From the NCBI GenBank assembly GCA_029558515.1, contig JAKQEM010000019.1, forward strand, positions 1-60,095: a stretch of DNA of 60,095 bases. Direction: 5' to 3'. The DNA comes from a bacterium. Lineage in GTDB: Bacteria; Patescibacteriota; Gracilibacteria; Peribacterales; Peribacteraceae. Positions within the stretch are counted from its first letter, which is position 1. Each line of letters begins with the position of its first letter. Under the pieces are notes generated by a model. It was not told the origin of the DNA and did not search any database. It worked only from the letters and a program-made list of their open reading frames with translations. A program made the translations under genes and the position numbers. Below, one piece after another: positions 1 to 60,095 of this stretch.

Positions 1-80
1 GCTCTGCGCCCGTTTGACGATCGCTCACTCCTCAGACCGCTTCGGGCTCGCGACATCGCCAAACTGGCGCTTCTGCGATA

Positions 81-138
81 AATCCGGCTGATCCTACGAG
101 TATATCAGCCGTCTTCAGTCGCAGAACCGCCGCGGCAT
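81..138. repeat. Direct repeat, copy 1
   Basis: An AATCCG-CTGAT start, then TATATCAGCCGTCT, five or six variable bases and GCAGAACCGCCGCG. The same order recurs at 999-1054. The two copies flank the membrane-protein gene at 246-839. The remainder of 1-245 holds no gene I can support. Confidence 0.7.
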
Positions 139-245
139 TATAGGAAATACATTTCCTCCTCCTTCCGGCGGGAGACTACGCTTTTGTTTTCGTATTCAAT
201 GGGGGGACTTGCTTTTCATTGAAATAATGCCAATACTTCAAGTCG

Positions 246-839
246 ATGAAGCGCCAAGAGAAAATTTACCCGGTGACTATAAAAACAAAATATCTCGGGC
301 ATGTTTATCTTGGAGTCTCAAACATCATTCCGGTGTTGTTATGGGTTGGTCTATGGTCATTTGGTTTATGGCATGAGTATTCAGTGGGAAGGGTGAATGC
401 CCTCTTTTATGCTTCACTGGCACTGCTGCCGGTACCATTGATTGTGTTGATATACCGGCATTTGCACTTGAAACCTTTGTTTCTTATCGACGATAAGAAA
501 ATATACATTATTTATAAAAAATATGAGGGCAGGGAAATTCTCTTAAACGATATTGAGGTTGCCGAACTAAAAAGTGGAAGAGTAGATATGACATCGGGAG
601 GGGCTGGTCAAAATGAAATTTATTTCAACAATTATTTGTTACTTCATATGAAAGGTAACAGTGATGTGATTAAACTTCCTTTGGGGATAACCCGTTATTT
701 TGCCGGTATTCCCGGTTCATTCGATAGGCGACGTATGATGAAGATCCGAGACAAGTTGGATGCAAGAAATGTTTCTCTCAATAATTTTGATCTATCTATC
801 GAATCTCAAAATAGAGATTATCGTTCCGATGTATCATAG
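246..839 (+). CDS. Two-helix membrane protein with a PH-like cytosolic part
   Basis: This 197-residue protein has two hydrophobic helices (about residues 20-40 and 55-75). A basic/hydrophilic domain of about 115 residues follows, rich in beta-type alternation (IDDKKIYIIYKKYEG and similar). The layout resembles bacterial membrane proteins with a PH-like domain after two helices, but I do not recognise a specific family and no function can be given. The gene is clearly AT-richer than the genes from 2156 on, and it is bracketed by the direct repeats at 81-138 and 999-1054, so acquisition as a cassette is possible. A hexamer AATACT lies 8 nt before the ATG, as in many genes here. Confidence 0.65.
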   Translation: MKRQEKIYPVTIKTKYLGHVYLGVSNIIPVLLWVGLWSFGLWHEYSVGRVNALFYASLALLPVPLIVLIYRHLHLKPLFLIDDKKIYIIYKKYEGREILLNDIEVAELKSGRVDMTSGGAGQNEIYFNNYLLLHMKGNSDVIKLPLGITRYFAGIPGSFDRRRMMKIRDKLDARNVSLNNFDLSIESQNRDYRSDVS

Positions 840-998
840 ACCCTTGACATAATTTCTTACTCGCAGAAAACAATGGCAAGGAATAACGAAAGAAAAGCTA
901 CGCTTACTTGCCTGCCCACTGTAGTCCGAAGGACGAAGGTGGGGAAGTCGGGAAAAGGCTGTACTTCCAATGACACGGGCTATGCGGTTCGCTTTGAA

Positions 999-1054
999 TC
1001 CGTCTGATGACGCCATTATATCAGCCGTCTGTAAAGCAGAACCGCCGCGACATT
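999..1054. repeat. Direct repeat, copy 2
   Basis: This copy matches 81-138 in order and spacing, sharing AATCCG-CTGAT, TATATCAGCCGTCT and GCAGAACCGCCGCG. Upstream, at about 905-945, a stretch reading CTGTAGTCCGAAGGACGAAG has short self-complementarity. The interval 840-1096 shows no convincing gene. Confidence 0.7.
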
Positions 1055-1096
1055 GTGCGACATGGACTTTTCATTCAATATTGTTGAGCTCACGAT

Positions 1097-1348
1097 ATGC
1101 TTTTCAAGTCAACAAGCATTGAAATCATTCTGACGAGTACTTTTGTACTCGTGATCGGTCTTATTGTCTTTCTTAACGGAATATTCGTCGTGTGTAAACC
1201 ATGTGGAATGGCGCCGTGTGGATCGTGTGTGCAGTACGTAGAAACACTGATTGATGCAGTATTCATCATGATCATCTTTTCCATCCCGTGCCATGTTTTC
1301 ACATGCATCCTCGTGCATGTATTCCCGAAGCTGAGGTATGGATCGTAA
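1097..1348 (+). CDS. Small membrane protein, 83 aa
   Basis: A short protein with two hydrophobic segments (about residues 8-30 and 52-75) separated by a cysteine-rich loop containing CKPCGMAPCGSC. The family is not recognised. Its stop overlaps the start of the next membrane gene by 11 bases, so the two are probably translationally coupled. The clustered cysteines facing one side of the membrane could bind metal or form disulphides, but that is speculation. Confidence 0.5.
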   Translation: MLFKSTSIEIILTSTFVLVIGLIVFLNGIFVVCKPCGMAPCGSCVQYVETLIDAVFIMIIFSIPCHVFTCILVHVFPKLRYGS

Positions 1349-2129
1349 GTATTTCTTGAGAACAATGGCAAAGAAATATGTGTGGTTTGCCCTTTGTCTG
1401 GGGACTCTCTTGCTGATCGTATCGCTCTTGTCTCCAACTTTTCCTGCTGGAGGAAAATTGCTTCTCATTATTGCATATTTTGTATTGATCCCCGTGGGGT
1501 ATGGAATGCATCGTCTGTGGTACCGATACTACTGGATTGGTGTTCATGAGCGAGCGTTAGGGACACTGGAGAAACAGTATTCTGTGATGCGAATAGAGCA
1601 CCGGATTGTGTGCGTGCTGATTTCAATATATGGCCTGATCCTTATGGCAGCGCTCTGGAAATTTATGAGAGTATCGGAAGTCTTTTTTAGAACTTTTACA
1701 TTGCAGGCTCTTTCCCACACAGGAGTAGTTCTGTTACCTGTACTGATACTGTTCATTGGGTTGTGGGTGCTTCTCAGACCAAAGAAAATATACACATTCC
1801 TGTTTCTTTCATCGGCCATTGCCTTTTTTATTCTCATATTCTGGGGTCTTCTCTACGAAAAAGGCATTTGGGATACTATCTTCATTCATGGCTTCGGTTG
1901 GCATGAAGAAGCAGGTTCTCTCTCGGGAATGAAAACGCTAACGGGATACATTCTTGGAATGCTTTTTCTGCTTTGTCCCGCTTTGCTTTCAGGAGTGATC
2001 TGCATGGAAACCCCACTTCGACAATCACATGTTGCGCTCAAATTGCTTCTATCCGGCCTTATCATGGTGCTCTGGGTTGGCGGAGGATTGCTATTCTTGC
2101 TGATGGAATACGGAAATAGCCTAAACTAG
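1338..2129 (+). CDS. Polytopic membrane protein, 263 aa
   Basis: An integral membrane protein with about seven hydrophobic segments and short loops. I do not recognise the family. It begins inside the end of the preceding small membrane-protein gene; an alternative start is the internal Met at residue 10 (MAKKYVW). Like its neighbour it is AT-rich compared with the rest of the window. It converges on the minus-strand gene ending at 2156, leaving a 26-base gap. Confidence 0.6.
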   Translation: MDRKYFLRTMAKKYVWFALCLGTLLLIVSLLSPTFPAGGKLLLIIAYFVLIPVGYGMHRLWYRYYWIGVHERALGTLEKQYSVMRIEHRIVCVLISIYGLILMAALWKFMRVSEVFFRTFTLQALSHTGVVLLPVLILFIGLWVLLRPKKIYTFLFLSSAIAFFILIFWGLLYEKGIWDTIFIHGFGWHEEAGSLSGMKTLTGYILGMLFLLCPALLSGVICMETPLRQSHVALKLLLSGLIMVLWVGGGLLFLLMEYGNSLN

Positions 2130-2155
2130 AGAACTGAAAAATCCACGCTGCACAG

Positions 2156-2809
2156 CTACGTATATCCCCGACCCGCACCAAGCGGATGAGTGGGACCGGG
2201 AGGAGGAGATGTCGGTGCGGGACTCTCCCCGTGGCACCCGCACTCCCTCCCGCATTTCCCGTCCCCCGTACAGCCGTCCTCGGGAAGATCGAGCTTGAAC
2301 CGTCCGCCGCGCACATCGATGGTCGCGCCCCCGATGCGCGATAACGTCAGAGGGGAGGCCGAGACGTGCACGTCGGGAACGGCTTCATGGGAAAACATCT
2401 TCTCCTGCGCGTCGGGCTTTTGGACGAATTCCATGCAGAATCCCCCGTGACCGTCCACGGTGACGGAGAGCGTCCAGCCGACTTTTCCTTCCTGTTCCAC
2501 GATCTTCTTGAGCATTTCCGCCGCCGCTTTGGTCACCGTGATCTCTGCGGGACGAGACGGGCGTTCTGCGAGGAGCAGATTGAGATCCGTGAGAAGATCG
2601 GCGATCTCTTCAACGTGAAAGCCGTGGAGCGCACATCCTTCCGCAAGAGTTTCCAGCGGCGAGAGGGCGCACCGCGTACACGAGAGACCGTACTGCCCAA
2701 GCAACGATGCACACTCGGGGAGCAGTGCGAGAATGTCCGACACGCGCATGTCACGCGTGATGGCGCCGATTGCCTGTGATCTCACTGGCGCAGATACGTC
2801 TCCTGACAT
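2156..2809 (-). CDS. DUF1858 + HesB/IscA-like fusion protein with C-terminal Cys cluster
   Basis: This 217-residue protein has three parts. Residues about 18-80 look like a DUF1858 domain (MRVSDILALLPE, then SCTRCALSPLETL with its CxxC), a domain found next to Fe-S or hybrid-cluster proteins. Residues about 88-180 resemble a HesB/IscA-type Fe-S biogenesis fold (ITVTKAAAEMLKKIVEQEG). The tail carries CTGDGKCGRECGCHG and then a Pro-rich end. Iron-sulphur handling is the reasonable inference. Family members usually keep DUF1858 and IscA-like domains separate. Its start lies only 14 bases from the divergent protease start, so either this ATG or the protease start may be further in; MRVSDIL (start 2749) is an alternative. 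Confidence 0.7.
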   Translation of the reverse strand: MSGDVSAPVRSQAIGAITRDMRVSDILALLPECASLLGQYGLSCTRCALSPLETLAEGCALHGFHVEEIADLLTDLNLLLAERPSRPAEITVTKAAAEMLKKIVEQEGKVGWTLSVTVDGHGGFCMEFVQKPDAQEKMFSHEAVPDVHVSASPLTLSRIGGATIDVRGGRFKLDLPEDGCTGDGKCGRECGCHGESPAPTSPPPGPTHPLGAGRGYT

Positions 2810-2823
2810 ATCCTCAGCGTACC

Positions 2824-4059
2824 ATGTCTTGTGGCAGACGCATCGTCTTTCTCGGCATACTTCCCATCCTCACGCTCGCCGTGGGGTGGCAGCTGGGGCT
2901 CTCGGCGCAGCAGGCACCCGACGCGGCGCTCAACGGCTCGTTTGCGCCGATTCCCTCTGGGTCGGGCGCGGTGCAGGGCGACCCCGAACAGGAAGTGAAT
3001 ATTGATGTGCTCTGGGGAGTGTGGCGGCTGCTGCAATCGCACTACATCGATCCCGGTGCGCTGGATGCACGCGCGATGGTCCTGGGGGCCGTACGCGGGC
3101 TGGTGGCGGGCATCGGCGATCCGTACACCGCGTTCATGGCCCCGGAGGAAAATCAGGAATTCCGCGACGGACTCAGCGGGCATCTGGAGGGCATCGGTGC
3201 GGAACTCTCCCTGGAGAGTGAACGAGTGATCATCGTGGCACCGCTCAAAGGTTCCCCCGCTGAAACAGCCGGGCTGCAGCCGCGTGATGAAATTCTCGCC
3301 GTCGACGATGAGGACACAGCAGGGCAGAGCTTGCAGACCGTCGTCAGCAAGATCCGCGGCCCCAAGGGAACGACTGTCTCATTGACCATTCTGCGCGAAG
3401 GGGAGCAAGACGTCCTGACCGTGACGATCACGCGTGAGGACATCACCGTCCCCAGTACGGAGTACGAGGTGCGGACGGCGACCGGCGGGAGTGTCGGCGT
3501 TCTTTCCATCAATCAATTCGGCGATGAGACGGTGCCCGAAGTGCGTACGATCCTTCGGGGCCTGCAGCAGAATCCTCCCGATGCGCTCATCATCGATCTG
3601 CGGTACAACGGCGGCGGATACCTGGATGGAGCGGTGGATCTCTCCTCGATGTTTCTGACCGGCGGGACGGTCGTGCATGTGGAAGGCCGCGAGGAGACGG
3701 TGACGCACAATGCATCGGGCAGGCCGCTCCTGCCGTCGATTCCGCTCGCGGTGCTGGTCAATGAAGGGTCTGCATCGGCGTCCGAAATCGTGGCGGGTGC
3801 ACTGCAGGATCACGGTCGCGCCGTCATCGTGGGCATGCAGACCTTCGGCAAGGGTACGGTGCAAGAAGTGTTCGAATTGCCGGGGGGATCCAGCATGCGC
3901 GTGACCATCGCACGATGGAAAACGCCCGACGGCCGCATCATTGAAAAAGATGGCATTACGCCCGATGTGGTCATCGACCGCACGCGTGAAGATGCGGAAG
4001 CGGAACGTGATCCGCAGATGGAGGAAGCGCTGCGCGCAGTATTGGGTATTGGGTATTGA
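2824..4059 (+). CDS. S41 family carboxy-terminal processing protease (CtpA-like)
   Basis: A 411-residue exported serine protease. An N-terminal hydrophobic segment (about residues 8-28) should act as signal or anchor. A PDZ domain occupies roughly 115-200, and the S41 core follows with the GSASASE serine segment around 316-321 and the catalytic Lys343 in FGKGTVQ. Family members cleave C-terminal tails of envelope proteins. The chosen ATG gives a compact signal segment; an in-frame ATG at 2770 would overlap the divergent gene. A TATCCT hexamer lies 9 nt before the start. The last residues (VLGIGY) and the stop codon are encoded by the heptamer repeat starting at 4040, so the C-terminus has been rewritten by the repeat. 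Confidence 0.9.
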   Translation: MSCGRRIVFLGILPILTLAVGWQLGLSAQQAPDAALNGSFAPIPSGSGAVQGDPEQEVNIDVLWGVWRLLQSHYIDPGALDARAMVLGAVRGLVAGIGDPYTAFMAPEENQEFRDGLSGHLEGIGAELSLESERVIIVAPLKGSPAETAGLQPRDEILAVDDEDTAGQSLQTVVSKIRGPKGTTVSLTILREGEQDVLTVTITREDITVPSTEYEVRTATGGSVGVLSINQFGDETVPEVRTILRGLQQNPPDALIIDLRYNGGGYLDGAVDLSSMFLTGGTVVHVEGREETVTHNASGRPLLPSIPLAVLVNEGSASASEIVAGALQDHGRAVIVGMQTFGKGTVQEVFELPGGSSMRVTIARWKTPDGRIIEKDGITPDVVIDRTREDAEAERDPQMEEALRAVLGIGY

Positions 4060-4147
4060 GTATTGAGTATTGGGTATGTGCCGCGTGTTTGATGCAAGGT
4101 TTTTTTGCATGTTCCCTCAATACCTCCTACCCAATACTCTATACTCT
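4040..4147. repeat. Paired inverted heptamer arrays at the protease/RNase H junction
   Basis: The left arm (4040-4078) repeats TATTGGG or TATTGAG about five times and contains the protease stop codon. The right arm (about 4117-4147) carries the complementary CCCAATACTC units and ends in TATACT, 6 nt before the RNase H start. The spacer has an ATGCAA...TTGCAT hairpin and TGTTCCCTC. A similar composite sits at 54666-54745. Confidence 0.85.
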
Positions 4148-4151
4148 CGTC

Positions 4152-4826
4152 ATGCTGCGCCTCCCCGCCGCTCTCGAGCGCCGGCTCACGGAACTCTTCC
4201 CGCGCATCCGGGAACGCGAACGTTTCATCATCGAAGTGCTGGAGGAAGCGATGAAAGAGCGGCCTTCTCCGGAAGACGACCGGCCGTCCGCCATCGGCGG
4301 GACGCTGCATCTCTTTTCCGACGGCGGTTCACGCGGCAATCCCGGCCAGGCGGCCATCGCGTACATTCTGGAAGATCCCGTCCGGGGCGAAGTGTTGAAG
4401 GAGGGGAAAGAGCGCATCGGCGTGGAGACCAACAACGTGGCGGAGTACCGCGCACTCATCGAAGGACTGAGAGCCGCGCGAAAATTTCAACCCAATCGTC
4501 TCATCTGTCATCTGGATTCCGAGCTCGTCGTCCGACAACTCAACGGCGAGTACCAGGTGAAAATTCCCGCGCTCAAAGCATTCGTCGATGAAATCCGCGA
4601 ACTCTCCGCGGACCTTCCGGACGTCGTCTTCGTACACATTCCACGCGCCGACAACTACCGCGCCGACGCGCTGGTCAACCGCGCACTCGATGAATTGCCC
4701 GCGCCGCCGTATGCCCCGCGACCGTCCGCGCAGCCCCCCCTCTTCACCCGGCGCTCCATTCCCCCGCCGCGGGAACTGCCGGGCAATCTCTACCGCGAGT
4801 CGCAGCGGAACCCGTACGATCGATAA
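4152..4826 (+). CDS. rnhA: RNase HI-like protein
   Basis: A 224-residue protein with an N-terminal extension of about 50 charged residues before an RNase H fold. Motifs are LFSDGGSRGNPG with Asp57, ETNNVAEYRALIEGL with the second acidic residue, CHLDSELVVRQL with Asp122, and HIPRADNYRADALVN for the last Asp. All four acidic positions of the family appear present, so it should cleave RNA in RNA-DNA hybrids. The start is placed at MLRLPAAL because upstream codons are repeat-derived and a TATACT hexamer lies 6 nt before this ATG. The next gene starts 7 bases after the stop, suggesting co-transcription. Confidence 0.85.
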   Translation: MLRLPAALERRLTELFPRIRERERFIIEVLEEAMKERPSPEDDRPSAIGGTLHLFSDGGSRGNPGQAAIAYILEDPVRGEVLKEGKERIGVETNNVAEYRALIEGLRAARKFQPNRLICHLDSELVVRQLNGEYQVKIPALKAFVDEIRELSADLPDVVFVHIPRADNYRADALVNRALDELPAPPYAPRPSAQPPLFTRRSIPPPRELPGNLYRESQRNPYDR

Positions 4827-4832
4827 TTTCCC

Positions 4833-6230
4833 ATGAGTCCGATGGTGTTTTCCGTCGATCATCCGCACAATGAGTCTGTGTTCTCCCCTCGATTCCTCAT
4901 CGGTTTCTTCGGAATCCCCCGCCCGATCCGAACGGTCGGATCGTTCGGGCGGGTCGGTTGCGTCAGTTGCCTTGTCATCTTCGGCTTCCTTCCGATCGCG
5001 CACGCCGCCCCCTCCCCCCTCACCTACCGTCATCTCCACCACCTCTTTACGGTACCCGTGTACGAAATGCGCGCTTGGGTCGGGGAGGAAGAAGTGTGGA
5101 CGTTTCGAGGACACGCGATCATGCCGCCGCAGGAGTTGCGTGCGGAGGGAGATACGGTGCCGCCGTTGCCGACGGGATACGAAAGGACGCTGCGCGCTTC
5201 CTGGAATCGCACCGCCATCGAGGAGACGCTGCGACGCAGGATTGCCGACCATTTCGATCAGGAACCCGGCAGCGTCAGCATCGACCGCACCGCGTCGGGG
5301 GCAATCGTCTTTGAAGGGGTGGGATTCCCGGGCCGCGCGGTGGATCTGGCCGCCGCTTCGCTCCTCACGGTCGCCGCGCTGGAAAGCGGCGCGACGGATA
5401 TCATCCTGCCTGTCATCGAAACGCAACCGGCCGTCATCGTGCGCGATCCGGCGCTTCGTGCGCAGGGCATCCGTGCACTCGTGACCGTCGGGGAATCGAA
5501 CTTCGCCGGTTCCACGCTCAACCGTGTGCATAACATCTCCGTCGGACTACGCCGTTTCAACGGCCACCTCATCGCCCCGGGCGAAACATTTTCCTTCGTT
5601 GAAACCCTGGGACGAGTGGATGCTTCCACCGGTTACCGCAAGGAGCTCACCATTATCGGCGAGCGCACCGTTCCCGATTACGGCGGAGGGCTGTGCCAGG
5701 TGAGTTCCACCGCCTACCGCGGCGTGTGGGAGTACGGGTTCCCCATCATCCGGCGCAAAAATCACAGTTACGCCGTGAGCTACTACGCCCCGCAAGGAAC
5801 CGACGCCACGGTCTATCCGCCGTACGTCGACATGCAATTTTCCAACGACAGCCCGGGAGCGCTGCTGATTCAGACGCACATGGATCCTGAGACGCATCGC
5901 GCGTACTTCCTGTACTACGGCACGCGCGACAACCGCACCGCGCACGTCGCAGGTCCGTACACTTGGAATCACAAGAGTCCGCCGCCGCCCCGCACGGAAC
6001 AGACGACGCAGATCGCGCCCGGCACGCAGCGCAAAGTGGGCGAAGCAGTCCCCGGCATGGACGTGGCGTGGTTTCGCATCCTGCGCAAAGATGGCAAGGA
6101 GAACATCGAGGGAACGTATTCCGTCTATCAAGCGCGTCCGCTCTTCTGGCAGATCGGCGTCGCATCTTTGACATCAGGTACCGGCAGCCTCACCGATGCG
6201 CCTGCGGGGGAGGAGATGTTGTCGGACTGA
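4833..6230 (+). CDS. VanW-like exported protein
   Basis: This 465-residue protein has a hydrophobic signal or anchor around residues 40-60 ending in AHAAPS. A domain of about 150 residues follows, and then a VanW domain (about 225-370) with NRVHNISVGLRRFNGHLI, the conserved FSFVETLG and YGGGLCQVSST. VanW and YoaR-type proteins are cell-envelope proteins of uncertain biochemical role, found in vancomycin-resistance loci and many Gram-positives. The region before the signal segment is unusually long and is partly encoded by a palindrome (4918-4953), so the true start may be downstream. Confidence 0.8.
   Translation: MSPMVFSVDHPHNESVFSPRFLIGFFGIPRPIRTVGSFGRVGCVSCLVIFGFLPIAHAAPSPLTYRHLHHLFTVPVYEMRAWVGEEEVWTFRGHAIMPPQELRAEGDTVPPLPTGYERTLRASWNRTAIEETLRRRIADHFDQEPGSVSIDRTASGAIVFEGVGFPGRAVDLAAASLLTVAALESGATDIILPVIETQPAVIVRDPALRAQGIRALVTVGESNFAGSTLNRVHNISVGLRRFNGHLIAPGETFSFVETLGRVDASTGYRKELTIIGERTVPDYGGGLCQVSSTAYRGVWEYGFPIIRRKNHSYAVSYYAPQGTDATVYPPYVDMQFSNDSPGALLIQTHMDPETHRAYFLYYGTRDNRTAHVAGPYTWNHKSPPPPRTEQTTQIAPGTQRKVGEAVPGMDVAWFRILRKDGKENIEGTYSVYQARPLFWQIGVASLTSGTGSLTDAPAGEEMLSD
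4918..4953. repeat. Palindromic element inside the VanW-like gene
   Basis: Arms CCCGCCCGA (4918-4926) and TCGGGCGGG (4945-4953) enclose a second inverted pair, TCCGAAC and GTCGGA-like bases. It lies in the codons just before the signal segment and reads in frame. Confidence 0.6.
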
Positions 6231-6237
6231 AAAGTGC

Positions 6238-6266
6238 TTGCAATTGTGATCACAATTTTGTACACT
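6238..6266 (+). promoter_or_regulatory. Promoter and palindromic operator of the Phd/RelE module
   Basis: A -35 TTGCAA (6238-6243), a 17-base spacer and a -10 TACACT (6261-6266) are visible. The spacer holds the perfect palindrome AATTGTGATCACAATT (6242-6257), a natural site for an autorepressing antitoxin dimer. The expected transcription start is at or just before the ATG at 6275. Confidence 0.75.
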
Positions 6267-6274
6267 ATTTCTGC

Positions 6275-6538
6275 ATGCCTTCGCAACCTGCCACCACTCG
6301 CATGGTCAGTATTCGCTCTTTTCGCGAAAATATGACCAAATTTCTGCGTGAATCCCAAGAGCATAATGTGCACTTCATTGTCATGCGTCATGCGGAACCC
6401 GTGGCGCGTGTGACACCTTTGAAGACGAAACGTCTGACTATGCGAGAATTTGAACAAGAAATTGCAGAAGCACGGGAACAGGTGAAGCGGGGAGAGGTCT
6501 TTACACAGAAGGAGATGGAGGAGATGCTTGGCATGTGA
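6275..6538 (+). CDS. Phd/YefM-type antitoxin
   Basis: An 87-residue protein. MVSIRSFRENMTKFLRE is the typical Phd/YefM N-terminal DNA-binding segment, followed by IVMRHAEPVARVTPL and an acidic, helical C-terminus that would wrap the toxin. The ATG at 6275 lies 8 nt after the -10; an alternative is the Met at 6302. The stop overlaps the toxin GTG start (GTGA). The family neutralises RelE/ParE-like toxins and represses its own promoter; the palindrome in the promoter fits this. Confidence 0.85.
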   Translation: MPSQPATTRMVSIRSFRENMTKFLRESQEHNVHFIVMRHAEPVARVTPLKTKRLTMREFEQEIAEAREQVKRGEVFTQKEMEEMLGM

Positions 6539-6801
6539 CAATCGAGTACACAAAACGAGCACGGGCGGATCTTGTACGTTTTCCTCCGGACATTTCTCGT
6601 CGTATCCTGCAGAAGATGTCTTGGTTTGCGCAGCAGGATGATCCTCTCTCCTTTGCCAAGCGTCTTCGCAATTCCGCCCGCGGCACGTACCGTTTTCGCA
6701 TCGGAGAGTATCGGGCAGTGTGCGATGTAAGTGGCGACGCGCTGCATATTCTTCATGTGCTTTCCATCAAACATCGCAAGGAAGTGTATCGCGATATCTG
6801 A
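6535..6801 (+). CDS. RelE/ParE-type toxin
   Basis: This 88-residue basic protein shows the RelE fold pattern: IEYTKRARADLVRFP at the N-terminus, a central RLRNSARGTYRFRIGEYRAVC, and a C-terminal strand ending SIKHRKEVYRDI. The RYRIGDYRVIY-like core and the HRKEVY tail are characteristic of RelE mRNA interferases. It starts with GTG overlapping the antitoxin stop, so the pair is translationally coupled. Whether it cleaves ribosome-bound mRNA or acts as a ParE-like gyrase poison cannot be decided from sequence alone. Confidence 0.85.
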   Translation: MTIEYTKRARADLVRFPPDISRRILQKMSWFAQQDDPLSFAKRLRNSARGTYRFRIGEYRAVCDVSGDALHILHVLSIKHRKEVYRDI

Positions 6802-6903
6802 AGTGTTGTCGGATGGAGGAGAAGAGGAGTTCATACTGCGTCCTCTGCCCCATGATGTCATCAATGTACTGCATGAACATACTGCCGGTATTCCACAGGT
6901 TCC

Positions 6904-7545
6904 CTATTCCCCCACCCCCTCCGATTTCAGCGGACGGGAGAGATGGCTGCTCTGAACGGTGCGGAGGAAAGCGTCCAGCGCGGGGTCGGCGGGGCAGAGA
7001 TCCGTGAGGACACGGAGGTCATTCGTGCGGGTACAGAGCAGGACGAAGGAGCGAGTATCGGGCGGGAGGCGGCTGAAGCGTTCGTCTTCGGTATGGGCGG
7101 GAAGCAACCCGAGGAGATGCAGGAGACGCAGTTGGAAAGCGGGCAACGGCCGGAGAGAGGGATCCGCACACAGCAGGATGAAGCGATGCAGCAGGTCAAA
7201 CACGGCGGGCAGCGGTTCCCCTTCCTCCGTCAGCGCGAGCAGCAGTTCCACGCCCCGTTCCGCCATCACCAACCGGGCGAAGTCCCCGGGCGGCGTCAGA
7301 TCGCCCCGGTCGGTGGCCGAGACGACGAGGGAACGTCCGTCACGTTCCACCAGTTCCATCGAGAGATGCCGAAACGGCAGGAGGGATCCGCCCAGTCTGC
7401 TCGATGTTTTTCGTACGCTCCTCGCCCGGGCAGTCACGCGCCCGGCTTCGCGCGTCCAGAACACGCAGAAACGGTCGGCCTCGCCGATATCGACGGAGCG
7501 CAGCACGATGGATTCATACGGCGGCGAACGTTTGAACGGACTCAC
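6904..7545 (-). CDS. recO: DNA repair protein RecO
   Basis: A 213-residue protein. The N-terminus PYESIVLRSVDIGEADRF followed by an OB-fold (VFWTREAGRVTARARSVRK) matches RecO, which loads RecA with RecR onto SSB-coated single-stranded DNA. The helical C-terminal half has RFILLCADPSLRPLPAFQLRLLHLLGL, the usual RecO pattern. No cysteine zinc cluster is visible, as in some RecO proteins. No ATG precedes the conserved region; a GTG overlapping the upstream FtsX-like stop (GTGA) is chosen, so translation is probably coupled. Slightly shorter than typical RecO (about 240 residues). Confidence 0.8.
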   Translation of the reverse strand: MSPFKRSPPYESIVLRSVDIGEADRFCVFWTREAGRVTARARSVRKTSSRLGGSLLPFRHLSMELVERDGRSLVVSATDRGDLTPPGDFARLVMAERGVELLLALTEEGEPLPAVFDLLHRFILLCADPSLRPLPAFQLRLLHLLGLLPAHTEDERFSRLPPDTRSFVLLCTRTNDLRVLTDLCPADPALDAFLRTVQSSHLSRPLKSEGVGE

Positions 7546-8507
7546 GCGGGCACGGCGAACGATCGACCGAAGGTGGCGCGCACGCCCAGCACCGTTCCGG
7601 CGAAAGCCAGGAGCGGCAGCAGGAGCAGTTCCGCGGCGAAGAGGAGTGGGAGAACCTGCCAAAGCAGGGGGACCGCCTCGGCCGTGAAGGCGGTGAAGGG
7701 TTCCTCCGACGCCATGGCCGGGACCAGGAGGGGAACGCTCGCGAGGAGAGCACCCGTGATGAGCATGGAGAGCACGCCTGAAAGCAGCAGGAGCGCCGAC
7801 ATCTCCGTGACCGGCGGAATGATGATGGAGAGCGGCGGCGCGCCCAGTGCGTGCTCCAGTTCGATCTCCCGCCGACGACGCGTCATGGAACGCATCACCC
7901 ACTCGATAATGACGAAGCACAGCAGCACGAACCCTGCGCCGATGAAGAGCGTCACCAGCATCCGCACCGCACCCGTCACCTGCAAAAGCGTGCGCACGGA
8001 GCGCTCCTGTCCCGTCACCGACGAGAGGTACGCGGGATTGATGACATCCTGCCAACGATCCTGCCGGATAAACGAGTGGAAATCGTCGTACGCATCCAGG
8101 GAAACGAGCAAGACGGAGAGCGTGTCCGGGAAGGGATTGTCCAGGTCGTACTCCTCCAGAAAGGCGATGAGTTCCGGGTCGCGCAGCTGCTCGCGTCGCA
8201 GGGCTTCCGCGCGCGTCACGAAGGTGACGCTACGGACGGAAGGCTGCTGGCGGAGTGCGGCGTAGAGCTCCTGCATATCGGATTCCGACGCATCGGGACG
8301 GATCTCCAAATGCAGCGCGGCCCGCCCGGTGAGCAAGCGGTTGCCGCCCTCCAGTCCCAGGAGGAGGACCGAAAAAATTTGCATCAGCAGGAGCAGCATC
8401 GTCAGCAGGAGCAGCGTGGTTCCCCATCCGCGGTCACGGACGATCTGCCGACATCCTCTGCGAATGCCGCGGCGCACTGCGTTCTGCGTATCGGTCGCCT
8501 GTCTCAT
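7542..8507 (-). CDS. ftsX: FtsX-like ABC-type permease of cell division
   Basis: This 321-residue membrane protein has one N-terminal helix (about 32-55), an extracellular domain of about 120 residues (residues 60-170, PSVRSVTFVTRAEALRR), and three more helices with an RRRREIELEHALGA loop. This is the FtsX topology; FtsX with the ATPase FtsE activates peptidoglycan hydrolases at the septum. No ftsE is next to it here, which is unusual since ftsE normally precedes ftsX. The start MRQATD is preferred because TACACT lies 8 nt upstream. It shares a four-base overlap with recO downstream. Confidence 0.8.
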   Translation of the reverse strand: MRQATDTQNAVRRGIRRGCRQIVRDRGWGTTLLLLTMLLLLMQIFSVLLLGLEGGNRLLTGRAALHLEIRPDASESDMQELYAALRQQPSVRSVTFVTRAEALRREQLRDPELIAFLEEYDLDNPFPDTLSVLLVSLDAYDDFHSFIRQDRWQDVINPAYLSSVTGQERSVRTLLQVTGAVRMLVTLFIGAGFVLLCFVIIEWVMRSMTRRRREIELEHALGAPPLSIIIPPVTEMSALLLLSGVLSMLITGALLASVPLLVPAMASEEPFTAFTAEAVPLLWQVLPLLFAAELLLLPLLAFAGTVLGVRATFGRSFAVPA

Positions 8508-8541
8508 GGCATGGAAGTGTACCAGAGACATCGTGCAAACC

Positions 8542-9162
8542 CTATCCCTTCACGTTCATCTCCCGAGTGTTCCCCTGCACTTCCAGATGTGTGATGGCAT
8601 CGACGCACGCGCGCGCACGCGGATTCCCCGGTTCCAAATCGAGCGCGCGCCGAAAGAGCGCCCGCGCCTTGGAGAAATGACGGAGTTCCAGATGGCACAC
8701 GCCCAGGTCGCAGAGAATGAGTGCGTTGTCGCTGTCTAAGTTGAGGGCGCGTTCGATGGTCACGAGCCCCGGGAGGCGGCGGCCCCTGCGGAAGAGCGCC
8801 CAACCCAGACAACGGAGGATCTCCGGGTGATTGGCGCGCAGGCGATTGGCTTCACGCAGGCAAGTCAACGCTTCGTCCCATCGCTCCGCAGAGGAGTGCA
8901 GGAAGCCGAGAATATAGTGACCGGTGTAACTGCCTCTGTCCAGTGCGACGGCCTGCATGGCGGCCGCCTTGGCCCGATCGAAGTGGTCCAAGCTCAGTTC
9001 GTTATCGGCAATTTCCTCCAGCGCGGACACATTCGACGGATCTTCCAAGATAAGCTCCTCCAGAATGGCGAGAGCTTCGACGTGCCGACCGGCGAGCTTG
9101 TACTGTTCTGCACGCTCCAGACGTTCCAAAATGCCGGGAAGTGCGGTGTCGTCATCGTGCAT
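8542..9162 (-). CDS. Tetratricopeptide-repeat protein
   Basis: A 206-residue soluble protein made of about five TPR units with the usual 34-residue period (for example HYILGFLHSSAERWDEALTC and LGVCHLELRHFSKARALFRR). No signal peptide or membrane helix is seen, so it is likely a cytoplasmic protein-interaction scaffold. TACACT lies 7 nt before the ATG, with no Shine-Dalgarno. It precedes the ftsX-like and recO genes on the same strand; a joint transcript is likely but ftsX also has its own -10-like hexamer. The partner is unknown. Confidence 0.8.
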   Translation of the reverse strand: MHDDDTALPGILERLERAEQYKLAGRHVEALAILEELILEDPSNVSALEEIADNELSLDHFDRAKAAAMQAVALDRGSYTGHYILGFLHSSAERWDEALTCLREANRLRANHPEILRCLGWALFRRGRRLPGLVTIERALNLDSDNALILCDLGVCHLELRHFSKARALFRRALDLEPGNPRARACVDAITHLEVQGNTREMNVKG

Positions 9163-9222
9163 GACGCGGAGTGTAGGGGAAGAGCAAGGAAGGGGAAACG
9201 GATTCTCGAGTTTTTTTACCGC

Positions 9223-9597
9223 CTAGATGCATCCGGGTGTCAGGAAGCAATTGACCGTCCGGAAGAGAGCGTAGGCCCCCAGAACCACGATGATACCAAG
9301 AGTGGAGCCGATGAGAAAATCTTTGCCGCGCTGCTTCCAATCCTCCTTCACGCCCGATGCCATCATCAGAACGGCACCGACGACGAACATGGCGGTGGAG
9401 ATGAGGACGATGGAATTGGCGAGAAAGGTGACGATATTTTGCACGATGGACCAGAATGTGAGAGTGGTGCCCACGTTCACGTGCAGCGTTTGCGGTGCGT
9501 AACCGCCTGCGGATGACTGTGCGTACGTCTCTCCGGGAAGCACGGTAAGCGTCAGGAGGAGAAAGAACGCCGTCCGGTGAAGAAACCTTCGCATCAT
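9223..9597 (-). CDS. Small pilin-like (TrbC/VirB2-like) membrane protein
   Basis: This 124-residue protein has a cleavable-looking signal (RRFLHRTAFFLLLTL to TYAQS), then two hydrophobic helices (about 58-82 and 97-117) joined by a charged loop (SGVKEDWKQRGKDFL). Its end has two cysteines (NCFLTPGC). This is the layout of TrbC/VirB2-type pilin subunits, which are common in CPR genomes, but no conjugation genes are nearby. The start is set by TGCTATACT lying 6 nt before the ATG. It is divergent from the penicillin-binding protein gene, with 76 bases between the two starts. Confidence 0.6.
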   Translation of the reverse strand: MMRRFLHRTAFFLLLTLTVLPGETYAQSSAGGYAPQTLHVNVGTTLTFWSIVQNIVTFLANSIVLISTAMFVVGAVLMMASGVKEDWKQRGKDFLIGSTLGIIVVLGAYALFRTVNCFLTPGCI

Positions 9598-9673
9598 CAG
9601 ACCAGTATAGCACAAAAAATCACCCGCTGCACGTTGCGCCGGGGGCGAGCGTGCTCGTACACTGGGGGCTCCC

Positions 9674-12600
9674 ATGGGCAACGGTTTTTCCATGCGCAGC
9701 TTGGCTGCGTCGCAGGCTTCACAGCGGTCGGAACCGATGCGCGCTTCTCCGCCTCCCCCCCCGCGCCGTCCTCACGGCGAACGCCGATTCCGCATGACAG
9801 GCGCATGGGCGCGACGCGGCGGCATGCGGCAGTGGTGCAAGCGGTTGGCACTCCTCTGCATAGGCGGGGGCGCGCTGTACTTCCTCTTCCTGTGGTGGAC
9901 CCTGCCGGATATCTCCGACCCCCGCAGCCTCATCGCATCGCAGAGCTCGGTCATCGTCGATCGCAATCAGACCGAACTGTACCGTCTCTTCGATGAGGAA
10001 AACCGGACGTTCATTCCCGGTGAGCAGATCCCACAGCACATGAAGAACGCGATCGTCGCCATCGAGGACGAGCGTTTCTACGAGCGCGGATGCCTGGACA
10101 TGCGTGCCATCGCCCGCGTCTTCTACCGATTCGGGCAGGCGGGAGGCGCCTCCACGCTCACGAGACAGCTGGCACGCAACGCGCTTGATCTCAAGGGGGA
10201 GAATCTGCTGAGCCGCAAACTCAAGGAGCTCGTCCTCGGGTGTCAGCTGGAATCACGGTACGACAAGGACGAACTCGTGAACCTCTACCTCAACTGGATT
10301 CCCTTCGGACAGAATGCCTACGGCATCGAGCTGGCCAGTCGTACGTACTTCAACGCGGCGGCGCAGGATCTGTCCCTCGCGCAGTCGGCCATCCTCGCCG
10401 CCCTCCCGCAACGCCCGACGTACTTCAGCCCGTACGGCAAGCACGTGCGCACGACGGTCACCGATGAGGTGCTGCGGCAGATCGCGAGCGGACGCATCAC
10501 CAAAGCATCGCAGATCGATGACGAGGACGTCTCCATCGGCCTGCTGGGCACATTCGTGGGGACCGGCAGTCTGACGGTGTACGTGGGAGGCCGCACCGAT
10601 CAGGTACTCCGGAACATGCAGGACAGCGAGTTCATCACCGAAGCCGAGCGTCTCAGCGCGCTGGAGGAGTTGCACACCATCACGTTCTCCCCCTCCCGCG
10701 AGAGCATTCGCGCGCCGCACTTCGTGCTCTGGGTGAAGGCGCAAGTGGAGGAATTGCTGGCAAGTGGCGCCGAAGAGGGCATTCTCAGCCAGGGGGGACT
10801 GATCATCGAAACGACGCTCGACTGGCGGATGCAGCAGGCTGCGGAACAGGTGGTCCTCAATCGCCGCGAGGACATCAGCCGACTCTATGAGGGACACAAC
10901 ATCGCGCTTGTCGCCGCCGAGGCGGGGACCAATCACATCCTGGCGTACGTGGGGAACGCCGATTACAACGACGATGAGCACGACGGCAAGGTCGACATGG
11001 CACGCGCGCCGCGTCAACCGGGGTCCAGTTTCAAGCCGCTGGTATATGCCGCCGCTTTCGAGCGGGGGTACGGACCCGGAACGGTGCTCTTTGACGTGCC
11101 GACGAAGATCGGCGAAGAGACGCCGCAGAACTTCGACGGAGGCTTCTGGGGACTCACGACCGTCCGTCGCGCACTGGGGGCGTCGCGCAACATCCCCGCC
11201 ATCAAAGCCTACTTCCTGGGTGGGGAAGACCAGGGCGTCCTCGATATCGCCACGCGTTTGGGTGCGCCCTCTCCCGCCCGGCAGAAGCAGGCGTTTCTGG
11301 AGAGCAATCCCGATTTCAGCTACGGGTGGCCGCTGGCACTGGGTGCCGGTGAGACGCCGCTCCTGGAGATGACGCAGGCCTACGCAACGTTCGCCAATGG
11401 CGGCATCCTCAAACCGCTCGTCAGCATCCGGCGCATCAAAGACCGTCGCGGGAACATCCTCTACGAATCCGATGAGAACGCAGAGGGGACGCAGGCCGTC
11501 GATCCGCGCATCGCCTACCAGATAACGTCGATCCTCAGTGATGTCTCCGCCCGGCCCAACGAATTTTGGCAGGCGACGCTCTCCGTGCCCGGCATGGCGA
11601 CGGCGGCCAAGACGGGCACCAGCAACAAATGCCTGAAGCGCGATGACAGGGGGAACTGCACGGAGCGCAAGCCCGATAACCTGTGGACGATGGGGTACAC
11701 GCCGAACATCGTCGCGGGCGTGTGGATCGGCAACGCCGATGCCGCTCCGCTCTCCGTCAAAGCGGAATCCCTCTCGCAAGCCGCGCCTCTCTGGAAGGAC
11801 TTCATGGTGCGTGCCCACAAACTGCTGGAGTCACCTGTCGCATCCTTCGCGCAGCCATCCGGCCTGGTCCAACCGCAGATCTCCCTGCTCTCGGGACAGC
11901 TGCCCACCGAGTGCACGCCGATCTCCCATCGCGCGGGAGATCTCTTCCTGCAGGAGCGCGCACCCACTCAACCGGATCCCGCTTGCGTGCGGGTATCGGT
12001 CGACCGCGTCACGGGACTCCTCGCATCACCCGAGTGCCCGGCGGAAGCCGCGGAGGAGCGCAGTTACTTCTCCCCTCGGGAAGTGATGGCCGACCGGTTT
12101 CCCGCGTGGCAGCAGGCCGTCCTCGCCTGGGCGGGAGGCGTGATGGAGAGCTACGATGCACTCACCGGTTCATTTTCCGGTGCGGGTTTGCCGCTGCCGC
12201 TGATCCCCGTGGAGACGTGCAGCCTTGCGCTCACGCCCGGCCGCTCCGTGCAGCCGCGTCTCACGCTGCTCTCCCCCGCGCAGGGAGGCTCCGCAACGTA
12301 TCCCTCCTTCCGCCCACAGTATGAAAGTGTCGTCGGTTCTTCCATTCGGGAAATCTCCGCGACCATCGACGGCAAGCCGGCAGGTTCCGTCACCACGGAG
12401 CCGTTCGAGCTCCAGATCCGCGTCCCGCGTTCCATCAGCGAGGGGGGGACGCACACGTTGGTCCTCACGTTGACGGATGAGTACTTCAACACCGCACGTG
12501 AGGAAGTGACGTTCCGTTTCGAAGAGGACGAGACCGATCCGACCATACGTTTCATCACTCCGAGGGGACCGCTCACCGCGCGCAGCGGCACCACCATCTC

Positions 12601-12808
12601 GCTTGCTGCAAAAGCCGAGGATGACGGCGGCATCAAGTACGTGGAATTCTTCCTCGATCGCCGCCTCCTCACCACGCGCCCCAAAAGTCCCTTTGCGTTG
12701 GAGTGGGAGCAAACTGCGGCGCCGGGTACGTACGAACTGCGGGCTGTCGCCACGGATTTGGCCGGCAACACGAGCGAAGACAGCGTGGAACTGACGATTG
12801 AAGAATGA
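9674..12808 (+). CDS. Bifunctional penicillin-binding protein (PBP1A-type) with C-terminal Ig-like domains
   Basis: A 1044-residue class A PBP. A proline-rich cytosolic start precedes one membrane helix (about 55-75). The GT51 glycosyltransferase domain follows with Glu131 in EDERFYERG and RKLKELVLGCQLESRYDKD. The transpeptidase has S451-S-F-K454, SRN in GASRNIPAIKAY, and K646-T-G-T. It polymerises and crosslinks peptidoglycan. The last 170 residues are two Ig-like (Big-type) modules not found in model PBP1A proteins. A TACACT lies 10 nt before the ATG. The stop codon is the first unit of the TGAGTTA repeat array. Confidence 0.92.
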   Translation: MGNGFSMRSLAASQASQRSEPMRASPPPPPRRPHGERRFRMTGAWARRGGMRQWCKRLALLCIGGGALYFLFLWWTLPDISDPRSLIASQSSVIVDRNQTELYRLFDEENRTFIPGEQIPQHMKNAIVAIEDERFYERGCLDMRAIARVFYRFGQAGGASTLTRQLARNALDLKGENLLSRKLKELVLGCQLESRYDKDELVNLYLNWIPFGQNAYGIELASRTYFNAAAQDLSLAQSAILAALPQRPTYFSPYGKHVRTTVTDEVLRQIASGRITKASQIDDEDVSIGLLGTFVGTGSLTVYVGGRTDQVLRNMQDSEFITEAERLSALEELHTITFSPSRESIRAPHFVLWVKAQVEELLASGAEEGILSQGGLIIETTLDWRMQQAAEQVVLNRREDISRLYEGHNIALVAAEAGTNHILAYVGNADYNDDEHDGKVDMARAPRQPGSSFKPLVYAAAFERGYGPGTVLFDVPTKIGEETPQNFDGGFWGLTTVRRALGASRNIPAIKAYFLGGEDQGVLDIATRLGAPSPARQKQAFLESNPDFSYGWPLALGAGETPLLEMTQAYATFANGGILKPLVSIRRIKDRRGNILYESDENAEGTQAVDPRIAYQITSILSDVSARPNEFWQATLSVPGMATAAKTGTSNKCLKRDDRGNCTERKPDNLWTMGYTPNIVAGVWIGNADAAPLSVKAESLSQAAPLWKDFMVRAHKLLESPVASFAQPSGLVQPQISLLSGQLPTECTPISHRAGDLFLQERAPTQPDPACVRVSVDRVTGLLASPECPAEAAEERSYFSPREVMADRFPAWQQAVLAWAGGVMESYDALTGSFSGAGLPLPLIPVETCSLALTPGRSVQPRLTLLSPAQGGSATYPSFRPQYESVVGSSIREISATIDGKPAGSVTTEPFELQIRVPRSISEGGTHTLVLTLTDEYFNTAREEVTFRFEEDETDPTIRFITPRGPLTARSGTTISLAAKAEDDGGIKYVEFFLDRRLLTTRPKSPFALEWEQTAAPGTYELRAVATDLAGNTSEDSVELTIEE

Positions 12809-12890
12809 GTGACGAGTTATGAGTTGTGAGTTATGAGTTGTGAGTGATGAGTTCCTAGTCCCAAATTCCAAATCCCAAATCCCAAGTCCC
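12806..12890. repeat. Two adjacent heptamer arrays (TGAGTTA and CCAAATC)
   Basis: About six TGAGTTA/TGAGTTG-like units begin exactly at the stop of the PBP gene and are followed by about five CCAAATC-like units. The second array runs into CCCTATCCCCC, whose TATCCC hexamer is 6 nt before the lipoprotein ATG. Confidence 0.85.
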
Positions 12891-12902
12891 TATCCCCCAC
12901 CC

Positions 12903-13523
12903 ATGCCACGCCCTCTCCCCCTGCTGCTTCTCTCACTCCTTCTTGCCGGATGCGGCGCCGGTACGCGTGCGCAGATCTTGGACACTCCGCCACCGCCTCC
13001 GCCGGAGGTGCCGCTGGCGATCCCCGCCCTCTTCGATCCCGCCGCCAACTTCATCACTCTTGAGGATTTCACCCGGGGATGGGAGCGCTTCGCCACCAAG
13101 GACGGCACACTGTCCTTCCTCTACCCGCCTTCGTGGGAGGTGGATGCCGGCGAGTGGAATATTTCCCGTACGATTTTCGTCGGGACGCCGGAGGATGCTT
13201 TGCACCCCGTTGATCTCCTGCTCACCGTGCATCCTCTCAAAGACATCGACATGGAGGAGGCGATGCAAAACCAGTACGAGCAGATCCGCATCAACCCGCT
13301 CACCAGTCGCATCGTCAGCACGGTGACGTCTTTTCAGGATCCCGGATCGGGCAGCGGCCGCACCATCGTCGCCTACCGTACGACATCGGACGCCAACCGA
13401 TCGTTTCTGCACCTCATCATCCCGCGTCGCACATCGATATTGACCGTCGAAACGCCCAGCACCGATCCGTACATCGCCTATCCGATACGAGTACTTTTGG
13501 AGTCGATTGCGTTTCGGGACTGA
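12903..13523 (+). CDS. Lipoprotein with PsbP-like domain
   Basis: This 206-residue protein has a short lipobox signal (LLLSLLLAGCGAG, lipidated Cys at about 18) and a proline-rich linker. The single globular domain (about 45-205) has SFLYPPSWEVDAGEWNISRT and an alternating strand pattern like PsbP-type or DUF1795-type exported proteins. It is expected to be anchored on the outside of the membrane; function unknown. The start is the Met directly before the signal; upstream codons are made of repeat units. It converges on the flippase gene with only 3 bases between the stops. Confidence 0.75.
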   Translation: MPRPLPLLLLSLLLAGCGAGTRAQILDTPPPPPPEVPLAIPALFDPAANFITLEDFTRGWERFATKDGTLSFLYPPSWEVDAGEWNISRTIFVGTPEDALHPVDLLLTVHPLKDIDMEEAMQNQYEQIRINPLTSRIVSTVTSFQDPGSGSGRTIVAYRTTSDANRSFLHLIIPRRTSILTVETPSTDPYIAYPIRVLLESIAFRD

Positions 13524-13526
13524 GGA

Positions 13527-15044
13527 CTACAGCAATGTTCGTATCCCCGTGATCCGCACCAAGAGTCCCAGCATTGCGACGGAAACGATGCCGAGGAGGA
13601 CGGTCAGGAGACTCGAGGTGAGGAAGGGTTGGAAGAGCAGGAGCACGATGCCAAAGAGAACGATCAGCAGCAGGAAACGCAGGAGGAGGGGACGGGGAAG
13701 CGAAACGGGGAGCACGCGGCGGCTGACGAGGAAGAGTACGAGTGCGAGCAAAACGTGCAGCACCATGGAGGTGTAGGCCGCTCCGACGAACCCGAGTGAC
13801 GGGATGAGAAGGACATTGAGGAGAATGGAGAGGACGGCGCCGAGGCTGAGAATCGCGACGAGCGGTCGCCAGACGTGGCGCGTCAGCAGACTGTAAAACG
13901 CAAAGAGCACAATGCCGTTGAGGAAGAGCGGAAGCGCGAGGAGGCGCAGCGCCGTATCGGCTCCCGCGAGCACCTCTCCCCCGCTCACGAACTCGGGCCG
14001 CGTGAGCAGCAGCATGATCGGGCGGCTCCAGAGAGCGGCGTAGAGCGCCATGATCGCTCCCGTGAGGAGGATCGTGAGGAGGATCTTTCCCAGAAACGCG
14101 CGCGTGTCGTGACCCTGCGCATCGCGCTCGCTGAGGGATGGCAGCGTGGAATTCAGCAAAAACGTGGGGATGAGGTAGCCCATCTCCACCGCACGCATCG
14201 CAAAGCCGTAGTAGGCGTTCTGCAATTCGTAATCGGGACGCAGGAGCGCGATGAGCGTCACGTCGGTCTGGCGGTACAGCGCGGTGCAGAGGAAGGCGAT
14301 GCCGTAGGGCGCGGCCAGCGCGAGCAGTCGTCGGATTTCCGCCCCGTCCCATCGCAGCACCGGTATCAGCAACCTGCGGGAGAGGAAAATGGAGAGGAGA
14401 AGCAGTATCAGCGCGCCGATGCTCCCGGAAAGCAGGAAGAGTTGCAGGATGGCGGGATCGGTACTGTCCCGTACGCCCGCCGCGATCACCGCGCCGATCA
14501 GAAATACCGCGACGATGCGCTGCGACACTTCCGCGACGAAGACGCCCCGCATGCGGTAGTGCACTTGGAACACGGTGCGTCGGATGCCGGCCAGGAGCGT
14601 GAAGAAGGGGACGAACGCCGCGATCGTGATGGAAAGCGGCAACGGCGTTCCCTGCCAGACGGGCACCAGCCAGGCGATGACGAGCGCGGTACCCAGTGAC
14701 AGCACAGTGATGAGTGCGCGCAGCATGATGATGGCTCCCAGCACGCGCGGTCTGTCCTCCTCCCGCTGTCTGCTCACTTCGCGCACGGCCACCGCGTAGA
14801 GTCCAAAGTCCGCCAGAATGCCGAAAATCTGCAGGAATCCGTACGCAGATTGATACGTACCCGCCAGCTCCGTGCTGAGTCCGATGGCCACGAACTTGAT
14901 GGTGACGATGGAAAGGGCCGCCATCACCGTTTGGCTGGCAATCTGCCACAGGGTGGAAGAGGCGATGAGACGGCCGGTGACGAACGTGGCATGCGACGTG
15001 ATGCGAAGAGTGTAGACAAACTTACCTTCCTCTACTACGCTCAC
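13527..15044 (-). CDS. Polysaccharide flippase (Wzx/MATE-like, MOP superfamily)
   Basis: A 505-residue membrane protein with 12-14 hydrophobic segments. The N-terminus LIASSTLWQIASQTVMAALS and the segments GIAFLCTALYRQTDVTLIALL and LPLFLNGIVLFAFYSLL match Wzx/RfbX-type exporters, which flip undecaprenyl-linked oligosaccharide across the membrane. It probably serves the envelope glycans made by the genes between 38612 and 49094, though it is not next to them. No ATG is available at the 5' end. GTG at 15044 (MSVVEEGK) is chosen and lies only 6 bases from the divergent pyrB start. Confidence 0.85.
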   Translation of the reverse strand: MSVVEEGKFVYTLRITSHATFVTGRLIASSTLWQIASQTVMAALSIVTIKFVAIGLSTELAGTYQSAYGFLQIFGILADFGLYAVAVREVSRQREEDRPRVLGAIIMLRALITVLSLGTALVIAWLVPVWQGTPLPLSITIAAFVPFFTLLAGIRRTVFQVHYRMRGVFVAEVSQRIVAVFLIGAVIAAGVRDSTDPAILQLFLLSGSIGALILLLLSIFLSRRLLIPVLRWDGAEIRRLLALAAPYGIAFLCTALYRQTDVTLIALLRPDYELQNAYYGFAMRAVEMGYLIPTFLLNSTLPSLSERDAQGHDTRAFLGKILLTILLTGAIMALYAALWSRPIMLLLTRPEFVSGGEVLAGADTALRLLALPLFLNGIVLFAFYSLLTRHVWRPLVAILSLGAVLSILLNVLLIPSLGFVGAAYTSMVLHVLLALVLFLVSRRVLPVSLPRPLLLRFLLLIVLFGIVLLLFQPFLTSSLLTVLLGIVSVAMLGLLVRITGIRTLL

Positions 15045-15050
15045 TGCGCT

Positions 15051-15971
15051 ATGACCCTCTCCTTCACCGCCCTCACGTCCGCTCTCCAGATCAACCGATC
15101 GGATGCGGAGCTTCTTCTGGCAACCGCCGCTCGCATGGAAGCAGCCATCCAAAAAGACGGCGGGACGGATCTCGCCGGGGGGAAAGTGCTTGCGGCGCTC
15201 TTCTACGAACCCAGTACGCGCACGCGTCTGAGCTTCGAGACGGCGATGCTGCGCCTGGGCGGGAAAGTCATCAGCGCGGAGGGGGTGGAATTCAGTTCCA
15301 TCAGCAAAGGCGAAACCATCGAAGATACCATCCGCGTCGTCGGGGGCTATGCCGATGTCATCGCCATGCGCCATCCGCAGATGGGATCGGCGGATCGCGC
15401 GGCAGCCGTCAGTGAGGTCCCCTTCATCAACGCGGGCGACGGGCCGGGCCAGCATCCCACACAGGCGCTTCTTGATTTGTATACGATTCAAAAGGAACGT
15501 GGCGGCATCGAAGGAGTGCACATCGCGATGGTCGGTGATCTGAAATTCGGTCGTACGGTTCACTCTCTCACGCAGCTCCTCTCCCTCTTCCCCTCCGTGC
15601 GTTTCACGTTCGTGTCACCGGCTGCGCTTCCCATGCCGGAGAAAGTGACGAATCTCCTCCGGGAAAAGGGAATCGCGTACATCGAAACGACGGATCTGAA
15701 GGAAGGGCTGCAGGCGGACGTCCTCTACATGACGCGCGTCCAGAAGGAACGGTTTGCAGACGCCGCCGAGTACGAGCGCCTCAAATTGGCCTACATCCTC
15801 ACCGCCGATCTGCTGCAGGGGAAGCAGTGCACCGTGATGCATCCGCTGCCACGCGTGGGAGAAATCACCGAAGACGTCGATGCACTCCCCGCGGCCGCCT
15901 TCTTCCGTGAAGCGCACAACGGGGTGCCCATGCGCATGGCGCTGATCGCGCATCTCTTACGATTGGTTTGA
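15051..15971 (+). CDS. pyrB: Aspartate carbamoyltransferase catalytic chain
   Basis: A 306-residue enzyme of pyrimidine synthesis that joins carbamoyl phosphate and aspartate. Motifs are FYEPS55-TRTR for the phosphate-binding loop, H135-PTQ in GPGQHPTQALLDL, VGDLKFGRTVHSL, and HPLPRVGEI near the C-terminus. These positions are complete, so it should be active. The ATG lies 6 bases from the divergent flippase start, so the promoter must sit inside the flippase gene. pyrC follows on the same strand after 137 bases containing repeats. No regulatory pyrI or other pyr genes are in the window. Confidence 0.93.
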   Translation: MTLSFTALTSALQINRSDAELLLATAARMEAAIQKDGGTDLAGGKVLAALFYEPSTRTRLSFETAMLRLGGKVISAEGVEFSSISKGETIEDTIRVVGGYADVIAMRHPQMGSADRAAAVSEVPFINAGDGPGQHPTQALLDLYTIQKERGGIEGVHIAMVGDLKFGRTVHSLTQLLSLFPSVRFTFVSPAALPMPEKVTNLLREKGIAYIETTDLKEGLQADVLYMTRVQKERFADAAEYERLKLAYILTADLLQGKQCTVMHPLPRVGEITEDVDALPAAAFFREAHNGVPMRMALIAHLLRLV

Positions 15972-15975
15972 TGGT

Positions 15976-16050
15976 TGTTCGTTTCCCGTTTCAAGTTGCT
16001 CTTTTGTGAAGAGTGAGACGAATAACGAATAACCGGAAACGAGTAACGAA
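15976..16050. repeat. Inverted heptamer arrays between pyrB and pyrC
   Basis: GTTCGTTTCCCGTTTC starts just after the pyrB stop. After a short spacer, the complementary ACGAATA-type units follow (16018-16050, ACGAATAACGAATAACC). The two sides can pair into a hairpin between the two genes. Confidence 0.7.
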
Positions 16051-16108
16051 ATCTTTGAGTGCATAAAAAAGTGTGAGCACGGTGCTATTTATATGCTACC
16101 CTTCCCCC

Positions 16109-17458
16109 ATGAGCTCTCTCCTTTTTCAAGGTGGAACGATTGTTGCAGGCGATCGCACCACGAAAGACGATATTCTCCTGCGGGATGGCGCGATCGAAGA
16201 GATCGACCGGTTTGTGGAAGAGTACGACGCGGTGGACGACATCTCCGGCAAATGGGTATTCCCGGGGCTGGCGGATTGTCACGTCCATTTCCGTGAACCG
16301 GGATTTCCGGAGAAGGAGACGATGAAGAGCGGCGCACTCGCCGCGCGGGCGGGCGGCGTGACACTCTGCTGCGATATGCCCAACACCGATCCGCCCACCG
16401 TCACGACCGAGGCGTTTGCGGACAAAGTGCGGCGGGCGCAATCCGTCACCGATGGTGCGCTGCGGTTTTTCTTCGGCGTGCGGGAGGCCGCGCACCTGGA
16501 GGAACTGGCGCATTTGCTGGCGGATGATACGAAGGAGGGACGTCATCTGCGCGCGCATCTCTGCGGCGTGAAGATCTACTTGGATCACTCCACGGGCAAT
16601 CAGCGCGTCGATCCCGCTCTGCTCGATGCCGTATTTGCGTTTTGTGCCGCGCATGAATTGACACTGGTGGCGCACTGTGAAGATCCGGAGATCAATGCGC
16701 AATCCGCTCTGCAGAACACGCGCATGAACATCGCGGCACACTCACTCATTCGCCCCTCGTACAGCGAGATGTCCGCCATCAAGACGGTGCTGGCACTGGC
16801 CAAGACCCATGGAACGCACCTGCACATCGCTCACCTCTCCACCGAGGGCGGAGTGGGACTCATTCGCGCAGCCAAGGCGGAAGGCATCGCCGTCACGTGT
16901 GAGGTGGCCACGCACCACCTCTTCCTCTCCACGGATGACTACGAACGATTGGGTGCTCTCATCAAAGTGAACCCGCCCATCCGTTCGCCCAAGCACAGAA
17001 CGGCGTTGTGGCAGGGGATCAAGGACGGCGTCATCGACTGCATCGTGACCGATCACGCGCCGCATACGCTCGCGGAGAAGAACGTTGCGGAGCCTCTGCA
17101 GGCCCCCGGCGGTATTCCCGGCGTGGAGACCATGCTGCCGCTCTTGCTTTCGGTTGCTGCGGGGAAATGGCCGCACCCCGCGGAACCGCACGTCTCCTGC
17201 CCTCCCTTCACCTACGAAGACATCGTGCGCCTGTGCGTCGTCAATCCCAATCGCATTTTTCACCTCGGCGTCAGTGAAATCGAGGAAGACAAAGCGGTGG
17301 ATCTCGTGATTGTGGATCCCGCTAAGCAGTGGACCATTCGGGGAGCGGAATTACGTACGCAGTGCGGATGGACGCCGTACGAGGGCTGGATGGTGCAGGG
17401 AAAAGTGGAGCGGGTGATACGGAGGAAGGAGGACGTGGGACGAAGGACTAAGGACTAA
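16109..17458 (+). CDS. pyrC: Dihydroorotase
   Basis: A 449-residue amidohydrolase. H58-V-H60 in DCHVHFREPG, Lys155 in VKIYLDHSTG as the carboxylated lysine candidate, histidines in VAHCEDPE and LHIAHLST, and D315-HAPH in IVTDHAPHT give the full binuclear metal site. It cyclises carbamoyl aspartate, the step after PyrB. The start MSSLLFQGG is chosen because the family begins with a short strand there; an upstream in-frame ATG (16073) is less likely. The final residues (GRRTKD) and the TAA stop come from the GGACTAA repeat, so the end of the protein is repeat-encoded. Confidence 0.93.
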   Translation: MSSLLFQGGTIVAGDRTTKDDILLRDGAIEEIDRFVEEYDAVDDISGKWVFPGLADCHVHFREPGFPEKETMKSGALAARAGGVTLCCDMPNTDPPTVTTEAFADKVRRAQSVTDGALRFFFGVREAAHLEELAHLLADDTKEGRHLRAHLCGVKIYLDHSTGNQRVDPALLDAVFAFCAAHELTLVAHCEDPEINAQSALQNTRMNIAAHSLIRPSYSEMSAIKTVLALAKTHGTHLHIAHLSTEGGVGLIRAAKAEGIAVTCEVATHHLFLSTDDYERLGALIKVNPPIRSPKHRTALWQGIKDGVIDCIVTDHAPHTLAEKNVAEPLQAPGGIPGVETMLPLLLSVAAGKWPHPAEPHVSCPPFTYEDIVRLCVVNPNRIFHLGVSEIEEDKAVDLVIVDPAKQWTIRGAELRTQCGWTPYEGWMVQGKVERVIRRKEDVGRRTKD

Positions 17459-17503
17459 GGACTAAGGACTAAGGACGGAGGACGAGGGACGAAGGAAGGA
17501 AGA
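17437..17503. repeat. GGACTAA/GGACGAA heptamer array
   Basis: About nine units of GGACTAA, GGACGGA, GGACGAG or GGACGAA start inside pyrC and supply its TAA stop. No gene lies between here and 17547. Confidence 0.9.
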
Positions 17504-17546
17504 TGAGCATCTGCCAGGATGTTGACATGGAACAGTTGAAAATGTC

Positions 17547-17780
17547 TCAGGGTGCCGCATCCTTGACGGCAAACCAGGTCCTGATGCCGGAGATCCAGAC
17601 GCCGGTGTAGAGGATGGTGACCAGAAATAGCCACCATTGTTCATGCAGGTACGTGGTGATGAACCAAAACGGTTGTGCGGCGAGCCCCGCCACCATCCCC
17701 CACTTGTTCTTTCGTCCGAGGAGAAAGATGGAGGTGATGCCGAAGAGGAAGATGGCGATCTGCGAGAAAGTATCCAGCAT
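17547..17780 (-). CDS. Small membrane protein, 77 aa
   Basis: A short protein with two or three hydrophobic helices: FSQIAIFLFGITSIFLLGR, a middle tryptophan-rich segment (PFWFITTYLHEQWWLFL), and VTILYTGVWISGIR. The layout and the aromatic loops recall half of a PnuC-like nicotinamide riboside transporter, but this is only a resemblance. The start MLDTFSQIA is the best-placed Met. A separate gene (the Sua5-like one) ends 74 bases upstream on the same strand. Confidence 0.6.
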   Translation of the reverse strand: MLDTFSQIAIFLFGITSIFLLGRKNKWGMVAGLAAQPFWFITTYLHEQWWLFLVTILYTGVWISGIRTWFAVKDAAP

Positions 17781-17854
17781 GAGTGAGGGGGCACGGTGCG
17801 CGCGCATCGGATACTGACGCATGCAATGGAACATCCATCCGAAATTCGTTCGCA

Positions 17855-18496
17855 TTATTTTCTTTCTCTCCTTCCCTCTCGCACAATCCGATTCTCCTCT
17901 CGGGTCACATCCACTATCGTCGAGGGCGGCACAGGCGGGAGCAGACCGCCGTCCAGTATCAAATCCGGTTGGGCGGATCGGTCGGCAAATTGCGCGAGGA
18001 TGTCCTCGACACAGTACGTGTTGGCCAGGCCGTGCAGATTGGCGGAGGTAGTACTGATCGGTCTGCCGTACGCTTCGACCAGTGACTGGGCGTGGGGATG
18101 GGAGGAAACGCGGACTCCGAGTGTTGTTGTTCGTTGATTCGTTATTTCGTTAGTTCGTTTGTCGGTTTGTGGGATGGGGTGAAGAGCAAGAGGCGCATCG
18201 ATTCGTAAGGGCAGGATCAGGGTCAGCGGACCCGGGAGGTGCCGTGCCACAAGCTCCTCCGCATGTTCATTCCACTGTACATACTGTTCAGCCTGTTTGA
18301 CTGAGGCGAAGAGCGCGCTGACCGGCTGGGTTGCAGGTCGCTGCTTGATTGCAAACAATGTCGCGACGGCATGGGGATTGCCGAGGTCGCACGCCAGTCC
18401 GTAGCACGTCTCCGTCGCATGGGCGACGACTCCGCCCTGCCGGAGGATCGCGAGGGCTTCGGCAAGAGCCGATGGGGAGAAGGGGAGGAGATGCAT
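17855..18496 (-). CDS. tsaC: Sua5/YciO/YrdC family threonylcarbamoyl-AMP synthase
   Basis: A 213-residue protein of the family that makes threonylcarbamoyl-AMP for the t6A modification of tRNA. Motifs are GGVVAHATETCYGLACD, KQRP as the conserved lysine/arginine loop, LPGPLTLILP and GRPISTTSANLHG. Between LILPLRIDAPL and GVRVSSHPHAQSL, residues about 109-124 (QTDKRTNEITNQRTTT) are encoded by TTCGTTA-like repeats and have no counterpart in the family. The start MHLLPFSPS is chosen because everything upstream is repeat. TACTCT in the upstream repeat lies 10 nt before this ATG. Confidence 0.85.
   Translation of the reverse strand: MHLLPFSPSALAEALAILRQGGVVAHATETCYGLACDLGNPHAVATLFAIKQRPATQPVSALFASVKQAEQYVQWNEHAEELVARHLPGPLTLILPLRIDAPLALHPIPQTDKRTNEITNQRTTTLGVRVSSHPHAQSLVEAYGRPISTTSANLHGLANTYCVEDILAQFADRSAQPDLILDGGLLPPVPPSTIVDVTREENRIVREGRRERK
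18118..18170. repeat. TTCGTTA heptamer array inside the Sua5-like gene
   Basis: Units such as GTTCGTT, GATTCGTTATTTCGTT and AGTTCGTTTG occur every 7 bases and are translated in frame, adding about 16 residues to the protein. Confidence 0.8.
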
Positions 18497-18859
18497 GGCG
18501 AAGAACAGAGTAACAGAGTAACCGAATAACAGAGTAACAGGGCAGACGGTCTCTGATAGCAGGGAATAATCCTTTTCCGTGACAGAGGGGTTCCGCGAAC
18601 CACGGGGGGTGAAGAGGTGTTGCCCGGTATTTCCAAGCATACAAACGATGCGATAGAGTGTTGTTCCGTCATGGAGTATCCCCACGCAGGCACGTCCGGA
18701 GGGGTTTTGGTTCGCGGTGGCTTCTTTTGCTTCTTTTCTGTGCGGCAGACAGAAAAGAAGGAAGTGTCCTCAATACACCTCCTTCAAATAACACTCCTCA
18801 CCCTTCGACTCCCCCTCGACAAGCTCGGGGTCGCTCAGGGTGAATCCTGCACAAACCCA
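18497..18859. other. Gene-free interval with repeats and a hairpin
   Basis: This 363-base interval has no convincing gene. At 18503-18542 are octamers AACAGAGT/AACCGAAT. At 18730-18760 the perfect inverted pair CTTCTTTTCTGT and ACAGAAAAGAAG surrounds a 7-base loop. At about 18797-18845 is a CCTTCGACTCC...GACAAGCTCGGGGTCGCTCAGGG element of the kind dispersed in many bacterial genomes. The hairpin may end transcription of the minus-strand gene that follows. Confidence 0.65.
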
Positions 18860-20545
18860 TCAATAGACAGCGGCAAGATAGCAGGATTCACAGTACACGA
18901 TCTCCGGTCGGTCTGGGCTGTAACTCGTCTCGATTGCCTTCCCGCACTTCATGCACTCGCGCTTCCAGAGTTTCCGGGGATTCCTCAGTGCCATCCTCCT
19001 CCTGTGCCGCTCGTCGGGATGGAAGTGGGGAACGGGGAGGCGCATCTGTCTGTAGAATTCCAATTCCTGCTTAATGATTTTGAACGGTCTTTTCGTTGCT
19101 TCGCACTCGATTGCCCAATTGAGAATGTCGTCCGGGATATCGTCGATGGAATCGGGCAGTTGCACTGCGGGGATGATTCTCTCGACTTTTGGCATTTCAT
19201 CCGTCTGATCCCGCCACTTCCAACCGCGAGCCAGTACCTCTTCCTTGGTCATTGGAAAATACTCCTGTGCAACCGTTTCGTTGTACGCAAACGGAGACAT
19301 GGTCACGGGGAAAAACTCTCCCCACTCCCCATCCGCTCGCATCTTTGCAATGATCTTGGGAACGAGATCGTTGTACTCCTCTTTCGTGTACTGCTTGTTG
19401 AGGATGCAGTATCGAGCGTTACGCATGCCGATACAGCCAAATACGTTCGAACAGCTATGGCAGGAATCGCACAAAATCATGTCACTATCGTAATAGGACG
19501 TATGGCTGAAGAGCGTCCGTTGCCCTTTGTCGCAAGACTGGCAATCGTACTGCAGTTCGCAATGAATCGCCGCTTCGTTGATGTCATAACAATCTTTGAT
19601 GCCACCGCAGCCGTAACAGTAGCGACAATCCTGTGCATCTTCGACATCGAACGAATCATGGACATTTTTGCATCGAACAAGAAAATCACCGGAAACGTCC
19701 TCACATTGTTTGTTGAATTGAGATTGATGAATGGCGCGTGTTTCGATGAGTGTAAAAAACTCTTTTCGTACGTTCGCGAAGGAATCATGAACGGATAAAT
19801 AAATCTCTTTCATGCGCCGCCGATATTCTTCTTCGGAGTATGCAACGTTCTGAATATGGAAGCGTTTGTGCCGCAAATTCCAGCACTGGAAGCAATCGCT
19901 ACATCCGATGCAATCATAGAGAAATGCACTGTCACGGCATTCCTGAGAACGAATGGCGCTGATGCAGTGATAGCAATTATTGGAGTACAGAGATTCGTAA
20001 CACAGTTCACTATCGACGAGCTGGTAGCAATCACTGAAATCTCGCGAACCGAGAATCCATTTTGAATAATAGCCGTTCTGAGTGTTGTTACCGACGCATG
20101 CACAGAGATAACAATCCTTGAGGTCAAGAGAATGGTTACAGTAATCGCTGTTGATGGCATTATTGAGGTAAAGAGCATTACGCGGTACAATCGAGCGGAT
20201 TTCTCGCAATTGTGCAAAAAACGATTTTGAAAAATCAACATCTCTTCCGAAATGCATCGCATCCCAACTGTTTCCCCACCAACAGTCATTACAGTAAATG
20301 AGAAAGGATGCATCGTCATGGTAAATGGAAACAACGGATTTCTTGCAGGAGTCGCATGTGCGCCGAATGAGATTCCGTTCGTTTCGCCATGTGAAATGTC
20401 GCTGGATGCGGCACTCCGGACACATTGTCGGCGGCGGGATCGGCTCTTTCTTGCCATTGAAGACGGGAGAAACTTTTTCGTAAAAAGCGAGATCATCATC
20501 GGTAATTTCAAACGATTGCTGACAGTGGCGGCAGGTTTGCTGCAT
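18860..20545 (-). CDS. Cysteine-rich zinc-ribbon / solenoid protein, 561 aa
   Basis: This protein carries 40 cysteines in 561 residues and has no signal peptide. It starts with two CxxC zinc ribbons (CRHC ... MCPEC, then CDSC ... CNDC). A middle part (about 125-385) has short irregular repeats such as DCYLCACVG, SNNCYHCISA, DCIGCSDCFQCW and DCRYCYGCGGIKDCYDIN, which look like a solenoid or beta-helix with cysteine ladders. It ends with a further ribbon (CMKCGKAI ... CESC). It resembles large Cys-rich proteins seen in CPR genomes without known function. TATTCT in the upstream octamer repeat lies 6 nt before the ATG. Confidence 0.75.
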   Translation of the reverse strand: MQQTCRHCQQSFEITDDDLAFYEKVSPVFNGKKEPIPPPTMCPECRIQRHFTWRNERNLIRRTCDSCKKSVVSIYHDDASFLIYCNDCWWGNSWDAMHFGRDVDFSKSFFAQLREIRSIVPRNALYLNNAINSDYCNHSLDLKDCYLCACVGNNTQNGYYSKWILGSRDFSDCYQLVDSELCYESLYSNNCYHCISAIRSQECRDSAFLYDCIGCSDCFQCWNLRHKRFHIQNVAYSEEEYRRRMKEIYLSVHDSFANVRKEFFTLIETRAIHQSQFNKQCEDVSGDFLVRCKNVHDSFDVEDAQDCRYCYGCGGIKDCYDINEAAIHCELQYDCQSCDKGQRTLFSHTSYYDSDMILCDSCHSCSNVFGCIGMRNARYCILNKQYTKEEYNDLVPKIIAKMRADGEWGEFFPVTMSPFAYNETVAQEYFPMTKEEVLARGWKWRDQTDEMPKVERIIPAVQLPDSIDDIPDDILNWAIECEATKRPFKIIKQELEFYRQMRLPVPHFHPDERHRRRMALRNPRKLWKRECMKCGKAIETSYSPDRPEIVYCESCYLAAVY

Positions 20546-20551
20546 GGGGGG

Positions 20552-20686
20552 AGAATAACAGAATATCAGAATAACAGAATAACAGGGGTTTTCTGAGGAG
20601 GATTTTCGTCTCCGTTACTCTGTTACTCTGTTACTCCGTTACTCCGTTACTCCGTTACTCCGTTACTCCGTTACTCTGTTACTCCC
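20552..20686. repeat. Octamer arrays between dnaE and the Cys-rich gene
   Basis: AGAATAAC-type units (20552-20590) and about nine GTTACTCC/GTTACTCT units (20612-20686). On the minus strand the latter read GGAGTAAC and contain the dnaE stop codon TAA. The same octamer family appears at 18503-18542. Confidence 0.9.
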
Positions 20687-23600
20687 CGTACTTCCCAATC
20701 ACCTCCTCCACTTTCTCCTGCAATTCTTCGCTGAAGTCGACCGTGACGGGGAGCGGAATGATTTGCCCGCCGATTTGCAGTGCGATCGCATCCGTGCCCG
20801 GCGACAGCGCGAAGAGGTCTTTGAGATCCAGCAGCAGTTGGCGCGGGGCGCGGGGCGGGAGGAGGATCGTATGCGCAGCATGTTCCTGTAGAGACGTTCC
20901 GTCGGAACGTCTCGCCTGCGTCCCCGCGCCCCGCGGCGCATCCGGTGATGCACCGGGCAGGACGGGTGGTGGCATGCCGTCCGCGATCCACTTCGCCAGC
21001 GGACCAAAAAGTTCCTCGCCGGGTGCCCCCGTCGCCTCCTCCGTGCGGACGACCACGCGTTCACCAGCGATGACATTCCCTTCTTCGTCCACCGCTTCCA
21101 CCGCTTCCTCCTCCTCTATGACCTTTCGCGCGACTGAGAGACCGCGTTTCGCTTCTTCCTCATCGAAAACACCGTCCTCTTTGGCGCGCCTGATCATCGC
21201 GGAGAGAGACGAACGTTTCACCGCATCCGCGCGCATCTGCAGTTGTCCCATGCGCAGATCCACCGTTCCGCCGACCACGAGCACCGTGTCGGGCTGTTCC
21301 AGCACCGCACCCACTTCATCGTAGATACGCGGGAACAGCGTCACTTCCATTTTGCCGGTGGGATCTTCCAGCGTGACGATCGCCATGGTTTCCCCTTTCT
21401 TCGTACGGATTTTCTTGATGCCTTCCTGGATGCCCGCAACCGTGATCTTCTTGCCGACATCGGCGGCTACGATCTCTCCGATGAGCCGCGCCTTGCGCCC
21501 GATGTACGCGCGCATGCCGGCAAGCGGATGGCTGGACACGTACAAACCCAACGTCTCTTTCTCCCACTGGAGTTTCTGCTGCGGCGTAGCCGGAGGCAGC
21601 GCCGGAAATTCGATCTTCGCCATCGCCACGTCCGCCCCCAGCGCGCCGAAGAGGTCCGTTTGCGATCCTCCCGAAGCTCCCTCCGCTCTCCCGTAATCGG
21701 CGATGAATTGCTGATGTTCCACGAGTGCGCGGCGCTCTCCCAAGCTGTCGAGCGCACCGGATTTGGCGAGGGATTCCAGCAGTTTCTTGTTGAGTATTTT
21801 GGCCGGAAGCCTTCGTGCAAAATCTTCGATGGACACGAATTTTCCGTGAGATTCGCGTTCTTCAATGATCAAATACACCGAGGATTCTCCGATGCCTTTG
21901 ATGGCGGAGAGGCCGAAACGTATTGCGTATTGGGTATTGGGTATTGGGGTTTGGTCATTGGTCATTCCGTCATTCGGCGAAGGCGGGATCACCGTGAAGT
22001 GACTCAGGGATTCATTGATATCCGGAGGCAGCACTTCGATGCCCATCGAGCGACACTCCTCGATTTCAATCATCACGCGCTCGGTGTCCTGCGCATCGGA
22101 ACTCAGCAGCGCCGCCATGAATTCCGCGGAGTAATTGGCTTTCAGGTAGGCGGTTTCGTAGGCGATGCGTGCGTAGCCCACCGCGTGCGATTTGTTGAAG
22201 CCGTAGCCGGCGAAGGGAGTGATGACATCATCAAAGATCTCCTCCGCAAGGTTCCGGGGATAGCTATTTTCGATCGCACCCTTGATGAACTTGTCACGCT
22301 GCGCATCCAGTTCCTTCTTGATTTTCTTCCCGATGGCCCGCCGCAGCAGATCCGCTTCGCCCAAGCTGAATCCCGCAAATACCTGCGCGATCTGCAAAAT
22401 CTGTTCCTGGTAGATGCCGATGCCGAATGTCGGCTCCAGAATCGGGCGCAGATCTTCGTGAACGTACCGCACTTTCTCCCGGCCATGCTTGCGCTTGATG
22501 AAGCTGTCGATCCACTCCATGGGACCCGGGCGATACAGCGAGACCATGGCAGTGATGTCACCGAATTCCGTGGGCTTGAGTTGACGAAGATACCGACGCA
22601 TTCCCGCCGATTCCAACTGGAAGACACCGGTGGTGTCGCCGCGTTGCAGCAGGCGGAATGTCTCTGCGTCATCGATGGGAATGGCGGCGATGTCGATGGT
22701 CGTCTCACGCGTGCGTTTGATGATTTCCAGCGCCGTCTGGATGACGGTGAGGTTCATGAGTCCCAGGAAATCCATCTTCAGGAGACCGAGTGCTTCCAAT
22801 GGTTTCGCGCCGTACTGCGTGATGATGGTGTGCTCATCTTTGGGCGCGCGCTGCAGCGCTGTATAGGTGGCGGCGGGTTCGGGAGTAATGATGACGCCGC
22901 AGGCATGCACCGAGACGTGCCGCGCTTTGCCCTCCAGCTTGAGCGCGTTATCAATCACTTTGCGATAGAGTTCGTTGCCTTCGTAGACGGCCTTCAGCTC
23001 GTGCGTTTCCAGCGCGTCTTTCAGTTTCACACCCGGTCGTTCGGGAATGAGCTTGGCCAACGTGTTCATCTCCAGGAATGGGATGCCGAACGCCCGACCC
23101 ACGTCCTTTACGGCTGCGCGCGCCGCCAGCGTCCCGAAGGTGCAGATCTGCGCGACATGATCGGTGCCATACTTCTCACGAACGTACTGCAGTACTTCAT
23201 CGCGTCGATTGTCAGCAAAGTCGAGGTCGATATCCGGCATGGAGATGCGTTCGGGATTGAGGAACCGTTCGAAGAGCAGTCCGTGCGGTATGGGATCGAC
23301 GCCGGTGATGCCCAGGCAGTAGCTCACCATCGATCCGGCCGCCGAACCGCGCCCCGGCCCCACGGTGATGCCGCGGCGCTTCGCCTCATTCACAAAATCC
23401 TGCACGATCAAAAAGTACCCGGCGAATCCCACTTGTTTGATAACGCTCAGTTCATAGTCCAAACGCTGCCGCAGTTCGTGCGTTTCTTGGCTGTACCGCC
23501 GCCGGAATCCCGCTTCACACAATTCGATGAGATACTGTTCTTCCGTGCATCCTCCCGGGACCGGAAAGCGGGGAATGCGATTTTCGCCGAATTGAATGGT

Positions 23601-24431
23601 CATTTGGCATCGGTCGGCGATCACCCGTGTGTTCTCCAATGCTTCCGGCACGTGGGCGAACGCCGCTTCCAACTCCGCGAACGGTCGCATGGAAAAATCG
23701 GTGTCGCGCATGCTGAAGCGCCCGGGATCGGCCACGTTGGCCCCCTTCTGGATGCAGAGGAGAATGTCATGCGCTTCCGCATCTTCCCTGCGGCAGTAGT
23801 GACTGTTGCAGGTGACGACGAGGGGAACGGCGAGTTCTTTGGCAAACGCAATGAGTTGCTGATTGACTTCCGCTTGTCCCGCCACCTGCGGCAGATCCAT
23901 CAGTTCGTAGTAGACGTTGTCGTGTCCGAACCAGCCGCGATACTGCTGCGTGAGCTCCCGGATTCTGTCGCCGTCTTCCGCCAGTGCCGCCTGTCCGATG
24001 GCGCCCGTGATCGGACCCGTGAGCGCTATCAACCCCTTGCCGAATCGTTCCAGCAGTTCGCCGTCCACGCGCGGTTTGTAGTACATGCCTTCCAGTGCCG
24101 CAGCCGTCGCCAGTTTCAGCAGATTCTCGTATCCCTCCTGCGTCTCACAGAGGAGCGTCAGCGGGAAGCTCTTCGTATCCACGCCGCTCTCCTTGTCCGT
24201 TCTGGTTCGTGCCGCCACCATCGCTTCCATCCCCACAATAGGTTTCAGTCCGTGTTTTTCGGCATACTGATAGAACTCGATCAAACCGTAGATGTGCCCC
24301 TTGTCCGCGATGCCGACGGCGTTCTGACCCAGTTCCTTGGCTCGCAAAACGATCTCCTCGGGACTCGGCAACGCCTCCAGCAGCGAGTAGGTGGAGTGGC
24401 AATGAAGGTGGACGAAATCCTCGGGGCGCAT
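20679..24431 (-). CDS. dnaE: DNA polymerase III alpha subunit
   Basis: A replicative polymerase of 1250 residues. The PHP domain begins at HLHCHSTYSLLEAL. The palm has P-D400-I-D402 in PDIDLDF, and FNKSHAVGYARIAYETAYLK and SAIKGIGESSV follow, then an OB domain (TVAGIQEGIKKIRTKKGE) and a C-terminal region. The start MRPEDFVHLH is chosen because TATGAT lies 6 nt upstream. Two in-frame insertions are visible: heptamer-encoded residues about 821-838 (NDQTPIPNTQYA) before the SAIKG motif, and a palindrome-encoded stretch near residues 1173-1180. The stop lies in the octamer array. No proofreading subunit gene is nearby. Confidence 0.95.
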   Translation of the reverse strand: MRPEDFVHLHCHSTYSLLEALPSPEEIVLRAKELGQNAVGIADKGHIYGLIEFYQYAEKHGLKPIVGMEAMVAARTRTDKESGVDTKSFPLTLLCETQEGYENLLKLATAAALEGMYYKPRVDGELLERFGKGLIALTGPITGAIGQAALAEDGDRIRELTQQYRGWFGHDNVYYELMDLPQVAGQAEVNQQLIAFAKELAVPLVVTCNSHYCRREDAEAHDILLCIQKGANVADPGRFSMRDTDFSMRPFAELEAAFAHVPEALENTRVIADRCQMTIQFGENRIPRFPVPGGCTEEQYLIELCEAGFRRRYSQETHELRQRLDYELSVIKQVGFAGYFLIVQDFVNEAKRRGITVGPGRGSAAGSMVSYCLGITGVDPIPHGLLFERFLNPERISMPDIDLDFADNRRDEVLQYVREKYGTDHVAQICTFGTLAARAAVKDVGRAFGIPFLEMNTLAKLIPERPGVKLKDALETHELKAVYEGNELYRKVIDNALKLEGKARHVSVHACGVIITPEPAATYTALQRAPKDEHTIITQYGAKPLEALGLLKMDFLGLMNLTVIQTALEIIKRTRETTIDIAAIPIDDAETFRLLQRGDTTGVFQLESAGMRRYLRQLKPTEFGDITAMVSLYRPGPMEWIDSFIKRKHGREKVRYVHEDLRPILEPTFGIGIYQEQILQIAQVFAGFSLGEADLLRRAIGKKIKKELDAQRDKFIKGAIENSYPRNLAEEIFDDVITPFAGYGFNKSHAVGYARIAYETAYLKANYSAEFMAALLSSDAQDTERVMIEIEECRSMGIEVLPPDINESLSHFTVIPPSPNDGMTNDQTPIPNTQYAIRFGLSAIKGIGESSVYLIIEERESHGKFVSIEDFARRLPAKILNKKLLESLAKSGALDSLGERRALVEHQQFIADYGRAEGASGGSQTDLFGALGADVAMAKIEFPALPPATPQQKLQWEKETLGLYVSSHPLAGMRAYIGRKARLIGEIVAADVGKKITVAGIQEGIKKIRTKKGETMAIVTLEDPTGKMEVTLFPRIYDEVGAVLEQPDTVLVVGGTVDLRMGQLQMRADAVKRSSLSAMIRRAKEDGVFDEEEAKRGLSVARKVIEEEEAVEAVDEEGNVIAGERVVVRTEEATGAPGEELFGPLAKWIADGMPPPVLPGASPDAPRGAGTQARRSDGTSLQEHAAHTILLPPRAPRQLLLDLKDLFALSPGTDAIALQIGGQIIPLPVTVDFSEELQEKVEEVIGKYGE
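20891..20913. repeat. Palindrome inside the 3' part of dnaE
   Basis: Arms GAGACGTTCCG and CGGAACGTCTC around a single T. A second copy of the same palindrome is at 54338-54358, between genes. Here it is translated in frame. Confidence 0.85.
21919..21975. repeat. TATTGGG heptamer array inside dnaE
   Basis: Units GTATTGC, GTATTGG, GTATTGG and GTATTGG, then TTGGTCA and TTGGTCATTCCGTCATTC. The sequence family is that of 4040-4078 and 54666-54745. It is read in frame as an insertion just before the conserved SAIKGIG segment. Confidence 0.9.
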
Positions 24432-24553
24432 GGAGGGATCATACCCGAGTCTCGTCAAACGGGAATTCCCTCCTCATGCACTGCCGGCGGTGGCCGTCCC
24501 GATTGCCGCACATCTTCCTTTGATGTGTCGAATTCTCCGCTATCCTGATACGC

Positions 24554-25228
24554 ATGCTCCATTTCTTCTCCCCGACCTACATCATCAGCGTACTCATCGC
24601 CATCGCGGTGCACGAGTGCGCGCATGCGTGGAGCGCACGGCGACTCGGGGATCACACGGCGGAGCAAGCGGGACGATTGACCTTGAATCCCCTCTCCCAC
24701 ATCGATCCGCTGGGTGCGCTGATGTTCCTGTTCGTGGGGTTCGGATGGGCCAAACCCGTGCCGGTGAACCCGCTGCACTTCCGTTTCCCCAAACGCGACA
24801 TGGCGCTCACGGCGTTTGCCGGACCGATCAGCAACCTCCTCCTCGCGTTCCTCGTCTTCCTCGGGATCGCGCTGATCGGCGGAGCGTCCCCCGCGTCCAT
24901 CGGCGGGCTGCTGAGCGATGCGGAAAGCGCGAGTCCCGCGCTGACGATCCTCCTGCAGATCCTCCGCGATTCGCTCTTCGTGAATCTCGCATTGATGGCA
25001 TTCAATCTCTTTCCCGTCTCCCCGCTGGACGGATCCTCCGTCCTGCGCATGTTCATCCCCCTGCGCTACGAGGAACGGTATGACGATTTTGTGCGCATCG
25101 GGCCTTTTGTGCTGCTGGGACTGATTCTCCTCGAAAACTTTCTCCCCGTTCGCATTCTCTCGACGTGGGTCTTTGGGATCATGCAGGCGGTACTCAGCGG
25201 GTTTGCGGCAGTGATCCCATTTTCGTGA
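24554..25228 (+). CDS. M50 family site-2-type zinc metalloprotease
   Basis: A 224-residue intramembrane protease. H20-E21-C-A-H24 in VHECAHAW is the zinc motif, and D159 in PLDGSSVL is the third ligand, within five or six hydrophobic segments. The family cleaves membrane-anchored regulators or signal peptides; no anti-sigma factor is next to it, so the substrate is unknown. TATCCT lies 7 nt before the ATG, with no Shine-Dalgarno. The gene diverges from dnaE and its stop directly abuts the end of the giant surface-protein gene. Confidence 0.9.
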   Translation: MLHFFSPTYIISVLIAIAVHECAHAWSARRLGDHTAEQAGRLTLNPLSHIDPLGALMFLFVGFGWAKPVPVNPLHFRFPKRDMALTAFAGPISNLLLAFLVFLGIALIGGASPASIGGLLSDAESASPALTILLQILRDSLFVNLALMAFNLFPVSPLDGSSVLRMFIPLRYEERYDDFVRIGPFVLLGLILLENFLPVRILSTWVFGIMQAVLSGFAAVIPFS

Positions 25229-28200
25229 TTATTCCGTCGGCACGGGGACGGCAACGGATGGTGCCGCCGGCACATCGATCATCGGTTCGGACGCAGTCGG
25301 TTCTTGCAGGGCGGGCGACGGCTCAGCCGGCGTCATCGGTGGCGGATCGATTGCGGGCGGGGGATCGATCGCGGGCGGGGGATCGATCGGTTGTGTCGGT
25401 GTGGAGGAAGTCGTTTCTGTCGGTGCGGGTTCCGTCGGTGTGGAAGAAGATTCCATGGACGCAGATGCTGCCGGTGGCGGTTCTGTTTCTTGCGGCGCGA
25501 TTACCGTTGTGCCGGTGCCATCATCAGACAGTGGAATCGTCGTGCCCGTCCCCTCTTTGGTTGCCTCGGAATCTTCGGTTCCCTCGGTTGCCTCCGCCGG
25601 ATCTGTGCGCGTGAAGCCCGCCGCCACATTCGCCGCAGAGTCAGTCACTGTGATGACATATCTCGGGGGGATCTGCAGGAACGGTCCGGCGAGGTTGGCA
25701 TCGTCATTCCAAATGAAGGCGATGCGCAAGTCGGGATGTCGCCACGTTGCGCCGTCGTGGAAGGGCGTGCAGTCGAAGATCTGACCGTCGGGATCGGTCA
25801 TTTGTACGCCACGGATGCAGGCGTTCCAGATCGCATCACTGCTGACGGGAATACCGAGCGAATCCACCGGGAAGGGGATGGGTTGGTCGGGATCAACCGA
25901 TGCGGAGGGTGGGATGAGCGCATCATCTACGGTCACGAAGGCGTGCCACGCAAAGCCGATATCGGTGAGTGCTTCGCGCTGCATTTCGATGGTGAAGCCC
26001 GTGGCGGTGACGGGATGGACGCGCCAGGAGGAAGGTGCGAAATCCTCCGGACTGACGGTGACGATGGGAACGGCCGCGAAGCCCGTGCCGAAACGAACGT
26101 CTACGTGCGTTGCTCCCGCAAGGATGCGCGTGCGTCCCGCCTGCTTGGTCGGCAGACGCAGTTCCCCGCTCACTTCCACAATGCCGGAGAAACGTGCCAG
26201 TCCCGCTACGGTGACATCCCCCAGAATGAACACGGAGCGTTCCACCAGCAGATCGTCGATGGCGATGGCGCCGCTCTGGAAACGAATCGATCCGGTACCC
26301 ATCTGCAGCGCACCGTCCAAAATCAGCGCGCCGTCGATGTGCGAACCCGATCCTGCCTCGATGCGTCCGGCATGCACGGCTCCTTCGATGTCGATGGAGC
26401 CGGGAACAAAGAGGCTCTCCATGATGAGTGAACCGTCAAGATAGAGGTCGCCGCCGACGCGGGCATCCGTGCCGACGATGAGCGTCGAATCCAATGCGAG
26501 GGATGCCGCCTGCAATGACCCGCCGGTGTGAGACACGAGCGGGAGCGGCTCCGCGACGGATCCGGTTGCGGATGCGTTCAGGCCCGATTCGAGGATTTCG
26601 ATCCGCTGCCGCAACGCATCGATGGCATCCCGGAATTGCAGCGTGTCGATCTGCGCTTGCACGGCCTCCGCAATGCTCTCCTCCACCGTGAGATCGCCCA
26701 GTGCTTCGGAAACCATCAGGCGCACTTCATCTTCGATTTCCATCGCGGAGATCCGTTCGACGATCTTCTCTTCCACGGCTTCCACCGTGAGGGATTGATT
26801 GCGGCGGGAGATCAGGACATTGATGACACCCGTCCCTTCCCGCAGTTCTTCCAATGCCACGCCGACCGTACTTTCCCCCGCTGCCGCTTTGCGCGCGGTG
26901 CCCGGCACGAAGCCTGCCGCCAGACTGTCGCCCGGGCGGATCGGTCCGCCTGCGTCGGTAACGTTGGTCGCCACCTGTCCGATCAAACCGACGAGCACGT
27001 ACCCCGGGACGGGGAGGCCCTCCGCGCCGGTCAGTTGGTTGCCGATGAAGGCCGGGTTGCCGGAAACGATACCCATGACATTGGCATCTCCGTCGCGATC
27101 GCAGCGTCGCACCGTATTGCGCCGCGTCACATCGATGCAGACGACTTCGCCCGGGGCGATAGGCGTGCCGGCGTAGAACCACTCCGCATAGTCGGCTCCG
27201 GTGGCGGCGTACGCGCCGTCCGAGAACACCTGTCCGTTCGCCTGAATGCGAAAGACAAGATTCTCGTTGGTGGAGACGTCCGATGTGACGGCCAGCACGT
27301 CCTGCGTCGTGGTTGTCTCCTCCGTGTTCAGCACCAGGAGCGCCCGATTCTCCGCATCGGTCGCGGTGAACGAAAACTGGTCGTCCGTCTGCAGAAGGTT
27401 GGCTCCGCCGCGGTAGAGCGACGTATCGAACGTATCGGCGTAGCCGAAGAGAATGTGCGGGTTCGCCGATGCCGTCTGTGTGGGCATGGATATTCTCAAT
27501 CCCGCCGCACTCGTCGCCTCGCTGTCGATGTCGATGGCGATGTCATTGCCGTTCTGATCGATGAAGATTCCCTTGGAAGCCGCATCTTGCTGGATGTGCA
27601 GCGTCGTGGCAGCCGTGGCCGCCGTATTGTCATTGATGATCGAAAGGAGATTGCGCGTGGTACTGCTCGTGGAATTGCTGTAGAGCCGCATGATGCCTCC
27701 GGACGTCAGCACATCCGCCTGGATGTCGAGGCCGTTTGCCGTGGTGGATTCGGTGTCGATATTCAGAGCGATGCCGTTGCCGTTCTGATCGACGAAGACG
27801 CCATTGCTCGTACCGGCTTGCAGGATGATCACACCGCCGGAAGACGTGAGTGCACGCTCGGCGTGGATGACGGAGCCGGAGAGCGTTCCACGGACCGTCT
27901 CGTTGCCGGCAACGACCAGAGCACCGGAAACGGCCGCATTGCGCGAAATGGCAAGGGTGGATCCCGAGAGAGTGCCTCGCACGTTGAGGAGCGGCGTGGA
28001 CGTGGGGCTGTGCGTGTTGCCGTTCTGAATCACGAGCGCACCCGTCATCGTATCACCGGCCTGCAGGACGTATCGCGCATTGCCCAGCGTGACCACGGCG
28101 CCGGAGAATGCGGCGGTTCCCACTTCCGGCGTGCTGCCTCCGCCGTCTTCCCCACAGACAAATTGTCCGTCGCTCCACGTCAGTTTGCCCGTCACCGGAT

Positions 28201-29122
28201 CGCAGTTGGTGAGGCCGGCACCGTACAGCGACGCGCCGGAGAGCGTGCCCAGCACGTAGAGTGAGCCGTCCGTCGTGAGTCTTGCTGCTGCGGAGCGGTA
28301 GAGGTTGGTATCGAAGGTCCCGGCGTAGCCGAAGACGATGTGCGTCGTGCTCGCTTCTCGTGCATTCAGCGCGAGGATCGGTGCTCCCGCGCCGGAAATG
28401 TACGCCCCTGTTTGCGATGTCGCCGCCAGTATGGTCGCAGCACCCAATCCGGTGACCGCGGAAGATTCCACCACCAATGTGCCGGAGGAGGAAAGCAGGC
28501 GCGTCGCATGCACCACCGAACCGGAAATCGTCCCCGGCGTGCGGATGGCGAGACCACCGGTGTTGACCAACAGAGATCCGGTCGTCGTGTTGCGCGCGTC
28601 GGTACGGAGCAGCTGCGTGCCATCGAGTCCGTCCAGCCGGTCGGCGTTGTGCGCGTACGGGACGGAACCCATGCGACGACGCGGACTGAAGACTTCTTCG
28701 TACGTACCGTCGTTGCCGGGGTCAAATTCCACCTGCAAGTACAGAGAGTCCGTGTTGAAGTCCACGTCCGTCATGGCCGTATGCGTGCCGAGCGCGATGG
28801 AGAAGAGTCCGCCCGTCATGGTCACACGCTGCGTCGTTTGGTTCCATGTTTCCGTCCAGAGCAACGTGCCGTTCGTGGCGGCGTCGTACAGTTTGAATTG
28901 CATGTTGTAGCTGCCGTTATCAATGACCGTTCCTCCGATCTGACTGACTTTGCCCTGGTAGTGGATGGGCTTGTAGATGCCGGAGGCGGCGAAGGCAACG
29001 GGCGGCATCTGCCGGCAGAGCGCAAGCGTGCACAAAAACAGGACGATCGCACGACGCACATCCGTACCCGCGCGATGAGCGCAGCTCCGTGCCTGCCGAT
29101 GGCGGAGCAGGTTACCGAGCAT
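25229..29122 (-). CDS. Giant exported fibre/adhesin-like protein
   Basis: A 1297-residue surface protein. After a signal helix (about 28-45), PIHYQGKVSQIGGTVIDNGS starts a domain common to secreted fibre proteins. A long region of GTLSGSxLxxx-type repeats follows. Two related segments read GVFVDQNGNGIALNID and GIFIDQNGNDIAIDID. A middle domain, GADYAEWFYAGTPIAPGE, resembles the autocatalytic G2-type domains of tail-fibre proteins. Then come a short coiled coil, beta-helical GALILDGALQMGTG repeats, and a C-terminal Thr/Pro/Glu-rich stalk with repeated PPPAID. It probably projects from the cell. The start ATG overlaps the stop of the HTH gene by 11 bases. Confidence 0.75.
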   Translation of the reverse strand: MLGNLLRHRQARSCAHRAGTDVRRAIVLFLCTLALCRQMPPVAFAASGIYKPIHYQGKVSQIGGTVIDNGSYNMQFKLYDAATNGTLLWTETWNQTTQRVTMTGGLFSIALGTHTAMTDVDFNTDSLYLQVEFDPGNDGTYEEVFSPRRRMGSVPYAHNADRLDGLDGTQLLRTDARNTTTGSLLVNTGGLAIRTPGTISGSVVHATRLLSSSGTLVVESSAVTGLGAATILAATSQTGAYISGAGAPILALNAREASTTHIVFGYAGTFDTNLYRSAAARLTTDGSLYVLGTLSGASLYGAGLTNCDPVTGKLTWSDGQFVCGEDGGGSTPEVGTAAFSGAVVTLGNARYVLQAGDTMTGALVIQNGNTHSPTSTPLLNVRGTLSGSTLAISRNAAVSGALVVAGNETVRGTLSGSVIHAERALTSSGGVIILQAGTSNGVFVDQNGNGIALNIDTESTTANGLDIQADVLTSGGIMRLYSNSTSSTTRNLLSIINDNTAATAATTLHIQQDAASKGIFIDQNGNDIAIDIDSEATSAAGLRISMPTQTASANPHILFGYADTFDTSLYRGGANLLQTDDQFSFTATDAENRALLVLNTEETTTTQDVLAVTSDVSTNENLVFRIQANGQVFSDGAYAATGADYAEWFYAGTPIAPGEVVCIDVTRRNTVRRCDRDGDANVMGIVSGNPAFIGNQLTGAEGLPVPGYVLVGLIGQVATNVTDAGGPIRPGDSLAAGFVPGTARKAAAGESTVGVALEELREGTGVINVLISRRNQSLTVEAVEEKIVERISAMEIEDEVRLMVSEALGDLTVEESIAEAVQAQIDTLQFRDAIDALRQRIEILESGLNASATGSVAEPLPLVSHTGGSLQAASLALDSTLIVGTDARVGGDLYLDGSLIMESLFVPGSIDIEGAVHAGRIEAGSGSHIDGALILDGALQMGTGSIRFQSGAIAIDDLLVERSVFILGDVTVAGLARFSGIVEVSGELRLPTKQAGRTRILAGATHVDVRFGTGFAAVPIVTVSPEDFAPSSWRVHPVTATGFTIEMQREALTDIGFAWHAFVTVDDALIPPSASVDPDQPIPFPVDSLGIPVSSDAIWNACIRGVQMTDPDGQIFDCTPFHDGATWRHPDLRIAFIWNDDANLAGPFLQIPPRYVITVTDSAANVAAGFTRTDPAEATEGTEDSEATKEGTGTTIPLSDDGTGTTVIAPQETEPPPAASASMESSSTPTEPAPTETTSSTPTQPIDPPPAIDPPPAIDPPPMTPAEPSPALQEPTASEPMIDVPAAPSVAVPVPTE

Positions 29123-29825
29123 CGGGAGAGAGGAGTGCGGGAGGAGCATCCAGCGTGGAAGCTCGGAGCGGTGAGTCGTTGTCGGTTCGAGAGTGTTCCC
29201 AGAGAATCGTTGCGACGAAGAAACCGAGCAGCGCAACATTGGCGAGCACGCTCATGAACGCGATCTGGCGTCGCAGCTGCGGCCAGTACGTCCGTGTGAA
29301 GCGACACCAGCCGCACGGACACACCGGGGGAACGGCGGATGCAGTGTGTGTATCAGTATGTTCCTTCCCATCCTCCGCGAAGCGTTGCCGTTTGCGCCAG
29401 TGCAGAGGCGTATCGGCAAAGTACAGACACTCTCGCTCGATGACGCGGCCGACGGTGGAATGCGATACTGTCACGCCGTGCTCATAACGCAGTCGTTCGC
29501 TGATCTGCCTTTTGCCTTCCAGTGGATGCTGCTGCCGGATAGCGCGAATGAGTGCGACGATTCCCGGTGCGATGGCGGGCGTGCGCGGCGCATGATCCGA
29601 GGGCCGGTTCTCCAAACTCTCAAGGTTGTGCATGTCAAAGCGTTCGAGCCATCGGAGGAACGTTCCTCGCGCAATGCCGAAGCGCTCACAAGTCTCCGTC
29701 ACGGAGCAACTCCGCTCCACAAAATCCGTGATCCATCGGAGTCGTTCCCGCCCCATCGGACTCAACCGCATCGCCTCCGGGGAGCGGAGTGCATCGTGCA
29801 GTTGCTGTCGGGTAGGCAGGTGCAT
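29112..29825 (-). CDS. Membrane-tethered transposase-derived HTH protein
   Basis: This 237-residue protein starts with two helix-turn-helix units of the kind at the N-terminus of IS481/IS3-type transposases: VTETCERFGIARGTFLRWLERF and GVTVSHSTVGRVIERE, joined by LENRPSDHAPRTP. No DDE catalytic domain follows. Instead there is a CPCGWC segment, one transmembrane helix (about 188-210, FMSVLANVALLGFFVATIL) and a short outer tail. This suggests a domesticated DNA-binding domain anchored in the membrane, like ToxR/CadC in principle. It overlaps the start of the giant fibre gene, so regulation or coupled expression of that gene is the natural guess. The start is the second Met (MHLPTRQQ). Confidence 0.7.
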   Translation of the reverse strand: MHLPTRQQLHDALRSPEAMRLSPMGRERLRWITDFVERSCSVTETCERFGIARGTFLRWLERFDMHNLESLENRPSDHAPRTPAIAPGIVALIRAIRQQHPLEGKRQISERLRYEHGVTVSHSTVGRVIERECLYFADTPLHWRKRQRFAEDGKEHTDTHTASAVPPVCPCGWCRFTRTYWPQLRRQIAFMSVLANVALLGFFVATILWEHSRTDNDSPLRASTLDAPPALLSPDAR

Positions 29826-30068
29826 GTGTGTGTTTCTCAGATCGTATGAACGTATCGCGCCATGATAGCACAAAAGTTATTTCTGTGCAAATGAAAGGTC
29901 CAGGTGGTTCACGCACGCTCGTCCTCAGCTCCGCATTGTCCGATGCACGCACTATCTTCCGCTTGATGCATCAAATCGGCTCTCGCCGGGCAGATGCCGC
30001 ATAACTTGTCCATGATCCTCTGTCCGAAGGTATGTGGACCTTTGCCCGCCACCGCACATCCCGCCGAA

Positions 30069-30659
30069 TCAGAGCTGAATAATCGGCACGAATTCCTGAC
30101 GGCCGTCGAAACGCAGAAAGGGAAGTCGAGGAGGTTCCGTGCCGGAGAGGCGCGCGCGGAGGGAGAACCAGGGGCGTTCCTGCGCGCGATTCCAACGCAT
30201 CGCCGCGCTGTTGTAGGCTTCCAGCAAGTCGGCAATCGTCCCGCGATTGCCGATGCTCTTTTTGAGTGCGGCAACGGGATCTTCCCCGGTAGGCACTGCG
30301 CTCTCCTCCGTCCCGGTCGTTTCTTCCGGTGCGGATGCCGCACTGTTCACCAGATCCCACAGCGCCAATTGGAGTTGCGAGATGCGTGCCAAACGTTCCG
30401 GGAGAGAGGAAGATTGTTGCAGTGCGGCGCTGAGACTGGTCAGCACAGGGACGGCGGGATGCCGGGTCGGGAGGAGATTCTCGGCAAGGAGCGGCCGCAC
30501 CTGCGTGTCCACGAGATCACTGTAGGCACGTGCGACTGCTTCCGCTCGATCTTCCGCGTCTCGGGTGAGTTCCGTGAGAGATGTTTGCCGGTACAGAACG
30601 ACGCCGGTACCGCCGATGGTGAGGATGAAGAGGGAGAGAAGAGGGAAGATGCGTTTCAT
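30069..30659 (-). CDS. LemA-like membrane-anchored protein
   Basis: A 196-residue protein with one N-terminal helix (residues 4-23) and an exported, mostly helical domain (about 30-185). The segment LLEAYNSAAMRWNRAQ followed by a hydrophobic strand recalls LemA-family proteins, but the match is partial. Function unknown; the family is tied to envelope or surface processes. TACGAT lies 6 nt before the ATG. The interval between this gene and the HTH gene (29826-30068) holds nothing I can call. Confidence 0.55.
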   Translation of the reverse strand: MKRIFPLLSLFILTIGGTGVVLYRQTSLTELTRDAEDRAEAVARAYSDLVDTQVRPLLAENLLPTRHPAVPVLTSLSAALQQSSSLPERLARISQLQLALWDLVNSAASAPEETTGTEESAVPTGEDPVAALKKSIGNRGTIADLLEAYNSAAMRWNRAQERPWFSLRARLSGTEPPRLPFLRFDGRQEFVPIIQL

Positions 30660-30718
30660 GACACCATCGTAGCACGCTTGCGATCACCGATCATACACGC
30701 GTAAGCTGCGCTCCCGTG

Positions 30719-31711
30719 ATGCGTTCTCTCCTCTCTTCCATTCTCATCAGCACCCTGCTTTTGTGTTGCGGCAACGTTTCTCGTGCGCTCGCCCGGGAAC
30801 CCTCGCCCGATCGTCCGGATTTCCTGCGAGTCAACATGCAGGAGGACACGCCTGACGTGGGTGATTTCATCGTGGGACCGCCGCGCGTCTTCGTTTCGCT
30901 GCCGCCGGGCGGAGAGAAAACCGTGGAGATTGAGATCACGAATCGAGAGGGTTCCCTGGCAGCGTTCGATCTATCCACGGAGGATTTTGCCTCCAATCCG
31001 CTGCAGGGGGGATTGCCGACGTTCTATCAGGCGAGTGAGGCGGGCCCGTATCCCGCTCGTTTGTGGATAGAACCGGAGGTGCGCAGGTTGGAGCTGCGCC
31101 ACGGCGAACGGGCATTCCTCCGTGTGACGGTCCGTGCGCCGGACAATGCATCCGCGGGCGATCATCAGGCGGCACTCATCGTGACACGAGACACGGAATC
31201 GCAGCCGGTTGCGGGGTTCAACATCGTTTCACGCGTCGCTGCGCTGTTCATCATCACGGTGGAGGGTGACATCGTGCAGGACGGATCCGTGGACGCGCTG
31301 GAGTCCGCGAAACGCATTTTCTGGTTCCTGCCCGCGACCATGCGTCTGAAGGTCAGCAACCGCGGCACGGTCCACATGATTCCCACGGGATCCATCGACG
31401 TGCGCAATGTGTTCGGCATTCCCGTGGATGCCGTCCCCGTACGCAACTGGACGATTCTCCGGGAATCCGTCCGGACGCAACCCTTCGACTGGCGCCCCCG
31501 CTTTGCTTTGGGATACTACCGCGCCTCCACGACACTCACGGCCTTCGGGGGAAGGGAGCTTCCACCCGTGTCCACGACGTTTTGGGTGATTCCCATCGTA
31601 CCGGTAATGGTTCTGCTCCTGCTGATCTTCTTCGTATCGCTCTTGGTGCAGCTCTTCTTCTCGCGCTTTGAGCTCCGTCGCAAGAGTAACGGGAAGGACC
31701 AAGACGGGTGA
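30719..31711 (+). CDS. DUF916-like exported protein with C-terminal anchor
   Basis: A 330-residue protein with a signal segment (LSSILISTLLLCCG), two Ig-like domains (VGPPRVFVSLPPGGEKTVEIEITNREG is the start of the first) and a C-terminal membrane helix (about 290-315) followed by a basic tail (RFELRRKSNGK). This is the layout of DUF916/WxL-associated peptidoglycan-binding proteins in Firmicutes. It probably holds or displays other surface proteins. The gene precedes the dockerin gene by 36 bases. A GTG three bases upstream is an alternative start. Confidence 0.7.
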   Translation: MRSLLSSILISTLLLCCGNVSRALAREPSPDRPDFLRVNMQEDTPDVGDFIVGPPRVFVSLPPGGEKTVEIEITNREGSLAAFDLSTEDFASNPLQGGLPTFYQASEAGPYPARLWIEPEVRRLELRHGERAFLRVTVRAPDNASAGDHQAALIVTRDTESQPVAGFNIVSRVAALFIITVEGDIVQDGSVDALESAKRIFWFLPATMRLKVSNRGTVHMIPTGSIDVRNVFGIPVDAVPVRNWTILRESVRTQPFDWRPRFALGYYRASTTLTAFGGRELPPVSTTFWVIPIVPVMVLLLLIFFVSLLVQLFFSRFELRRKSNGKDQDG

Positions 31712-31747
31712 TTGATCAAATGAGCGATTTGTGGTAGACTTGTCGGA

Positions 31748-32392
31748 TTGAACACACACGCCCTCCCTGACCGCGCGCGAACCCGCAGATCCCTTCTCCT
31801 GGGCGGTGTTCTCGCACTCCTCGCCTTACTCGGTACGCAGCTTGCCACGGGGCCATTGGCCGGACAGGTCGACGGTGAATCCGTGGTCGTCAGTGTCAAT
31901 GTGATCGGCGCGGAGGACACGACCGCCATTGATGTCATTGCCATCCCCGAGAAGCGCATTCCGCCGTTTGGCAATGATTCCACGATTCTCACCATCGAAG
32001 TGCGAGAGCCGGGCCAGACAACGCCGCTCTCTACGACGGAGATCACCACGAACGCGTACGGCGGCTACAGCGGAGCGCTGCTCGCGGGCATTGCGCCCGG
32101 TACCTATGATCTCACTGCCAAGGGGTACTCGCACCTGCGCCTCAAAAAATCCCTCGTGGATATCTTCGAAGGGGCGCGCGTGGATTTCTCCGAGGATAGG
32201 ACGATCCATCTGCTCAGCGGAGACGTGAACTTCGAGCATGGCGACAACTATGTCAACGGCATCGATCTCTCGCTCCTCGTGAGCGACCTCCTCGGAACGA
32301 CCGAGCGTTACGACTTGAATCGTGACGGACTCGTCAACGGCATCGATCTCTCCAATGCCGTCGCCAATCTTCTTGTTCTGGGTGATGCGTAA
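31748..32392 (+). CDS. Exported protein with C-terminal dockerin-type domain
   Basis: This 214-residue protein has a signal helix (about 14-34), a beta-sandwich domain (about 45-150; IAPGTYDLTAKGYSHLR recalls carboxypeptidase-regulatory-like folds) and a C-terminal type I dockerin pattern. Two calcium-loop repeats are visible: GDVNFEHGDNYVNGIDLSLL and DLNRDGLVNGIDLSNAV. Dockerins bind cohesins in surface complexes. The start is a TTG that lies 7 nt after TAGACT. The stop overlaps the start of the following SLH protein, which contains a possible cohesin, so the two may form a pair. Confidence 0.75.
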   Translation: MNTHALPDRARTRRSLLLGGVLALLALLGTQLATGPLAGQVDGESVVVSVNVIGAEDTTAIDVIAIPEKRIPPFGNDSTILTIEVREPGQTTPLSTTEITTNAYGGYSGALLAGIAPGTYDLTAKGYSHLRLKKSLVDIFEGARVDFSEDRTIHLLSGDVNFEHGDNYVNGIDLSLLVSDLLGTTERYDLNRDGLVNGIDLSNAVANLLVLGDA

Positions 32393-35351
32393 TCTTTTCA
32401 TTCCTGCCGGCATGCAACGCTCTCTTCGATCGAGAGTGTCTCGTCTGCCTGTCATGCGGGTAATGCTGCTTGTCACACTTTTCTCATTGCTGATCGCAGG
32501 CGGATCTGCGGGCATCGGCATAGAACGTGCGCAGGCGGCAGCGGGACAGTACCTCAAACTGGCGGCGTACGATGAGGGACTCGTCTTCTATGGGGGGCGC
32601 TGCTTCCGGATGGATTTTCTGATACAGACAGATTCTCTCGATGCCAATTCCGTGGACATCGAACTTCCCTACGACTCGACGTACGTTCTCCCGTACTCCG
32701 ATGCAGAGTGCACTTCACCGGCAACACAAATTCTTTCGACGGGACTCTTTCCCGCGATGCCCGCCAATATCATCAACGACACGCGCATTCGCGTCACGGC
32801 GTACGACCCTTCGGGGAACGATCCCGTGAATACCGGTCCGGCACCCGCGCATCAATCGCTCGGGTACGTCTACTGGAAAGTCATGGCTGTGCATCCCGCC
32901 TATCCACTCTCGTACGATTTCACATACGGTCCGTACAACACGCTGGATACGAACATGGCGGAAAACGATGGGGACGGCACGGACGTCCTCGATGGCGTGG
33001 AAAACGTCACATTTTCGTTCCGGCCGGACGTCAACGCGCCCTCATTCACACCGGTCGTTCCGCTCGACGGCGCGACGGGCGTTTCCGTCACGAGTCCCGT
33101 GACGTTTGTCTGGACCGACACGGGTGCAGGCATCGATCAGAGCACGCTTGAGTTTTCCATGAATGGCGTCTCGTACGCGCCGACGCTGAGCAGCTGCACC
33201 GAAACGAACAGCAATCGCCGGCCGTCGTGCAACGGCGCGGTGAATCCGGGAATGCTGCAGTACCTCACGCTCTACACCGTGACGGCGACGGGAAGCGACC
33301 TGGCCGTCACGCCCAATGAGGGATTCGATGCATGGTCTTTTACGACCGAGGACGATGTCCACGCTCCCTACATCCAGAACGCCTCGCCGAGTGACGGCGC
33401 GACGAACGTCGCAGTCACTTCCGACATTTCCTTCCATATACTCGACTACAAAAACAATGCCGGCGTGATCCCCGGATTGGGAGTCGATGATGATTCCATC
33501 GTGGTGACGGTCACCGTCGGCAGCGATTCGCCCGTCACGTACCGCAAGGGGGATGCGGGCGTCACCATAACCGGCACCTCCGCCGACTACGCCGTGGTCA
33601 TCAATCCCGCAACGAACTTCCCGCAAAATACCCTCGTGACCGTCACCGTGGATGCCGGCGATCTGCATGTTCCACCCAACGTCATGTCGACGTACACAGC
33701 GTCTTTCACGACCATCGATTCCGTCGGGCCCGCCATCAGCGAGTATGCTCCCGAAGACGACGCCACCGAGATACCCGCCGATACGAACGTATCTTTCCGT
33801 ATCACCGATGACGGAGCGGGCGTGGACATCCACCAGACGACGGTCGTCGTCGGGGGCGTGTCCTACACATCCGCAAGCCCAAGCTTCACGTACACGGGTG
33901 ACCAAAGCGACTACGTCGTCACGATCAATCCGGATGAGAATTTTACGGGGAACCAGAATGTCACGGTCTCGGTTTCCACGAGCGACCTCTCCTCTCCCGC
34001 CAATGCGGCGTCCGCGTCGTGGGATTTCACCATCGCAAGCACCTGCGACACGTGTTGGGTGGATACGGAAGATCCGAGCCGATACGCCACCGATGCCCCT
34101 CTCGATGCGACCGTTTCCTTCCACGTGCACGATACGGGCGACGGCATCGATGTGAGCAGCATACGTGTGCAGCTCATCGGAACAGGCTCCTCCATCATCC
34201 AGAGCGCACTCACGGCGATAAGCCCGCAGATGACCGTCACGGGGACACCCGCCGATTACGCCGTCACCATCACGCTGCCCGCTTCCATCGTCACAAACAC
34301 GCCGTATGCCATCATCATCGATGCGTCCGATGGCAACGGGTTGATCATGCCGACCGTACGCTATTCCTTCCTGCATCTGGATGCGGAGACGGTGACCGAA
34401 CCCGCCGTGACTGTGACACCTTCCCCGAATGGCGGGCATCGCGGCGGGATGACGCTTCCCGCGGAATCTCCGCGCTCGTGGCCGGAGATCGTCCGTCGCT
34501 GGTTTGGGGCGGATGGCACGGTGACGCGCGAAGATCTTTTGCCGGATGCCGAAGCTCGCCGGATCAATCGTTGCTACGTTGACGGCGGTCACGAAGCCGC
34601 GACGCGCACGCACTACCTGGATGTCCCGCCCGGCGTGTGGTACGAAGAAGCGCTGGAACGCCTCTTGCGCCGGGGTGCGCTGGATGCCTCCCAACCGCGA
34701 TTCCATGCGACGGAGCCCGCCGTGCGCGCCGCTTTCGCCACCATGCTCGTCCGGCTCCGGAGCACGCTCACACCCGATCCCACCGTCCCCGTCAGCTTCG
34801 ATGATACCGACGCGACCGCATGGTACCATCCGTTCGTGGAGGACGCCGCGCGCCACGGCTGGATGCTCGGATACGGAGATTGCTACGGTACGCGTCCATG
34901 CTTCACCAAGCCGCTGCACACCGCCACGCGCGCGGAAGCCGCTGTGATGGTCGTGCGGACGTACGGACTGACGCCGCTTGGCCTCGCACCGGCGTTCTCC
35001 GATGTCCCCTCCGCGGCATGGTACGCCGATGCGGTGCAGACTGCCGCCGATCACTGCCTCCTGCAGGGCGACGCAGGCACGTCATTCGTCGCACCGGACC
35101 GCACCGTGAATCGCGCGGAAATGGCCGTACTGCTCGATCGCGTGGAACGGGATCTGCGCTACGGAGTCGATTGCGGGGTGCCTGCATCCGCCGTCGGAGG
35201 GTGGGGTGCTTCCCTCCTTCCCATCATCACTTCTTCCTCGTCTCTCGAACTATCCGTTCTTCTCCTGCTGCTCTGCGGGGTGGGGCTTCTGACGATGCGC
35301 CACCGAAAAATCAGCTTCAACAAGCGTCTATTACGTATTCATCCATTTTGA
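32385..35351 (+). CDS. Cohesin-like / Ig-repeat / SLH surface protein
   Basis: A 988-residue exported protein. A long signal region ends at ERAQAAAGQ. Residues about 60-225 (GGRCFRMDFLIQTDSLDANS and what follows) look like a cohesin-type sandwich, a weak match. Then four Ig-like modules with PSDGATNVAVTSDISF or PEDDATEIPADTNVSF starts. Three SLH modules close the protein (YLDVPPGVWYEEALERLL, FDDTDATAWYHPFVEDAA, FSDVPSAAWYADAVQTAA). A final hydrophobic helix precedes a basic tail. SLH modules bind cell-wall polymers, so this should be a wall-anchored scaffold. The start shares 8 bases with the dockerin gene; a later Met at 32412 is an alternative. Confidence 0.8.
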   Translation: MRNLFIPAGMQRSLRSRVSRLPVMRVMLLVTLFSLLIAGGSAGIGIERAQAAAGQYLKLAAYDEGLVFYGGRCFRMDFLIQTDSLDANSVDIELPYDSTYVLPYSDAECTSPATQILSTGLFPAMPANIINDTRIRVTAYDPSGNDPVNTGPAPAHQSLGYVYWKVMAVHPAYPLSYDFTYGPYNTLDTNMAENDGDGTDVLDGVENVTFSFRPDVNAPSFTPVVPLDGATGVSVTSPVTFVWTDTGAGIDQSTLEFSMNGVSYAPTLSSCTETNSNRRPSCNGAVNPGMLQYLTLYTVTATGSDLAVTPNEGFDAWSFTTEDDVHAPYIQNASPSDGATNVAVTSDISFHILDYKNNAGVIPGLGVDDDSIVVTVTVGSDSPVTYRKGDAGVTITGTSADYAVVINPATNFPQNTLVTVTVDAGDLHVPPNVMSTYTASFTTIDSVGPAISEYAPEDDATEIPADTNVSFRITDDGAGVDIHQTTVVVGGVSYTSASPSFTYTGDQSDYVVTINPDENFTGNQNVTVSVSTSDLSSPANAASASWDFTIASTCDTCWVDTEDPSRYATDAPLDATVSFHVHDTGDGIDVSSIRVQLIGTGSSIIQSALTAISPQMTVTGTPADYAVTITLPASIVTNTPYAIIIDASDGNGLIMPTVRYSFLHLDAETVTEPAVTVTPSPNGGHRGGMTLPAESPRSWPEIVRRWFGADGTVTREDLLPDAEARRINRCYVDGGHEAATRTHYLDVPPGVWYEEALERLLRRGALDASQPRFHATEPAVRAAFATMLVRLRSTLTPDPTVPVSFDDTDATAWYHPFVEDAARHGWMLGYGDCYGTRPCFTKPLHTATRAEAAVMVVRTYGLTPLGLAPAFSDVPSAAWYADAVQTAADHCLLQGDAGTSFVAPDRTVNRAEMAVLLDRVERDLRYGVDCGVPASAVGGWGASLLPIITSSSSLELSVLLLLLCGVGLLTMRHRKISFNKRLLRIHPF

Positions 35352-35355
35352 CACT

Positions 35356-35384
35356 TGCAAACAATAGAAGAATGATGTATTATG
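35356..35384 (+). promoter_or_regulatory. Promoter of the abundant surface-protein gene
   Basis: TTGCAA (35356-35361), a 17-base spacer and TATTAT (35379-35384). A TTGACA also overlaps just upstream (35349-35354). The expected start leaves a leader of about 20 bases before the ATG at 35414. Confidence 0.65.
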
Positions 35385-35413
35385 CAAATAACAAACACCT
35401 ACTTCAACTGCCT

Positions 35414-36157
35414 ATGAATACCGCACTCACTTCTCAGCGCCGCATCCGCGTCTTCACGGTTGGCATCTCCGCGGCATGCAGCCTCTACTTCCTCGCCGCG
35501 CTCGTAGCTGAACCGCTGCGCACATTCGCGCTTGATACGGAAACAGTGGAGGTGGAGGTAACCATCGAAGGTGCGATCGGCATGGCATGCGACGGCGATT
35601 ACGACGGAACGGTGGGATCGGGTGAAACGGTTTCTCTCGGAACCATCACCTATTTCGGTGACACGAGCGCCTACAGTCACAACCGCGCGGCGCACTGTCG
35701 TGTGCACACCAATAACGTATTGGGATACACCGTCTCCTGGCTGGTGGCCAGCGGGAGCGGCGGCATGTCCACCGGACATCTGATCAGCCAGTACGAGGAC
35801 GTCATCCAGGCCTTCGGAACCAGTTCCACCGTCAGCCCCAACTTCGCGCGCGAGTGGCAGCTGACGCCCGCCGGCAATACGGATGACTCGCGCTGGGGCG
35901 GGCGCGTCTCCTCGACCTCGTCGGGTACCGCTGTCAGCACAGCAATGGATTTCGGAACGGACGGAGGCACGGAAAAGTGGTCACGTGTAGCGACCGGTTC
36001 CTCCGTGGCGATCCGTACCAGCACCGCACCCTCCCAAGGCGGCCTACTCGGTGACATCATCCGCGTGGGATTCCGTGTACAGGTGGGAGCGCTCAAGTCA
36101 CAACCGACGGGTGTCTACAGCACGACCGTGACGCTCACCGCATCGGCCAATACCTGA
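35414..36157 (+). CDS. Probable abundant secreted surface protein
   Basis: A 247-residue protein with a signal peptide (cleavage near EPLRTFALDTE) and one beta-rich domain with many Thr/Ser/Gly residues. The C-terminus VGFRVQVGALKSQPTGVYST resembles WxL/camelysin-like wall-surface proteins, but the family is not certain. The gene stands alone with its own promoter and a clear terminator, a layout typical of a highly expressed surface subunit. It lies right after the SLH protein and may share its surface location. Confidence 0.7.
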   Translation: MNTALTSQRRIRVFTVGISAACSLYFLAALVAEPLRTFALDTETVEVEVTIEGAIGMACDGDYDGTVGSGETVSLGTITYFGDTSAYSHNRAAHCRVHTNNVLGYTVSWLVASGSGGMSTGHLISQYEDVIQAFGTSSTVSPNFAREWQLTPAGNTDDSRWGGRVSSTSSGTAVSTAMDFGTDGGTEKWSRVATGSSVAIRTSTAPSQGGLLGDIIRVGFRVQVGALKSQPTGVYSTTVTLTASANT

Positions 36158-36181
36158 GGCACATGAACATGGATTGAGAGA

Positions 36182-36211
36182 ATGCCCCGCATCCCTGCGA
36201 GGCATTTTTTT
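36182..36211 (+). terminator. Rho-independent terminator
   Basis: Arms ATGCCCCGCA and TGCGAGGCAT with loop TCCC and a run of seven T on the plus strand. Confidence 0.85.
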
Positions 36212-36270
36212 GCATTGCCGTGCGGGGAATGATGCAAAGAAGTAGGGACATCCATCCATGCGAATGGTCA

Positions 36271-36534
36271 TCAGGAGGTGATGGCATCCAACGTTTCCCG
36301 CAGCATGAGCTTGAGTGCTCGCTTGCCAGCGGTGGTTTTCAAATACCTTTCGCGACGAAGCGCATCTGCTTTGTGAATGTAAGACTCATAAAAAATCCGT
36401 TCCCATGGTTGGAGTGCTTTTGTAGAAATGACTGCACCGATGTTATGAGCCTGCAATCGTTGATCAAGATTTTCCGTATAGCCAACGTACAGTTGTCCGT
36501 TTTGCATGCTGCGAAGCACATATATGTAGTACAT
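36271..36534 (-). CDS. GIY-YIG nuclease-like small protein
   Basis: An 87-residue protein containing MYYIYVLRSMQNGQLYVGYT, then LDQRLQAHNIG, TKALQPWERIFYESY and ADALRRERYLKT. This is the UPF0213/YhbQ type of stand-alone GIY-YIG domain, with the Arg and Glu of the active site present. Many bacteria carry such proteins; DNA-repair or nuclease roles have been proposed. TACACT lies 6 nt before the chosen ATG. It sits downstream of tRNA-Thr on the same strand. Confidence 0.85.
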   Translation of the reverse strand: MYYIYVLRSMQNGQLYVGYTENLDQRLQAHNIGAVISTKALQPWERIFYESYIHKADALRRERYLKTTAGKRALKLMLRETLDAITS

Positions 36535-36690
36535 ACCGGGAGTGTAGCCCCGTAGTACATGCTGCGCATGACTACAGGGCATGTCCCAGAGCATCCTCGG
36601 CATGTGGCGGTGCCATGTACCGTGCACCGCATGAGCGCAGCGAATTCGCCATGGATCATCGTGATCCATGGCCTGCGGTGCTCTGGTACA

Positions 36691-36765
<75 letters not shown>

Positions 36766-36783
36766 GGCGTACGGGTCGCCATC

Positions 36784-37203
36784 CTAACGTGTCTGCTCCG
36801 CATTTCCAACCGTTTCGCCCCAGGTGAGCGGGGGCAGGGAGCGAAAAGCGCGGATGGCATTCTGCAGCGTGTGCAGGCCGAGGAGTGCGCATTTGAGTCG
36901 CCTGGCGCCGATGGGGATGGCGAGGAGATCGATGACATCCCGCGCCGACAGAGCTTCCGCCTCCGTCAGAGTCGTATCCTCCAACGATTCGGAGAGCAGG
37001 GACATCGCCGCCTGGCTGACGGCACACCCCTCTCCCGACCAGCCGATTGCCGCGATGCGGTCATCCTCGATGCATAGCTGCACGATGAGCGCATCACCGC
37101 AACTCCAGTTCTGTTCCGCATGCGTGACGGTGGGATGCTCGAGCCAAACCTTATGGTGCGGGTGCCGATAGTGATCGAGAATGTGTTCGGCGGAGAGATC
37201 CAT
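36784..37203 (-). CDS. sufU: SufU-type iron-sulphur / sulphur-acceptor protein
   Basis: A 139-residue protein. The three family cysteines are in SCGDAL, GEGCAVSQAAMSLL and RLKCALLGLHTL, with the catalytic Asp of CGD. SufU is the zinc-bound sulphur acceptor of the cysteine desulphurase SufS. It is downstream of sufS on the same strand, as in Gram-positives. The 100 bases between the two are filled by heptamer arrays, and TATCCC in them lies 9 nt before this ATG. Confidence 0.87.
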   Translation of the reverse strand: MDLSAEHILDHYRHPHHKVWLEHPTVTHAEQNWSCGDALIVQLCIEDDRIAAIGWSGEGCAVSQAAMSLLSESLEDTTLTEAEALSARDVIDLLAIPIGARRLKCALLGLHTLQNAIRAFRSLPPLTWGETVGNAEQTR

Positions 37204-37212
37204 AAGGGACGG

Positions 37213-37298
37213 GGGATAGGGATTTGGGATTTGGGATTGGGGATTGGGAACTCACAACTCATAACTCACAACTCATGACTCGAAACTGGTAACTCGCC
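37213..37298. repeat. Heptamer arrays between sufS and sufU
   Basis: GGGATTT/GGGATTG units (about 37220-37250) are followed by AACTCAC/AACTCAT/AACTCGA units (about 37251-37298). Both have 7-base spacing and mirror the pair at 12806-12890 in reversed order. Confidence 0.9.
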
Positions 37299-37303
37299 AT
37301 GCA

Positions 37304-38533
37304 TCATTGCTGAAACGCCTGTTGGATTTCCTCGATCGCATGCACGCAGGTATCGATTTCTTCGATCGTATTGTAGAGGCCGACGGAGAGACGGGTGGAA
37401 GCGGTGATGCCCAGACGATCGTGCAGGGGTTGCGCGCAGTGGTGCCCGGCTCGCAGGCAAATGCCGCGCTGTCCCAGCAGATCGGTCAAGTCGTGGGGAT
37501 GAACTCCGTTGAGCGTGAACGAGATCAATCCGCACTGTTCGTCCGCCGTACCCGGCCCGAGAAGATGCAACCCCTTCACTCTCCGTAACCGTTCGATGGC
37601 GTGGGAGAGGAGAGTGTGTGCGTGTGCTTCGCGATCCTGCAGAGGCAGAGCGGTCAGCCAGCGAATGGCGGCAGCGAGGGCGTGCGCTTCGGCTGCGGGA
37701 GGCGTACCCGCTTCGAAGCGATACGGGGGATCCTCGGGGAGGAAGTGTGCGCGGTCGACGGTGCGGATCATGGAGCCGCCGCCGAGGAACGGAGGCATGT
37801 CGCGCAGAAGTTCCCCCCTGCCATATAGCACGCCGATGCCGTCGGGTCCAAAGAGCTTATGGCCCGAGAACGCGAGGAAATCACAATCCAATGCACGGAC
37901 GTCCACCGGTGTATGCACGATGCGTTGCGCGGCGTCGACGAGTGTGCGCACACCGTGGCTTTTTGCCATCGGCAACACCGTTGCCAGATCCGGTCGGACA
38001 CCCAGCACATTGCTCTGTCCCGTGACCGCGAGCAGTTTGGTGCGCGGATCGGACAACGCTTCCTCCATCTCATCCATCCGCAGTCGTCCCGCATCGTCGA
38101 TGTCGATCCACCGTATCGCAATACCCTTCTCTTCCGAAAGCTGCAGCCACGGGACGATATTGCTGTGATGTTCCAAGAGAGTCAGCACGATGACGTCCCC
38201 TTCGCGCAGGACCGATGCGGCGTAACTGCGGGCGACAAGGTTGATGCTTTCCGTGGCGTTCTTCGTAAAAATGATTTCCTGCGGTTGCGCTCCGATGAAA
38301 CGAGCGACTTCCTGACGCGCAGATTCATAGAGTGTCGTCGCACGTTCCGAGAGCGGGTGCATGCCGCGCCGGACGCCGCCCGTCGACGTTTTCATCGCCT
38401 CCGTCAACGCATCGATCACGCAGGAGGGCTTCTGCGCCGTGGCGGCGGAATCCAGGTAGACGATCGTTTGTCCGTCCACGCGCGGTGCGAGGAAGGGGAA
38501 TTGCCGGCGAATGGCGGCGGTATCCAATGGCAT
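37304..38533 (-). CDS. sufS: Cysteine desulphurase SufS
   Basis: A 409-residue PLP enzyme of fold type I. YLDSAATAQKP and FTKNATESINLVA at the start, the Schiff-base lysine in AFSGHKLFGPDG, GGGSMI, RFEAGTPPAAEA, and the catalytic cysteine in RAGHHCAQPL are all present. It removes sulphur from cysteine and passes it to SufU. The start MPLDTAAIRRQF is fixed by TATACT lying 8 nt upstream. No sufBCD genes are in the window. Confidence 0.93.
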   Translation of the reverse strand: MPLDTAAIRRQFPFLAPRVDGQTIVYLDSAATAQKPSCVIDALTEAMKTSTGGVRRGMHPLSERATTLYESARQEVARFIGAQPQEIIFTKNATESINLVARSYAASVLREGDVIVLTLLEHHSNIVPWLQLSEEKGIAIRWIDIDDAGRLRMDEMEEALSDPRTKLLAVTGQSNVLGVRPDLATVLPMAKSHGVRTLVDAAQRIVHTPVDVRALDCDFLAFSGHKLFGPDGIGVLYGRGELLRDMPPFLGGGSMIRTVDRAHFLPEDPPYRFEAGTPPAAEAHALAAAIRWLTALPLQDREAHAHTLLSHAIERLRRVKGLHLLGPGTADEQCGLISFTLNGVHPHDLTDLLGQRGICLRAGHHCAQPLHDRLGITASTRLSVGLYNTIEEIDTCVHAIEEIQQAFQQ

Positions 38534-38611
38534 GGGCGGGAAGTATAGCGGAAGGAGGTATTTCCGCGCGCCCTCTGTTACACTGTTTTTCGTCCTTCTC
38601 CTTTTCGTACC

Positions 38612-41458
38612 ATGAGCAATCGACTCCACCTCTCCCTGCGTATTCTTCTCCTTGCCTTGCTCATCGTTGTGGGAGGCTCCGGCCTCATTGCGTGGCTGGC
38701 CGTTTCGGTGCACCAATCGGTGCTGCTCTCGGAGTCGGGAAAGGAACTGGTCGCAACCGCATGTCAGGGACGCGGAGACATCTGCAAGGGGCTGACGGCG
38801 CTGCTGCCGTTCATCGCGCATACGTTCGCGCGCCTGGCACCGTTCCTGTGGTACGCGGTCATCAGCGTGCTCATCCTCATCGGGTTGCTGCTCAAAGAAT
38901 ACTTGGACTCCGGTGAGAGCCGTCTGCGCATCCGCGTGACACCCCTCGTCATCATCCTCTCCTTTCTGGCGTCTCTGTGGCTTCTCTTCACGACGTTCTC
39001 GATGGGAGGGAACGGCGATGTCCCCTTCGGTCGCATCGTGGAGCCGCTCCCCTCCCTCTACCAGAATGCCACGGAAGAGGGCATTGCCGCTCTGCAGAAC
39101 AATTTCGACCGGCTCCAAGAGCGCGGCTGTCTGCAGGAGACATCCGAGACGATCAGTGGCGCGCGCGTCTACGACATGCGATCTTGGTGTGTGCAGGCAT
39201 CCTTCTTCACACGGGTGCTGCCGCATGCTCTGCTGCTGCTCGGTCTCCTCTTTGTCTTCCTGACGCTCGGACGGGGATTGCTGCGCCTCGCGCGCTTCGC
39301 GGACATGGCTCCGCTCACGGAATTCCTCTTCAGCATGGGTGTGGGCGCCTGCGGTTTGATTGTGCTGCTCTGGGCATTGGCGCATGCGGGTTTCTACCAA
39401 TCGACCGTCGGGTGGGTGCTGCTTTTGTTCCTTCCAATCATTCTGTATCGCGACGCTTGGTACTGGCTGCGAGGCCTGGTGCGACGCGGCTGGTCGGTGG
39501 ACGTGCCGTGGTACGGCGCCGCAACGGTGCTTGCATGGTTGCTCGTCTCGCTCCTCGCGCTCAATTTTCTCTCCGTCATCCGTCCGTTTCCCATCGGGTG
39601 GGACGATCTGGGAAAGTACATCAATCAGCCGCGCATGCTCGTGAGCTATGGCGCAATGATTCCCGCGATGGGGAGTTTCCTCTGGGAATTCCTCACGTCT
39701 CTCGGATTCCTGCTCTTCGGATTCGGCGATACGTTCCGGGGAGAAGTCTTCGGCGCGACGTTCGCAATGATCATCAACTGGGGGGCGGGACTGCTTGCGA
39801 CGCTGGCGGTCTTCGCGTTCGGACGGCTGTATCTGGGGCAAAGTCGCGGTTTGCTCGCCGCACTGCTGTACTACGCGCTCCCCATGGTCGGTCATTTCTC
39901 CTTCGCCGACATGAAGGTGGATAACGCCGTATTCTTCACAAGTACGCTCACTGTGCTGGCGATATTGCATGCGCTCTTCCCGCCGCCTGCGGCGCACGAA
40001 GACGAGGAAGACACAGACGACGAGGATGATGAGTCGCTGCACGTCATTGATCTGCGGTGGTTGGCGCTTGCGGGAGTGATGGGCGGATTTGCGTTCGCCA
40101 TGAAGCCGACGTCCGTGATGACGCTCATGGCCATGGGAACGGTGCTCTTTGGATGGGCGGTCCACTGGTCGGCATTCCTGGGCACGATGTGCATCGCCTG
40201 GCTGACGTACGGCATTCAGGGGCAACTCAATCTTTCCGACATTTCCGAACGGATCTTCGGGGATCCCACCGTTTTGAACAAACCTGTCATTCTCGGCGCG
40301 CTCGCGGTGATCGGCGTCGCCCTCACTGCGCTCGCCTTCTACCTGCGACCGCGGCGCATCATTCCCGCGCTGCGCGGAGCCGGCGTGTTCATCGCGGCTT
40401 TTCTCTGTACCATCGCGCCCTGGATGCTGTGGAATAACATCGCGCAGGGCAACGTTCTTCCGCGCATTCTGATGACGACGCCGAATACGTTTACGCCCTC
40501 TTTTGTGTTGGGAGCAGAGGAAGAGGTGCGCGACATCGGCCAGGAAATCAAACGCCTGCCGGCAGAGTTGCAGATCGATCGATCACAGTGCAAAGGGACC
40601 GCTGCCGAGGAAGAACTCGATCGCTACTGGGGGTACCGTACGGGATGGTCGCACTATCTGACGCTTCCGTGGCGCTCGGTGATGAACGTCGACAGTGTCG
40701 GCTACTACGTCACCACGTTCCCGGCTCTGCTGCTCTTCCCCCTGCTCTTCCTCCTCCCCTTCGTCTGGCGGCGTTCCGGTCGCTGGCTCCTGTGGCTTGC
40801 CATCGGGACGCTCTTCATGATCGCGCAGTGGATGCTCTTCGCAAACGGCATCCTGTGGTACGGATTGGGGATGTTCCTCGGCATGGTGATCGGACTGGAA
40901 GCGCTCGTCGCCCGGGCGCCGGACGCATGGAGCAGAACCGTCGCATCGGTCTTCATCGGCCTCTCACTCCTCTCGGCCTTCGCCATGCGCGCTTGGCAAT
41001 TTGAGCAGCAGCGCAATCTCATCGAGTACCCGCTCGGCAAGGCGTCCGCGCAGCTGATCGCCGAACGGACGGTACCCGACTATGACGACATTCAGCGTTC
41101 CATCCAGGAGCGGTGGAAGACGATGCCGGATCGACCCTACACGTACCGCATGGGCACTTTCATTCCCTACTTCATTCCGCAGAACATGGAGGTGTTGCCC
41201 ATTTCCGATTCCCAGTTGGACTTGTTCAACTGTCTCCATCAGGAGCGCGATCCCGCCCTCACGCTGCGTCGTCTGCAGGCAATGGGCTTCAACGGCATGA
41301 TTTTTGATACGAACACGCAGACCATCGAAGCGGATCCCAACGGCAGCCTGCATCGGAAGGTGCAGGCATTCGTCGATTTCGTGAATACGCCGGGATTGGG
41401 CATCAATGTGGCGGTCTTCAACCCCGAGGGAGGCATCGCCTACATTCTTCTGCCGTAA
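38612..41458 (+). CDS. Large polytopic membrane protein, GT-C glycosyltransferase-like
   Basis: A 948-residue protein with about 14 hydrophobic helices and a soluble C-terminal tail (about 820-948). The first outer loop after the paired helices, RPFPIGWDDLGKYINQPRM, has the WDD acidic pair often used by GT-C (PMT/ArnT-like) enzymes. A cytosolic loop is very acidic (HEDEEDTDDEDDES). I infer transfer of a lipid-linked sugar in the envelope, but no family is certain. It leads the glycan block and is followed by a GtrB-like GT2 and a DUF2304 protein, a combination typical of lipid-linked-sugar transfer. Confidence 0.65.
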   Translation: MSNRLHLSLRILLLALLIVVGGSGLIAWLAVSVHQSVLLSESGKELVATACQGRGDICKGLTALLPFIAHTFARLAPFLWYAVISVLILIGLLLKEYLDSGESRLRIRVTPLVIILSFLASLWLLFTTFSMGGNGDVPFGRIVEPLPSLYQNATEEGIAALQNNFDRLQERGCLQETSETISGARVYDMRSWCVQASFFTRVLPHALLLLGLLFVFLTLGRGLLRLARFADMAPLTEFLFSMGVGACGLIVLLWALAHAGFYQSTVGWVLLLFLPIILYRDAWYWLRGLVRRGWSVDVPWYGAATVLAWLLVSLLALNFLSVIRPFPIGWDDLGKYINQPRMLVSYGAMIPAMGSFLWEFLTSLGFLLFGFGDTFRGEVFGATFAMIINWGAGLLATLAVFAFGRLYLGQSRGLLAALLYYALPMVGHFSFADMKVDNAVFFTSTLTVLAILHALFPPPAAHEDEEDTDDEDDESLHVIDLRWLALAGVMGGFAFAMKPTSVMTLMAMGTVLFGWAVHWSAFLGTMCIAWLTYGIQGQLNLSDISERIFGDPTVLNKPVILGALAVIGVALTALAFYLRPRRIIPALRGAGVFIAAFLCTIAPWMLWNNIAQGNVLPRILMTTPNTFTPSFVLGAEEEVRDIGQEIKRLPAELQIDRSQCKGTAAEEELDRYWGYRTGWSHYLTLPWRSVMNVDSVGYYVTTFPALLLFPLLFLLPFVWRRSGRWLLWLAIGTLFMIAQWMLFANGILWYGLGMFLGMVIGLEALVARAPDAWSRTVASVFIGLSLLSAFAMRAWQFEQQRNLIEYPLGKASAQLIAERTVPDYDDIQRSIQERWKTMPDRPYTYRMGTFIPYFIPQNMEVLPISDSQLDLFNCLHQERDPALTLRRLQAMGFNGMIFDTNTQTIEADPNGSLHRKVQAFVDFVNTPGLGINVAVFNPEGGIAYILLP

Positions 41459-41477
41459 CGATTTCTTCCGTTTGTTC

Positions 41478-42146
41478 ATGCGCGTCATCGCCGTCATTCC
41501 GGCTTACAATGAGGAAACACGGATCGGCTCCGTGGTACGCGCCGCACGCACGTACGCAGCCGAAGTGATCGTCGTGGACGACGGATCGACGGACGCGACG
41601 GGGCACAAGGCGACGGAAGCGGGTGCGCGCGTCCTGCGACACATGGACAATTGCGGACCGGGCGCCGCGACCATGACCGGCATCGAAGCGGCGCGATTGC
41701 TGCAGGCCGATGTCATCACCACCCTGGATGCAGACGAGCAGCATGACGCACACGACATGCCGGCGCTCCTCACCCCCATCGAGCGAGGGGAAGCAGACGT
41801 CGTCTTCGCCGATCGGTTTGCGCTGCGCAACGCCATTCCCCTCATTCGCCGCTTCTTCAATGCGATCGGCAACGTCGTGACGCTGCTCGCGACCGGCCGG
41901 TGGGTGCATGACAGTCAGTGCGGGTTCAAGGCATTCGGGCCGCGTGCCGTGAAGGAGATCCAACTGCGGATGAACGGATTTGAATTCTGCACGGAGATTG
42001 TGCGGGAATCGGTGCAGCATCGCTGGCGCATCACGCAAGTACCCGTGAAAGTCCTGTATTCCGCGTACACGCTGGCCAAGGGACAGTCGTTCGCCACGGG
42101 CATGAAGACCGCGTTCAAAATTCTCCTCCGCTCCTTCCTGCGCTGA
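41478..42146 (+). CDS. GT2 family glycosyltransferase (DPM/GtrB-like)
   Basis: A 222-residue enzyme. MRVIAVIPAYNEETRIGSVV starts the Rossmann-like fold, VIVVDDGSTDAT is the nucleotide-sugar site, and TLDADEQHDAHD holds the DxD-type metal site. DSQCGFKAFG is a motif of dolichyl/polyprenyl-phosphate sugar synthases. It should make a polyprenyl-phosphate sugar for the neighbouring membrane protein. Its start is 19 bases after the membrane protein stop, so it is likely in the same transcript. Confidence 0.88.
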   Translation: MRVIAVIPAYNEETRIGSVVRAARTYAAEVIVVDDGSTDATGHKATEAGARVLRHMDNCGPGAATMTGIEAARLLQADVITTLDADEQHDAHDMPALLTPIERGEADVVFADRFALRNAIPLIRRFFNAIGNVVTLLATGRWVHDSQCGFKAFGPRAVKEIQLRMNGFEFCTEIVRESVQHRWRITQVPVKVLYSAYTLAKGQSFATGMKTAFKILLRSFLR

Positions 42147-42163
42147 ACAATCGGGATTCTTTT

Positions 42164-42190
42164 TCATCATCCATTATCCATTATCCATTC
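42164..42190. repeat. ATCCATT heptamer array
   Basis: CATCCATTATCCATTATCCATTCC-like units just before the DUF2304 gene. The TATCCA of the last unit lies 8 nt before the ATG. Confidence 0.75.
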
Positions 42191-42195
42191 CGTCC

Positions 42196-42555
42196 ATGAC
42201 TCCCTACCAAATTGCCGCACCGTTGCTCTCCCTGCTCGCGCTGATGTACGCGTGGAATTTGGTGCTCCGGCAGAAGAAGACGATCTGGGAGGCGCTCCTG
42301 TGGACGCTCTTTTGGGGCGGTATCGCTTTCATCGCGCTGAAGCCCGACGTGCTCTCGTACCTCTCGGTGGCAACGGGCATCAAAGACCAGGTCAACGCGA
42401 TCTTCGTGACATCGATCGGTATTCTCTTTTTCTTTGTCTTCTACGTCATCATTCGCATCGAGGAACTGCATCAGCGCTTTGCGCGCATCATTCGGGAGAT
42501 GGCGCTGCGGGAAGCGGGGATGCGGGAGGATGCTGTGCCGGAAGACAAACGATGA
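42196..42555 (+). CDS. DUF2304 membrane protein
   Basis: A 119-residue protein with three hydrophobic helices and a C-terminal helix rich in Arg/Glu (IRIEELHQRFARIIREMALRE). The pattern and position right after a GtrB-like transferase match DUF2304, a companion of lipid-linked sugar transferases. Specific role unknown; it may help flip or anchor the polyprenyl sugar. Confidence 0.85.
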   Translation: MTPYQIAAPLLSLLALMYAWNLVLRQKKTIWEALLWTLFWGGIAFIALKPDVLSYLSVATGIKDQVNAIFVTSIGILFFFVFYVIIRIEELHQRFARIIREMALREAGMREDAVPEDKR

Positions 42556-42621
42556 TGCAGTTGATCGTCGCTCGCGTGCAGACGAACGACGAGGAACGAG
42601 AAAAGTGGCTATACTTCCGCC

Positions 42622-43824
42622 ATGCAGACGATCCTCCTCATCTCCCCCTACTGGAAGGAATCCCACCGCTGGATGGTCAGCTCCGTGAAATTGGCGGAGC
42701 TGTGGCAACGGTTGGGGTATCGAGTGATCGTGGCGTGCATGGGGGATGGGGGAGAAGGAGCGCAGAACGCAGGACGCAGGACTGCGAGCATCGGGCGAAG
42801 GGTGAATGTCGAGGTGCTGTCTGAGACCCTGACGATCTATCGGAAGAAGGATTTCTTCCTGAAAGACCCCTGGAACTACGGCATTGCGTTTGGATGTTCG
42901 GGGATGGTGCGGCGGATCGTGCGTCAGGAGAAGCCGGATCATATCGTCGTCAATAAAGTGCTCTTCTGGACGTCTCTCTCGCTGTTGTCGCTGCGATTGC
43001 GGGGGCATCGGGTATTGCTCCTGACGGATGCGCTCGTGGGGATGACGTGGTGGCCGCGGGGAAGAGTGCCCCGCATGGCGGCTGCGCTCTACGCGTGGAC
43101 GATCGGTTGGTTGATCCTTGGCGCCGCAAGCCGCGTCGTTTTTTTCCATCCGCAGCCACTCAGCCTTCTGCGGCAATTGGGGATTGCACGCAAGAGCCGG
43201 GTGATTCCGACAGGAATTGATCCGCTTCCCTTTGGGAAACAAGTGACCAGTGACCGGCTGCCGGTGACGAGTGATCTGCCCTCGAAACTCGAAACTCGAA
43301 ACTCGAAACTCGTCATTACGTACCTCGGCCGTCTGGAATCCGTGAAAGGCGTCGATGATTTTCTCGCCGCCGCCGCGCCGCTGACGGAAGAGTATCCGCG
43401 CGTGCGGGTGCAGGTGGTCGGATGGTATGCAAAACCTCATCCGTTGGTGAAGGAGTATGAACGTCGTGTCACCTTTGCCGGACTGCGTGAGGACATTCCG
43501 CAAATCCTGGCCGCCACCGATATCTTTGTGCTGCCAAGTTACAGCGAGGGGCTCAGCAATGCCTTGATGGAGGCGATGGCTTCGGGTTGCGCCTGTATTG
43601 CGAGCGATGTCGGAGGGAACTCCTTTCTGCTCCAAAATGGCATCAGCGGCTTCCTGTTTCCGCCGGGAGATCGAGAAGCGCTCCGCAGTCATCTGCACAG
43701 GCTCATTGAGGATCCGGCCAAGCGCAAGGCGATGGGGGAAGCCGCGCGGAAGAGGATCGAGGAGACGTTCAGTTGGGAAGTTGTTGGAAGACGCTATCGG
43801 GAGTTCTTCGTAGAACATGCTTAA
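42622..43824 (+). CDS. GT4-type glycosyltransferase with two repeat-derived insertions
   Basis: A 400-residue GT-B enzyme. The C-terminal half has TYLGRLESVKGVDDFL, FVLPSYSEGLSNALMEAMASG and an AxxxGG nucleotide site. Two in-frame insertions are not part of the family: residues about 45-56 (GAQNAGRRTASI), coded by GCAGGAC heptamers, and residues about 206-232 (KQVTSDRLPVTSDLPSKL and the following ETRNSKL), coded by tandem CTCGAAA units. The second lies in the linker between the two Rossmann domains, where an insertion can be tolerated. TATACT lies 6 nt before the ATG. Confidence 0.88.
   Translation: MQTILLISPYWKESHRWMVSSVKLAELWQRLGYRVIVACMGDGGEGAQNAGRRTASIGRRVNVEVLSETLTIYRKKDFFLKDPWNYGIAFGCSGMVRRIVRQEKPDHIVVNKVLFWTSLSLLSLRLRGHRVLLLTDALVGMTWWPRGRVPRMAAALYAWTIGWLILGAASRVVFFHPQPLSLLRQLGIARKSRVIPTGIDPLPFGKQVTSDRLPVTSDLPSKLETRNSKLVITYLGRLESVKGVDDFLAAAAPLTEEYPRVRVQVVGWYAKPHPLVKEYERRVTFAGLREDIPQILAATDIFVLPSYSEGLSNALMEAMASGCACIASDVGGNSFLLQNGISGFLFPPGDREALRSHLHRLIEDPAKRKAMGEAARKRIEETFSWEVVGRRYREFFVEHA
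43237..43315. repeat. Heptamer arrays inside the GT4-type gene
   Basis: AGTGACC/GGTGACG-like units followed by four CTCGAAA units, all at 7-base spacing and translated in frame. An earlier array of GCAGGAC units at 42756-42788 lies in the same gene. Confidence 0.9.
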
Positions 43825-43828
43825 CGAA

Positions 43829-43849
43829 AACCCCCGAAGGGCGGGGGTT
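43829..43849. terminator. Hairpin, likely terminator
   Basis: Arms AACCCCC and GGGGGTT with a 7-base loop just after the GT4-type gene. On the minus strand it is followed by TTTTCGTT; on the plus strand by TTCGTTT. It could work in either direction. Confidence 0.5.
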
Positions 43850-43860
43850 CGTTTGCCCAC

Positions 43861-44032
43861 TTGGGCGATCAGGATCGTCAACCAATGGTACGTTCATTGT
43901 AGGCGGGTAAGGTGGATATGTCAATATCTTTGCGCTATCGTCCGATTGCCGCCGATTGGATGGGGCCGGCTTGGTGCGATCCATGGATCGTCAACCAATG
44001 GATCGGGGGTTCGATTCCCCTCGGCTCCACCA
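43861..44032 (+). ncRNA. tRNA-like element with duplicated hairpin
   Basis: Bases 43962-44032 begin GGGGCCG and end CGGCTCC-ACCA, and hold a standard T arm (GGGGG-TTCGATT-CCCCT). The middle 36 bases do not form D and anticodon arms. They form one hairpin, TTGGT...ACCAA, around the perfect palindrome CGATCCATGGATCG (43977-43990). A near copy of that hairpin (TTGGGCGATC, then GGATCGTCAACCAATGG) is at 43861-43888. It may be a degenerate or unusual tRNA or a tRNA-like domain. It is not a recognisable tmRNA. Confidence 0.5.
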
Positions 44033-44048
44033 ACGCGGCGGTATCGCT

Positions 44049-45227
44049 ATGACGCAACGCATTGTTTTGCTTTCGGCCTTCCTCTCCCCTTTTCGTTCCG
44101 GCGCGGAAGCCGCAGTGGAGGAAGTGGCTCTGCGGCTCAAGAACCGGTACGACATCACGATCGTGACCGCGCGACTTCGGAGAACGCTTCCGCCCGATGA
44201 TCACATCTCTCCCCTCTCCCGGCAGGCAAGCGGGCAGGAGGGAGAGGGGTCGGGGGTGAGGGTCGTGCGCGTCGGTATCGGCCACCCGATCGACAAATAC
44301 CTCTTCCCCTTCCTCGCGCCGTTTGCCGCACGACGGTGCAAGCCGCAGATCATCCATGCGGTGTTGGAATCGTACGCGGGACTGGCACTCGTGTGCTGTC
44401 GTTGGCTCGTACCCCGTGCCCGTCGCATCCTCACGTGTCAGAGTACGAACACGACGCTCCTCCTCGGATTGATGCATCGATCCGCCCATACCATCACCGT
44501 GATCAGCCGAGTCCTCCAGCGACGTGCTATGCAGTTTGGAACGCAGGCGACACTGATCCCCAATGGCATCGATCGCATCGCAATCGAGCGTGCGTGCCTT
44601 GGACACCCGAAGGTACCGGGACGGATACTGTTCGTCGGGAGATTGGAAACGATGAAAGGAGTGGATGTGTTGCTCAGGGCATTCCGGATGTTGGTGCGAG
44701 ATGAAGTGACCATGACAAAAGATATGAGTCATGAGTTGAGAGTGGTGAGTGACGAGGACGCAAGATGCAAGACGCAAGACGCAAGACTGTCTCTCCGCAT
44801 TGTCGGCGATGGATCGCAGTGGGAGATGTTGGAGAAGTTGGCAGTAGATCTGGGCATTCGTGATCGCGTGACGTTCGTCGGGTGGGTGAAGGTACCGAAT
44901 GTCTACGATGAGTATGCGCAGGCGGAGATCTTCTGCGGCCTCTCTCGCTCCGAAGCGCTGGGCAATGTCTTTTTGGAAGCGCAGGCGGCCGGCTGCGCGG
45001 TCATCGGGACAACGGTGGGCGGTATCCCCGACAGCGTGGAAAGTGGCGTCACGGGGCTCCTGATTCCTCCAGATGATGCGGATGCGGCGGCGGAGGCAAT
45101 GCGACGATTACTGGAAGATCCCGCAAAGCGACGGCGATTGGCGGAAGCGGGGAAGGCGCATGCAGCGGGGTATGATTGGGATCAAATTGCGGAGCGGTAC
45201 GGTATGATGTACGGAGCGTGTGTTTAG
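44049..45227 (+). CDS. GT4-type glycosyltransferase with two in-frame insertions
   Basis: A 392-residue GT-B enzyme. FLSPFRSGAEAAVEEVALRL starts the acceptor domain, NGIDRIAIERA follows the linker, and GRLETMKGVDVLLRAF, CGLSRSEALGNVFLEAQAAG and GGIPDSVESGVTGLL form the nucleotide-sugar site. Residues about 53-73 (SPLSRQASGQEGEGSG) come from a REP-like palindrome, and about 222-246 (TKDMSHELRVVSDEDARC and more) from tandem heptamers (GCAAGAC). Both lie in loops. The gene begins 16 bases after the tRNA-like element. Confidence 0.87.
   Translation: MTQRIVLLSAFLSPFRSGAEAAVEEVALRLKNRYDITIVTARLRRTLPPDDHISPLSRQASGQEGEGSGVRVVRVGIGHPIDKYLFPFLAPFAARRCKPQIIHAVLESYAGLALVCCRWLVPRARRILTCQSTNTTLLLGLMHRSAHTITVISRVLQRRAMQFGTQATLIPNGIDRIAIERACLGHPKVPGRILFVGRLETMKGVDVLLRAFRMLVRDEVTMTKDMSHELRVVSDEDARCKTQDARLSLRIVGDGSQWEMLEKLAVDLGIRDRVTFVGWVKVPNVYDEYAQAEIFCGLSRSEALGNVFLEAQAAGCAVIGTTVGGIPDSVESGVTGLLIPPDDADAAAEAMRRLLEDPAKRRRLAEAGKAHAAGYDWDQIAERYGMMYGACV
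44205..44268. repeat. REP-like palindrome in the GT4-type gene
   Basis: Arms CCCCTCTCCC (44211-44220) and GGGAGAGGGG (44240-44249), followed by TCGGGGGTGAGGG. Its complement is present in the GT2 gene at 46865-46893. Confidence 0.9.
44712..44790. repeat. Heptamer array inside the second GT4-type gene
   Basis: GAGTCAT/GAGTTGA/GAGTGGT-like units, then four GCAAGAC units, 7-base spacing, read in frame. Confidence 0.88.
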
Positions 45228-45228
45228 A

Positions 45229-45257
45229 TTGACACAAAAGAAGTAACAAATTATAAT
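45229..45257 (+). promoter_or_regulatory. Consensus sigma70-type promoter
   Basis: A perfect TTGACA (45229-45234), a 17-base spacer and a perfect TATAAT (45252-45257). The start of transcription should be near 45264, which is 3 bases before a GTG (45267) in frame with the next gene. Confidence 0.9.
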
Positions 45258-45296
45258 GCAATATACGTGCATCGACCTGCATTTACCCCTCATCTT

Positions 45297-46088
45297 ATGA
45301 ACAGTGAACGTCAATACGCCGATCTCGAACAGTCTGAATCGCCCCGTTCAATTACAGTCACCAAGAATGAATGGGTCGTGTATCCAGGTCCCTTTCAAGG
45401 TGAAACTATCACAATAGAGGGAATGGATCCTGCGCGAGGAGGCTGCTTAAAAATTGTTCTGCCGGAGATCCGGCGTGGCGGGAAAAACAAAATGGCCGTA
45501 TCTATCACGATGAATGAACAGGACGGTAGGGCGCGGCTTCGTCTGGAGGAGAAAGGCCCGAGTGCGTCCGAGTTGCCCTGTACACTTGTGCTGCCTCCCG
45601 GTGTTTGCGCGGTTGCCGTCTATCGTGACGATGGCGGGAATGTTGAAGAAATCGGTTTTGACCAACTGGACTCGCTGCTGGCACTGCCACGAGAGGAGCA
45701 CCGGAAGGTGATCAATGCCAATACGTTCACCGACGAGCAACAGGTGCAATTGAGGAACATTTTGGCTCCGAAAGGGAGCGAAGTGTTCGTTTCGGATGAG
45801 CAACTTGGGGAATTGAAAAAGATCATTGCGAAGATGCTCGCGCTTGATATGCAGGAGTACGATATCGGTCTCACCCCTCTCAAAGAGAGCAATGTCCTGA
45901 TCGGATCAATCTACCTGCAGAGAAGTCCGCAAGGTTCGCAACCTCTCGGAGAATTCGCCGTGGACCTGGAACGAGGCATCATTCTGCTCGACGATACGAT
46001 AGACGTGGATCAAGATACCGTACGAGAGAATATCGATCAGGCTGCTCTTACAAGTCGGAGACGAATAGGGCAATTGGAAGTGATATGA
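45297..46088 (+). CDS. Unrecognised protein with strong promoter, 263 aa
   Basis: A soluble, acidic protein with no signal peptide. The first half (about 15-115) is beta-rich (SITVTKNEWVVYPGPFQGET), the second half helical and acidic (EQLGELKKIIAKMLALDMQEYD), ending with LDDTIDVDQDTVRENIDQAAL. I do not recognise it. The consensus promoter suggests strong expression. The ATG at 45297 is used; a GTG at 45267 would give 10 more residues and a leaderless message. It converges on the GT2 gene with a 33-base gap. Confidence 0.65.
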   Translation: MNSERQYADLEQSESPRSITVTKNEWVVYPGPFQGETITIEGMDPARGGCLKIVLPEIRRGGKNKMAVSITMNEQDGRARLRLEEKGPSASELPCTLVLPPGVCAVAVYRDDGGNVEEIGFDQLDSLLALPREEHRKVINANTFTDEQQVQLRNILAPKGSEVFVSDEQLGELKKIIAKMLALDMQEYDIGLTPLKESNVLIGSIYLQRSPQGSQPLGEFAVDLERGIILLDDTIDVDQDTVRENIDQAALTSRRRIGQLEVI

Positions 46089-46121
46089 CCTGATCATGGG
46101 TGTGAGCTTGCTCTGCACGGA

Positions 46122-47189
46122 TCACTCAATTCCCACCCTACTATCCATCTTTTCCTTGCGTGAGAAGAACCAACGCACCCCCGCCCGCAGCACGAGGAAC
46201 GGATGGCGCAGCACGAACCGCTTGAGAGCTCCCGATCCATGCGCGCTGACAGAGCGTCCTTCTCTCCTGCGCGCCAGGTACTTGCCGATCATCTCACTCA
46301 CGGCCCGCACGATGGCGCGGCGTGCGTGGGGCTTCTCCCCGGAAGGCAGACGTTTCGCAACCAGTTCCAGCGTCTGCAGACGCTCGAAGACGCCGCGACC
46401 CAATTGTTCATTGACGGCACTCATGCCCGAAGGGTGCACGCGAAATGCGCCCAATTCCTCTGCCACATAGACCCAGTCGGCATGCAGGAGACAGCGCACC
46501 CAGTACTCGATATCCAGAAACTGCACCATCGATTCGTTGAATGGTCCTACTTTTTCCATCAGGCTTCTGCGCAGCACGACGAAGCTCGGTTCTCCGATGA
46601 CGTTGGGATGCAATCCCTGCCCCAGCCACCAACGGAGAAATACGTGGTGATCATGAAGACCCGGAGCCAAGTGCGCTTCCTTGAACCTGCGGATTTTGTC
46701 GTACAGGGGGAATGTGCGGACTTCCCCCTCACAGACGTAAGCGTGCTCAGCGGCGGCGAACCCTGCGTGCGGATGAGCGTCGAGCGCGGCGATCGTGTGT
46801 TCCAAAAACAGAGGTTCCCACAGATCATCGTGGAAGAGGAAAGCGAGATAGTCCGCTTCTGTTGCCCTCACCCCCCGACCCCCTCTCCCTCCCGACCACG
46901 TTCCAACGGGAGAGTGGGAGGAATTGCTCATGGCAGTAAGCGCATTCCAGGTGGCATTCCAGTTTCCCCCGATGCCGAGGTTACGTTCATTGCGGCGGAA
47001 ATGAATGCGGGAATCCCCCAAAAAATCGGCAATGTGCTCTTTCGTATCTTCCCGTTTCGACGCGTCGTCATTGATCAGGAGCGTCCAATCGGTAAAGGAT
47101 TGTGCGAGAATCGACTCCACCGCCGCACGGATGTGTTCTCGTTTGGGTTCATACGCCGGCATGCAGATGAGGACGCGAACATTCTTCAT
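46122..47189 (-). CDS. GT2 family glycosyltransferase with in-frame REP insertion
   Basis: A 355-residue GT-A enzyme. VLICMPAYEPKREHIRAAVE begins the fold, LLINDDASKREDT is the nucleotide site, and FLFHDDLWEPLF holds the DxD-type motif. After ATWNALTAMSN, residues about 89-108 (SPVGTWSGGRGGRGVRAT) are encoded by a REP-like palindrome and by flanking bases; the family normally runs straight on to the ADYLAFL strand. Likely adds sugars to a surface glycan. TATGAT lies 8 nt before the ATG. Confidence 0.87.
   Translation of the reverse strand: MKNVRVLICMPAYEPKREHIRAAVESILAQSFTDWTLLINDDASKREDTKEHIADFLGDSRIHFRRNERNLGIGGNWNATWNALTAMSNSSHSPVGTWSGGRGGRGVRATEADYLAFLFHDDLWEPLFLEHTIAALDAHPHAGFAAAEHAYVCEGEVRTFPLYDKIRRFKEAHLAPGLHDHHVFLRWWLGQGLHPNVIGEPSFVVLRRSLMEKVGPFNESMVQFLDIEYWVRCLLHADWVYVAEELGAFRVHPSGMSAVNEQLGRGVFERLQTLELVAKRLPSGEKPHARRAIVRAVSEMIGKYLARRREGRSVSAHGSGALKRFVLRHPFLVLRAGVRWFFSRKEKMDSRVGIE
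46865..46893. repeat. REP-like element inside the GT2 gene
   Basis: CCCTCACCCCCCGACCCCCT followed by CTCCCTCCC is the complement of the sequence at 44236-44262, with two extra C. The element is completed by ACGGGAGAGTGGGAGG downstream. Confidence 0.85.
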
Positions 47190-47245
47190 ATAGAACTATC
47201 ATATGAGACTTGGAAGAACATGAATGCATACCTTCCAACAATAGC

Positions 47246-47273
47246 TTGACAGAATACAATAAATTGATATATT
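47246..47273 (+). promoter_or_regulatory. Promoter of the Nudix gene
   Basis: TTGACA (47246-47251), a 16-base spacer and TATATT (47268-47273) in an AT-rich stretch, 24 bases before the ATG. Confidence 0.65.
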
Positions 47274-47296
47274 AAAAGCATTTCCCCCAATTCACA

Positions 47297-47962
47297 ATGA
47301 CCTCAGAAGTGACATTTTCCCCTATCGATGATGAAAATCCATGGAAGGCCACAGTGAATGGCTCAGAATCGACTGTTCGTTTTTTGAAACTAGAATCAAA
47401 ATGGGGGAAGTTAGAATTTGGTCGGGGCTCTGATGGTCGAAAGGGATGGCTGTGGACAGAGACGGGTGGTGGAGGATCAGTGACAATGCCATGGGCCACT
47501 ACTCCGAATGGTGATTTGCTCGTTGGTCTTTTGTTGGAAAAAAGGTTGAACATGGGCGGGGATGTGCTTTGTGTGATCGGAGGATTTGTAAAACCTGATG
47601 AGAGTCATCAAAAAGCTGCAGAACGAGAGGAAGAGGAAGAGGCTTCTATTCAGTCCAATGACGGCCCGCTGGCTGGTGTTCCGATCAATTCCAATCGTCT
47701 CTATTTTCAGGCAAATCCACAGAAAGATGAAGGGGTGCATTCCTATCACGTACAAGTACCGTTCACTGATTTGACTCCCGCAAATAAGCATCCGAATTGG
47801 TATACCCATTCAAGGTGGCAGCCGAAGAATGGCGCTGAACTTGTTTTTATGCCGATTGAAGAAGCTGCACAAATTTGTCCAGACGCATTAGCATATCCCG
47901 CCATGCTACGTATTGCATTGGAGCAGAGAGAAAAAAGTAGGAATGTTCTTGCACAGCACTGA
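47297..47962 (+). CDS. Nudix hydrolase
   Basis: A 221-residue protein. The Nudix box is GGFVKPDESHQKAAEREEEE (about 95-114), which keeps the G-x5-E-x7-REx2EE pattern. An N-terminal beta domain of about 90 residues precedes it, a combination seen in NUDT5/ADP-ribose-type or NTP-sugar hydrolases, but the substrate is not clear. The gene is AT-richer than its neighbours and has its own promoter. It may be a more recent arrival. Confidence 0.78.
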   Translation: MTSEVTFSPIDDENPWKATVNGSESTVRFLKLESKWGKLEFGRGSDGRKGWLWTETGGGGSVTMPWATTPNGDLLVGLLLEKRLNMGGDVLCVIGGFVKPDESHQKAAEREEEEEASIQSNDGPLAGVPINSNRLYFQANPQKDEGVHSYHVQVPFTDLTPANKHPNWYTHSRWQPKNGAELVFMPIEEAAQICPDALAYPAMLRIALEQREKSRNVLAQH

Positions 47963-48035
47963 TAGAGAACATCGCAGGATATTGAGCATAGCTCGCATAT
48001 CGACATGCATTCTTTATATGCTAGAGTGTCCGCCT

Positions 48036-49094
48036 ATGAAACGCGTTCTTTTGACCGGCATCGACGGCTTCATCGGTCACCACGTCGCGGAGGGCATTCT
48101 GAAGGATAAGCCGGATTGGGAGGTCGTCGGCCTGTCGCGCATCGACGGAGCCAGCTCCCTGCAGCGTCTGTTCGATATGGAGGAGTGGCGCAGCGGCCGC
48201 GCTTTCTGGCAGCGGGTATCGTTTCACTACCATAACCTTCGCGCACCCGTCAACGAGTACCTCGCACGGCAGATCGGCCCTATCGATGTTATCTTGCACC
48301 TGGCCGCCGGCACGCACGTGGATCGCAGCATCGAGAATCCCATGGAGTTCGTGCAGGACAACGTCGTGGCCACCTGCAATCTGCTCGATTACGCCCGCTC
48401 GCTTCCCGTCATGCCGCTCTTCGTCTACTTCTCCACGGATGAGGTGTTCGGCCCCGCTCCGGTGGGAACCGCCTACAAGGAGTGGGATCGCTACCACGCC
48501 GGCAACCCCTACTCCGCCACGAAAGCTGGCGGGGAAGAATTGGCACTCGCCTACGAAAATACCTACAAGCTCCCTCTCTTCATCACGCACACCATGAACG
48601 TCTTCGGCGAGCGGCAGCATCCGGAGAAGTTCATTCCCAAGGTCATCAAGAGCGTGCTCAAAGGCGAAACTGTCACCATCCATGCCAATGCGGATAAATC
48701 CAAAGCAGGAAGCCGTTTCTACATTCATGCGCGCAACGTCGCAGAAGCCCTCCTCTTCCTGCTCGATCGCTATCAATCGGGCGACAAATACAACATCGTC
48801 GGCGAGAAAGAAGTCGACAATCTCACGCTCGCGCAGTTCATCGCCTCCGTGATCGGCAAACCGCTGCGCTACGACATGGTCGATTTTCACTCCAGTCGCC
48901 CGGGCCACGATCTGCGCTATGCTCTCGACGGCACCAAGCTCAGGGAGATGGGATTTGATTACCCCAAATCCTTCGAGCAGAGCCTGGAGAAGACCATTCT
49001 CTGGTACCTGGAACACCCCGAGTGGCTGCTGGATAGCGATGCGGAGGAGATCGCGAAGGAAGTGCGGGCGGGATTTGAACGTTCGCGGGTGTGA
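48036..49094 (+). CDS. NAD-dependent epimerase/dehydratase (dTDP-glucose dehydratase-like)
   Basis: A 352-residue extended SDR enzyme. The NAD site is TGIDGFIGHHVAEG, the catalytic segment is FSTDEVFG with Y-S-A-T-K in NPYSATKAGGEELAL, and RFYIHARNVAEALLFLLD is the substrate-side motif. Closest in pattern to dTDP-D-glucose 4,6-dehydratases or related sugar-nucleotide epimerases. It should supply a modified sugar for the glycosyltransferases upstream. Confidence 0.88.
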   Translation: MKRVLLTGIDGFIGHHVAEGILKDKPDWEVVGLSRIDGASSLQRLFDMEEWRSGRAFWQRVSFHYHNLRAPVNEYLARQIGPIDVILHLAAGTHVDRSIENPMEFVQDNVVATCNLLDYARSLPVMPLFVYFSTDEVFGPAPVGTAYKEWDRYHAGNPYSATKAGGEELALAYENTYKLPLFITHTMNVFGERQHPEKFIPKVIKSVLKGETVTIHANADKSKAGSRFYIHARNVAEALLFLLDRYQSGDKYNIVGEKEVDNLTLAQFIASVIGKPLRYDMVDFHSSRPGHDLRYALDGTKLREMGFDYPKSFEQSLEKTILWYLEHPEWLLDSDAEEIAKEVRAGFERSRV

Positions 49095-49237
49095 AGTATG
49101 GGAGCAATACGATGGTCAACCATCACCCGAAGTGAAGCAAAAGTGCTGGCGGAAGTGACCTACTACCGCCAGATTTGGATGAATCGGCACGACTTCCAGA
49201 AATCAAAACAGAGCACCGATGAGTGGACAAGGGAATC

Positions 49238-50086
49238 TCACTCTCCGCTACAGTCCTGGGGGCACGAGCAGATATTTTCACCGGAATCACAAACCTCGTT
49301 ACCGCAGAGCATGGAACACATTCCTCTTGCTCCACCAACCGGAATCGGAGTGCAACTGCCATCATCCAGCAACGTGGAGAGCAGAAGAATGCCTGCACTG
49401 CCATTACAGCACTGCACGGGTCGGCCGGGTCCGGCAACGAAATCAAAATATACAGTTTCGTTCTCCTGAGCGCATTCACCTTCCGGTACGCATGCAAACG
49501 ATGTGCAAAGGATTCTTCCTTCACGTGCACAACTGCAATGATTGCATCCATCCATTGCTTGAAAATTTTCACCGACTGCGTATTTCTTGCCAAGGTAAAA
49601 GCATGCATTTCCCTCGGGAACAACGATGGGAGGGAGGATCTGACCGGAAGATACCGGCTGAATAGTCTTTTCCATGAGACAGATTGCGCTGCAATTATCT
49701 CCATCGGTGTTGTTTCCATCGTCGCAGGTCTCTCCGATCTGCACGATTCCATCGCCGCACCGACCCAAGTTCGACCCTTGCCGGATGGTTTCTATTTGAT
49801 CGCGAAGGTTTTGAATGACTTCCTGATCATACCGATCGATCATAACACTGACCTGAGCCCTGGTAACGGAATCATTCGGACCAAATTCTCCGTTTTCATA
49901 GCCCTTCACCACACCTTGACGCACGAGTTTAGCAACGGATTTTTCAAAAAACGTTCCTTTCTGAACATCTGAGAACATCACTGACTCATGCATCATCGTT
50001 GGCACGATCTGCGCGAGTGCTGTGCTCCCAAGTACGAGCAGGGCACCGCTTGTGAACACAATGATGTATTTGATTGGAGTGAGCAT
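49238..50086 (-). CDS. SLH protein with Myxococcus-type Cys-rich and VWC-like domains
   Basis: A 282-residue secreted protein. A signal helix (about 3-23) is followed by one SLH module (FSDVQKGTFFEKSVAKLVRQ and NGEFGPNDSVTRAQ), then CGDGIVQIGETCDDGNNTDG, a DUF4215-type Cys-rich repeat. A segment with CFYLGKKY ... CNHCSCAREGRILC ... C resembles a von Willebrand C-type domain. A final CGNEVCDSGENICSCPQDC completes it. The protein should sit on the wall through the SLH module and show disulphide-bonded domains outward. The start MLTPIKY is the Met before the signal. Confidence 0.8.
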   Translation of the reverse strand: MLTPIKYIIVFTSGALLVLGSTALAQIVPTMMHESVMFSDVQKGTFFEKSVAKLVRQGVVKGYENGEFGPNDSVTRAQVSVMIDRYDQEVIQNLRDQIETIRQGSNLGRCGDGIVQIGETCDDGNNTDGDNCSAICLMEKTIQPVSSGQILPPIVVPEGNACFYLGKKYAVGENFQAMDGCNHCSCAREGRILCTSFACVPEGECAQENETVYFDFVAGPGRPVQCCNGSAGILLLSTLLDDGSCTPIPVGGARGMCSMLCGNEVCDSGENICSCPQDCSGE

Positions 50087-50191
50087 GGCATAAATGGAAT
50101 GCAAAAACATTCTAAACCTGATAAAAAGATATACAAATGCAATAACCACTCATGTATTTCCGTCGATTTCATTCGATGGTTTTTTGTGAAG

Positions 50192-50222
50192 CAAAAAAGC
50201 CCCAACCGTTGCCGGCTGGGGC
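50192..50222 (-). terminator. Rho-independent terminator on the minus strand
   Basis: On the minus strand GCCCCAGCC and GGTTGGGGC pair around GGCAAC and are followed by TTTTTTGC. It lies downstream of the zinc-ribbon gene. Confidence 0.85.
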
Positions 50223-50249
50223 GGAGGACCGGAGCAAAAGTGCAAGTTA

Positions 50250-50888
50250 CTATCCATGGAGGGAAAACGTATACTTGTACTTCATGAGCAATCGCTGAAC
50301 ATGTACCTCGAGAGCTTCGGGTGCCGTAAAGTTCGAACCATCGAAATAAATTTCTTGGCATCCAATCCATTTACGCATCGACCGCAACATGCGTTCCATG
50401 CGTTTGCGGGCATTCTGTGCAGCTTTGATACGTCGCTGCCAATCCTGTTCTACCGGAAACTCATTATTCCCTTTTTCCGGCAAAACCAACACGTGGATTT
50501 GCGATCCTTGAATGTCATCAATCTTCTCATCAAAGAGAAGAAGATGTTCCCAATCATCGCTGCCCACAAATCCACCTTCCCGCACAAACTGCACATGACA
50601 ATCTGTACACTCGAAGTAATCGCTTTGGTTTGTCCAGCAGTATCCACTGCAACACTTCGGGCAACGGATGTAGCGACGGTGTGTCCGCTCGTAAAGAGCA
50701 TTACTCAAATCCTGGCCGACCTTCACCGGACATTGCCATTCGCAGAGCCAAATCACTTGAGCCTTACCTTCTTCCACCCTGCTCGGCGCTCCGCAGATAC
50801 CGCACTTACCGCGCACTTCGACTGTAACTTTCGCTTCTTCCACTTCCGTCACACCTTGAAACATTCCAATGCGCATTCCCATCATCAT
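50250..50888 (-). CDS. Zinc-ribbon protein of unknown function
   Basis: A 212-residue soluble protein. It starts with a zinc-ribbon pair (CGICGAPS and, after about 20 residues, CEWQCPV), then CPKCCSGYCW and CTDCHVQF as further metal-site candidates. The C-terminal half is basic and helical (RRIKAAQNARKRMERMLRSM), ending in an alpha/beta stretch. Not recognised. The start at MMMGMRIG is chosen because earlier codons are of poor composition. The gene is AT-rich for this window and is followed by its own terminator. Confidence 0.6.
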   Translation of the reverse strand: MMMGMRIGMFQGVTEVEEAKVTVEVRGKCGICGAPSRVEEGKAQVIWLCEWQCPVKVGQDLSNALYERTHRRYIRCPKCCSGYCWTNQSDYFECTDCHVQFVREGGFVGSDDWEHLLLFDEKIDDIQGSQIHVLVLPEKGNNEFPVEQDWQRRIKAAQNARKRMERMLRSMRKWIGCQEIYFDGSNFTAPEALEVHVQRLLMKYKYTFSLHG

Positions 50889-51103
50889 TGTCAGGTTCCT
50901 TTTCCAAAAACTTTGCTGTGCTCCGGTGCTTTGAATGATCATCGTCAACCCGCACAGTGCGATGTTGACATGCACACATATTATGATTTGATACATTATT
51001 TGTCCATCACCAAAAGACAGTGGAAATATTTATGAAATACTGTTTTTATTGAGCAATTCTCGTAGTTTTCCAATTTTGTCTAAAAATATTTACAACACAG
51101 TGC

Positions 51104-51109
51104 TATACT
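51104..51109 (+). promoter_or_regulatory. Extended -10 of the TrmB-like gene
   Basis: TGC-TATACT with the GTG start codon 6 nt after it. The transcript would begin at or next to the start codon. Confidence 0.7.
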
Positions 51110-51115
51110 GATTGC

Positions 51116-51898
51116 GTGGCAACCGAAGACACACAGCTGCTTCCCCCATCCATTCGCCCGCTGCTTGCGAAGATCGGACTGGACGGAAAGCAAATCGAAA
51201 TATACCTCGCGCTCCTCTCGCTCCATTCCGCCAAAGCCAGTGACATCGCGAAGGCAGCGGGACAATCACGCAGCCACGCGTACGTAATCCTGCGCACGCT
51301 GGAAGAGATGGGTCTCGTCTCGGAGATCGACGAGCAGAGCATCACGCGGTTTATCGCGGAGCCGCCGGAGCGATTGCTGGGGTATCTCAAAGATCGCGAA
51401 CGAGAAAGCCGGGAATTGCGCACATTGGTGGAAGGTGCGCTCCCCGTGCTGTCTGCATTGACCGGTGCGTTTCTGGGAGCGCCACGGGTCACCGTACTCA
51501 AGGGTATGGATGGAATGAAGCACGTCTACCGCGATATTCTCACACAGGAATTCGTCGGACTGTATAACGCACAGACATCGCTGGATGCCTTCGGGCAGAA
51601 CGTCGTGACCATGCTGCTGGGAGCGGATGCGGTACTCAGAGGGCGCGACTTGCTGGTGGATAACGCCGCCGCGAAAAAACATTGTGCGGACATCCCCCCG
51701 ACGAAACACTATCAGATTCGCCTGCTGCCCAAAAACATTGATTTCACAACGGATACCATCGTCTACGGCGACAGTATCACGTTCTTTGCCTACGATGCCG
51801 ACCGCACCATCGTCCGCATCGACAATCACAACCTTGCGAACACTGTTCGCACCTGGTTTGAGGTGCTCTGGAGCATGGGGAGAGAGGTAAAAGGATAG
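51116..51898 (+). CDS. TrmB-like transcriptional regulator
   Basis: A 260-residue protein. The N-terminal winged helix (about 20-95) reads GKQIEIYLALLSLHSAKASD, then SRSHAYVILRTLEEMGLVSE, and the segment RFIAEPPERLLGYLKDRERE is the typical TrmB linker helix. The C-terminal part has IVYGDSITFFAYDADRTIVR, a ligand-binding-like domain. TrmB-family proteins regulate sugar uptake and metabolism in archaea and some bacteria. GTG start, leaderless layout. It precedes the second toxin-antitoxin pair. Confidence 0.8.
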   Translation: MATEDTQLLPPSIRPLLAKIGLDGKQIEIYLALLSLHSAKASDIAKAAGQSRSHAYVILRTLEEMGLVSEIDEQSITRFIAEPPERLLGYLKDRERESRELRTLVEGALPVLSALTGAFLGAPRVTVLKGMDGMKHVYRDILTQEFVGLYNAQTSLDAFGQNVVTMLLGADAVLRGRDLLVDNAAAKKHCADIPPTKHYQIRLLPKNIDFTTDTIVYGDSITFFAYDADRTIVRIDNHNLANTVRTWFEVLWSMGREVKG

Positions 51899-51899
51899 T

Positions 51900-51933
51900 G
51901 TATTGTATTCGTCACACATTTGACATACAATAC
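51900..51933 (+). promoter_or_regulatory. Operator-like inverted repeat of the second toxin-antitoxin pair
   Basis: GTATTGTAT (51900-51908) and ATACAATAC (51925-51933) form a 9-base inverted repeat with 16 bases between. The right arm overlaps the -10 TACAAT (51926-51931), a good position for autorepression. Confidence 0.65.
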
Positions 51934-51939
51934 ATGCAT

Positions 51940-52224
51940 ATGCCAAAGAAGCCTGTCTCCATCCGCATCGATCCGAAGATTCATCAGGACGCCGTGAAAG
52001 CCGCACAGACATATGGAATGACTTTCAGTGAAGCCATGCAGATCCTTGCCGCATCCTTCGCGCACGGATCACTGCACATCGGCGTGATGCCCACTCGCTA
52101 CCCGCCCGGGTACATCGAGCAACTGGAGAAAGAGGCGGATGAGGCGGATGAATCGCTTCGAAAAGGCAAACTGAAAACGTACGCGAATGCAGACGAAATG
52201 TTTGCTGATATACTTGGTGAGTGA
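51940..52224 (+). CDS. RelB/DinJ-type antitoxin
   Basis: A 94-residue protein. MPKKPVSIRIDPKIHQDAVK is a ribbon-helix-helix start and QTYGMTFSEAMQILAAS the following helices. The acidic C-terminal part (EADEADESLRKGKLKTY) wraps the toxin. The ATG at 51940 lies 8 nt after TACAAT; an ATG at 51934 is also in frame. Its stop overlaps the GTG start of the toxin (GTGA), just as in the first pair. Confidence 0.83.
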   Translation: MPKKPVSIRIDPKIHQDAVKAAQTYGMTFSEAMQILAASFAHGSLHIGVMPTRYPPGYIEQLEKEADEADESLRKGKLKTYANADEMFADILGE

Positions 52225-52523
52225 CGTATCGCATCGCACCGTCGAAACAGTGCAGAAAGAAACTGAATGTCCTCCGGCAAAGCGGGAAATGGAACAGTGA
52301 TGCTTCGCTGAAGGAAGCAGTCGCACTGCTGACAACACATGACAAACGATCCCTCTATGTATTGGCGGAACACTGGAAAGACCATGCGCTGAAAGGCAAT
52401 CTGCGCGGCATTCGGGAGCTGCACCTGGGATTTGATCGTTTGCTGCTCTATCGGATCAACGAAGAGAAACGTGCCATCGTCCTCCTCGACATCGTTACCC
52501 ACGAAAATTTGGAGAAGATGTGA
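52221..52523 (+). CDS. YafQ-type mRNA interferase toxin
   Basis: A 100-residue basic protein. YRIAPSKQCRKKLNVLRQSG begins the fold, and DHALKGNLRGIRELHLGFDR with LLLYRI matches YafQ-type toxins, where this histidine-bearing loop is typical. The C-terminal IVTHENLEKM keeps the catalytic His position. YafQ toxins cut mRNA on the ribosome. It starts with GTG and overlaps the antitoxin stop. Confidence 0.85.
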   Translation: MTYRIAPSKQCRKKLNVLRQSGKWNSDASLKEAVALLTTHDKRSLYVLAEHWKDHALKGNLRGIRELHLGFDRLLLYRINEEKRAIVLLDIVTHENLEKM

Positions 52524-52946
52524 TCAGTACGCAAACAGCTCCTCCTTGCGAAAGAAACGTGCGATCTCCTTCGCCGCCGTCTCTTCGCTATCGGAAGCGT
52601 GGGCGACGTTGATCATCATGTCTTTGCCATACTCCGCACGAATGGTGCCGGGAGCCGCTTTGGTCGAATCGGTGACACCCAACATATCACGCACGACTGC
52701 GACGGCATCCTCGCCTTCGATGGCCAGGGCAATGACCGGCGTGGAACTCATGAAGGCTTCCACCTCCGGATAGAAGGGCTTGTCCGCGATGTGCGCGTAG
52801 TGCTCTCGCAAGATGTCCGACGAGAGGCGCATCATCTTGCAGCCGCGGATGCGCAGGCCTGCGTTTTCAAAGCGCGTGAGCACTCTGCCGCAAAACTTTT
52901 CCTGCACGGCATCGGGTTTCAGGAGGATGAGAGTCGTTTGAAGCAT
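52524..52946 (-). CDS. ndk: Nucleoside diphosphate kinase
   Basis: A 140-residue enzyme. TLILLKPDAVQEKFCG begins the ferredoxin-like fold, the Kpn loop region is GVTDSTKAAPGTIRAEYG, and the phosphorylated histidine is in NVAHASDS. It makes NTPs from NDPs and is a natural partner of pyrimidine synthesis, although not in the same operon. TAGAAT lies 6 nt before the ATG. Its stop abuts the toxin gene stop. Confidence 0.93.
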   Translation of the reverse strand: MLQTTLILLKPDAVQEKFCGRVLTRFENAGLRIRGCKMMRLSSDILREHYAHIADKPFYPEVEAFMSSTPVIALAIEGEDAVAVVRDMLGVTDSTKAAPGTIRAEYGKDMMINVAHASDSEETAAKEIARFFRKEELFAY

Positions 52947-52969
52947 GCGCGCATTCTACGGATTTTCAC

Positions 52970-54232
52970 TCAGGCGGCAAGCAGCTTCTGAAATCGCGCC
53001 GTATCGGAACCTTTGCCGATGACCACCAGACGCAGCTGATCGCGCGTGAGGAGGCGCGCGGCGAGCGCATCGATTCTTTCTTTGGTCACGGCATCGACGG
53101 CGGCGAAGAAGTCCTTGATATCGCGGATCTTGGGATAGAGCAACGCTTGCTTGCCGTAGAAGTGCGCACGCTCCTCGCTGTCCTCCAAGTTCAGCGTGAT
53201 CTTCCCCTTCAGATACTGCTTGGCCCGCGCAAGCTCCGCGGCGCTGATACCGTCCTTCGCGCAGACATCGTACTCGTGCACGATGGTGGTGATCGCTTCG
53301 TCCAAACGGGATTGATCGACGCCGGCCCGCGTGGAGAGGGCGCCCGCATCCAGGTAACTGTCGGATTCGGTGGAGATGTAGTAGCAGAGACCGCGCGCCT
53401 CGCGGATCCGCAGGAACATGCGCGACGACATATTGCCGCCCAACGCGATGCACAGCAGCTTGTGCGTGAAGTGATCGTCATCCTGCGACGAGACTCCCGG
53501 CACGCCGATCACCAGGTGCGCCTGCTCGGTCTGTTTGTCACGGAGGAAGATGGAATCGGAACCGTACTGAGTGAAGGGGGTGAACGCGCGAGATGCACCG
53601 CCGCTCAACGCACCGAAGTATTCCTCCGCAAGCTTCATCGCCTCCGACTCGGTAATGGCGCCGGAGAACGTGAGCACCAAATTCTCGGGTCCGTAGAGCG
53701 CGTCTTTGTGTCGCTGAAAATCCGATTGCTGCACGCTCCTGATGACCTGTTCCGTCCCGATCGTATCCCATCCCAACGGATGATTGCCCAAGAGCAATTC
53801 CTCAAAATCCCACCCCGCGCGGTACATCGGCGTATCCTGGTACATCTTCTCCTCCTCCATGATGACACCGCGCTCCTTATCGATCTCCTCCGGCGGAAAG
53901 CCGGCATGCAGCAGCATATCGGAGAGGACATCGCAGGCGAGTTCCTTCTGTTCGGAAGCGACCTTCACGTAGTACCCGGCGTACTCCTTGCCCGTGAAGG
54001 CGTTGAAATCGCCTCCGACGCCGTCGATCGCCGCGCTCACCTCCTCCGTATTCCGGTACTTGTGGCCGCCTTTGAAAAACATGTGCTCCAGAAAGTGGCT
54101 GATGCCGCGCTCGTTTAGAGTTTCGTAACGGGAGCCCGCACCGGCAAAAACCATGACGGTGACGGAAGCCGTACCCTCGACGGGGGCGGTGAGGACGCGC
54201 AGTCCCGAGGGGAGGGTGGAGAGGATGTACAT
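52970..54232 (-). CDS. M16 family zinc protease
   Basis: A 420-residue protein with the inverted zinc motif H-F-L-E-H in GISHFLEHMFFKG and downstream Glu positions in the GKEYAGYYVK region. A long linker joins the second, inactive half-domain (LSTRAGVDQSRLDEAITTI). It is of the processing-peptidase/YmxG type. The substrate is unknown. No -10-like hexamer is seen before the ATG; a pyrimidine-rich repeat precedes it. Confidence 0.9.
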   Translation of the reverse strand: MYILSTLPSGLRVLTAPVEGTASVTVMVFAGAGSRYETLNERGISHFLEHMFFKGGHKYRNTEEVSAAIDGVGGDFNAFTGKEYAGYYVKVASEQKELACDVLSDMLLHAGFPPEEIDKERGVIMEEEKMYQDTPMYRAGWDFEELLLGNHPLGWDTIGTEQVIRSVQQSDFQRHKDALYGPENLVLTFSGAITESEAMKLAEEYFGALSGGASRAFTPFTQYGSDSIFLRDKQTEQAHLVIGVPGVSSQDDDHFTHKLLCIALGGNMSSRMFLRIREARGLCYYISTESDSYLDAGALSTRAGVDQSRLDEAITTIVHEYDVCAKDGISAAELARAKQYLKGKITLNLEDSEERAHFYGKQALLYPKIRDIKDFFAAVDAVTKERIDALAARLLTRDQLRLVVIGKGSDTARFQKLLAA

Positions 54233-54371
54233 GGAGGGGGGAAAGGGGAGAAAGGGGAGAAAGGTGAGGAAGGGCAGGAAGGGCAGGAAGGTAGGGAAGG
54301 CAGAAAGAGCAGGAAGGTAAAGAAGGAGTGAGGGTAAAGACGTTCCGCCGGAACGTCTCCTCTCCTCTCCT
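54233..54371. repeat. Tandem 9-base units and a palindrome
   Basis: AAAGGGGAG/GAAGGGCAG-type units of 9 bases (about 54241-54300), then the palindrome with arms AGACGTTCCG and CGGAACGTCT (54338-54358). The latter is the second copy of the palindrome found within dnaE. Confidence 0.75.
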
Positions 54372-54659
54372 CTACGGAAAGAAGGTCAGATACGTCGCCG
54401 TGCCGAATACTGTGAGCAGCGGCAGTGCGATCACGATGACCAGAATCTTGGATACGGGCGCATCGCCTTGAAAACTGCGCACCACGCTGGCCCCGCCAAA
54501 GAGCACCCCGGCCAAAAGCAGCGGCAAATCCCCGATCTCCATCCACAGAGCGGGCCACCGCCCTCCGATGCCGTTATGCAGCAAAACGAACGCCACGAAG
54601 AAACTGCCCCCAAGAATGTAGAAGAGAATGGCCGAGAGCGAGTGGAGGTAGCGAAGCAC
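54372..54659 (-). CDS. Small membrane protein, 95 aa
   Basis: A protein with three hydrophobic helices: LHSLSAILFYILGGSFFVAF, then LPLLLAGVLFGGASVV, and ILVIVIALPLLTVFGTATYL. Not recognised. Start is a GTG that lies 6 nt after TATACT; upstream in-frame ATG codons are repeat-derived. It follows rpmH on the same strand, where rnpA or yidC would be expected in many bacteria, but it resembles neither. Confidence 0.6.
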   Translation of the reverse strand: MLRYLHSLSAILFYILGGSFFVAFVLLHNGIGGRWPALWMEIGDLPLLLAGVLFGGASVVRSFQGDAPVSKILVIVIALPLLTVFGTATYLTFFP

Positions 54660-54665
54660 GGGATG

Positions 54666-54745
54666 AGTATAGAGTATTGTGTATGAAGTATGGAGGGAAC
54701 AGGAAAACACGCCCAATACCCAATACTCCATACCCAATACTCCTA
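54666..54745. repeat. Paired inverted heptamer arrays upstream of the small membrane gene
   Basis: On the minus strand GAGTATTGGGTATGGAGTAT and further TATTGGG units begin right at the rpmH stop. A TTTTCCTGTTCCCTCC spacer follows, then ACAATACTCTATACTC before the GTG. Same order and spacer core as at 4040-4147. Confidence 0.85.
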
Positions 54746-54886
54746 CTTCGTCTTCTTCTGCACCGTCAGCCTCTTTCGCCCCGCGCTACGCCTGCGCGAA
54801 AGGACCCTGCGACCATCTTTGGTCGACATACGCTTCAGAAATCCGTGTACACGGAGACGCCGACGCCATCGAAGTTTCCCTAGCAT
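54743..54886 (-). CDS. rpmH: Ribosomal protein bL34
   Basis: A 47-residue very basic protein: [29 protein letters not shown] and a KKTK tail. The RxHGF..RM-T-K-GR-VL-RRR pattern is that of bL34 of the large ribosomal subunit. The usual TYQPS start is replaced by [10 protein letters not shown], so the N-terminus is divergent or the start lies elsewhere; an in-frame stop occurs five codons upstream. In many bacteria rpmH is next to rnpA and dnaA, but here neither is present. Confidence 0.85.
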
Positions 54887-54954
54887 AGCCGCGACAGCCT
54901 ACCCAGCACTCTCGGGGGGGTCAAGGGGATTTGACGAAGCAGCAAGCAACAGAT

Positions 54955-55485
54955 TCAGTACTCCACCTCCCTCTCCTCCGCCCCTCTCTCGCGATTGACC
55001 GCTCTTGCGAGGAGGAAGAGGAGATCGCTGAGGCGATTCAAGTAGATGCGCGACTGCTCGCTGACAGTGTTGTCCAATGAAACAACCCACCGCTCCGCCC
55101 GGCGACACACCGTGCGAGCGGAGTGGAGGAGCGCTCCCGCGCGGGAACCGCCGGGGAGGATGAACGCTTGCAGCGGCGGCAAAGCCGATTCCAGCGATGC
55201 GATCCATGCTTCCAATCCGGCAATGTGCTCCTGTGTGATGCGGGGAACCTTCACGGAAGGACGCGGGGTGGCGAGATCGGCACCCAAGGTGAAGAGTTCG
55301 TTTTGGATGCGCGTCACACCCGCGGCAATCTCTGCGGGCAACTGTTCTGCGAGCAGAACCCCCAGGAGCGCATTGAGTTCGTCGACCGAGCCGATGGCAT
55401 GCATGCGTGCGTCTGCTTTGGAAATGCGTGCGCCGCCGACCAAGCCCGTCTCACCCTGATCGCCGGTTTTAGTAACGATGCTCAT
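54955..55485 (-). CDS. PduO-type cob(I)alamin adenosyltransferase
   Basis: A 176-residue protein. IVTKTGDQGETGLVGGARIS is the ATP-binding start, SVDELNALLG follows, and FILPGGSRAGALLHSARTVC with YLNRLSDLLFLLARAVNRE are the cobalamin-side helices. All match the PduO/EutT-type family that adenosylates cob(I)alamin. A user enzyme of adenosylcobalamin is not in the window. Start MSIVTKTGD; TATTCT lies 8 nt upstream at the edge of a repeat. Confidence 0.88.
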   Translation of the reverse strand: MSIVTKTGDQGETGLVGGARISKADARMHAIGSVDELNALLGVLLAEQLPAEIAAGVTRIQNELFTLGADLATPRPSVKVPRITQEHIAGLEAWIASLESALPPLQAFILPGGSRAGALLHSARTVCRRAERWVVSLDNTVSEQSRIYLNRLSDLLFLLARAVNRERGAEEREVEY

Positions 55486-55493
55486 GGAACATG

Positions 55494-55776
55494 AGAATAA
55501 ATGCAAAATGGGAAATGCAAAATGGGAAATGCCCTTGGATTTCCTCCACCCCCGTCCCCTCCTCCATGGGAGGAGGGGTGACGCATCCCGAAGCAAGATC
55601 CCCCCTTCCTCCACCGGAGGAAGGGGCAGGGGGATGGAGGAAAGAAAATGAATGATGCCGATGCCGCAGGGCTTCCCCTTCACCCCGTGGCGCACGGGAC
55701 CCCCCACGTTGTTGTATTCAATGTGAACCGTGATGTCGCCTTCCCAATGAATCATTTCGCATTTCGCATTTCTCAA
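55494..55776. repeat. Repeat-filled interval between pheT and the adenosyltransferase gene
   Basis: Heptamer-like units (TGCAAAATGGGAAA, 55501-55531), two perfect hairpins (CCCCTCCTCC...GGAGGAGGGG at 55556-55578, CCCCTTCCTCC...GGAGGAAGGGG at 55602-55626), and at 55752-55797 GCATTTC/ATCCATT units that run into the end of pheT and hold its TAA stop. No gene seen. Confidence 0.85.
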
Positions 55777-58176
55777 TTATCCATTCCCAATTCCCCCCGC
55801 TTTCAGCACCTTCTCATGCTCCCGCTTCGCCTCCTCCTCCGTGAGCGTCCGGTCCGGCGCACGGAAAACGAAGCGAAGAGTGAGTTGATACGGATCATAC
55901 GTATGTTTGAGAGCATACAGATCTTGAACAGAAACGTTCTCGAGCAGATCGGAGCCGCGATGCAATCGATGCAACAGATCATGCAGAGGCTCCCGTTGGG
56001 TGCGCGGCACGGTGACATCGTAGGTGACGGAAGGAAACGCGGGGACCGATTGCGCCGTGACGGCAGCAGGCGAAATGGCCAACAGGAGCGTGCAATCGAT
56101 CTGCGCGGCCGCGGAGCGGAAGGGAAGACCCGTGCGCTCCCGCACGATCGGATGCAACTCGAAGAGGTGCCCGACGACCGTCTGCCCGAGGAGGAGATGT
56201 GCGCTGCGCCCCGGATGCATGTGCGGCGAGGGATGCGCGTTTTTCTGAACGGATATGGAGATGCCGATGCAGGAAAACGCCGCTTCCAGATGCGCTTTGA
56301 GACGGAGGAACGGATCGCGCAGGAGCGTCGTCTCCTCTGCGGCGGTGAGAAGCAATCCCAGTTCCATGTGCTCGGGAACCGAACGGGAGAAGACGTGCCC
56401 CCACTGGAAGGTGAGCAGGTCCCCGTCCGCACGCGGCAGATTGTCGGCGGCATGCTCCAGCAAGCGCGGCAACGTGGAGGGCTGCAGGTAGCGCGTGTCG
56501 GCACCGAGAGGATTGTGCACCGTGATCGCATCCTCCGGCGGCAGCTCACAGGAAGCCAGGTGCGCGGCACTGAGGAAGGAGAGGGGCACGAGTTCGAAGA
56601 AACCTTCCGCTCGCAAGGCATCGCGGAAGTGATGCAAACGATGATCGCGCTTGGACAGACGAACCTCCGCGACGGGCATCCGTCCTTCGATGCCATCGAA
56701 CCCATACACGCGTCCGACTTCCTCGATGAAATCATGCGCTCCCGTGAGATCGCGCAATCGCCAGAGCGGAGGCAGCACCGACCACACGCCGCGCGTCTTG
56801 CTCTTGCGCACGGTACAGCCGAGATCCGTGAGAATGCCTTCGATGGTGGTACCGGGAATATCGGCGCCCAACGTGGCGCGCACGGCATCGAGGGAGAGGG
56901 TCGAGGAAACAGGAACGCCGTTGCCACCCTTGGTATCGAGGGACGACGTGATCCGTGCGCCCGGAACGAGATCCAGGAAGAGTTGCAACGCACGGAAAAA
57001 TCCCCATTCCGCGCTGATCGGCGGCACTCCTTTTTCGTAGACGGTCGCGGCATCGGTGCGATGGCCGGTAGCGAGGATCGTCTTGCGAATGGTCGTGGGA
57101 TCCAGGGAAGCCGCATGCAGATAGATGTGTCTCGTGCGCTCGGTCGTCGAACTGCGCAACCCCCCTATGATGCCGAGCAGATCGAAGACGCCCGCATCGT
57201 CACTGAGGACCAGCGCACCGTCGGGCAGCACGCGTTCCACGTCATCAAGTGTGGTGATGCGTTCACCCTTGGTACTGAGGCGCAGGTGCACGTCTCCGCG
57301 GATGTCATCCATATCGAAGCTGTGGAGCGGCACGCCGATCTCCGTCGCCACGTAATTCGTGATATCCACGGGCAGGGTGATCGACCGCCAACCGACGGCT
57401 TCCAGACGCCGTTTCATCCACTGCGGCGTCTCGCCCATGCCGGTGAGGGAAAGCGTGCAAGCAAGGTAGCGCGGCACGAGATCGGGCGCATCGACATGCA
57501 AGGTGATCGCCGATGCTTCATCGGGAAATGGGGACGCTTTGAAGACGGGCTTCTTTTTCCATGTCGCAAGTCCGATGGCTACGCACTCCCGGGCGATTCC
57601 CAAGTGCGAGAACAGATCCGGCCGCATGGTGATGGCGGTGTTGTTGATGGTCAGCACCGTATCCGTCAGCCCCAACACCTCGCGAAGCGGCGCACCCATT
57701 TCGCATTTCGCATTTCGCATTTCGCATTTCTCCAAATCGATCACCGGTCTCTCCCCGTCTTCCGGCCGCGTCGGGAACAGTTCTGCAAGATCCAACTCTT
57801 CCGCCGCACAAAGCATTCCTTCACTCTGCACGCCGCGGATTTTCACAAGTTGAAGCTTCACCAACTCTGCTCCATGCCGCACCGTCGCACCCGGATGCGC
57901 CACCGCGACGAGCATTCCTTCGCGCAGATTGGTGCCGCCACAGACAATGGTTTTCTTCCCACGATCCGTTTCCACTTCCACGACGGAGAGCCTATCTGCA
58001 TCGGGATGTTTGCTCAATTGCAAAATTTTCCCCACGCAGCAATCACGCAGCAGCGCTCCCTGCTCTTCGATCTCCTCCACCTCCGCCGTGCATAAGGTCA
58101 GCCGGTCGGCGATGATCTGCGGATCGGTTTCGGTCCAGGTGATGAACTCACTGAGCCATTCGAGGGAGATCTTCAT
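55777..58176 (-). CDS. pheT: Phenylalanyl-tRNA synthetase beta chain
   Basis: A 799-residue protein. MKISLEWLSEFI is the family start, the tRNA-binding OB domain (about 45-150) has VCGGTNLREGMLVAVAHPGA, then the B3/B4 editing domain, the B5 domain (LDAVRATLGADIPGTTIEGI) and the C-terminal FDX-ACB domain (FPSVTYDVTVPRTQREPL). Residues about 148-159 (EKCEMRNAKCEM) are encoded by five tandem CGAAATG units between the first and second domains. pheS is not adjacent, which is unusual. The last residues (GIGNG) and the stop are also repeat-coded. Confidence 0.93.
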   Translation of the reverse strand: MKISLEWLSEFITWTETDPQIIADRLTLCTAEVEEIEEQGALLRDCCVGKILQLSKHPDADRLSVVEVETDRGKKTIVCGGTNLREGMLVAVAHPGATVRHGAELVKLQLVKIRGVQSEGMLCAAEELDLAELFPTRPEDGERPVIDLEKCEMRNAKCEMGAPLREVLGLTDTVLTINNTAITMRPDLFSHLGIARECVAIGLATWKKKPVFKASPFPDEASAITLHVDAPDLVPRYLACTLSLTGMGETPQWMKRRLEAVGWRSITLPVDITNYVATEIGVPLHSFDMDDIRGDVHLRLSTKGERITTLDDVERVLPDGALVLSDDAGVFDLLGIIGGLRSSTTERTRHIYLHAASLDPTTIRKTILATGHRTDAATVYEKGVPPISAEWGFFRALQLFLDLVPGARITSSLDTKGGNGVPVSSTLSLDAVRATLGADIPGTTIEGILTDLGCTVRKSKTRGVWSVLPPLWRLRDLTGAHDFIEEVGRVYGFDGIEGRMPVAEVRLSKRDHRLHHFRDALRAEGFFELVPLSFLSAAHLASCELPPEDAITVHNPLGADTRYLQPSTLPRLLEHAADNLPRADGDLLTFQWGHVFSRSVPEHMELGLLLTAAEETTLLRDPFLRLKAHLEAAFSCIGISISVQKNAHPSPHMHPGRSAHLLLGQTVVGHLFELHPIVRERTGLPFRSAAAQIDCTLLLAISPAAVTAQSVPAFPSVTYDVTVPRTQREPLHDLLHRLHRGSDLLENVSVQDLYALKHTYDPYQLTLRFVFRAPDRTLTEEEAKREHEKVLKAGGIGNG
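57697..57733. repeat. Heptamer array inside pheT
   Basis: Five exact GCATTTC units at 7-base spacing on the plus strand, read in frame as CEMRNAKCEM on the minus strand. The same unit is found at 55752-55772, at the end of the gene. Confidence 0.92.
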
Positions 58177-58217
58177 ATGAGGAAAGGTACAGGAATGTGG
58201 AGAAAATGAGGAGACAA

Positions 58218-58328
58218 TTATCCAATCAACTCCCACGGAATAGAGGAAATACCAAGCAGAAACCATGTGCAAAAAGCGAGAAAAATGGCAACAAGGAATC
58301 CAAGAATGATCAATGATATACGCATCAT
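58218..58328 (-). CDS. Very small membrane peptide, 36 aa
   Basis: A single hydrophobic helix (IILGFLVAIFLAFCTWFLLG) with a short tail (ISSIPWELIG). Its ATG overlaps the stop of the preceding small gene by four bases (ATGA). Not recognised. Low confidence because of the size. Confidence 0.35.
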   Translation of the reverse strand: MMRISLIILGFLVAIFLAFCTWFLLGISSIPWELIG

Positions 58329-58531
58329 TGTTCGGGAGAAGTGGTTACGCATCCTCGTGCTTGCGGATACTGTCGACATTTCCACTCCCAACAGTGCGCA
58401 TCCGTCATGCACACGGGCGGCTCCATCAATACATACCACAGTATCCAGCGAGCCTGAAATCCCATATAGCCAATGGAAACAATGAAAATGCCCGCGAGCG
58501 AACCAAGAATGATGCGGAAATTTTTACTCAT
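58325..58531 (-). CDS. Small membrane-anchored Cys-rich protein, 68 aa
   Basis: An N-terminal helix (IILGSLAGIFIVSIGYMGF) followed by a short outer domain with four cysteines (CMTDAHCWEWKCRQYPQARGC). Likely exported and disulphide-bonded. Not recognised. AT-rich like its neighbours. Confidence 0.5.
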   Translation of the reverse strand: MSKNFRIILGSLAGIFIVSIGYMGFQARWILWYVLMEPPVCMTDAHCWEWKCRQYPQARGCVTTSPEQ

Positions 58532-58847
58532 GGGATTGTATGGAATGAAGCCAAGAGGTCGTAGACTCTAGTCCTTGGGGGATGGAGGACACTGTTCATA
58601 CTCAGGATAGCCAACGACTGCGCACCCTTCCCTTGCAGAGTGAAGAAGGAACCCTGTTTCCTGCAAAAGAATCGGATAAATGGGCAGCAAGCCGTATGCT
58701 ATGAGCACCATGCAAACAAGGAGGAACAAGCCGTACAGATGTGCTCTGCTTTTTCTGATACCCCCAAGCCTACACCACGGGAGGCGGGGAATGAAGCCAT
58801 GCGCTTGTGGTGCCCCTTTCTTTGCCTATACTGTGCATCCGCCACAC
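58532..58847. other. Interval with a possible short reading frame
   Basis: No firm gene. On the minus strand a frame ending at about 58571 reads GLFLLVCMVLIAYGLLPIYP, then LLQETGF, CAVVGYPEYEQCPPSPKD and a stop, with no good ATG (a TTG is possible). It looks like a third small membrane protein of the neighbouring type, or its decayed remnant. Confidence 0.3.
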
Positions 58848-58937
58848 GGAGAGGTCGCATAGTGGCCTAGTGCGCACGCTTGGAAAGCGTGTAGACCTGC
58901 AAGGGTCTCGGGGGTTCGAATCCCCCCCTCTCCGCCA
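58848..58937 (+). tRNA. tRNA-Ser (GGA anticodon)
   Basis: A class II tRNA. Acceptor GGAGAGG pairs with CCTCTCC, anticodon arm CACGC-TTGGAAA-GCGTG gives anticodon GGA, a long variable arm GACCTGCAAGGGTC, and T arm GGGGG-TTCGAAT-CCCCC. CCA is encoded. Confidence 0.95.
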
Positions 58938-58990
58938 GCATGGACATCCGACCGTTTCACCAATGCGCTACAATATTCCCACAATCCCAA

Positions 58991-59416
58991 ATGTTAGATT
59001 GTACGAAGAAAATACCGACCCGTATCATTACAAAAGTATTGATTGTTTTTCTCATTGTCTTGTTCATAATGACAGCGGTTGCCGCTGTGTACCTCTTGAG
59101 AGAGCAGGTGAATTATCGTAACAGAGAAAATGCAATAGAACAATTATATACAGAAATTTTCAATGCTGGCACACCAATCTCAAAGGAACAAGTCGACAGG
59201 ATATTGGGGCAAAGCAAGATGGATATCTCAAGTGGTAGTCGTGCAGTGCAAGATTCCATCGTCGAAAGATGCGGCGAGAACTATGAGCAATACGCTTATG
59301 AAGGCAATGCATCTATCCTGAGTGGGAGATGGGAGGATCATATTATTGTTTACTTTTCTCAAAACGTTGCATGCTTCTTCAGACGATATGGACTAGGACC
59401 GAATTGGATGCGGTAA
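58991..59416 (+). CDS. Membrane-anchored protein of unknown function, 141 aa
   Basis: An N-terminal helix (about 12-34, KVLIVFLIVLFIMTAVAAVY) is followed by a mixed outer domain of about 105 residues with two or three cysteines. The segment AGTPISKEQVDRILGQSKMD is the best-ordered part. Not recognised. AT-rich. The start MLDCTKK is used; an earlier Met at 58940 is possible but would place 17 more polar residues before the helix, right after the tRNA. Confidence 0.55.
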   Translation: MLDCTKKIPTRIITKVLIVFLIVLFIMTAVAAVYLLREQVNYRNRENAIEQLYTEIFNAGTPISKEQVDRILGQSKMDISSGSRAVQDSIVERCGENYEQYAYEGNASILSGRWEDHIIVYFSQNVACFFRRYGLGPNWMR

Positions 59417-59450
59417 GCAGCACGATCAATTCTCAAAGCCGGTAAGCGTA

Positions 59451-59849
59451 TTGTGTCTGATGACGAAGACCAATCCGGACACAATCCTCATCGGTCACAG
59501 CCTGGGTGCGGCGTTTGCGCTCAAACTTCTGGAGCGGCACCCGGTTCGCGCCGCGTTTTTCGTGGCGCCTGCGTTCGGCGAAACGAACAATGAGTTTACC
59601 CCACTCATGCATGCGATGGCCGATCAGCCGTTTGATTGGAGTGCGATACGCCGCAACTGCACACAAACGTGCATCTTCCATGCGGACAACGATCCGTATC
59701 TGCCCATGGCGAAAGCGGAGGAGTTGGCGCAGCATCTCCACACGACGGTCACCGTGATCGAGGGAGCCGGCCACTTCAATGCGGCATCGGGGTACACGAC
59801 ATTTGAAGCACTGCGCGACTGCGTGATCGAGATGATGGACAAACGTTAA
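59451..59849 (+). pseudogene. RBBP9/YdeN-like alpha/beta hydrolase lacking its N-terminal third
   Basis: The frame starts just before PDTILIGHSLGAAFALKLLE, which carries the nucleophile Ser in GHSLG, and goes on through FHADNDPYLP (acid) and GAGHFN (His) to the end. Full family members are about 180 residues and have about 55-60 residues before the GHSLG strand, including the HGW oxyanion motif. Here the upstream sequence does not encode them and no ATG precedes the core except one 9 bases before (59460). It is most likely a truncated, inactive gene. Confidence 0.7.
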
Positions 59850-59995
59850 AACACCAAATTCTATCCTTTTCTTAATCCATGCATCCATTGATGATGACGG
59901 CGAAGCAGGACCGAACGTGCATATGTACAAAAGATAAATAATATTCTATAATAGAATGAACTACCCCGCACTCTAAGTGCGGAGTATCGACGGAG
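59850..59995. other. AT-rich interval with two short palindromes
   Basis: ATTCTAT-A-ATAGAAT and then CCGCACT-CTA-AGTGCGG (59966-59982). Position next to the partial gene suggests the end of an insertion element, but no target-site duplication can be checked within the window. Confidence 0.4.
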
Positions 59996-60095
59996 TTAGA
60001 GATCGAACAGACTGAGTTGCTGCCGATGGATCTGCTTGTACTGTTTTCCTTGGTTTTGCACGTATTGTCTGATGACCTCTTCATTGCCGTGTCTG
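59996..60095 (-). CDS. C-terminal end of a gene cut by the window edge
   Basis: About 32 codons remain: EEVIRQYVQNQGKQYKQIHR, then QQLSLFDL and a stop. The basic, Gln-rich tail ending in a LSLF-type motif is seen in some transposases, but the piece is too short for a sure call. Together with the hairpins next to it and the truncated hydrolase it may mark a mobile element. Confidence 0.4.
   Translation of the reverse strand, partial: RHGNEEVIRQYVQNQGKQYKQIHRQQLSLFDL

What the first reader, a model, noticed from the sequence alone, without database searches (positions are those of the whole stretch)
4040..57733. Heptamer arrays dispersed through the segment, often holding stop codons and -10 hexamers
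Seen directly: at least fifteen arrays with 7-base spacing (a few with 8 or 9) and different unit sequences (TATTGGG, TGAGTTA, CCAAATC, GGACTAA, ATCCATT, GCATTTC, GCAAGAC, octamer GTTACTCC and others). Several contain the stop codon of the upstream gene: the S41 protease, PBP, pyrC, dnaE and pheT. Several also provide the TANNNT hexamer 6-10 nt before the next start: RNase H, lipoprotein, the Cys-rich protein, Sua5-like, SufU, DUF2304 and the 95-aa membrane protein. Established knowledge: heptameric STRR repeats are known in cyanobacteria. Inference: a comparable family in this lineage may serve as a modular gene-boundary element.
Basis: partly seen in the sequence, partly recalled or inferred. 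Interest (0 to 1): 0.87.

Follow-up and report, generated by a model that had tools for sequence, protein, structure and literature searches.

The report
Slippage-born heptamer arrays at gene ends
Short DNA words of seven to nine letters, repeated head to tail, are scattered through this small bacterial genome, mostly between genes; similar arrays occur in many bacterial phyla, and they look more like copying-slippage products kept where, and in the direction in which, they do least harm than like a purpose-built gene-boundary device.

Summary
The arrays are real. Periods 7, 8 and 9 dominate: 12/4/1 arrays in the window, 45/15/9 in 400 kb more of the genome, none in Markov sequences. All five named stop-codon overlaps are correct. 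The -10 claim fails as a rule: TANNNT lies at -15 to -11 in 6 of 25 array-bearing starts against 61 of 226 others. Arrays avoid genes, yet 29 of 86 lie inside predicted CDS (67.6 expected); those in dnaE and pheT fill variable loops. A strand rule holds: G-rich strand coding at stops, C-rich strand coding before starts and inside genes. It recurs in loci of 56 foreign genomes and was reported for Xanthomonas and Nostoc heptamers (PMC4692102). Arrays at the S41, pheT and PBP gene ends reach threshold in none of 38 family orthologues scored. About a third of non-CDS arrays have an inverted partner (19 of 56; controls 8 of 80). Best reading: a new host, probably Peribacteria/CPR, of known bacterial heptameric repeats, made by slippage and sorted by stop and start codon content. 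Unit sharing within the genome and G-polarity of stop-free units remain unexplained.

The parts
4039..4077 (+). (GTATTGR)5.6, holds the TGA stop (4057-4059) of the S41 protease gene; G-rich strand is the coding strand
4118..4146 (+). opposed C-rich, array-like arm (CAATACC..CCCAATACTCTATACT), 5 nt before the RNase H ATG at 4152; TATACT at 4140-4145 is a possible -10
   Evidence: hairpin z -4.7
12805..12853 (+). (GAGTTRT)7 at the TGA stop of the PBP gene (12808)
   Evidence: 0 of 12 scored relatives reach threshold here
12859..12890 (+). (CCAAATC)4.6, C-rich array following the previous one
17419..17496 (+). (GGACTAA/GGACGAA)11 over the stop (17458) of the pyrC-like amidohydrolase gene
18126..18170 (.). 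octamer (TTCGTTAN) array in a weakly supported ORF
18504..18540 (.). octamer (AACAGAGT) array in a weakly supported ORF
20552..20585 (-). octamer array; on the coding strand (CTGTTATT), ends 6 nt before the 561-aa protein start and holds TATTCT at -12; inverted partner of the next array
   Evidence: (z -9.3)
20610..20685 (-). octamer array; on the coding strand (GAGTAACR)9, holds the TAA stop of dnaE
   Evidence: z -5.6
21919..21966 (-). heptamer array inside dnaE; coding strand CCCAATA, fills a length-variable loop of the protein
37219..37248 (.). (GGGATTT) array in a divergent intergenic region
37249..37281 (.). (AACTCAY) array directly following
42165..42189 (+). (CATTATC)3.6, C-rich on the coding strand, ends 6 nt before the DUF2304 ATG
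43281..43312 (+). (CTCGAAA)4.6 inside a glycosyltransferase ORF (42622-43824)
44757..44787 (+). (GACGCAA)4.4 inside a second glycosyltransferase ORF (43998-45227)
54235..54291 (-). nonamer array (AGGGGAGAA), C-rich on the coding strand, 2 nt before a predicted start (54232)
54665..54695 (.). weak (GAGTATG) array, inverted with respect to the next
54712..54743 (.). weak (CCCAATA) array
55499..55532 (.). weak (AAATGCA/AAATGGG) array
55753..55795 (-). array over the stop (55777) of pheT; coding strand GGGAATT/GAAATGC
57697..57730 (-). (CATTTCG)4.9 inside pheT, about 5 extra residues in a variable loop

Best explanation
These are 7-9-nt simple sequence repeats of the kind already known in many bacteria. 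Inferred: they start and grow by local duplication of whole units (replication slippage or unequal exchange), turn over fast, and survive only where extra DNA is tolerated, between genes and in variable protein loops. Shown: their strand follows a rule. The strand rich in stop and start codons (G-rich) is the coding strand mainly at gene ends, where the array itself can supply the stop, since a period of 7 or 8 puts a unit's stop codon into all three frames within three units. The strand poor in starts and stops (C-rich) is the coding strand before starts and inside genes. So stop overlap is mainly the result of a sieve (inferred), not a designed terminator of translation. A minority have an opposed copy near by and could fold as hairpins in the RNA; that may add or derive from secondary effects.
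For: Periods 7/8/9 and their multiples dominate. Neighbouring units are identical more often than when unit order is shuffled: 82 against a mean of 60.9, 0 of 1000 shuffles reach it (47 arrays of 4 or more units). Depleted in CDS: 29 of 86 inside, 67.6 expected. In dnaE and pheT the in-gene arrays sit in loops of variable length in relatives, and L026, L032 and L041 carry other arrays in one C-terminal DnaE linker region. Lineage-specific: S41, pheT, PBP 3' ends 0 of 38 scored orthologues at threshold; the GTATTGG unit has 54 hits here (overlapping registers counted; 3 for the reversed control) and 1-3 in 3 of 39 relatives. Codon content: arrays within 5 nt of a stop close all three frames as read in 13 of 17, reverse complement 2 of 17; arrays within 40 nt of a start hold 0.49 start codons per 30 nt as read, 2.44 reversed (17 arrays). 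Polarity here: nearest edge a stop 21 G:13 C, a start 1 G:20 C, p=1.7e-5; inside 6 G:23 C. Foreign loci: stop<=10 nt 44 G:5 C, starts 13 G:26 C, p=3e-8; one vote per genome 23:3 and 8:15, p=1.2e-4; without the queried unit 18:3 and 6:10, p=0.005. Prior art agrees: PMC4692102 section 13; PMC4679880 sections 7 and 15.
Against: Foreign arrays at or just after stops whose units have no stop in either strand are still 11 G:1 C (plus 1 without skew), though 7 of the 11 hold the queried unit, so a stop sieve alone is not enough. Arrays more than 5 nt after a stop carry no start codons as read but 1.43 per 30 nt reversed (17 arrays), wider than a start-site sieve needs. Without the queried unit and with one vote per genome the foreign rule is only 9:2 against 4:7, p=0.08; in 24 family arrays stop 4:0, start 2:4, p=0.08. 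Different 20-kb pieces of this genome share exact units in 2.8% of pairs (788 pairs, GTATTGR left out) against 0.34% with foreign arrays and 0.56% with letter-shuffled units, which suggests copying between loci. 19 of 56 non-CDS arrays have an inverted partner (z<=-2) against 8 of 80 controls. That no in-gene array closes all frames as read (0 of 29) is true by definition and counts for nothing. Alternating units (ABA) are rarer than in shuffles (10 against 22.1). No mutation rate was measured.
Confidence: 0.6

Rival explanations
1. Functional boundary element: opposed arrays fold into a hairpin between the stop of one gene and the leaderless promoter or start of the next, and stop read-through or protect the 3' end of the RNA.
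For: Opposed arrays from stop to start at 4039/4118 and 20552/20610, and in L070, L052, L062, L069, L054 and others of the 18 loci folded; partner z<=-2 in 19 of 56 non-CDS arrays against 8 of 80 controls; at the dnaE 3' end the four genomes with opposed arrays (own, L030, L034, L040) have fold z -2.7 to -6.8, the 18 others between -2.0 and 1.3 (L036 dropped because that script took another ORF, L044 too short); upstream of dnaE in L040 opposed arms are followed by eight T; density tandem 1.61, convergent 0.79, divergent 0.32 per kb.
Against: 37 of 56 arrays have no such partner; with flanks swapped between loci the median rank is 0.43 and only 18% beat all swaps; excess small in foreign loci, 44 of 174 against 17 of 120; no T-tract was seen after the stems printed (by eye), and in L052 a separate terminator-like hairpin lies inside the loop; L023 and L043 have an array at the dnaE stop without unusual folding; most family orthologues do without arrays at the same gene ends; convergent regions, where terminators are needed most, are not the richest.
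Confidence: 0.22
2. Dispersed mobile repeat families: arrays or pieces are copied from locus to locus (gene conversion, break repair by copying, or an enzyme), then diverge.
For: Excess exact unit sharing within the genome; the same units at 4039, 21919 and 54712, and at 55753 and 57697; the same compound order, G-rich array then C-rich array, at several loci. PMC6749651 (passages) also infers transposition of satellites in a bacterium.
Against: No shared flank, target-site duplication or terminal motif was noticed in the sequences read, but this was not tested; shared seeds or family ancestry could give the same (14 sampled relatives plus dnaE loci share exact units in 2.9% of their own pairs, same-genome pairs included, and 1.0% with this genome); 7-mer units in foreign loci are diverse, 64 types in 86 arrays.
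Confidence: 0.13
3. Assembly or binning artefact.
For: The source is a 49-contig draft genome.
Against: The arrays in the window are at most 78 nt; they occur in genes that stay open, in other genomes of the family, and the same unit occurs in isolate records such as a complete Sphingobacterium mizutaii chromosome and Nostoc strains.
Confidence: 0.02

Closest known systems
GGGAATC / GGGGA(Y)T heptamer repeats of Xanthomonas and Nostoc (PMC4692102; passages, sections 13 and 16 read)
   Same: Heptamers, mostly intergenic, close to stops on the coding strand and close to starts on the non-coding strand, rare between divergent genes, no functional class; GGGGATT is also one of the units here.
   Different: There one quadruplex-forming unit type; here some 30 heptamer consensus types plus octamers and nonamers, many of which lack G-runs for a quadruplex (inference).
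TAACTGA repeats of Beggiatoaceae, cyanobacteria and Bacteroidetes (PMC4679880; abstract, sections 7 and 15 read)
   Same: Heptamers; forward copies give stops in all frames and so end ORFs; reverse copies tolerated at the periphery of ORFs.
   Different: One unit, with the stop-bearing strand facing the next start; here the start-proximal strand is the C-rich, start-poor one.
Heptameric SSR excess in prokaryotes (Mrazek and co-workers 2007, as cited in PMC4692102; original not read)
   Same: Over-representation of heptamers in many bacterial genomes.
   Different: Not read, so strand or boundary analysis there is unknown to me.
Cyanobacterial STRR repeats (recalled; PMC4692102 mentions three tandem heptanucleotides in Calothrix)
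   Same: Dispersed heptamer arrays.
   Different: Units not compared here.

Membership tests
Bacterial heptameric simple sequence repeats | Tandem units of 7 nt in excess over random sequence | tested here: met
   57 period-7 arrays in 460 kb; 0 in Markov sequences
Bacterial heptameric simple sequence repeats | Mainly intergenic | tested here: met
   57 of 86 arrays (periods 7-9) not inside predicted CDS against about 18 expected
Bacterial heptameric simple sequence repeats | Length polymorphism through slippage | not testable with these tools
   No same-genus genome among the 39 relatives listed
Xanthomonas/Nostoc quadruplex heptamers | Unit GGGAATC or GGGGAYT | tested here: inconclusive
   GGGGATT is 4 of 57 period-7 arrays, most others differ
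Xanthomonas/Nostoc quadruplex heptamers | G strand coding after stops, non-coding before starts | tested here: met
TAACTGA repeats | Unit TAACTGA | tested here: not met
   no such consensus among the 30 period-7 types
Intrinsic transcription terminators | Stem followed by T-tract | tested here: inconclusive
   by eye no T-tract directly after the opposed-array stems; one relative (L040, upstream of dnaE) has eight T there; not scored
Lineage-specific gene-boundary element | Conserved at orthologous gene ends in the family | tested here: not met
   0 of 38 scored orthologues at S41, pheT and PBP; dnaE 5 of 22 others, other units

The most novel reading that the evidence does not exclude
A strand grammar common to bacteria: 7-9-nt arrays without C on one strand expand preferentially where RNA is made but not translated (after stops), through the G-rich non-template strand (for example R-loops), and the opposed C-rich arm before the next start completes a hairpin. 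The arrays would then mark, in DNA, the places where transcription and translation come apart.
Probability: 0.12. Interest if true: 0.75.

Novelty: new member of a known kind. Interest (0 to 1): 0.42.

Why it matters
It adds a 1.3-Mb candidate-phyla genome and loci of 56 further genomes to the few genera in which the strand rule of heptameric repeats was described, and it separates what codon content explains (stop overlap, absence before starts) from what it does not (G polarity of stop-free units, unit sharing within a genome). That makes the question testable with public strain collections.

Tried and rejected
Lineage-specific element: rejected, the unit GTATTGR occurs widely. Arrays as suppliers of the -10 hexamer: not enriched. 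Loss of mismatch repair as cause: no MutS_V match in 23 of 24 family genomes including this one (some only 84-88% complete; G016 has one above the cut-off), a match in 9 of 16 other class members; but period 7/8 arrays are as dense in outgroup genomes with MutS (7 in 170 kb, from 3 of 8 genomes) as in the family (25 in 547 kb), and the 3 sampled outgroups without it gave 0 in 46 kb. Hairpins as general rule: a minority only; a control with swapped flanks gave a median rank of 0.43, 18% better than all swaps, perhaps because other loci hold complementary arrays too; a strict unit-by-unit search found 2 inverted among 23 adjacent pairs here. Shared pan-bacterial unit vocabulary: units of foreign loci, the queried one left out, are diverse and no closer to this genome's than shuffled letters. 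Literature; none of the listed titles or abstract starts is about heptamer arrays in Peribacteria or other candidate-phyla bacteria (open-licence papers only, lists capped); the five-genome Peribacteria paper (PMC4736985, passages only) mentions short repeats at the origin.

Limits: gene calls are from a home-made codon-hexamer finder; starts are uncertain, so some arrays counted as inside genes may lie before a true start. Foreign loci used a simpler longest-ORF caller. The foreign loci were fetched with one C-free unit, 87 of 176 merged arrays hold it, and 80 loci come from about 58 genomes by accession prefix (56 with a scored array), so p-values over arrays overstate. In one search and the script took a wrong ORF for L036; one search repeats the dnaE 3' end with the right one.
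Full report
What was checked. The window is contig 31 (1-60095) of a 1,307,696-base, 49-contig draft genome, estimated 99% complete.

The arrays are real. With a run score (match +1, mismatch -2, at least 14) the window has 12 arrays of period 7, 4 of 8, 1 of 9, otherwise only multiples (14, 16, 18, 21, 24) and one of 26; five Markov sequences per period gave none. In 400 kb more of the genome the counts are 45, 15 and 9, with one each at 3, 6 and 12, three at 15, and none at 2, 4, 5, 10, 11 and 13; one Markov sequence per stretch gave none. Several weaker arrays appear in TRF at lower scores.

Position. Of 86 arrays (57 of period 7, 19 of 8, 10 of 9) in 460,095 bases, 42 are intergenic, 13 overlap a stop, 1 a start and a stop, 1 a start, and 29 lie inside predicted CDS; random placement gives 13.7, 2.2, 0.4, 2.1 and 67.6. 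In regions of 20-600 nt between predicted genes the density is 1.61 per kb between co-directional genes (43 arrays, 173 regions), 0.79 convergent (5, 36) and 0.32 divergent (3, 51).

Arrays inside genes. In DnaE the array encodes residues near 830-846; between the flanking HFT and IRFG motifs there are 23 residues here and 6 to 20 in the 21 relatives that can be compared (counted by eye; L036 wrong ORF, L044 cut off). L026, L032 and L041 have arrays with other units in one C-terminal linker region, columns 1560-1604 (L041's is a GA-rich octamer of low score). In PheT the array adds about 5 residues to a variable loop, 12 relatives compared. The other in-gene arrays were not tested by homology.

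Strand rule. Taking the nearest gene edge, arrays at stops have the G-rich strand as coding strand in 21 of 34, those at starts in 1 of 21 (p=1.7e-5); inside genes 6 of 29; 2 of 86 had no edge in reach (an array without skew is counted as C). Array-free 40-nt flanks show a much weaker tendency: 47% G-rich after stops (227), 34% before starts (266). The 17 arrays within 5 nt of a stop close all three frames in 13 as read and 2 reversed; the 17 more than 5 nt away in 41% and 35%; the 17 within 40 nt of a start have 0.49 start codons per 30 nt as read and 2.44 reversed. That none of the 29 inside genes closes all frames as read follows from the definition of an ORF; reversed, 28% do. A unit of 7 or 8 is not a multiple of 3, so one stop codon per unit closes all frames within three units; this explains most stop overlaps and was stated for TAACTGA by MacGregor (PMC4679880, section 15).

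The rule is not of this lineage. In those loci 179 arrays of period 7 or 8 gave 44 G:5 C within 10 nt of a stop, 14 G:7 C farther after a stop, 13 G:26 C at starts (1 more without skew), 20 G:37 C inside ORFs; 12 had no edge. Merged to 176 arrays with one vote per genome (56 genomes) it is 23:3 at stops and 8:15 at starts, p=1.2e-4; without the queried unit 18:3 and 6:10 (p=0.005), and with one vote per genome 9:2 and 4:7 (p=0.08). In 24 family arrays stop 4:0, start 2:4 with 1 without skew, inside 2:10, p=0.08. Xanthomonas and Nostoc G-rich heptamers were reported with the same rule (PMC4692102, section 13). Against a pure stop sieve: foreign arrays overlapping a stop or up to 40 nt after it, with no stop in either strand, are 11 G, 1 C, 1 without skew; 7 of the 11 hold the queried unit. 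Period-7 arrays are strongly asymmetric: |GC skew| of 0.8 or more in 58% here, 64% in foreign loci (raised by the C-free query), 2% of 622 control stretches; octamers here 0%.

Turnover and origin. Family relatives have arrays of the same periods at lower density, with mostly other units: 25 of period 7 or 8 in 547 kb from 14 genomes, against 76 in 460 kb here. GTATTGG with up to 2 mismatches has 54 hits here, overlapping registers counted, and 1-3 in 3 of 39 relatives. At the S41, pheT and PBP 3' ends none of 13, 13 and 12 scored relatives reaches threshold (score 11); L258 and L287 show degenerate opposed repeats by eye. At the dnaE 3' end L023, L030, L034, L040 and L043 have arrays, 5 of 22 with a stop in view, each with its own unit; in L030 the scored array begins 36 nt after the stop. 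Neighbouring units are identical more often than shuffled (82 against 60.9, 47 arrays), as local duplication predicts. Exact units are shared between different pieces of this genome in 2.8% of pairs, against 0.34% with foreign arrays, 1.0% with family arrays and 0.56% with shuffled letters: either copying between loci or common seeds.

Hairpins. 19 of 56 non-CDS arrays, 6 of 29 CDS arrays and 8 of 80 array-free stretches pair with a flank at z<=-2 against shuffled flanks (one of 86 arrays lay too near an end; both arms of a pair count). Against flanks swapped between loci the effect is weak (median rank 0.43; 18% beat all swaps). Clear opposed pairs run from a stop to the next start, for example 4039-4146 and 20552-20685. 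Foreign arrays: 44 of 174 against 17 of 120 random places.

Promoters. TANNNT starts at -12 in 28 of 214 well-supported starts with free upstream DNA, while Shine-Dalgarno-like words are at most 8 of 214 at any position although the gene finder favours them; this suggests leaderless transcripts. Arrays do not raise the frequency of TANNNT there: 6 of 25 against 61 of 226.

Verdict. A dense, many-worded instance of known bacterial heptameric repeats in a new host. Slippage plus a codon-content sieve accounts for most of what is seen; unit sharing, G polarity of stop-free units and the opposed pairs are left over and are the interesting part.

Noticed in passing
whole 460-kb sample; e.g. dnaE upstream regions in L022-L043: TANNNT peaks at -12 before starts (28 of 214), in several dnaE upstream regions as TGCTACACT 6-10 nt before ATG, with Shine-Dalgarno-like words scarce: probable leaderless transcription in this family.
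   Followed up: partly
family f1 genomes: No MutS_V match in 23 of 24 family genomes including this one; a match in 9 of 16 other class members.
   Followed up: partly
L026 about 1462-1487; L040 about 1451-1482: Telomere-like hexamer tracts (CCCTAA/CCTAACC) just upstream of dnaE in two genera; in L040 opposed arms are followed by eight T before the putative -10.
   Followed up: no
6302-6801: Small two-gene unit; the first reads like a Phd/YefM-type antitoxin (recalled resemblance, not searched).
   Followed up: no
55540-55640: Two near-perfect inverted repeats (CCTCCTCCATGGGAGGAGG and CCTTCCTCCACCGGAGGAAGG) between two arrays beyond the pheT end.
   Followed up: no
predicted starts of the 460-kb sample: C is 47% at each of -3, -2 and -1 before 214 predicted starts.
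   Followed up: no

Follow-up and report, generated by a model that had tools for sequence, protein, structure and literature searches.

A probable non-cellulosomal type II cohesin-dockerin surface pair encoded by overlapping genes in a Peribacteraceae genome, and recurrence of its gene order in Patescibacteria

Two overlapping genes in a contig of 60095 nucleotides (the window, i.e. the whole stretch analysed) probably encode a cognate, non-cellulosomal type II cohesin-dockerin pair of the cell surface that works like the SdbA/CipA anchor: P0001, a small X module-dockerin (XDoc) protein, and P0002, combining a cohesin (Coh) with Ig-like repeats and SLH modules. The cluster is located on contig 31 of a 1.31 Mb genome that is 99 per cent complete, and related records are from Candidatus Peribacteria, Peregrinibacteria, Gracilibacteria and Falkowbacteria, which supports the CPR origin presumed in an earlier, sequence-only reading of this DNA.

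All four genes of the cluster are on the forward strand, in the order P0003 (DUF916-like; 30716–31711), P0001 (31748–32392), P0002 (32385–35351) and P0004 (WxL-like; 35414–36157), with gaps of 36 bp between P0003 and P0001 and 62 bp between P0002 and P0004. The open reading frames of P0001 and P0002 share exactly 8 bases (ATGCGTAA), so the overlap of dockerin and SLH genes seen at first reading is real, and translation of the two may be coupled. P0001 (214 aa: signal peptide, X module, dockerin) starts with TTG, the sole start codon that retains the signal peptide, and no clear ribosome-binding site was found upstream of this TTG; P0002 (988 aa) likewise carries a signal peptide and has a plausible ATG at 32385. 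A promoter scan, with counts near chance level, found no site ahead of the cluster and a sigma-70-like site between P0002 and P0004 (35348–35376), suggesting a possible separate promoter for P0004. The four-gene order is identical in one ortholog (G053/L116). Orthologous P0001-P0002 pairs are present in two related genomes and the arrangement recurs phylum-wide, arguing that the pairing is not due to chance.

The X module of P0001 (31916–32218, forward strand) is a 7-strand beta-sandwich in the AF2 model (pLDDT mostly about 80–90), carries PEKR and KGxSHL motifs and belongs to a family unrecognised by Pfam. This Ig-like module lies directly before the dockerin, the arrangement of type II XDoc, and P0001 has no separate cargo domain beyond the two. 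Pfam Dockerin_1 (PF00404) matches residues 158–202 at 24.4 bits (E = 3.3e-5), above the curated cut-off of 22.9 bits. Both dockerin-type calcium loops that had been picked out in the secreted protein are present on the forward strand: loop 1 (32222–32266; DVNFEHGDNYVNGID) has a 3-residue insertion and conserved ligand positions in alignment A6, and loop 2 (32312–32347; DLNRDGLVNGID) is canonical and identified by both Pfam and alignment A6. A lack of ligand positions, which would have counted against the dockerin, was not found: in the 12 relatives aligned, both loops retain positions 1, 5, 9 and 12, with a single exception (D to E, loop 2 of L117). Most members of A6, the window included, have a 2–3 residue insertion after position 3 of loop 1, and L125 has a loop 1 of canonical length. 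The segment VNGIDLS is present in both P0001 loops; clostridial dockerins are two-fold symmetric with dual-mode docking, and the repeated segment would fit the same behaviour in P0001. In a search of PDB with the XDoc family profile, the type II XDoc of clostridial cellulosomes ranks first (5k39, E = 6.8e-7; 2b59, E = 1.9e-3; 4wi0 and 4u3s also matched), with the X region itself aligned in 4wi0, 4u3s and 2b59. Fold matches of P0001 are led by 2b59, 5g5d and 4wi0, but the dockerin half is poorly modelled (pLDDT about 40) and its fold match therefore counts little.

For the N-terminal domain of P0002 (32541–33044, forward strand), first described as a cohesin-like sandwich, both sequence profiles and structural models support a cohesin fold. 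It does not match any Pfam or NCBIfam model, alone or (Pfam) within the whole protein, and does not reach the curated score of Cohesin (PF00963). The profile of its own family matches at 5.8e-50, a profile that includes this sequence. A profile of ten relatives reaches nine PDB chains, eight of them cohesin or scaffoldin entries (two of which bear the partner enzyme's name), each match being individually weak (best E 0.016). The profile search for cohesin proposed earlier thus gave a negative answer with Pfam and a positive one with the family profile. L121, a co-aligned relative, passes Pfam Cohesin (25.9 vs cut-off 24.1). The AF2 model of the domain is of moderate confidence (pLDDT 67, pTM 0.65), and its best 50 PDB fold matches are all cohesins (best E 6.8e-6), including the SdbA type II cohesin 2bm3; a different fold, which would have spoken against the earlier assignment, did not emerge. 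The Archaeoglobus cohesin 2xdh is also among the fold matches, for which TM is about 0.45–0.6 and sequence identity to known cohesins 10–17 per cent. Used alone in a sequence search, the window cohesin matches the domain just downstream of XDoc in G130:C6, G117:C4, G089:C3 and G089:C5, as well as the Pfam-recognised cohesin of G103:C23.

The cohesin is followed by Ig-like repeats (33045–34400, forward strand), confirmed as Big_5 by Pfam (PF13205; three stretches, 62.6 bits), and by three SLH modules (34614–35189, forward strand). Pfam SLH finds two of these repeats, and the three-SLH structure of the Sap S-layer protein (3pyw) matches residues 744–935 (E = 4.4e-6), covering all three modules; the first has lost the TRAE-like motif. 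Cohesin and C-terminal SLH modules in one protein is the composition of SdbA-type anchors. P0002 had been said to end in three SLH modules; the modules are there, but the translation continues into a hydrophobic helix and basic tail (35240–35348, forward strand). SLH proteins number roughly 15 in the genome, and one more of these lies in the window (49850–49975, reverse strand); there are 26 other SLH matches besides.

P0003, the DUF916-like (WxL-interacting-protein-like) protein encoded upstream of P0001, has a signal peptide, Ig-like domains and a C-terminal membrane helix. A DUF916-like gene is found upstream of XDoc in ten loci (the window, L115–L120, L125, L160 and L163; L160 and L163 were left out when the DUF916-like and WxL-like profiles were built), and this recurrence strengthens the earlier suggestion that the protein takes part. 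The family is named for weak matches to Pfam WxLIP_PGBD in three of nine members (best E = 5e-4), P0003 itself giving no match. P0004, a small secreted protein, has no Pfam match and is called WxL-like, a weak assignment, from position and general resemblance only. Its homologues occur as two tandem copies in ortholog L116 and near XDoc in L117, L118, L119, L125 and L160; most loci with an upstream DUF916-like gene also have WxL-like genes.

Among 144 related genomes, Pfam models identified 44 Dockerin->Cohesin pairs on the same strand, 192–1085 bp apart and spread over 40 of the 62 genomes having both domains, and none on opposite strands. Window-type profiles gave the same picture: a same-strand cohesin lies 74–1675 bp downstream in 41 of the 50 strong XDoc matches obtained from class and phylum samples, and none of the 50 has one on the opposite strand. 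From both counts, adjacency is the rule rather than an accident of one genome, and XDoc followed by Coh is, at the level of sequence, a phylum-wide cassette in Patescibacteria. Distances of XDoc and Coh are correlated (mirror-tree, r = 0.89), a value confounded by species phylogeny and not counted as proof, since both genes follow the species tree. In G130:C23, G174:C124, G081:C11 (L114) and L162 the middle gene encodes cohesin and XDoc together, and another cohesin gene comes after it. L114, L162, L164 and L165 are cascade loci, where such cohesin+XDoc proteins adjoin more XDoc and cohesin genes. Cohesin- and XDoc-like matches are also found in genomes of the class sample with in-frame TGA (G102, G185, G235, G244 and others). 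TGA is probably translated as an amino acid in these genomes, and the system therefore seems to be present on both sides of the code change. The cohesin proteins of L118 (6603–10379) and L120 (6497–9673) have an alpha/beta-hydrolase-like region following the Ig repeats, from a weak Abhydrolase_6 match in L120 and by eye only in L118.

Counting the other dockerin genes, as had been proposed, adds two to P0001, one on contig 8 with a dockerin-only product and one on contig 4 encoding 468 aa; the total for the genome is three dockerin proteins and two cohesins. No enzyme domain was found in the three, and ten XDoc-type proteins of relatives contain fn3, DUF4215, Ig or TSP3 repeats and no hydrolase domain. 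The contig 8 dockerin belongs to a second, divergent Doc->Coh pair (L005, G000:C8:26000-42000; about 6452–8129, reverse strand), and pairs of this type are retained in about 20 family members that were read. Its dockerin is secreted, dockerin-only and about 110 aa in relatives, and its cohesin protein has an fn3-like domain, a C-terminal PGETG-like motif, a membrane helix and an RRQ tail, an end similar to a sortase signal; three sortases are encoded in the genome. Profile-profile comparison found no detectable match between the window and contig 8 cohesins, which are accordingly treated as separate lineages. The 468-aa dockerin protein (L006, G000:C4; 6707–8113, reverse strand) has a leader (FEAMEQRNLLAGD) resembling the LEPR-XLL signal, which is common in Planctomycetes. 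It could be an alternative ligand of the P0002 cohesin, and is possibly a third ligand of a cohesin.

After secretion, P0002 would stay attached to the cell surface through its SLH modules and C-terminal helix, with its single cohesin borne on an Ig-domain stalk, and P0001, also secreted, would dock calcium-dependently into this cohesin through its dockerin, as the XDoc of CipA does into SdbA. P0001 might then act as an adaptor, its X module presenting or bridging the DUF916-like and WxL-like proteins; the adaptor role is proposed because P0001 lacks a separate cargo domain, and these two partners because they are conserved neighbours in the cluster. Of the wall-anchored scaffold for a dockerin protein put forward in the sequence-only reading, the cohesin fold, intact dockerin and SLH parts stand, while physical binding of P0001 to P0002 is inferred.

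The same binding could have a different purpose: XDoc would act as a cap or clamp on the cohesin stalk that makes the envelope stiffer, would carry no cargo and would be unconnected with the DUF916-like and WxL-like proteins. Small XDoc proteins (208–221 aa) in five other genomes (L153–L157) and the bare X module-dockerin make-up of P0001 favour such a purely structural role, but other XDoc proteins bear large N-terminal parts (fn3, DUF4215, TSP3) and DUF916-like genes recurrently adjoin XDoc, leaving it rather unlikely. That P0001 and P0002 are coexpressed without being partners, the cohesin binding the contig 4 or contig 8 dockerin protein instead, would suit a genome with three dockerins and two cohesins; it appears improbable, as the contig 8 dockerin has its own adjacent cohesin, very different from that of P0002, and window-type adjacency is kept in 41 loci. 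Alternatively, the cohesin-like domain might be an Ig-like module for adhesion or glycan binding and the dockerin a plain calcium EF-hand pair, with no mutual binding. The low identity to known cohesins and the prevalence of Ig domains in P0002 are compatible with this, but it is made very improbable by the strict XDoc-Coh pairing in gene order and by the specificity with which folds and profiles match cohesins and X-dockerins. A small cellulosome holding glycoside hydrolases on the surface would use the same parts as cellulosome anchors (PMC4045903), but was rejected as extremely unlikely, no glycoside hydrolase domain being present in the genome's three dockerin proteins or the ten XDoc-type proteins scanned.

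Beyond the cognate surface pair of the window, a broader reading can be offered tentatively, at somewhat less than even odds: that adjacent pairs of XDoc adaptor and membrane- or SLH-anchored cohesin, sometimes in cascades, form a widespread modular surface assembly in Patescibacteria, organising WxL/DUF916-type layers or host-contact adhesins, with pairs orthogonal within a cell. Most knowledge of cohesin-dockerin biology comes from cellulose degraders; conserved enzyme-free pairs in tiny Patescibacteria genomes suggest that in these cells the interaction is used for cell-surface assembly in general, a way of building the surface that is distinct from cellulose digestion and unstudied in this phylum. 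The recurrence of the XDoc-then-Cohesin order across the phylum is new; open-access full texts (subscription journals were outside the search) contain no report of cohesin-dockerin pairs in Patescibacteria, and no paper in the open-access literature combines WxL, DUF916 and dockerin. In Southlakia epibionticum, a genetically tractable Saccharibacterium, the dockerin-domain gene SEML1_0315 is essential, and its authors suggest a role with host glycans (PMC10633639); a possible alternative, which can be tested in this organism, is that its product tethers a surface protein to a partner cohesin. In addition, the Patescibacteria pairs would offer orthogonal protein connectors from a new source.

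In Clostridium thermocellum, the XDoc of CipA is anchored by the SLH-bearing SdbA, and the window pair shares with SdbA, Orf2p or OlpB and CipA the combination of an X module plus dockerin with a cohesin protein carrying C-terminal SLH modules (PMC4045903). Unlike these clostridial cellulosome pairs, it has no enzymes and one cohesin; its XDoc is a free small protein whose gene adjoins and overlaps that of the anchor; the anchor has an extra C-terminal membrane helix and a Big_5 stalk; and the locus includes DUF916-like and WxL-like neighbours and a PEKR/KGxSHL X module absent from Pfam. A single protein with cohesin and XDoc is encoded in L162, G130:C23 and G174:C124, as in the adaptor scaffoldins of Acetivibrio and Ruminococcus, whereas the window pair lacks both an adaptor of this kind and catalytic subunits. 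Cohesins and dockerins outside cellulose degradation are also found in Archaeoglobus and in ANME archaea, where they are non-cellulosomal and where ANME-2c has proteins with both S-layer and dockerin domains (PMC9012536); the window differs from the archaeal cases in being bacterial, in its conserved two-gene cassette and in having the SLH anchor on the cohesin side. DUF916-like and WxL-like genes occur together in the WxL/DUF916 (WxLIP) clusters of Firmicutes as they do here, but in the window they are joined to a cohesin-dockerin pair.
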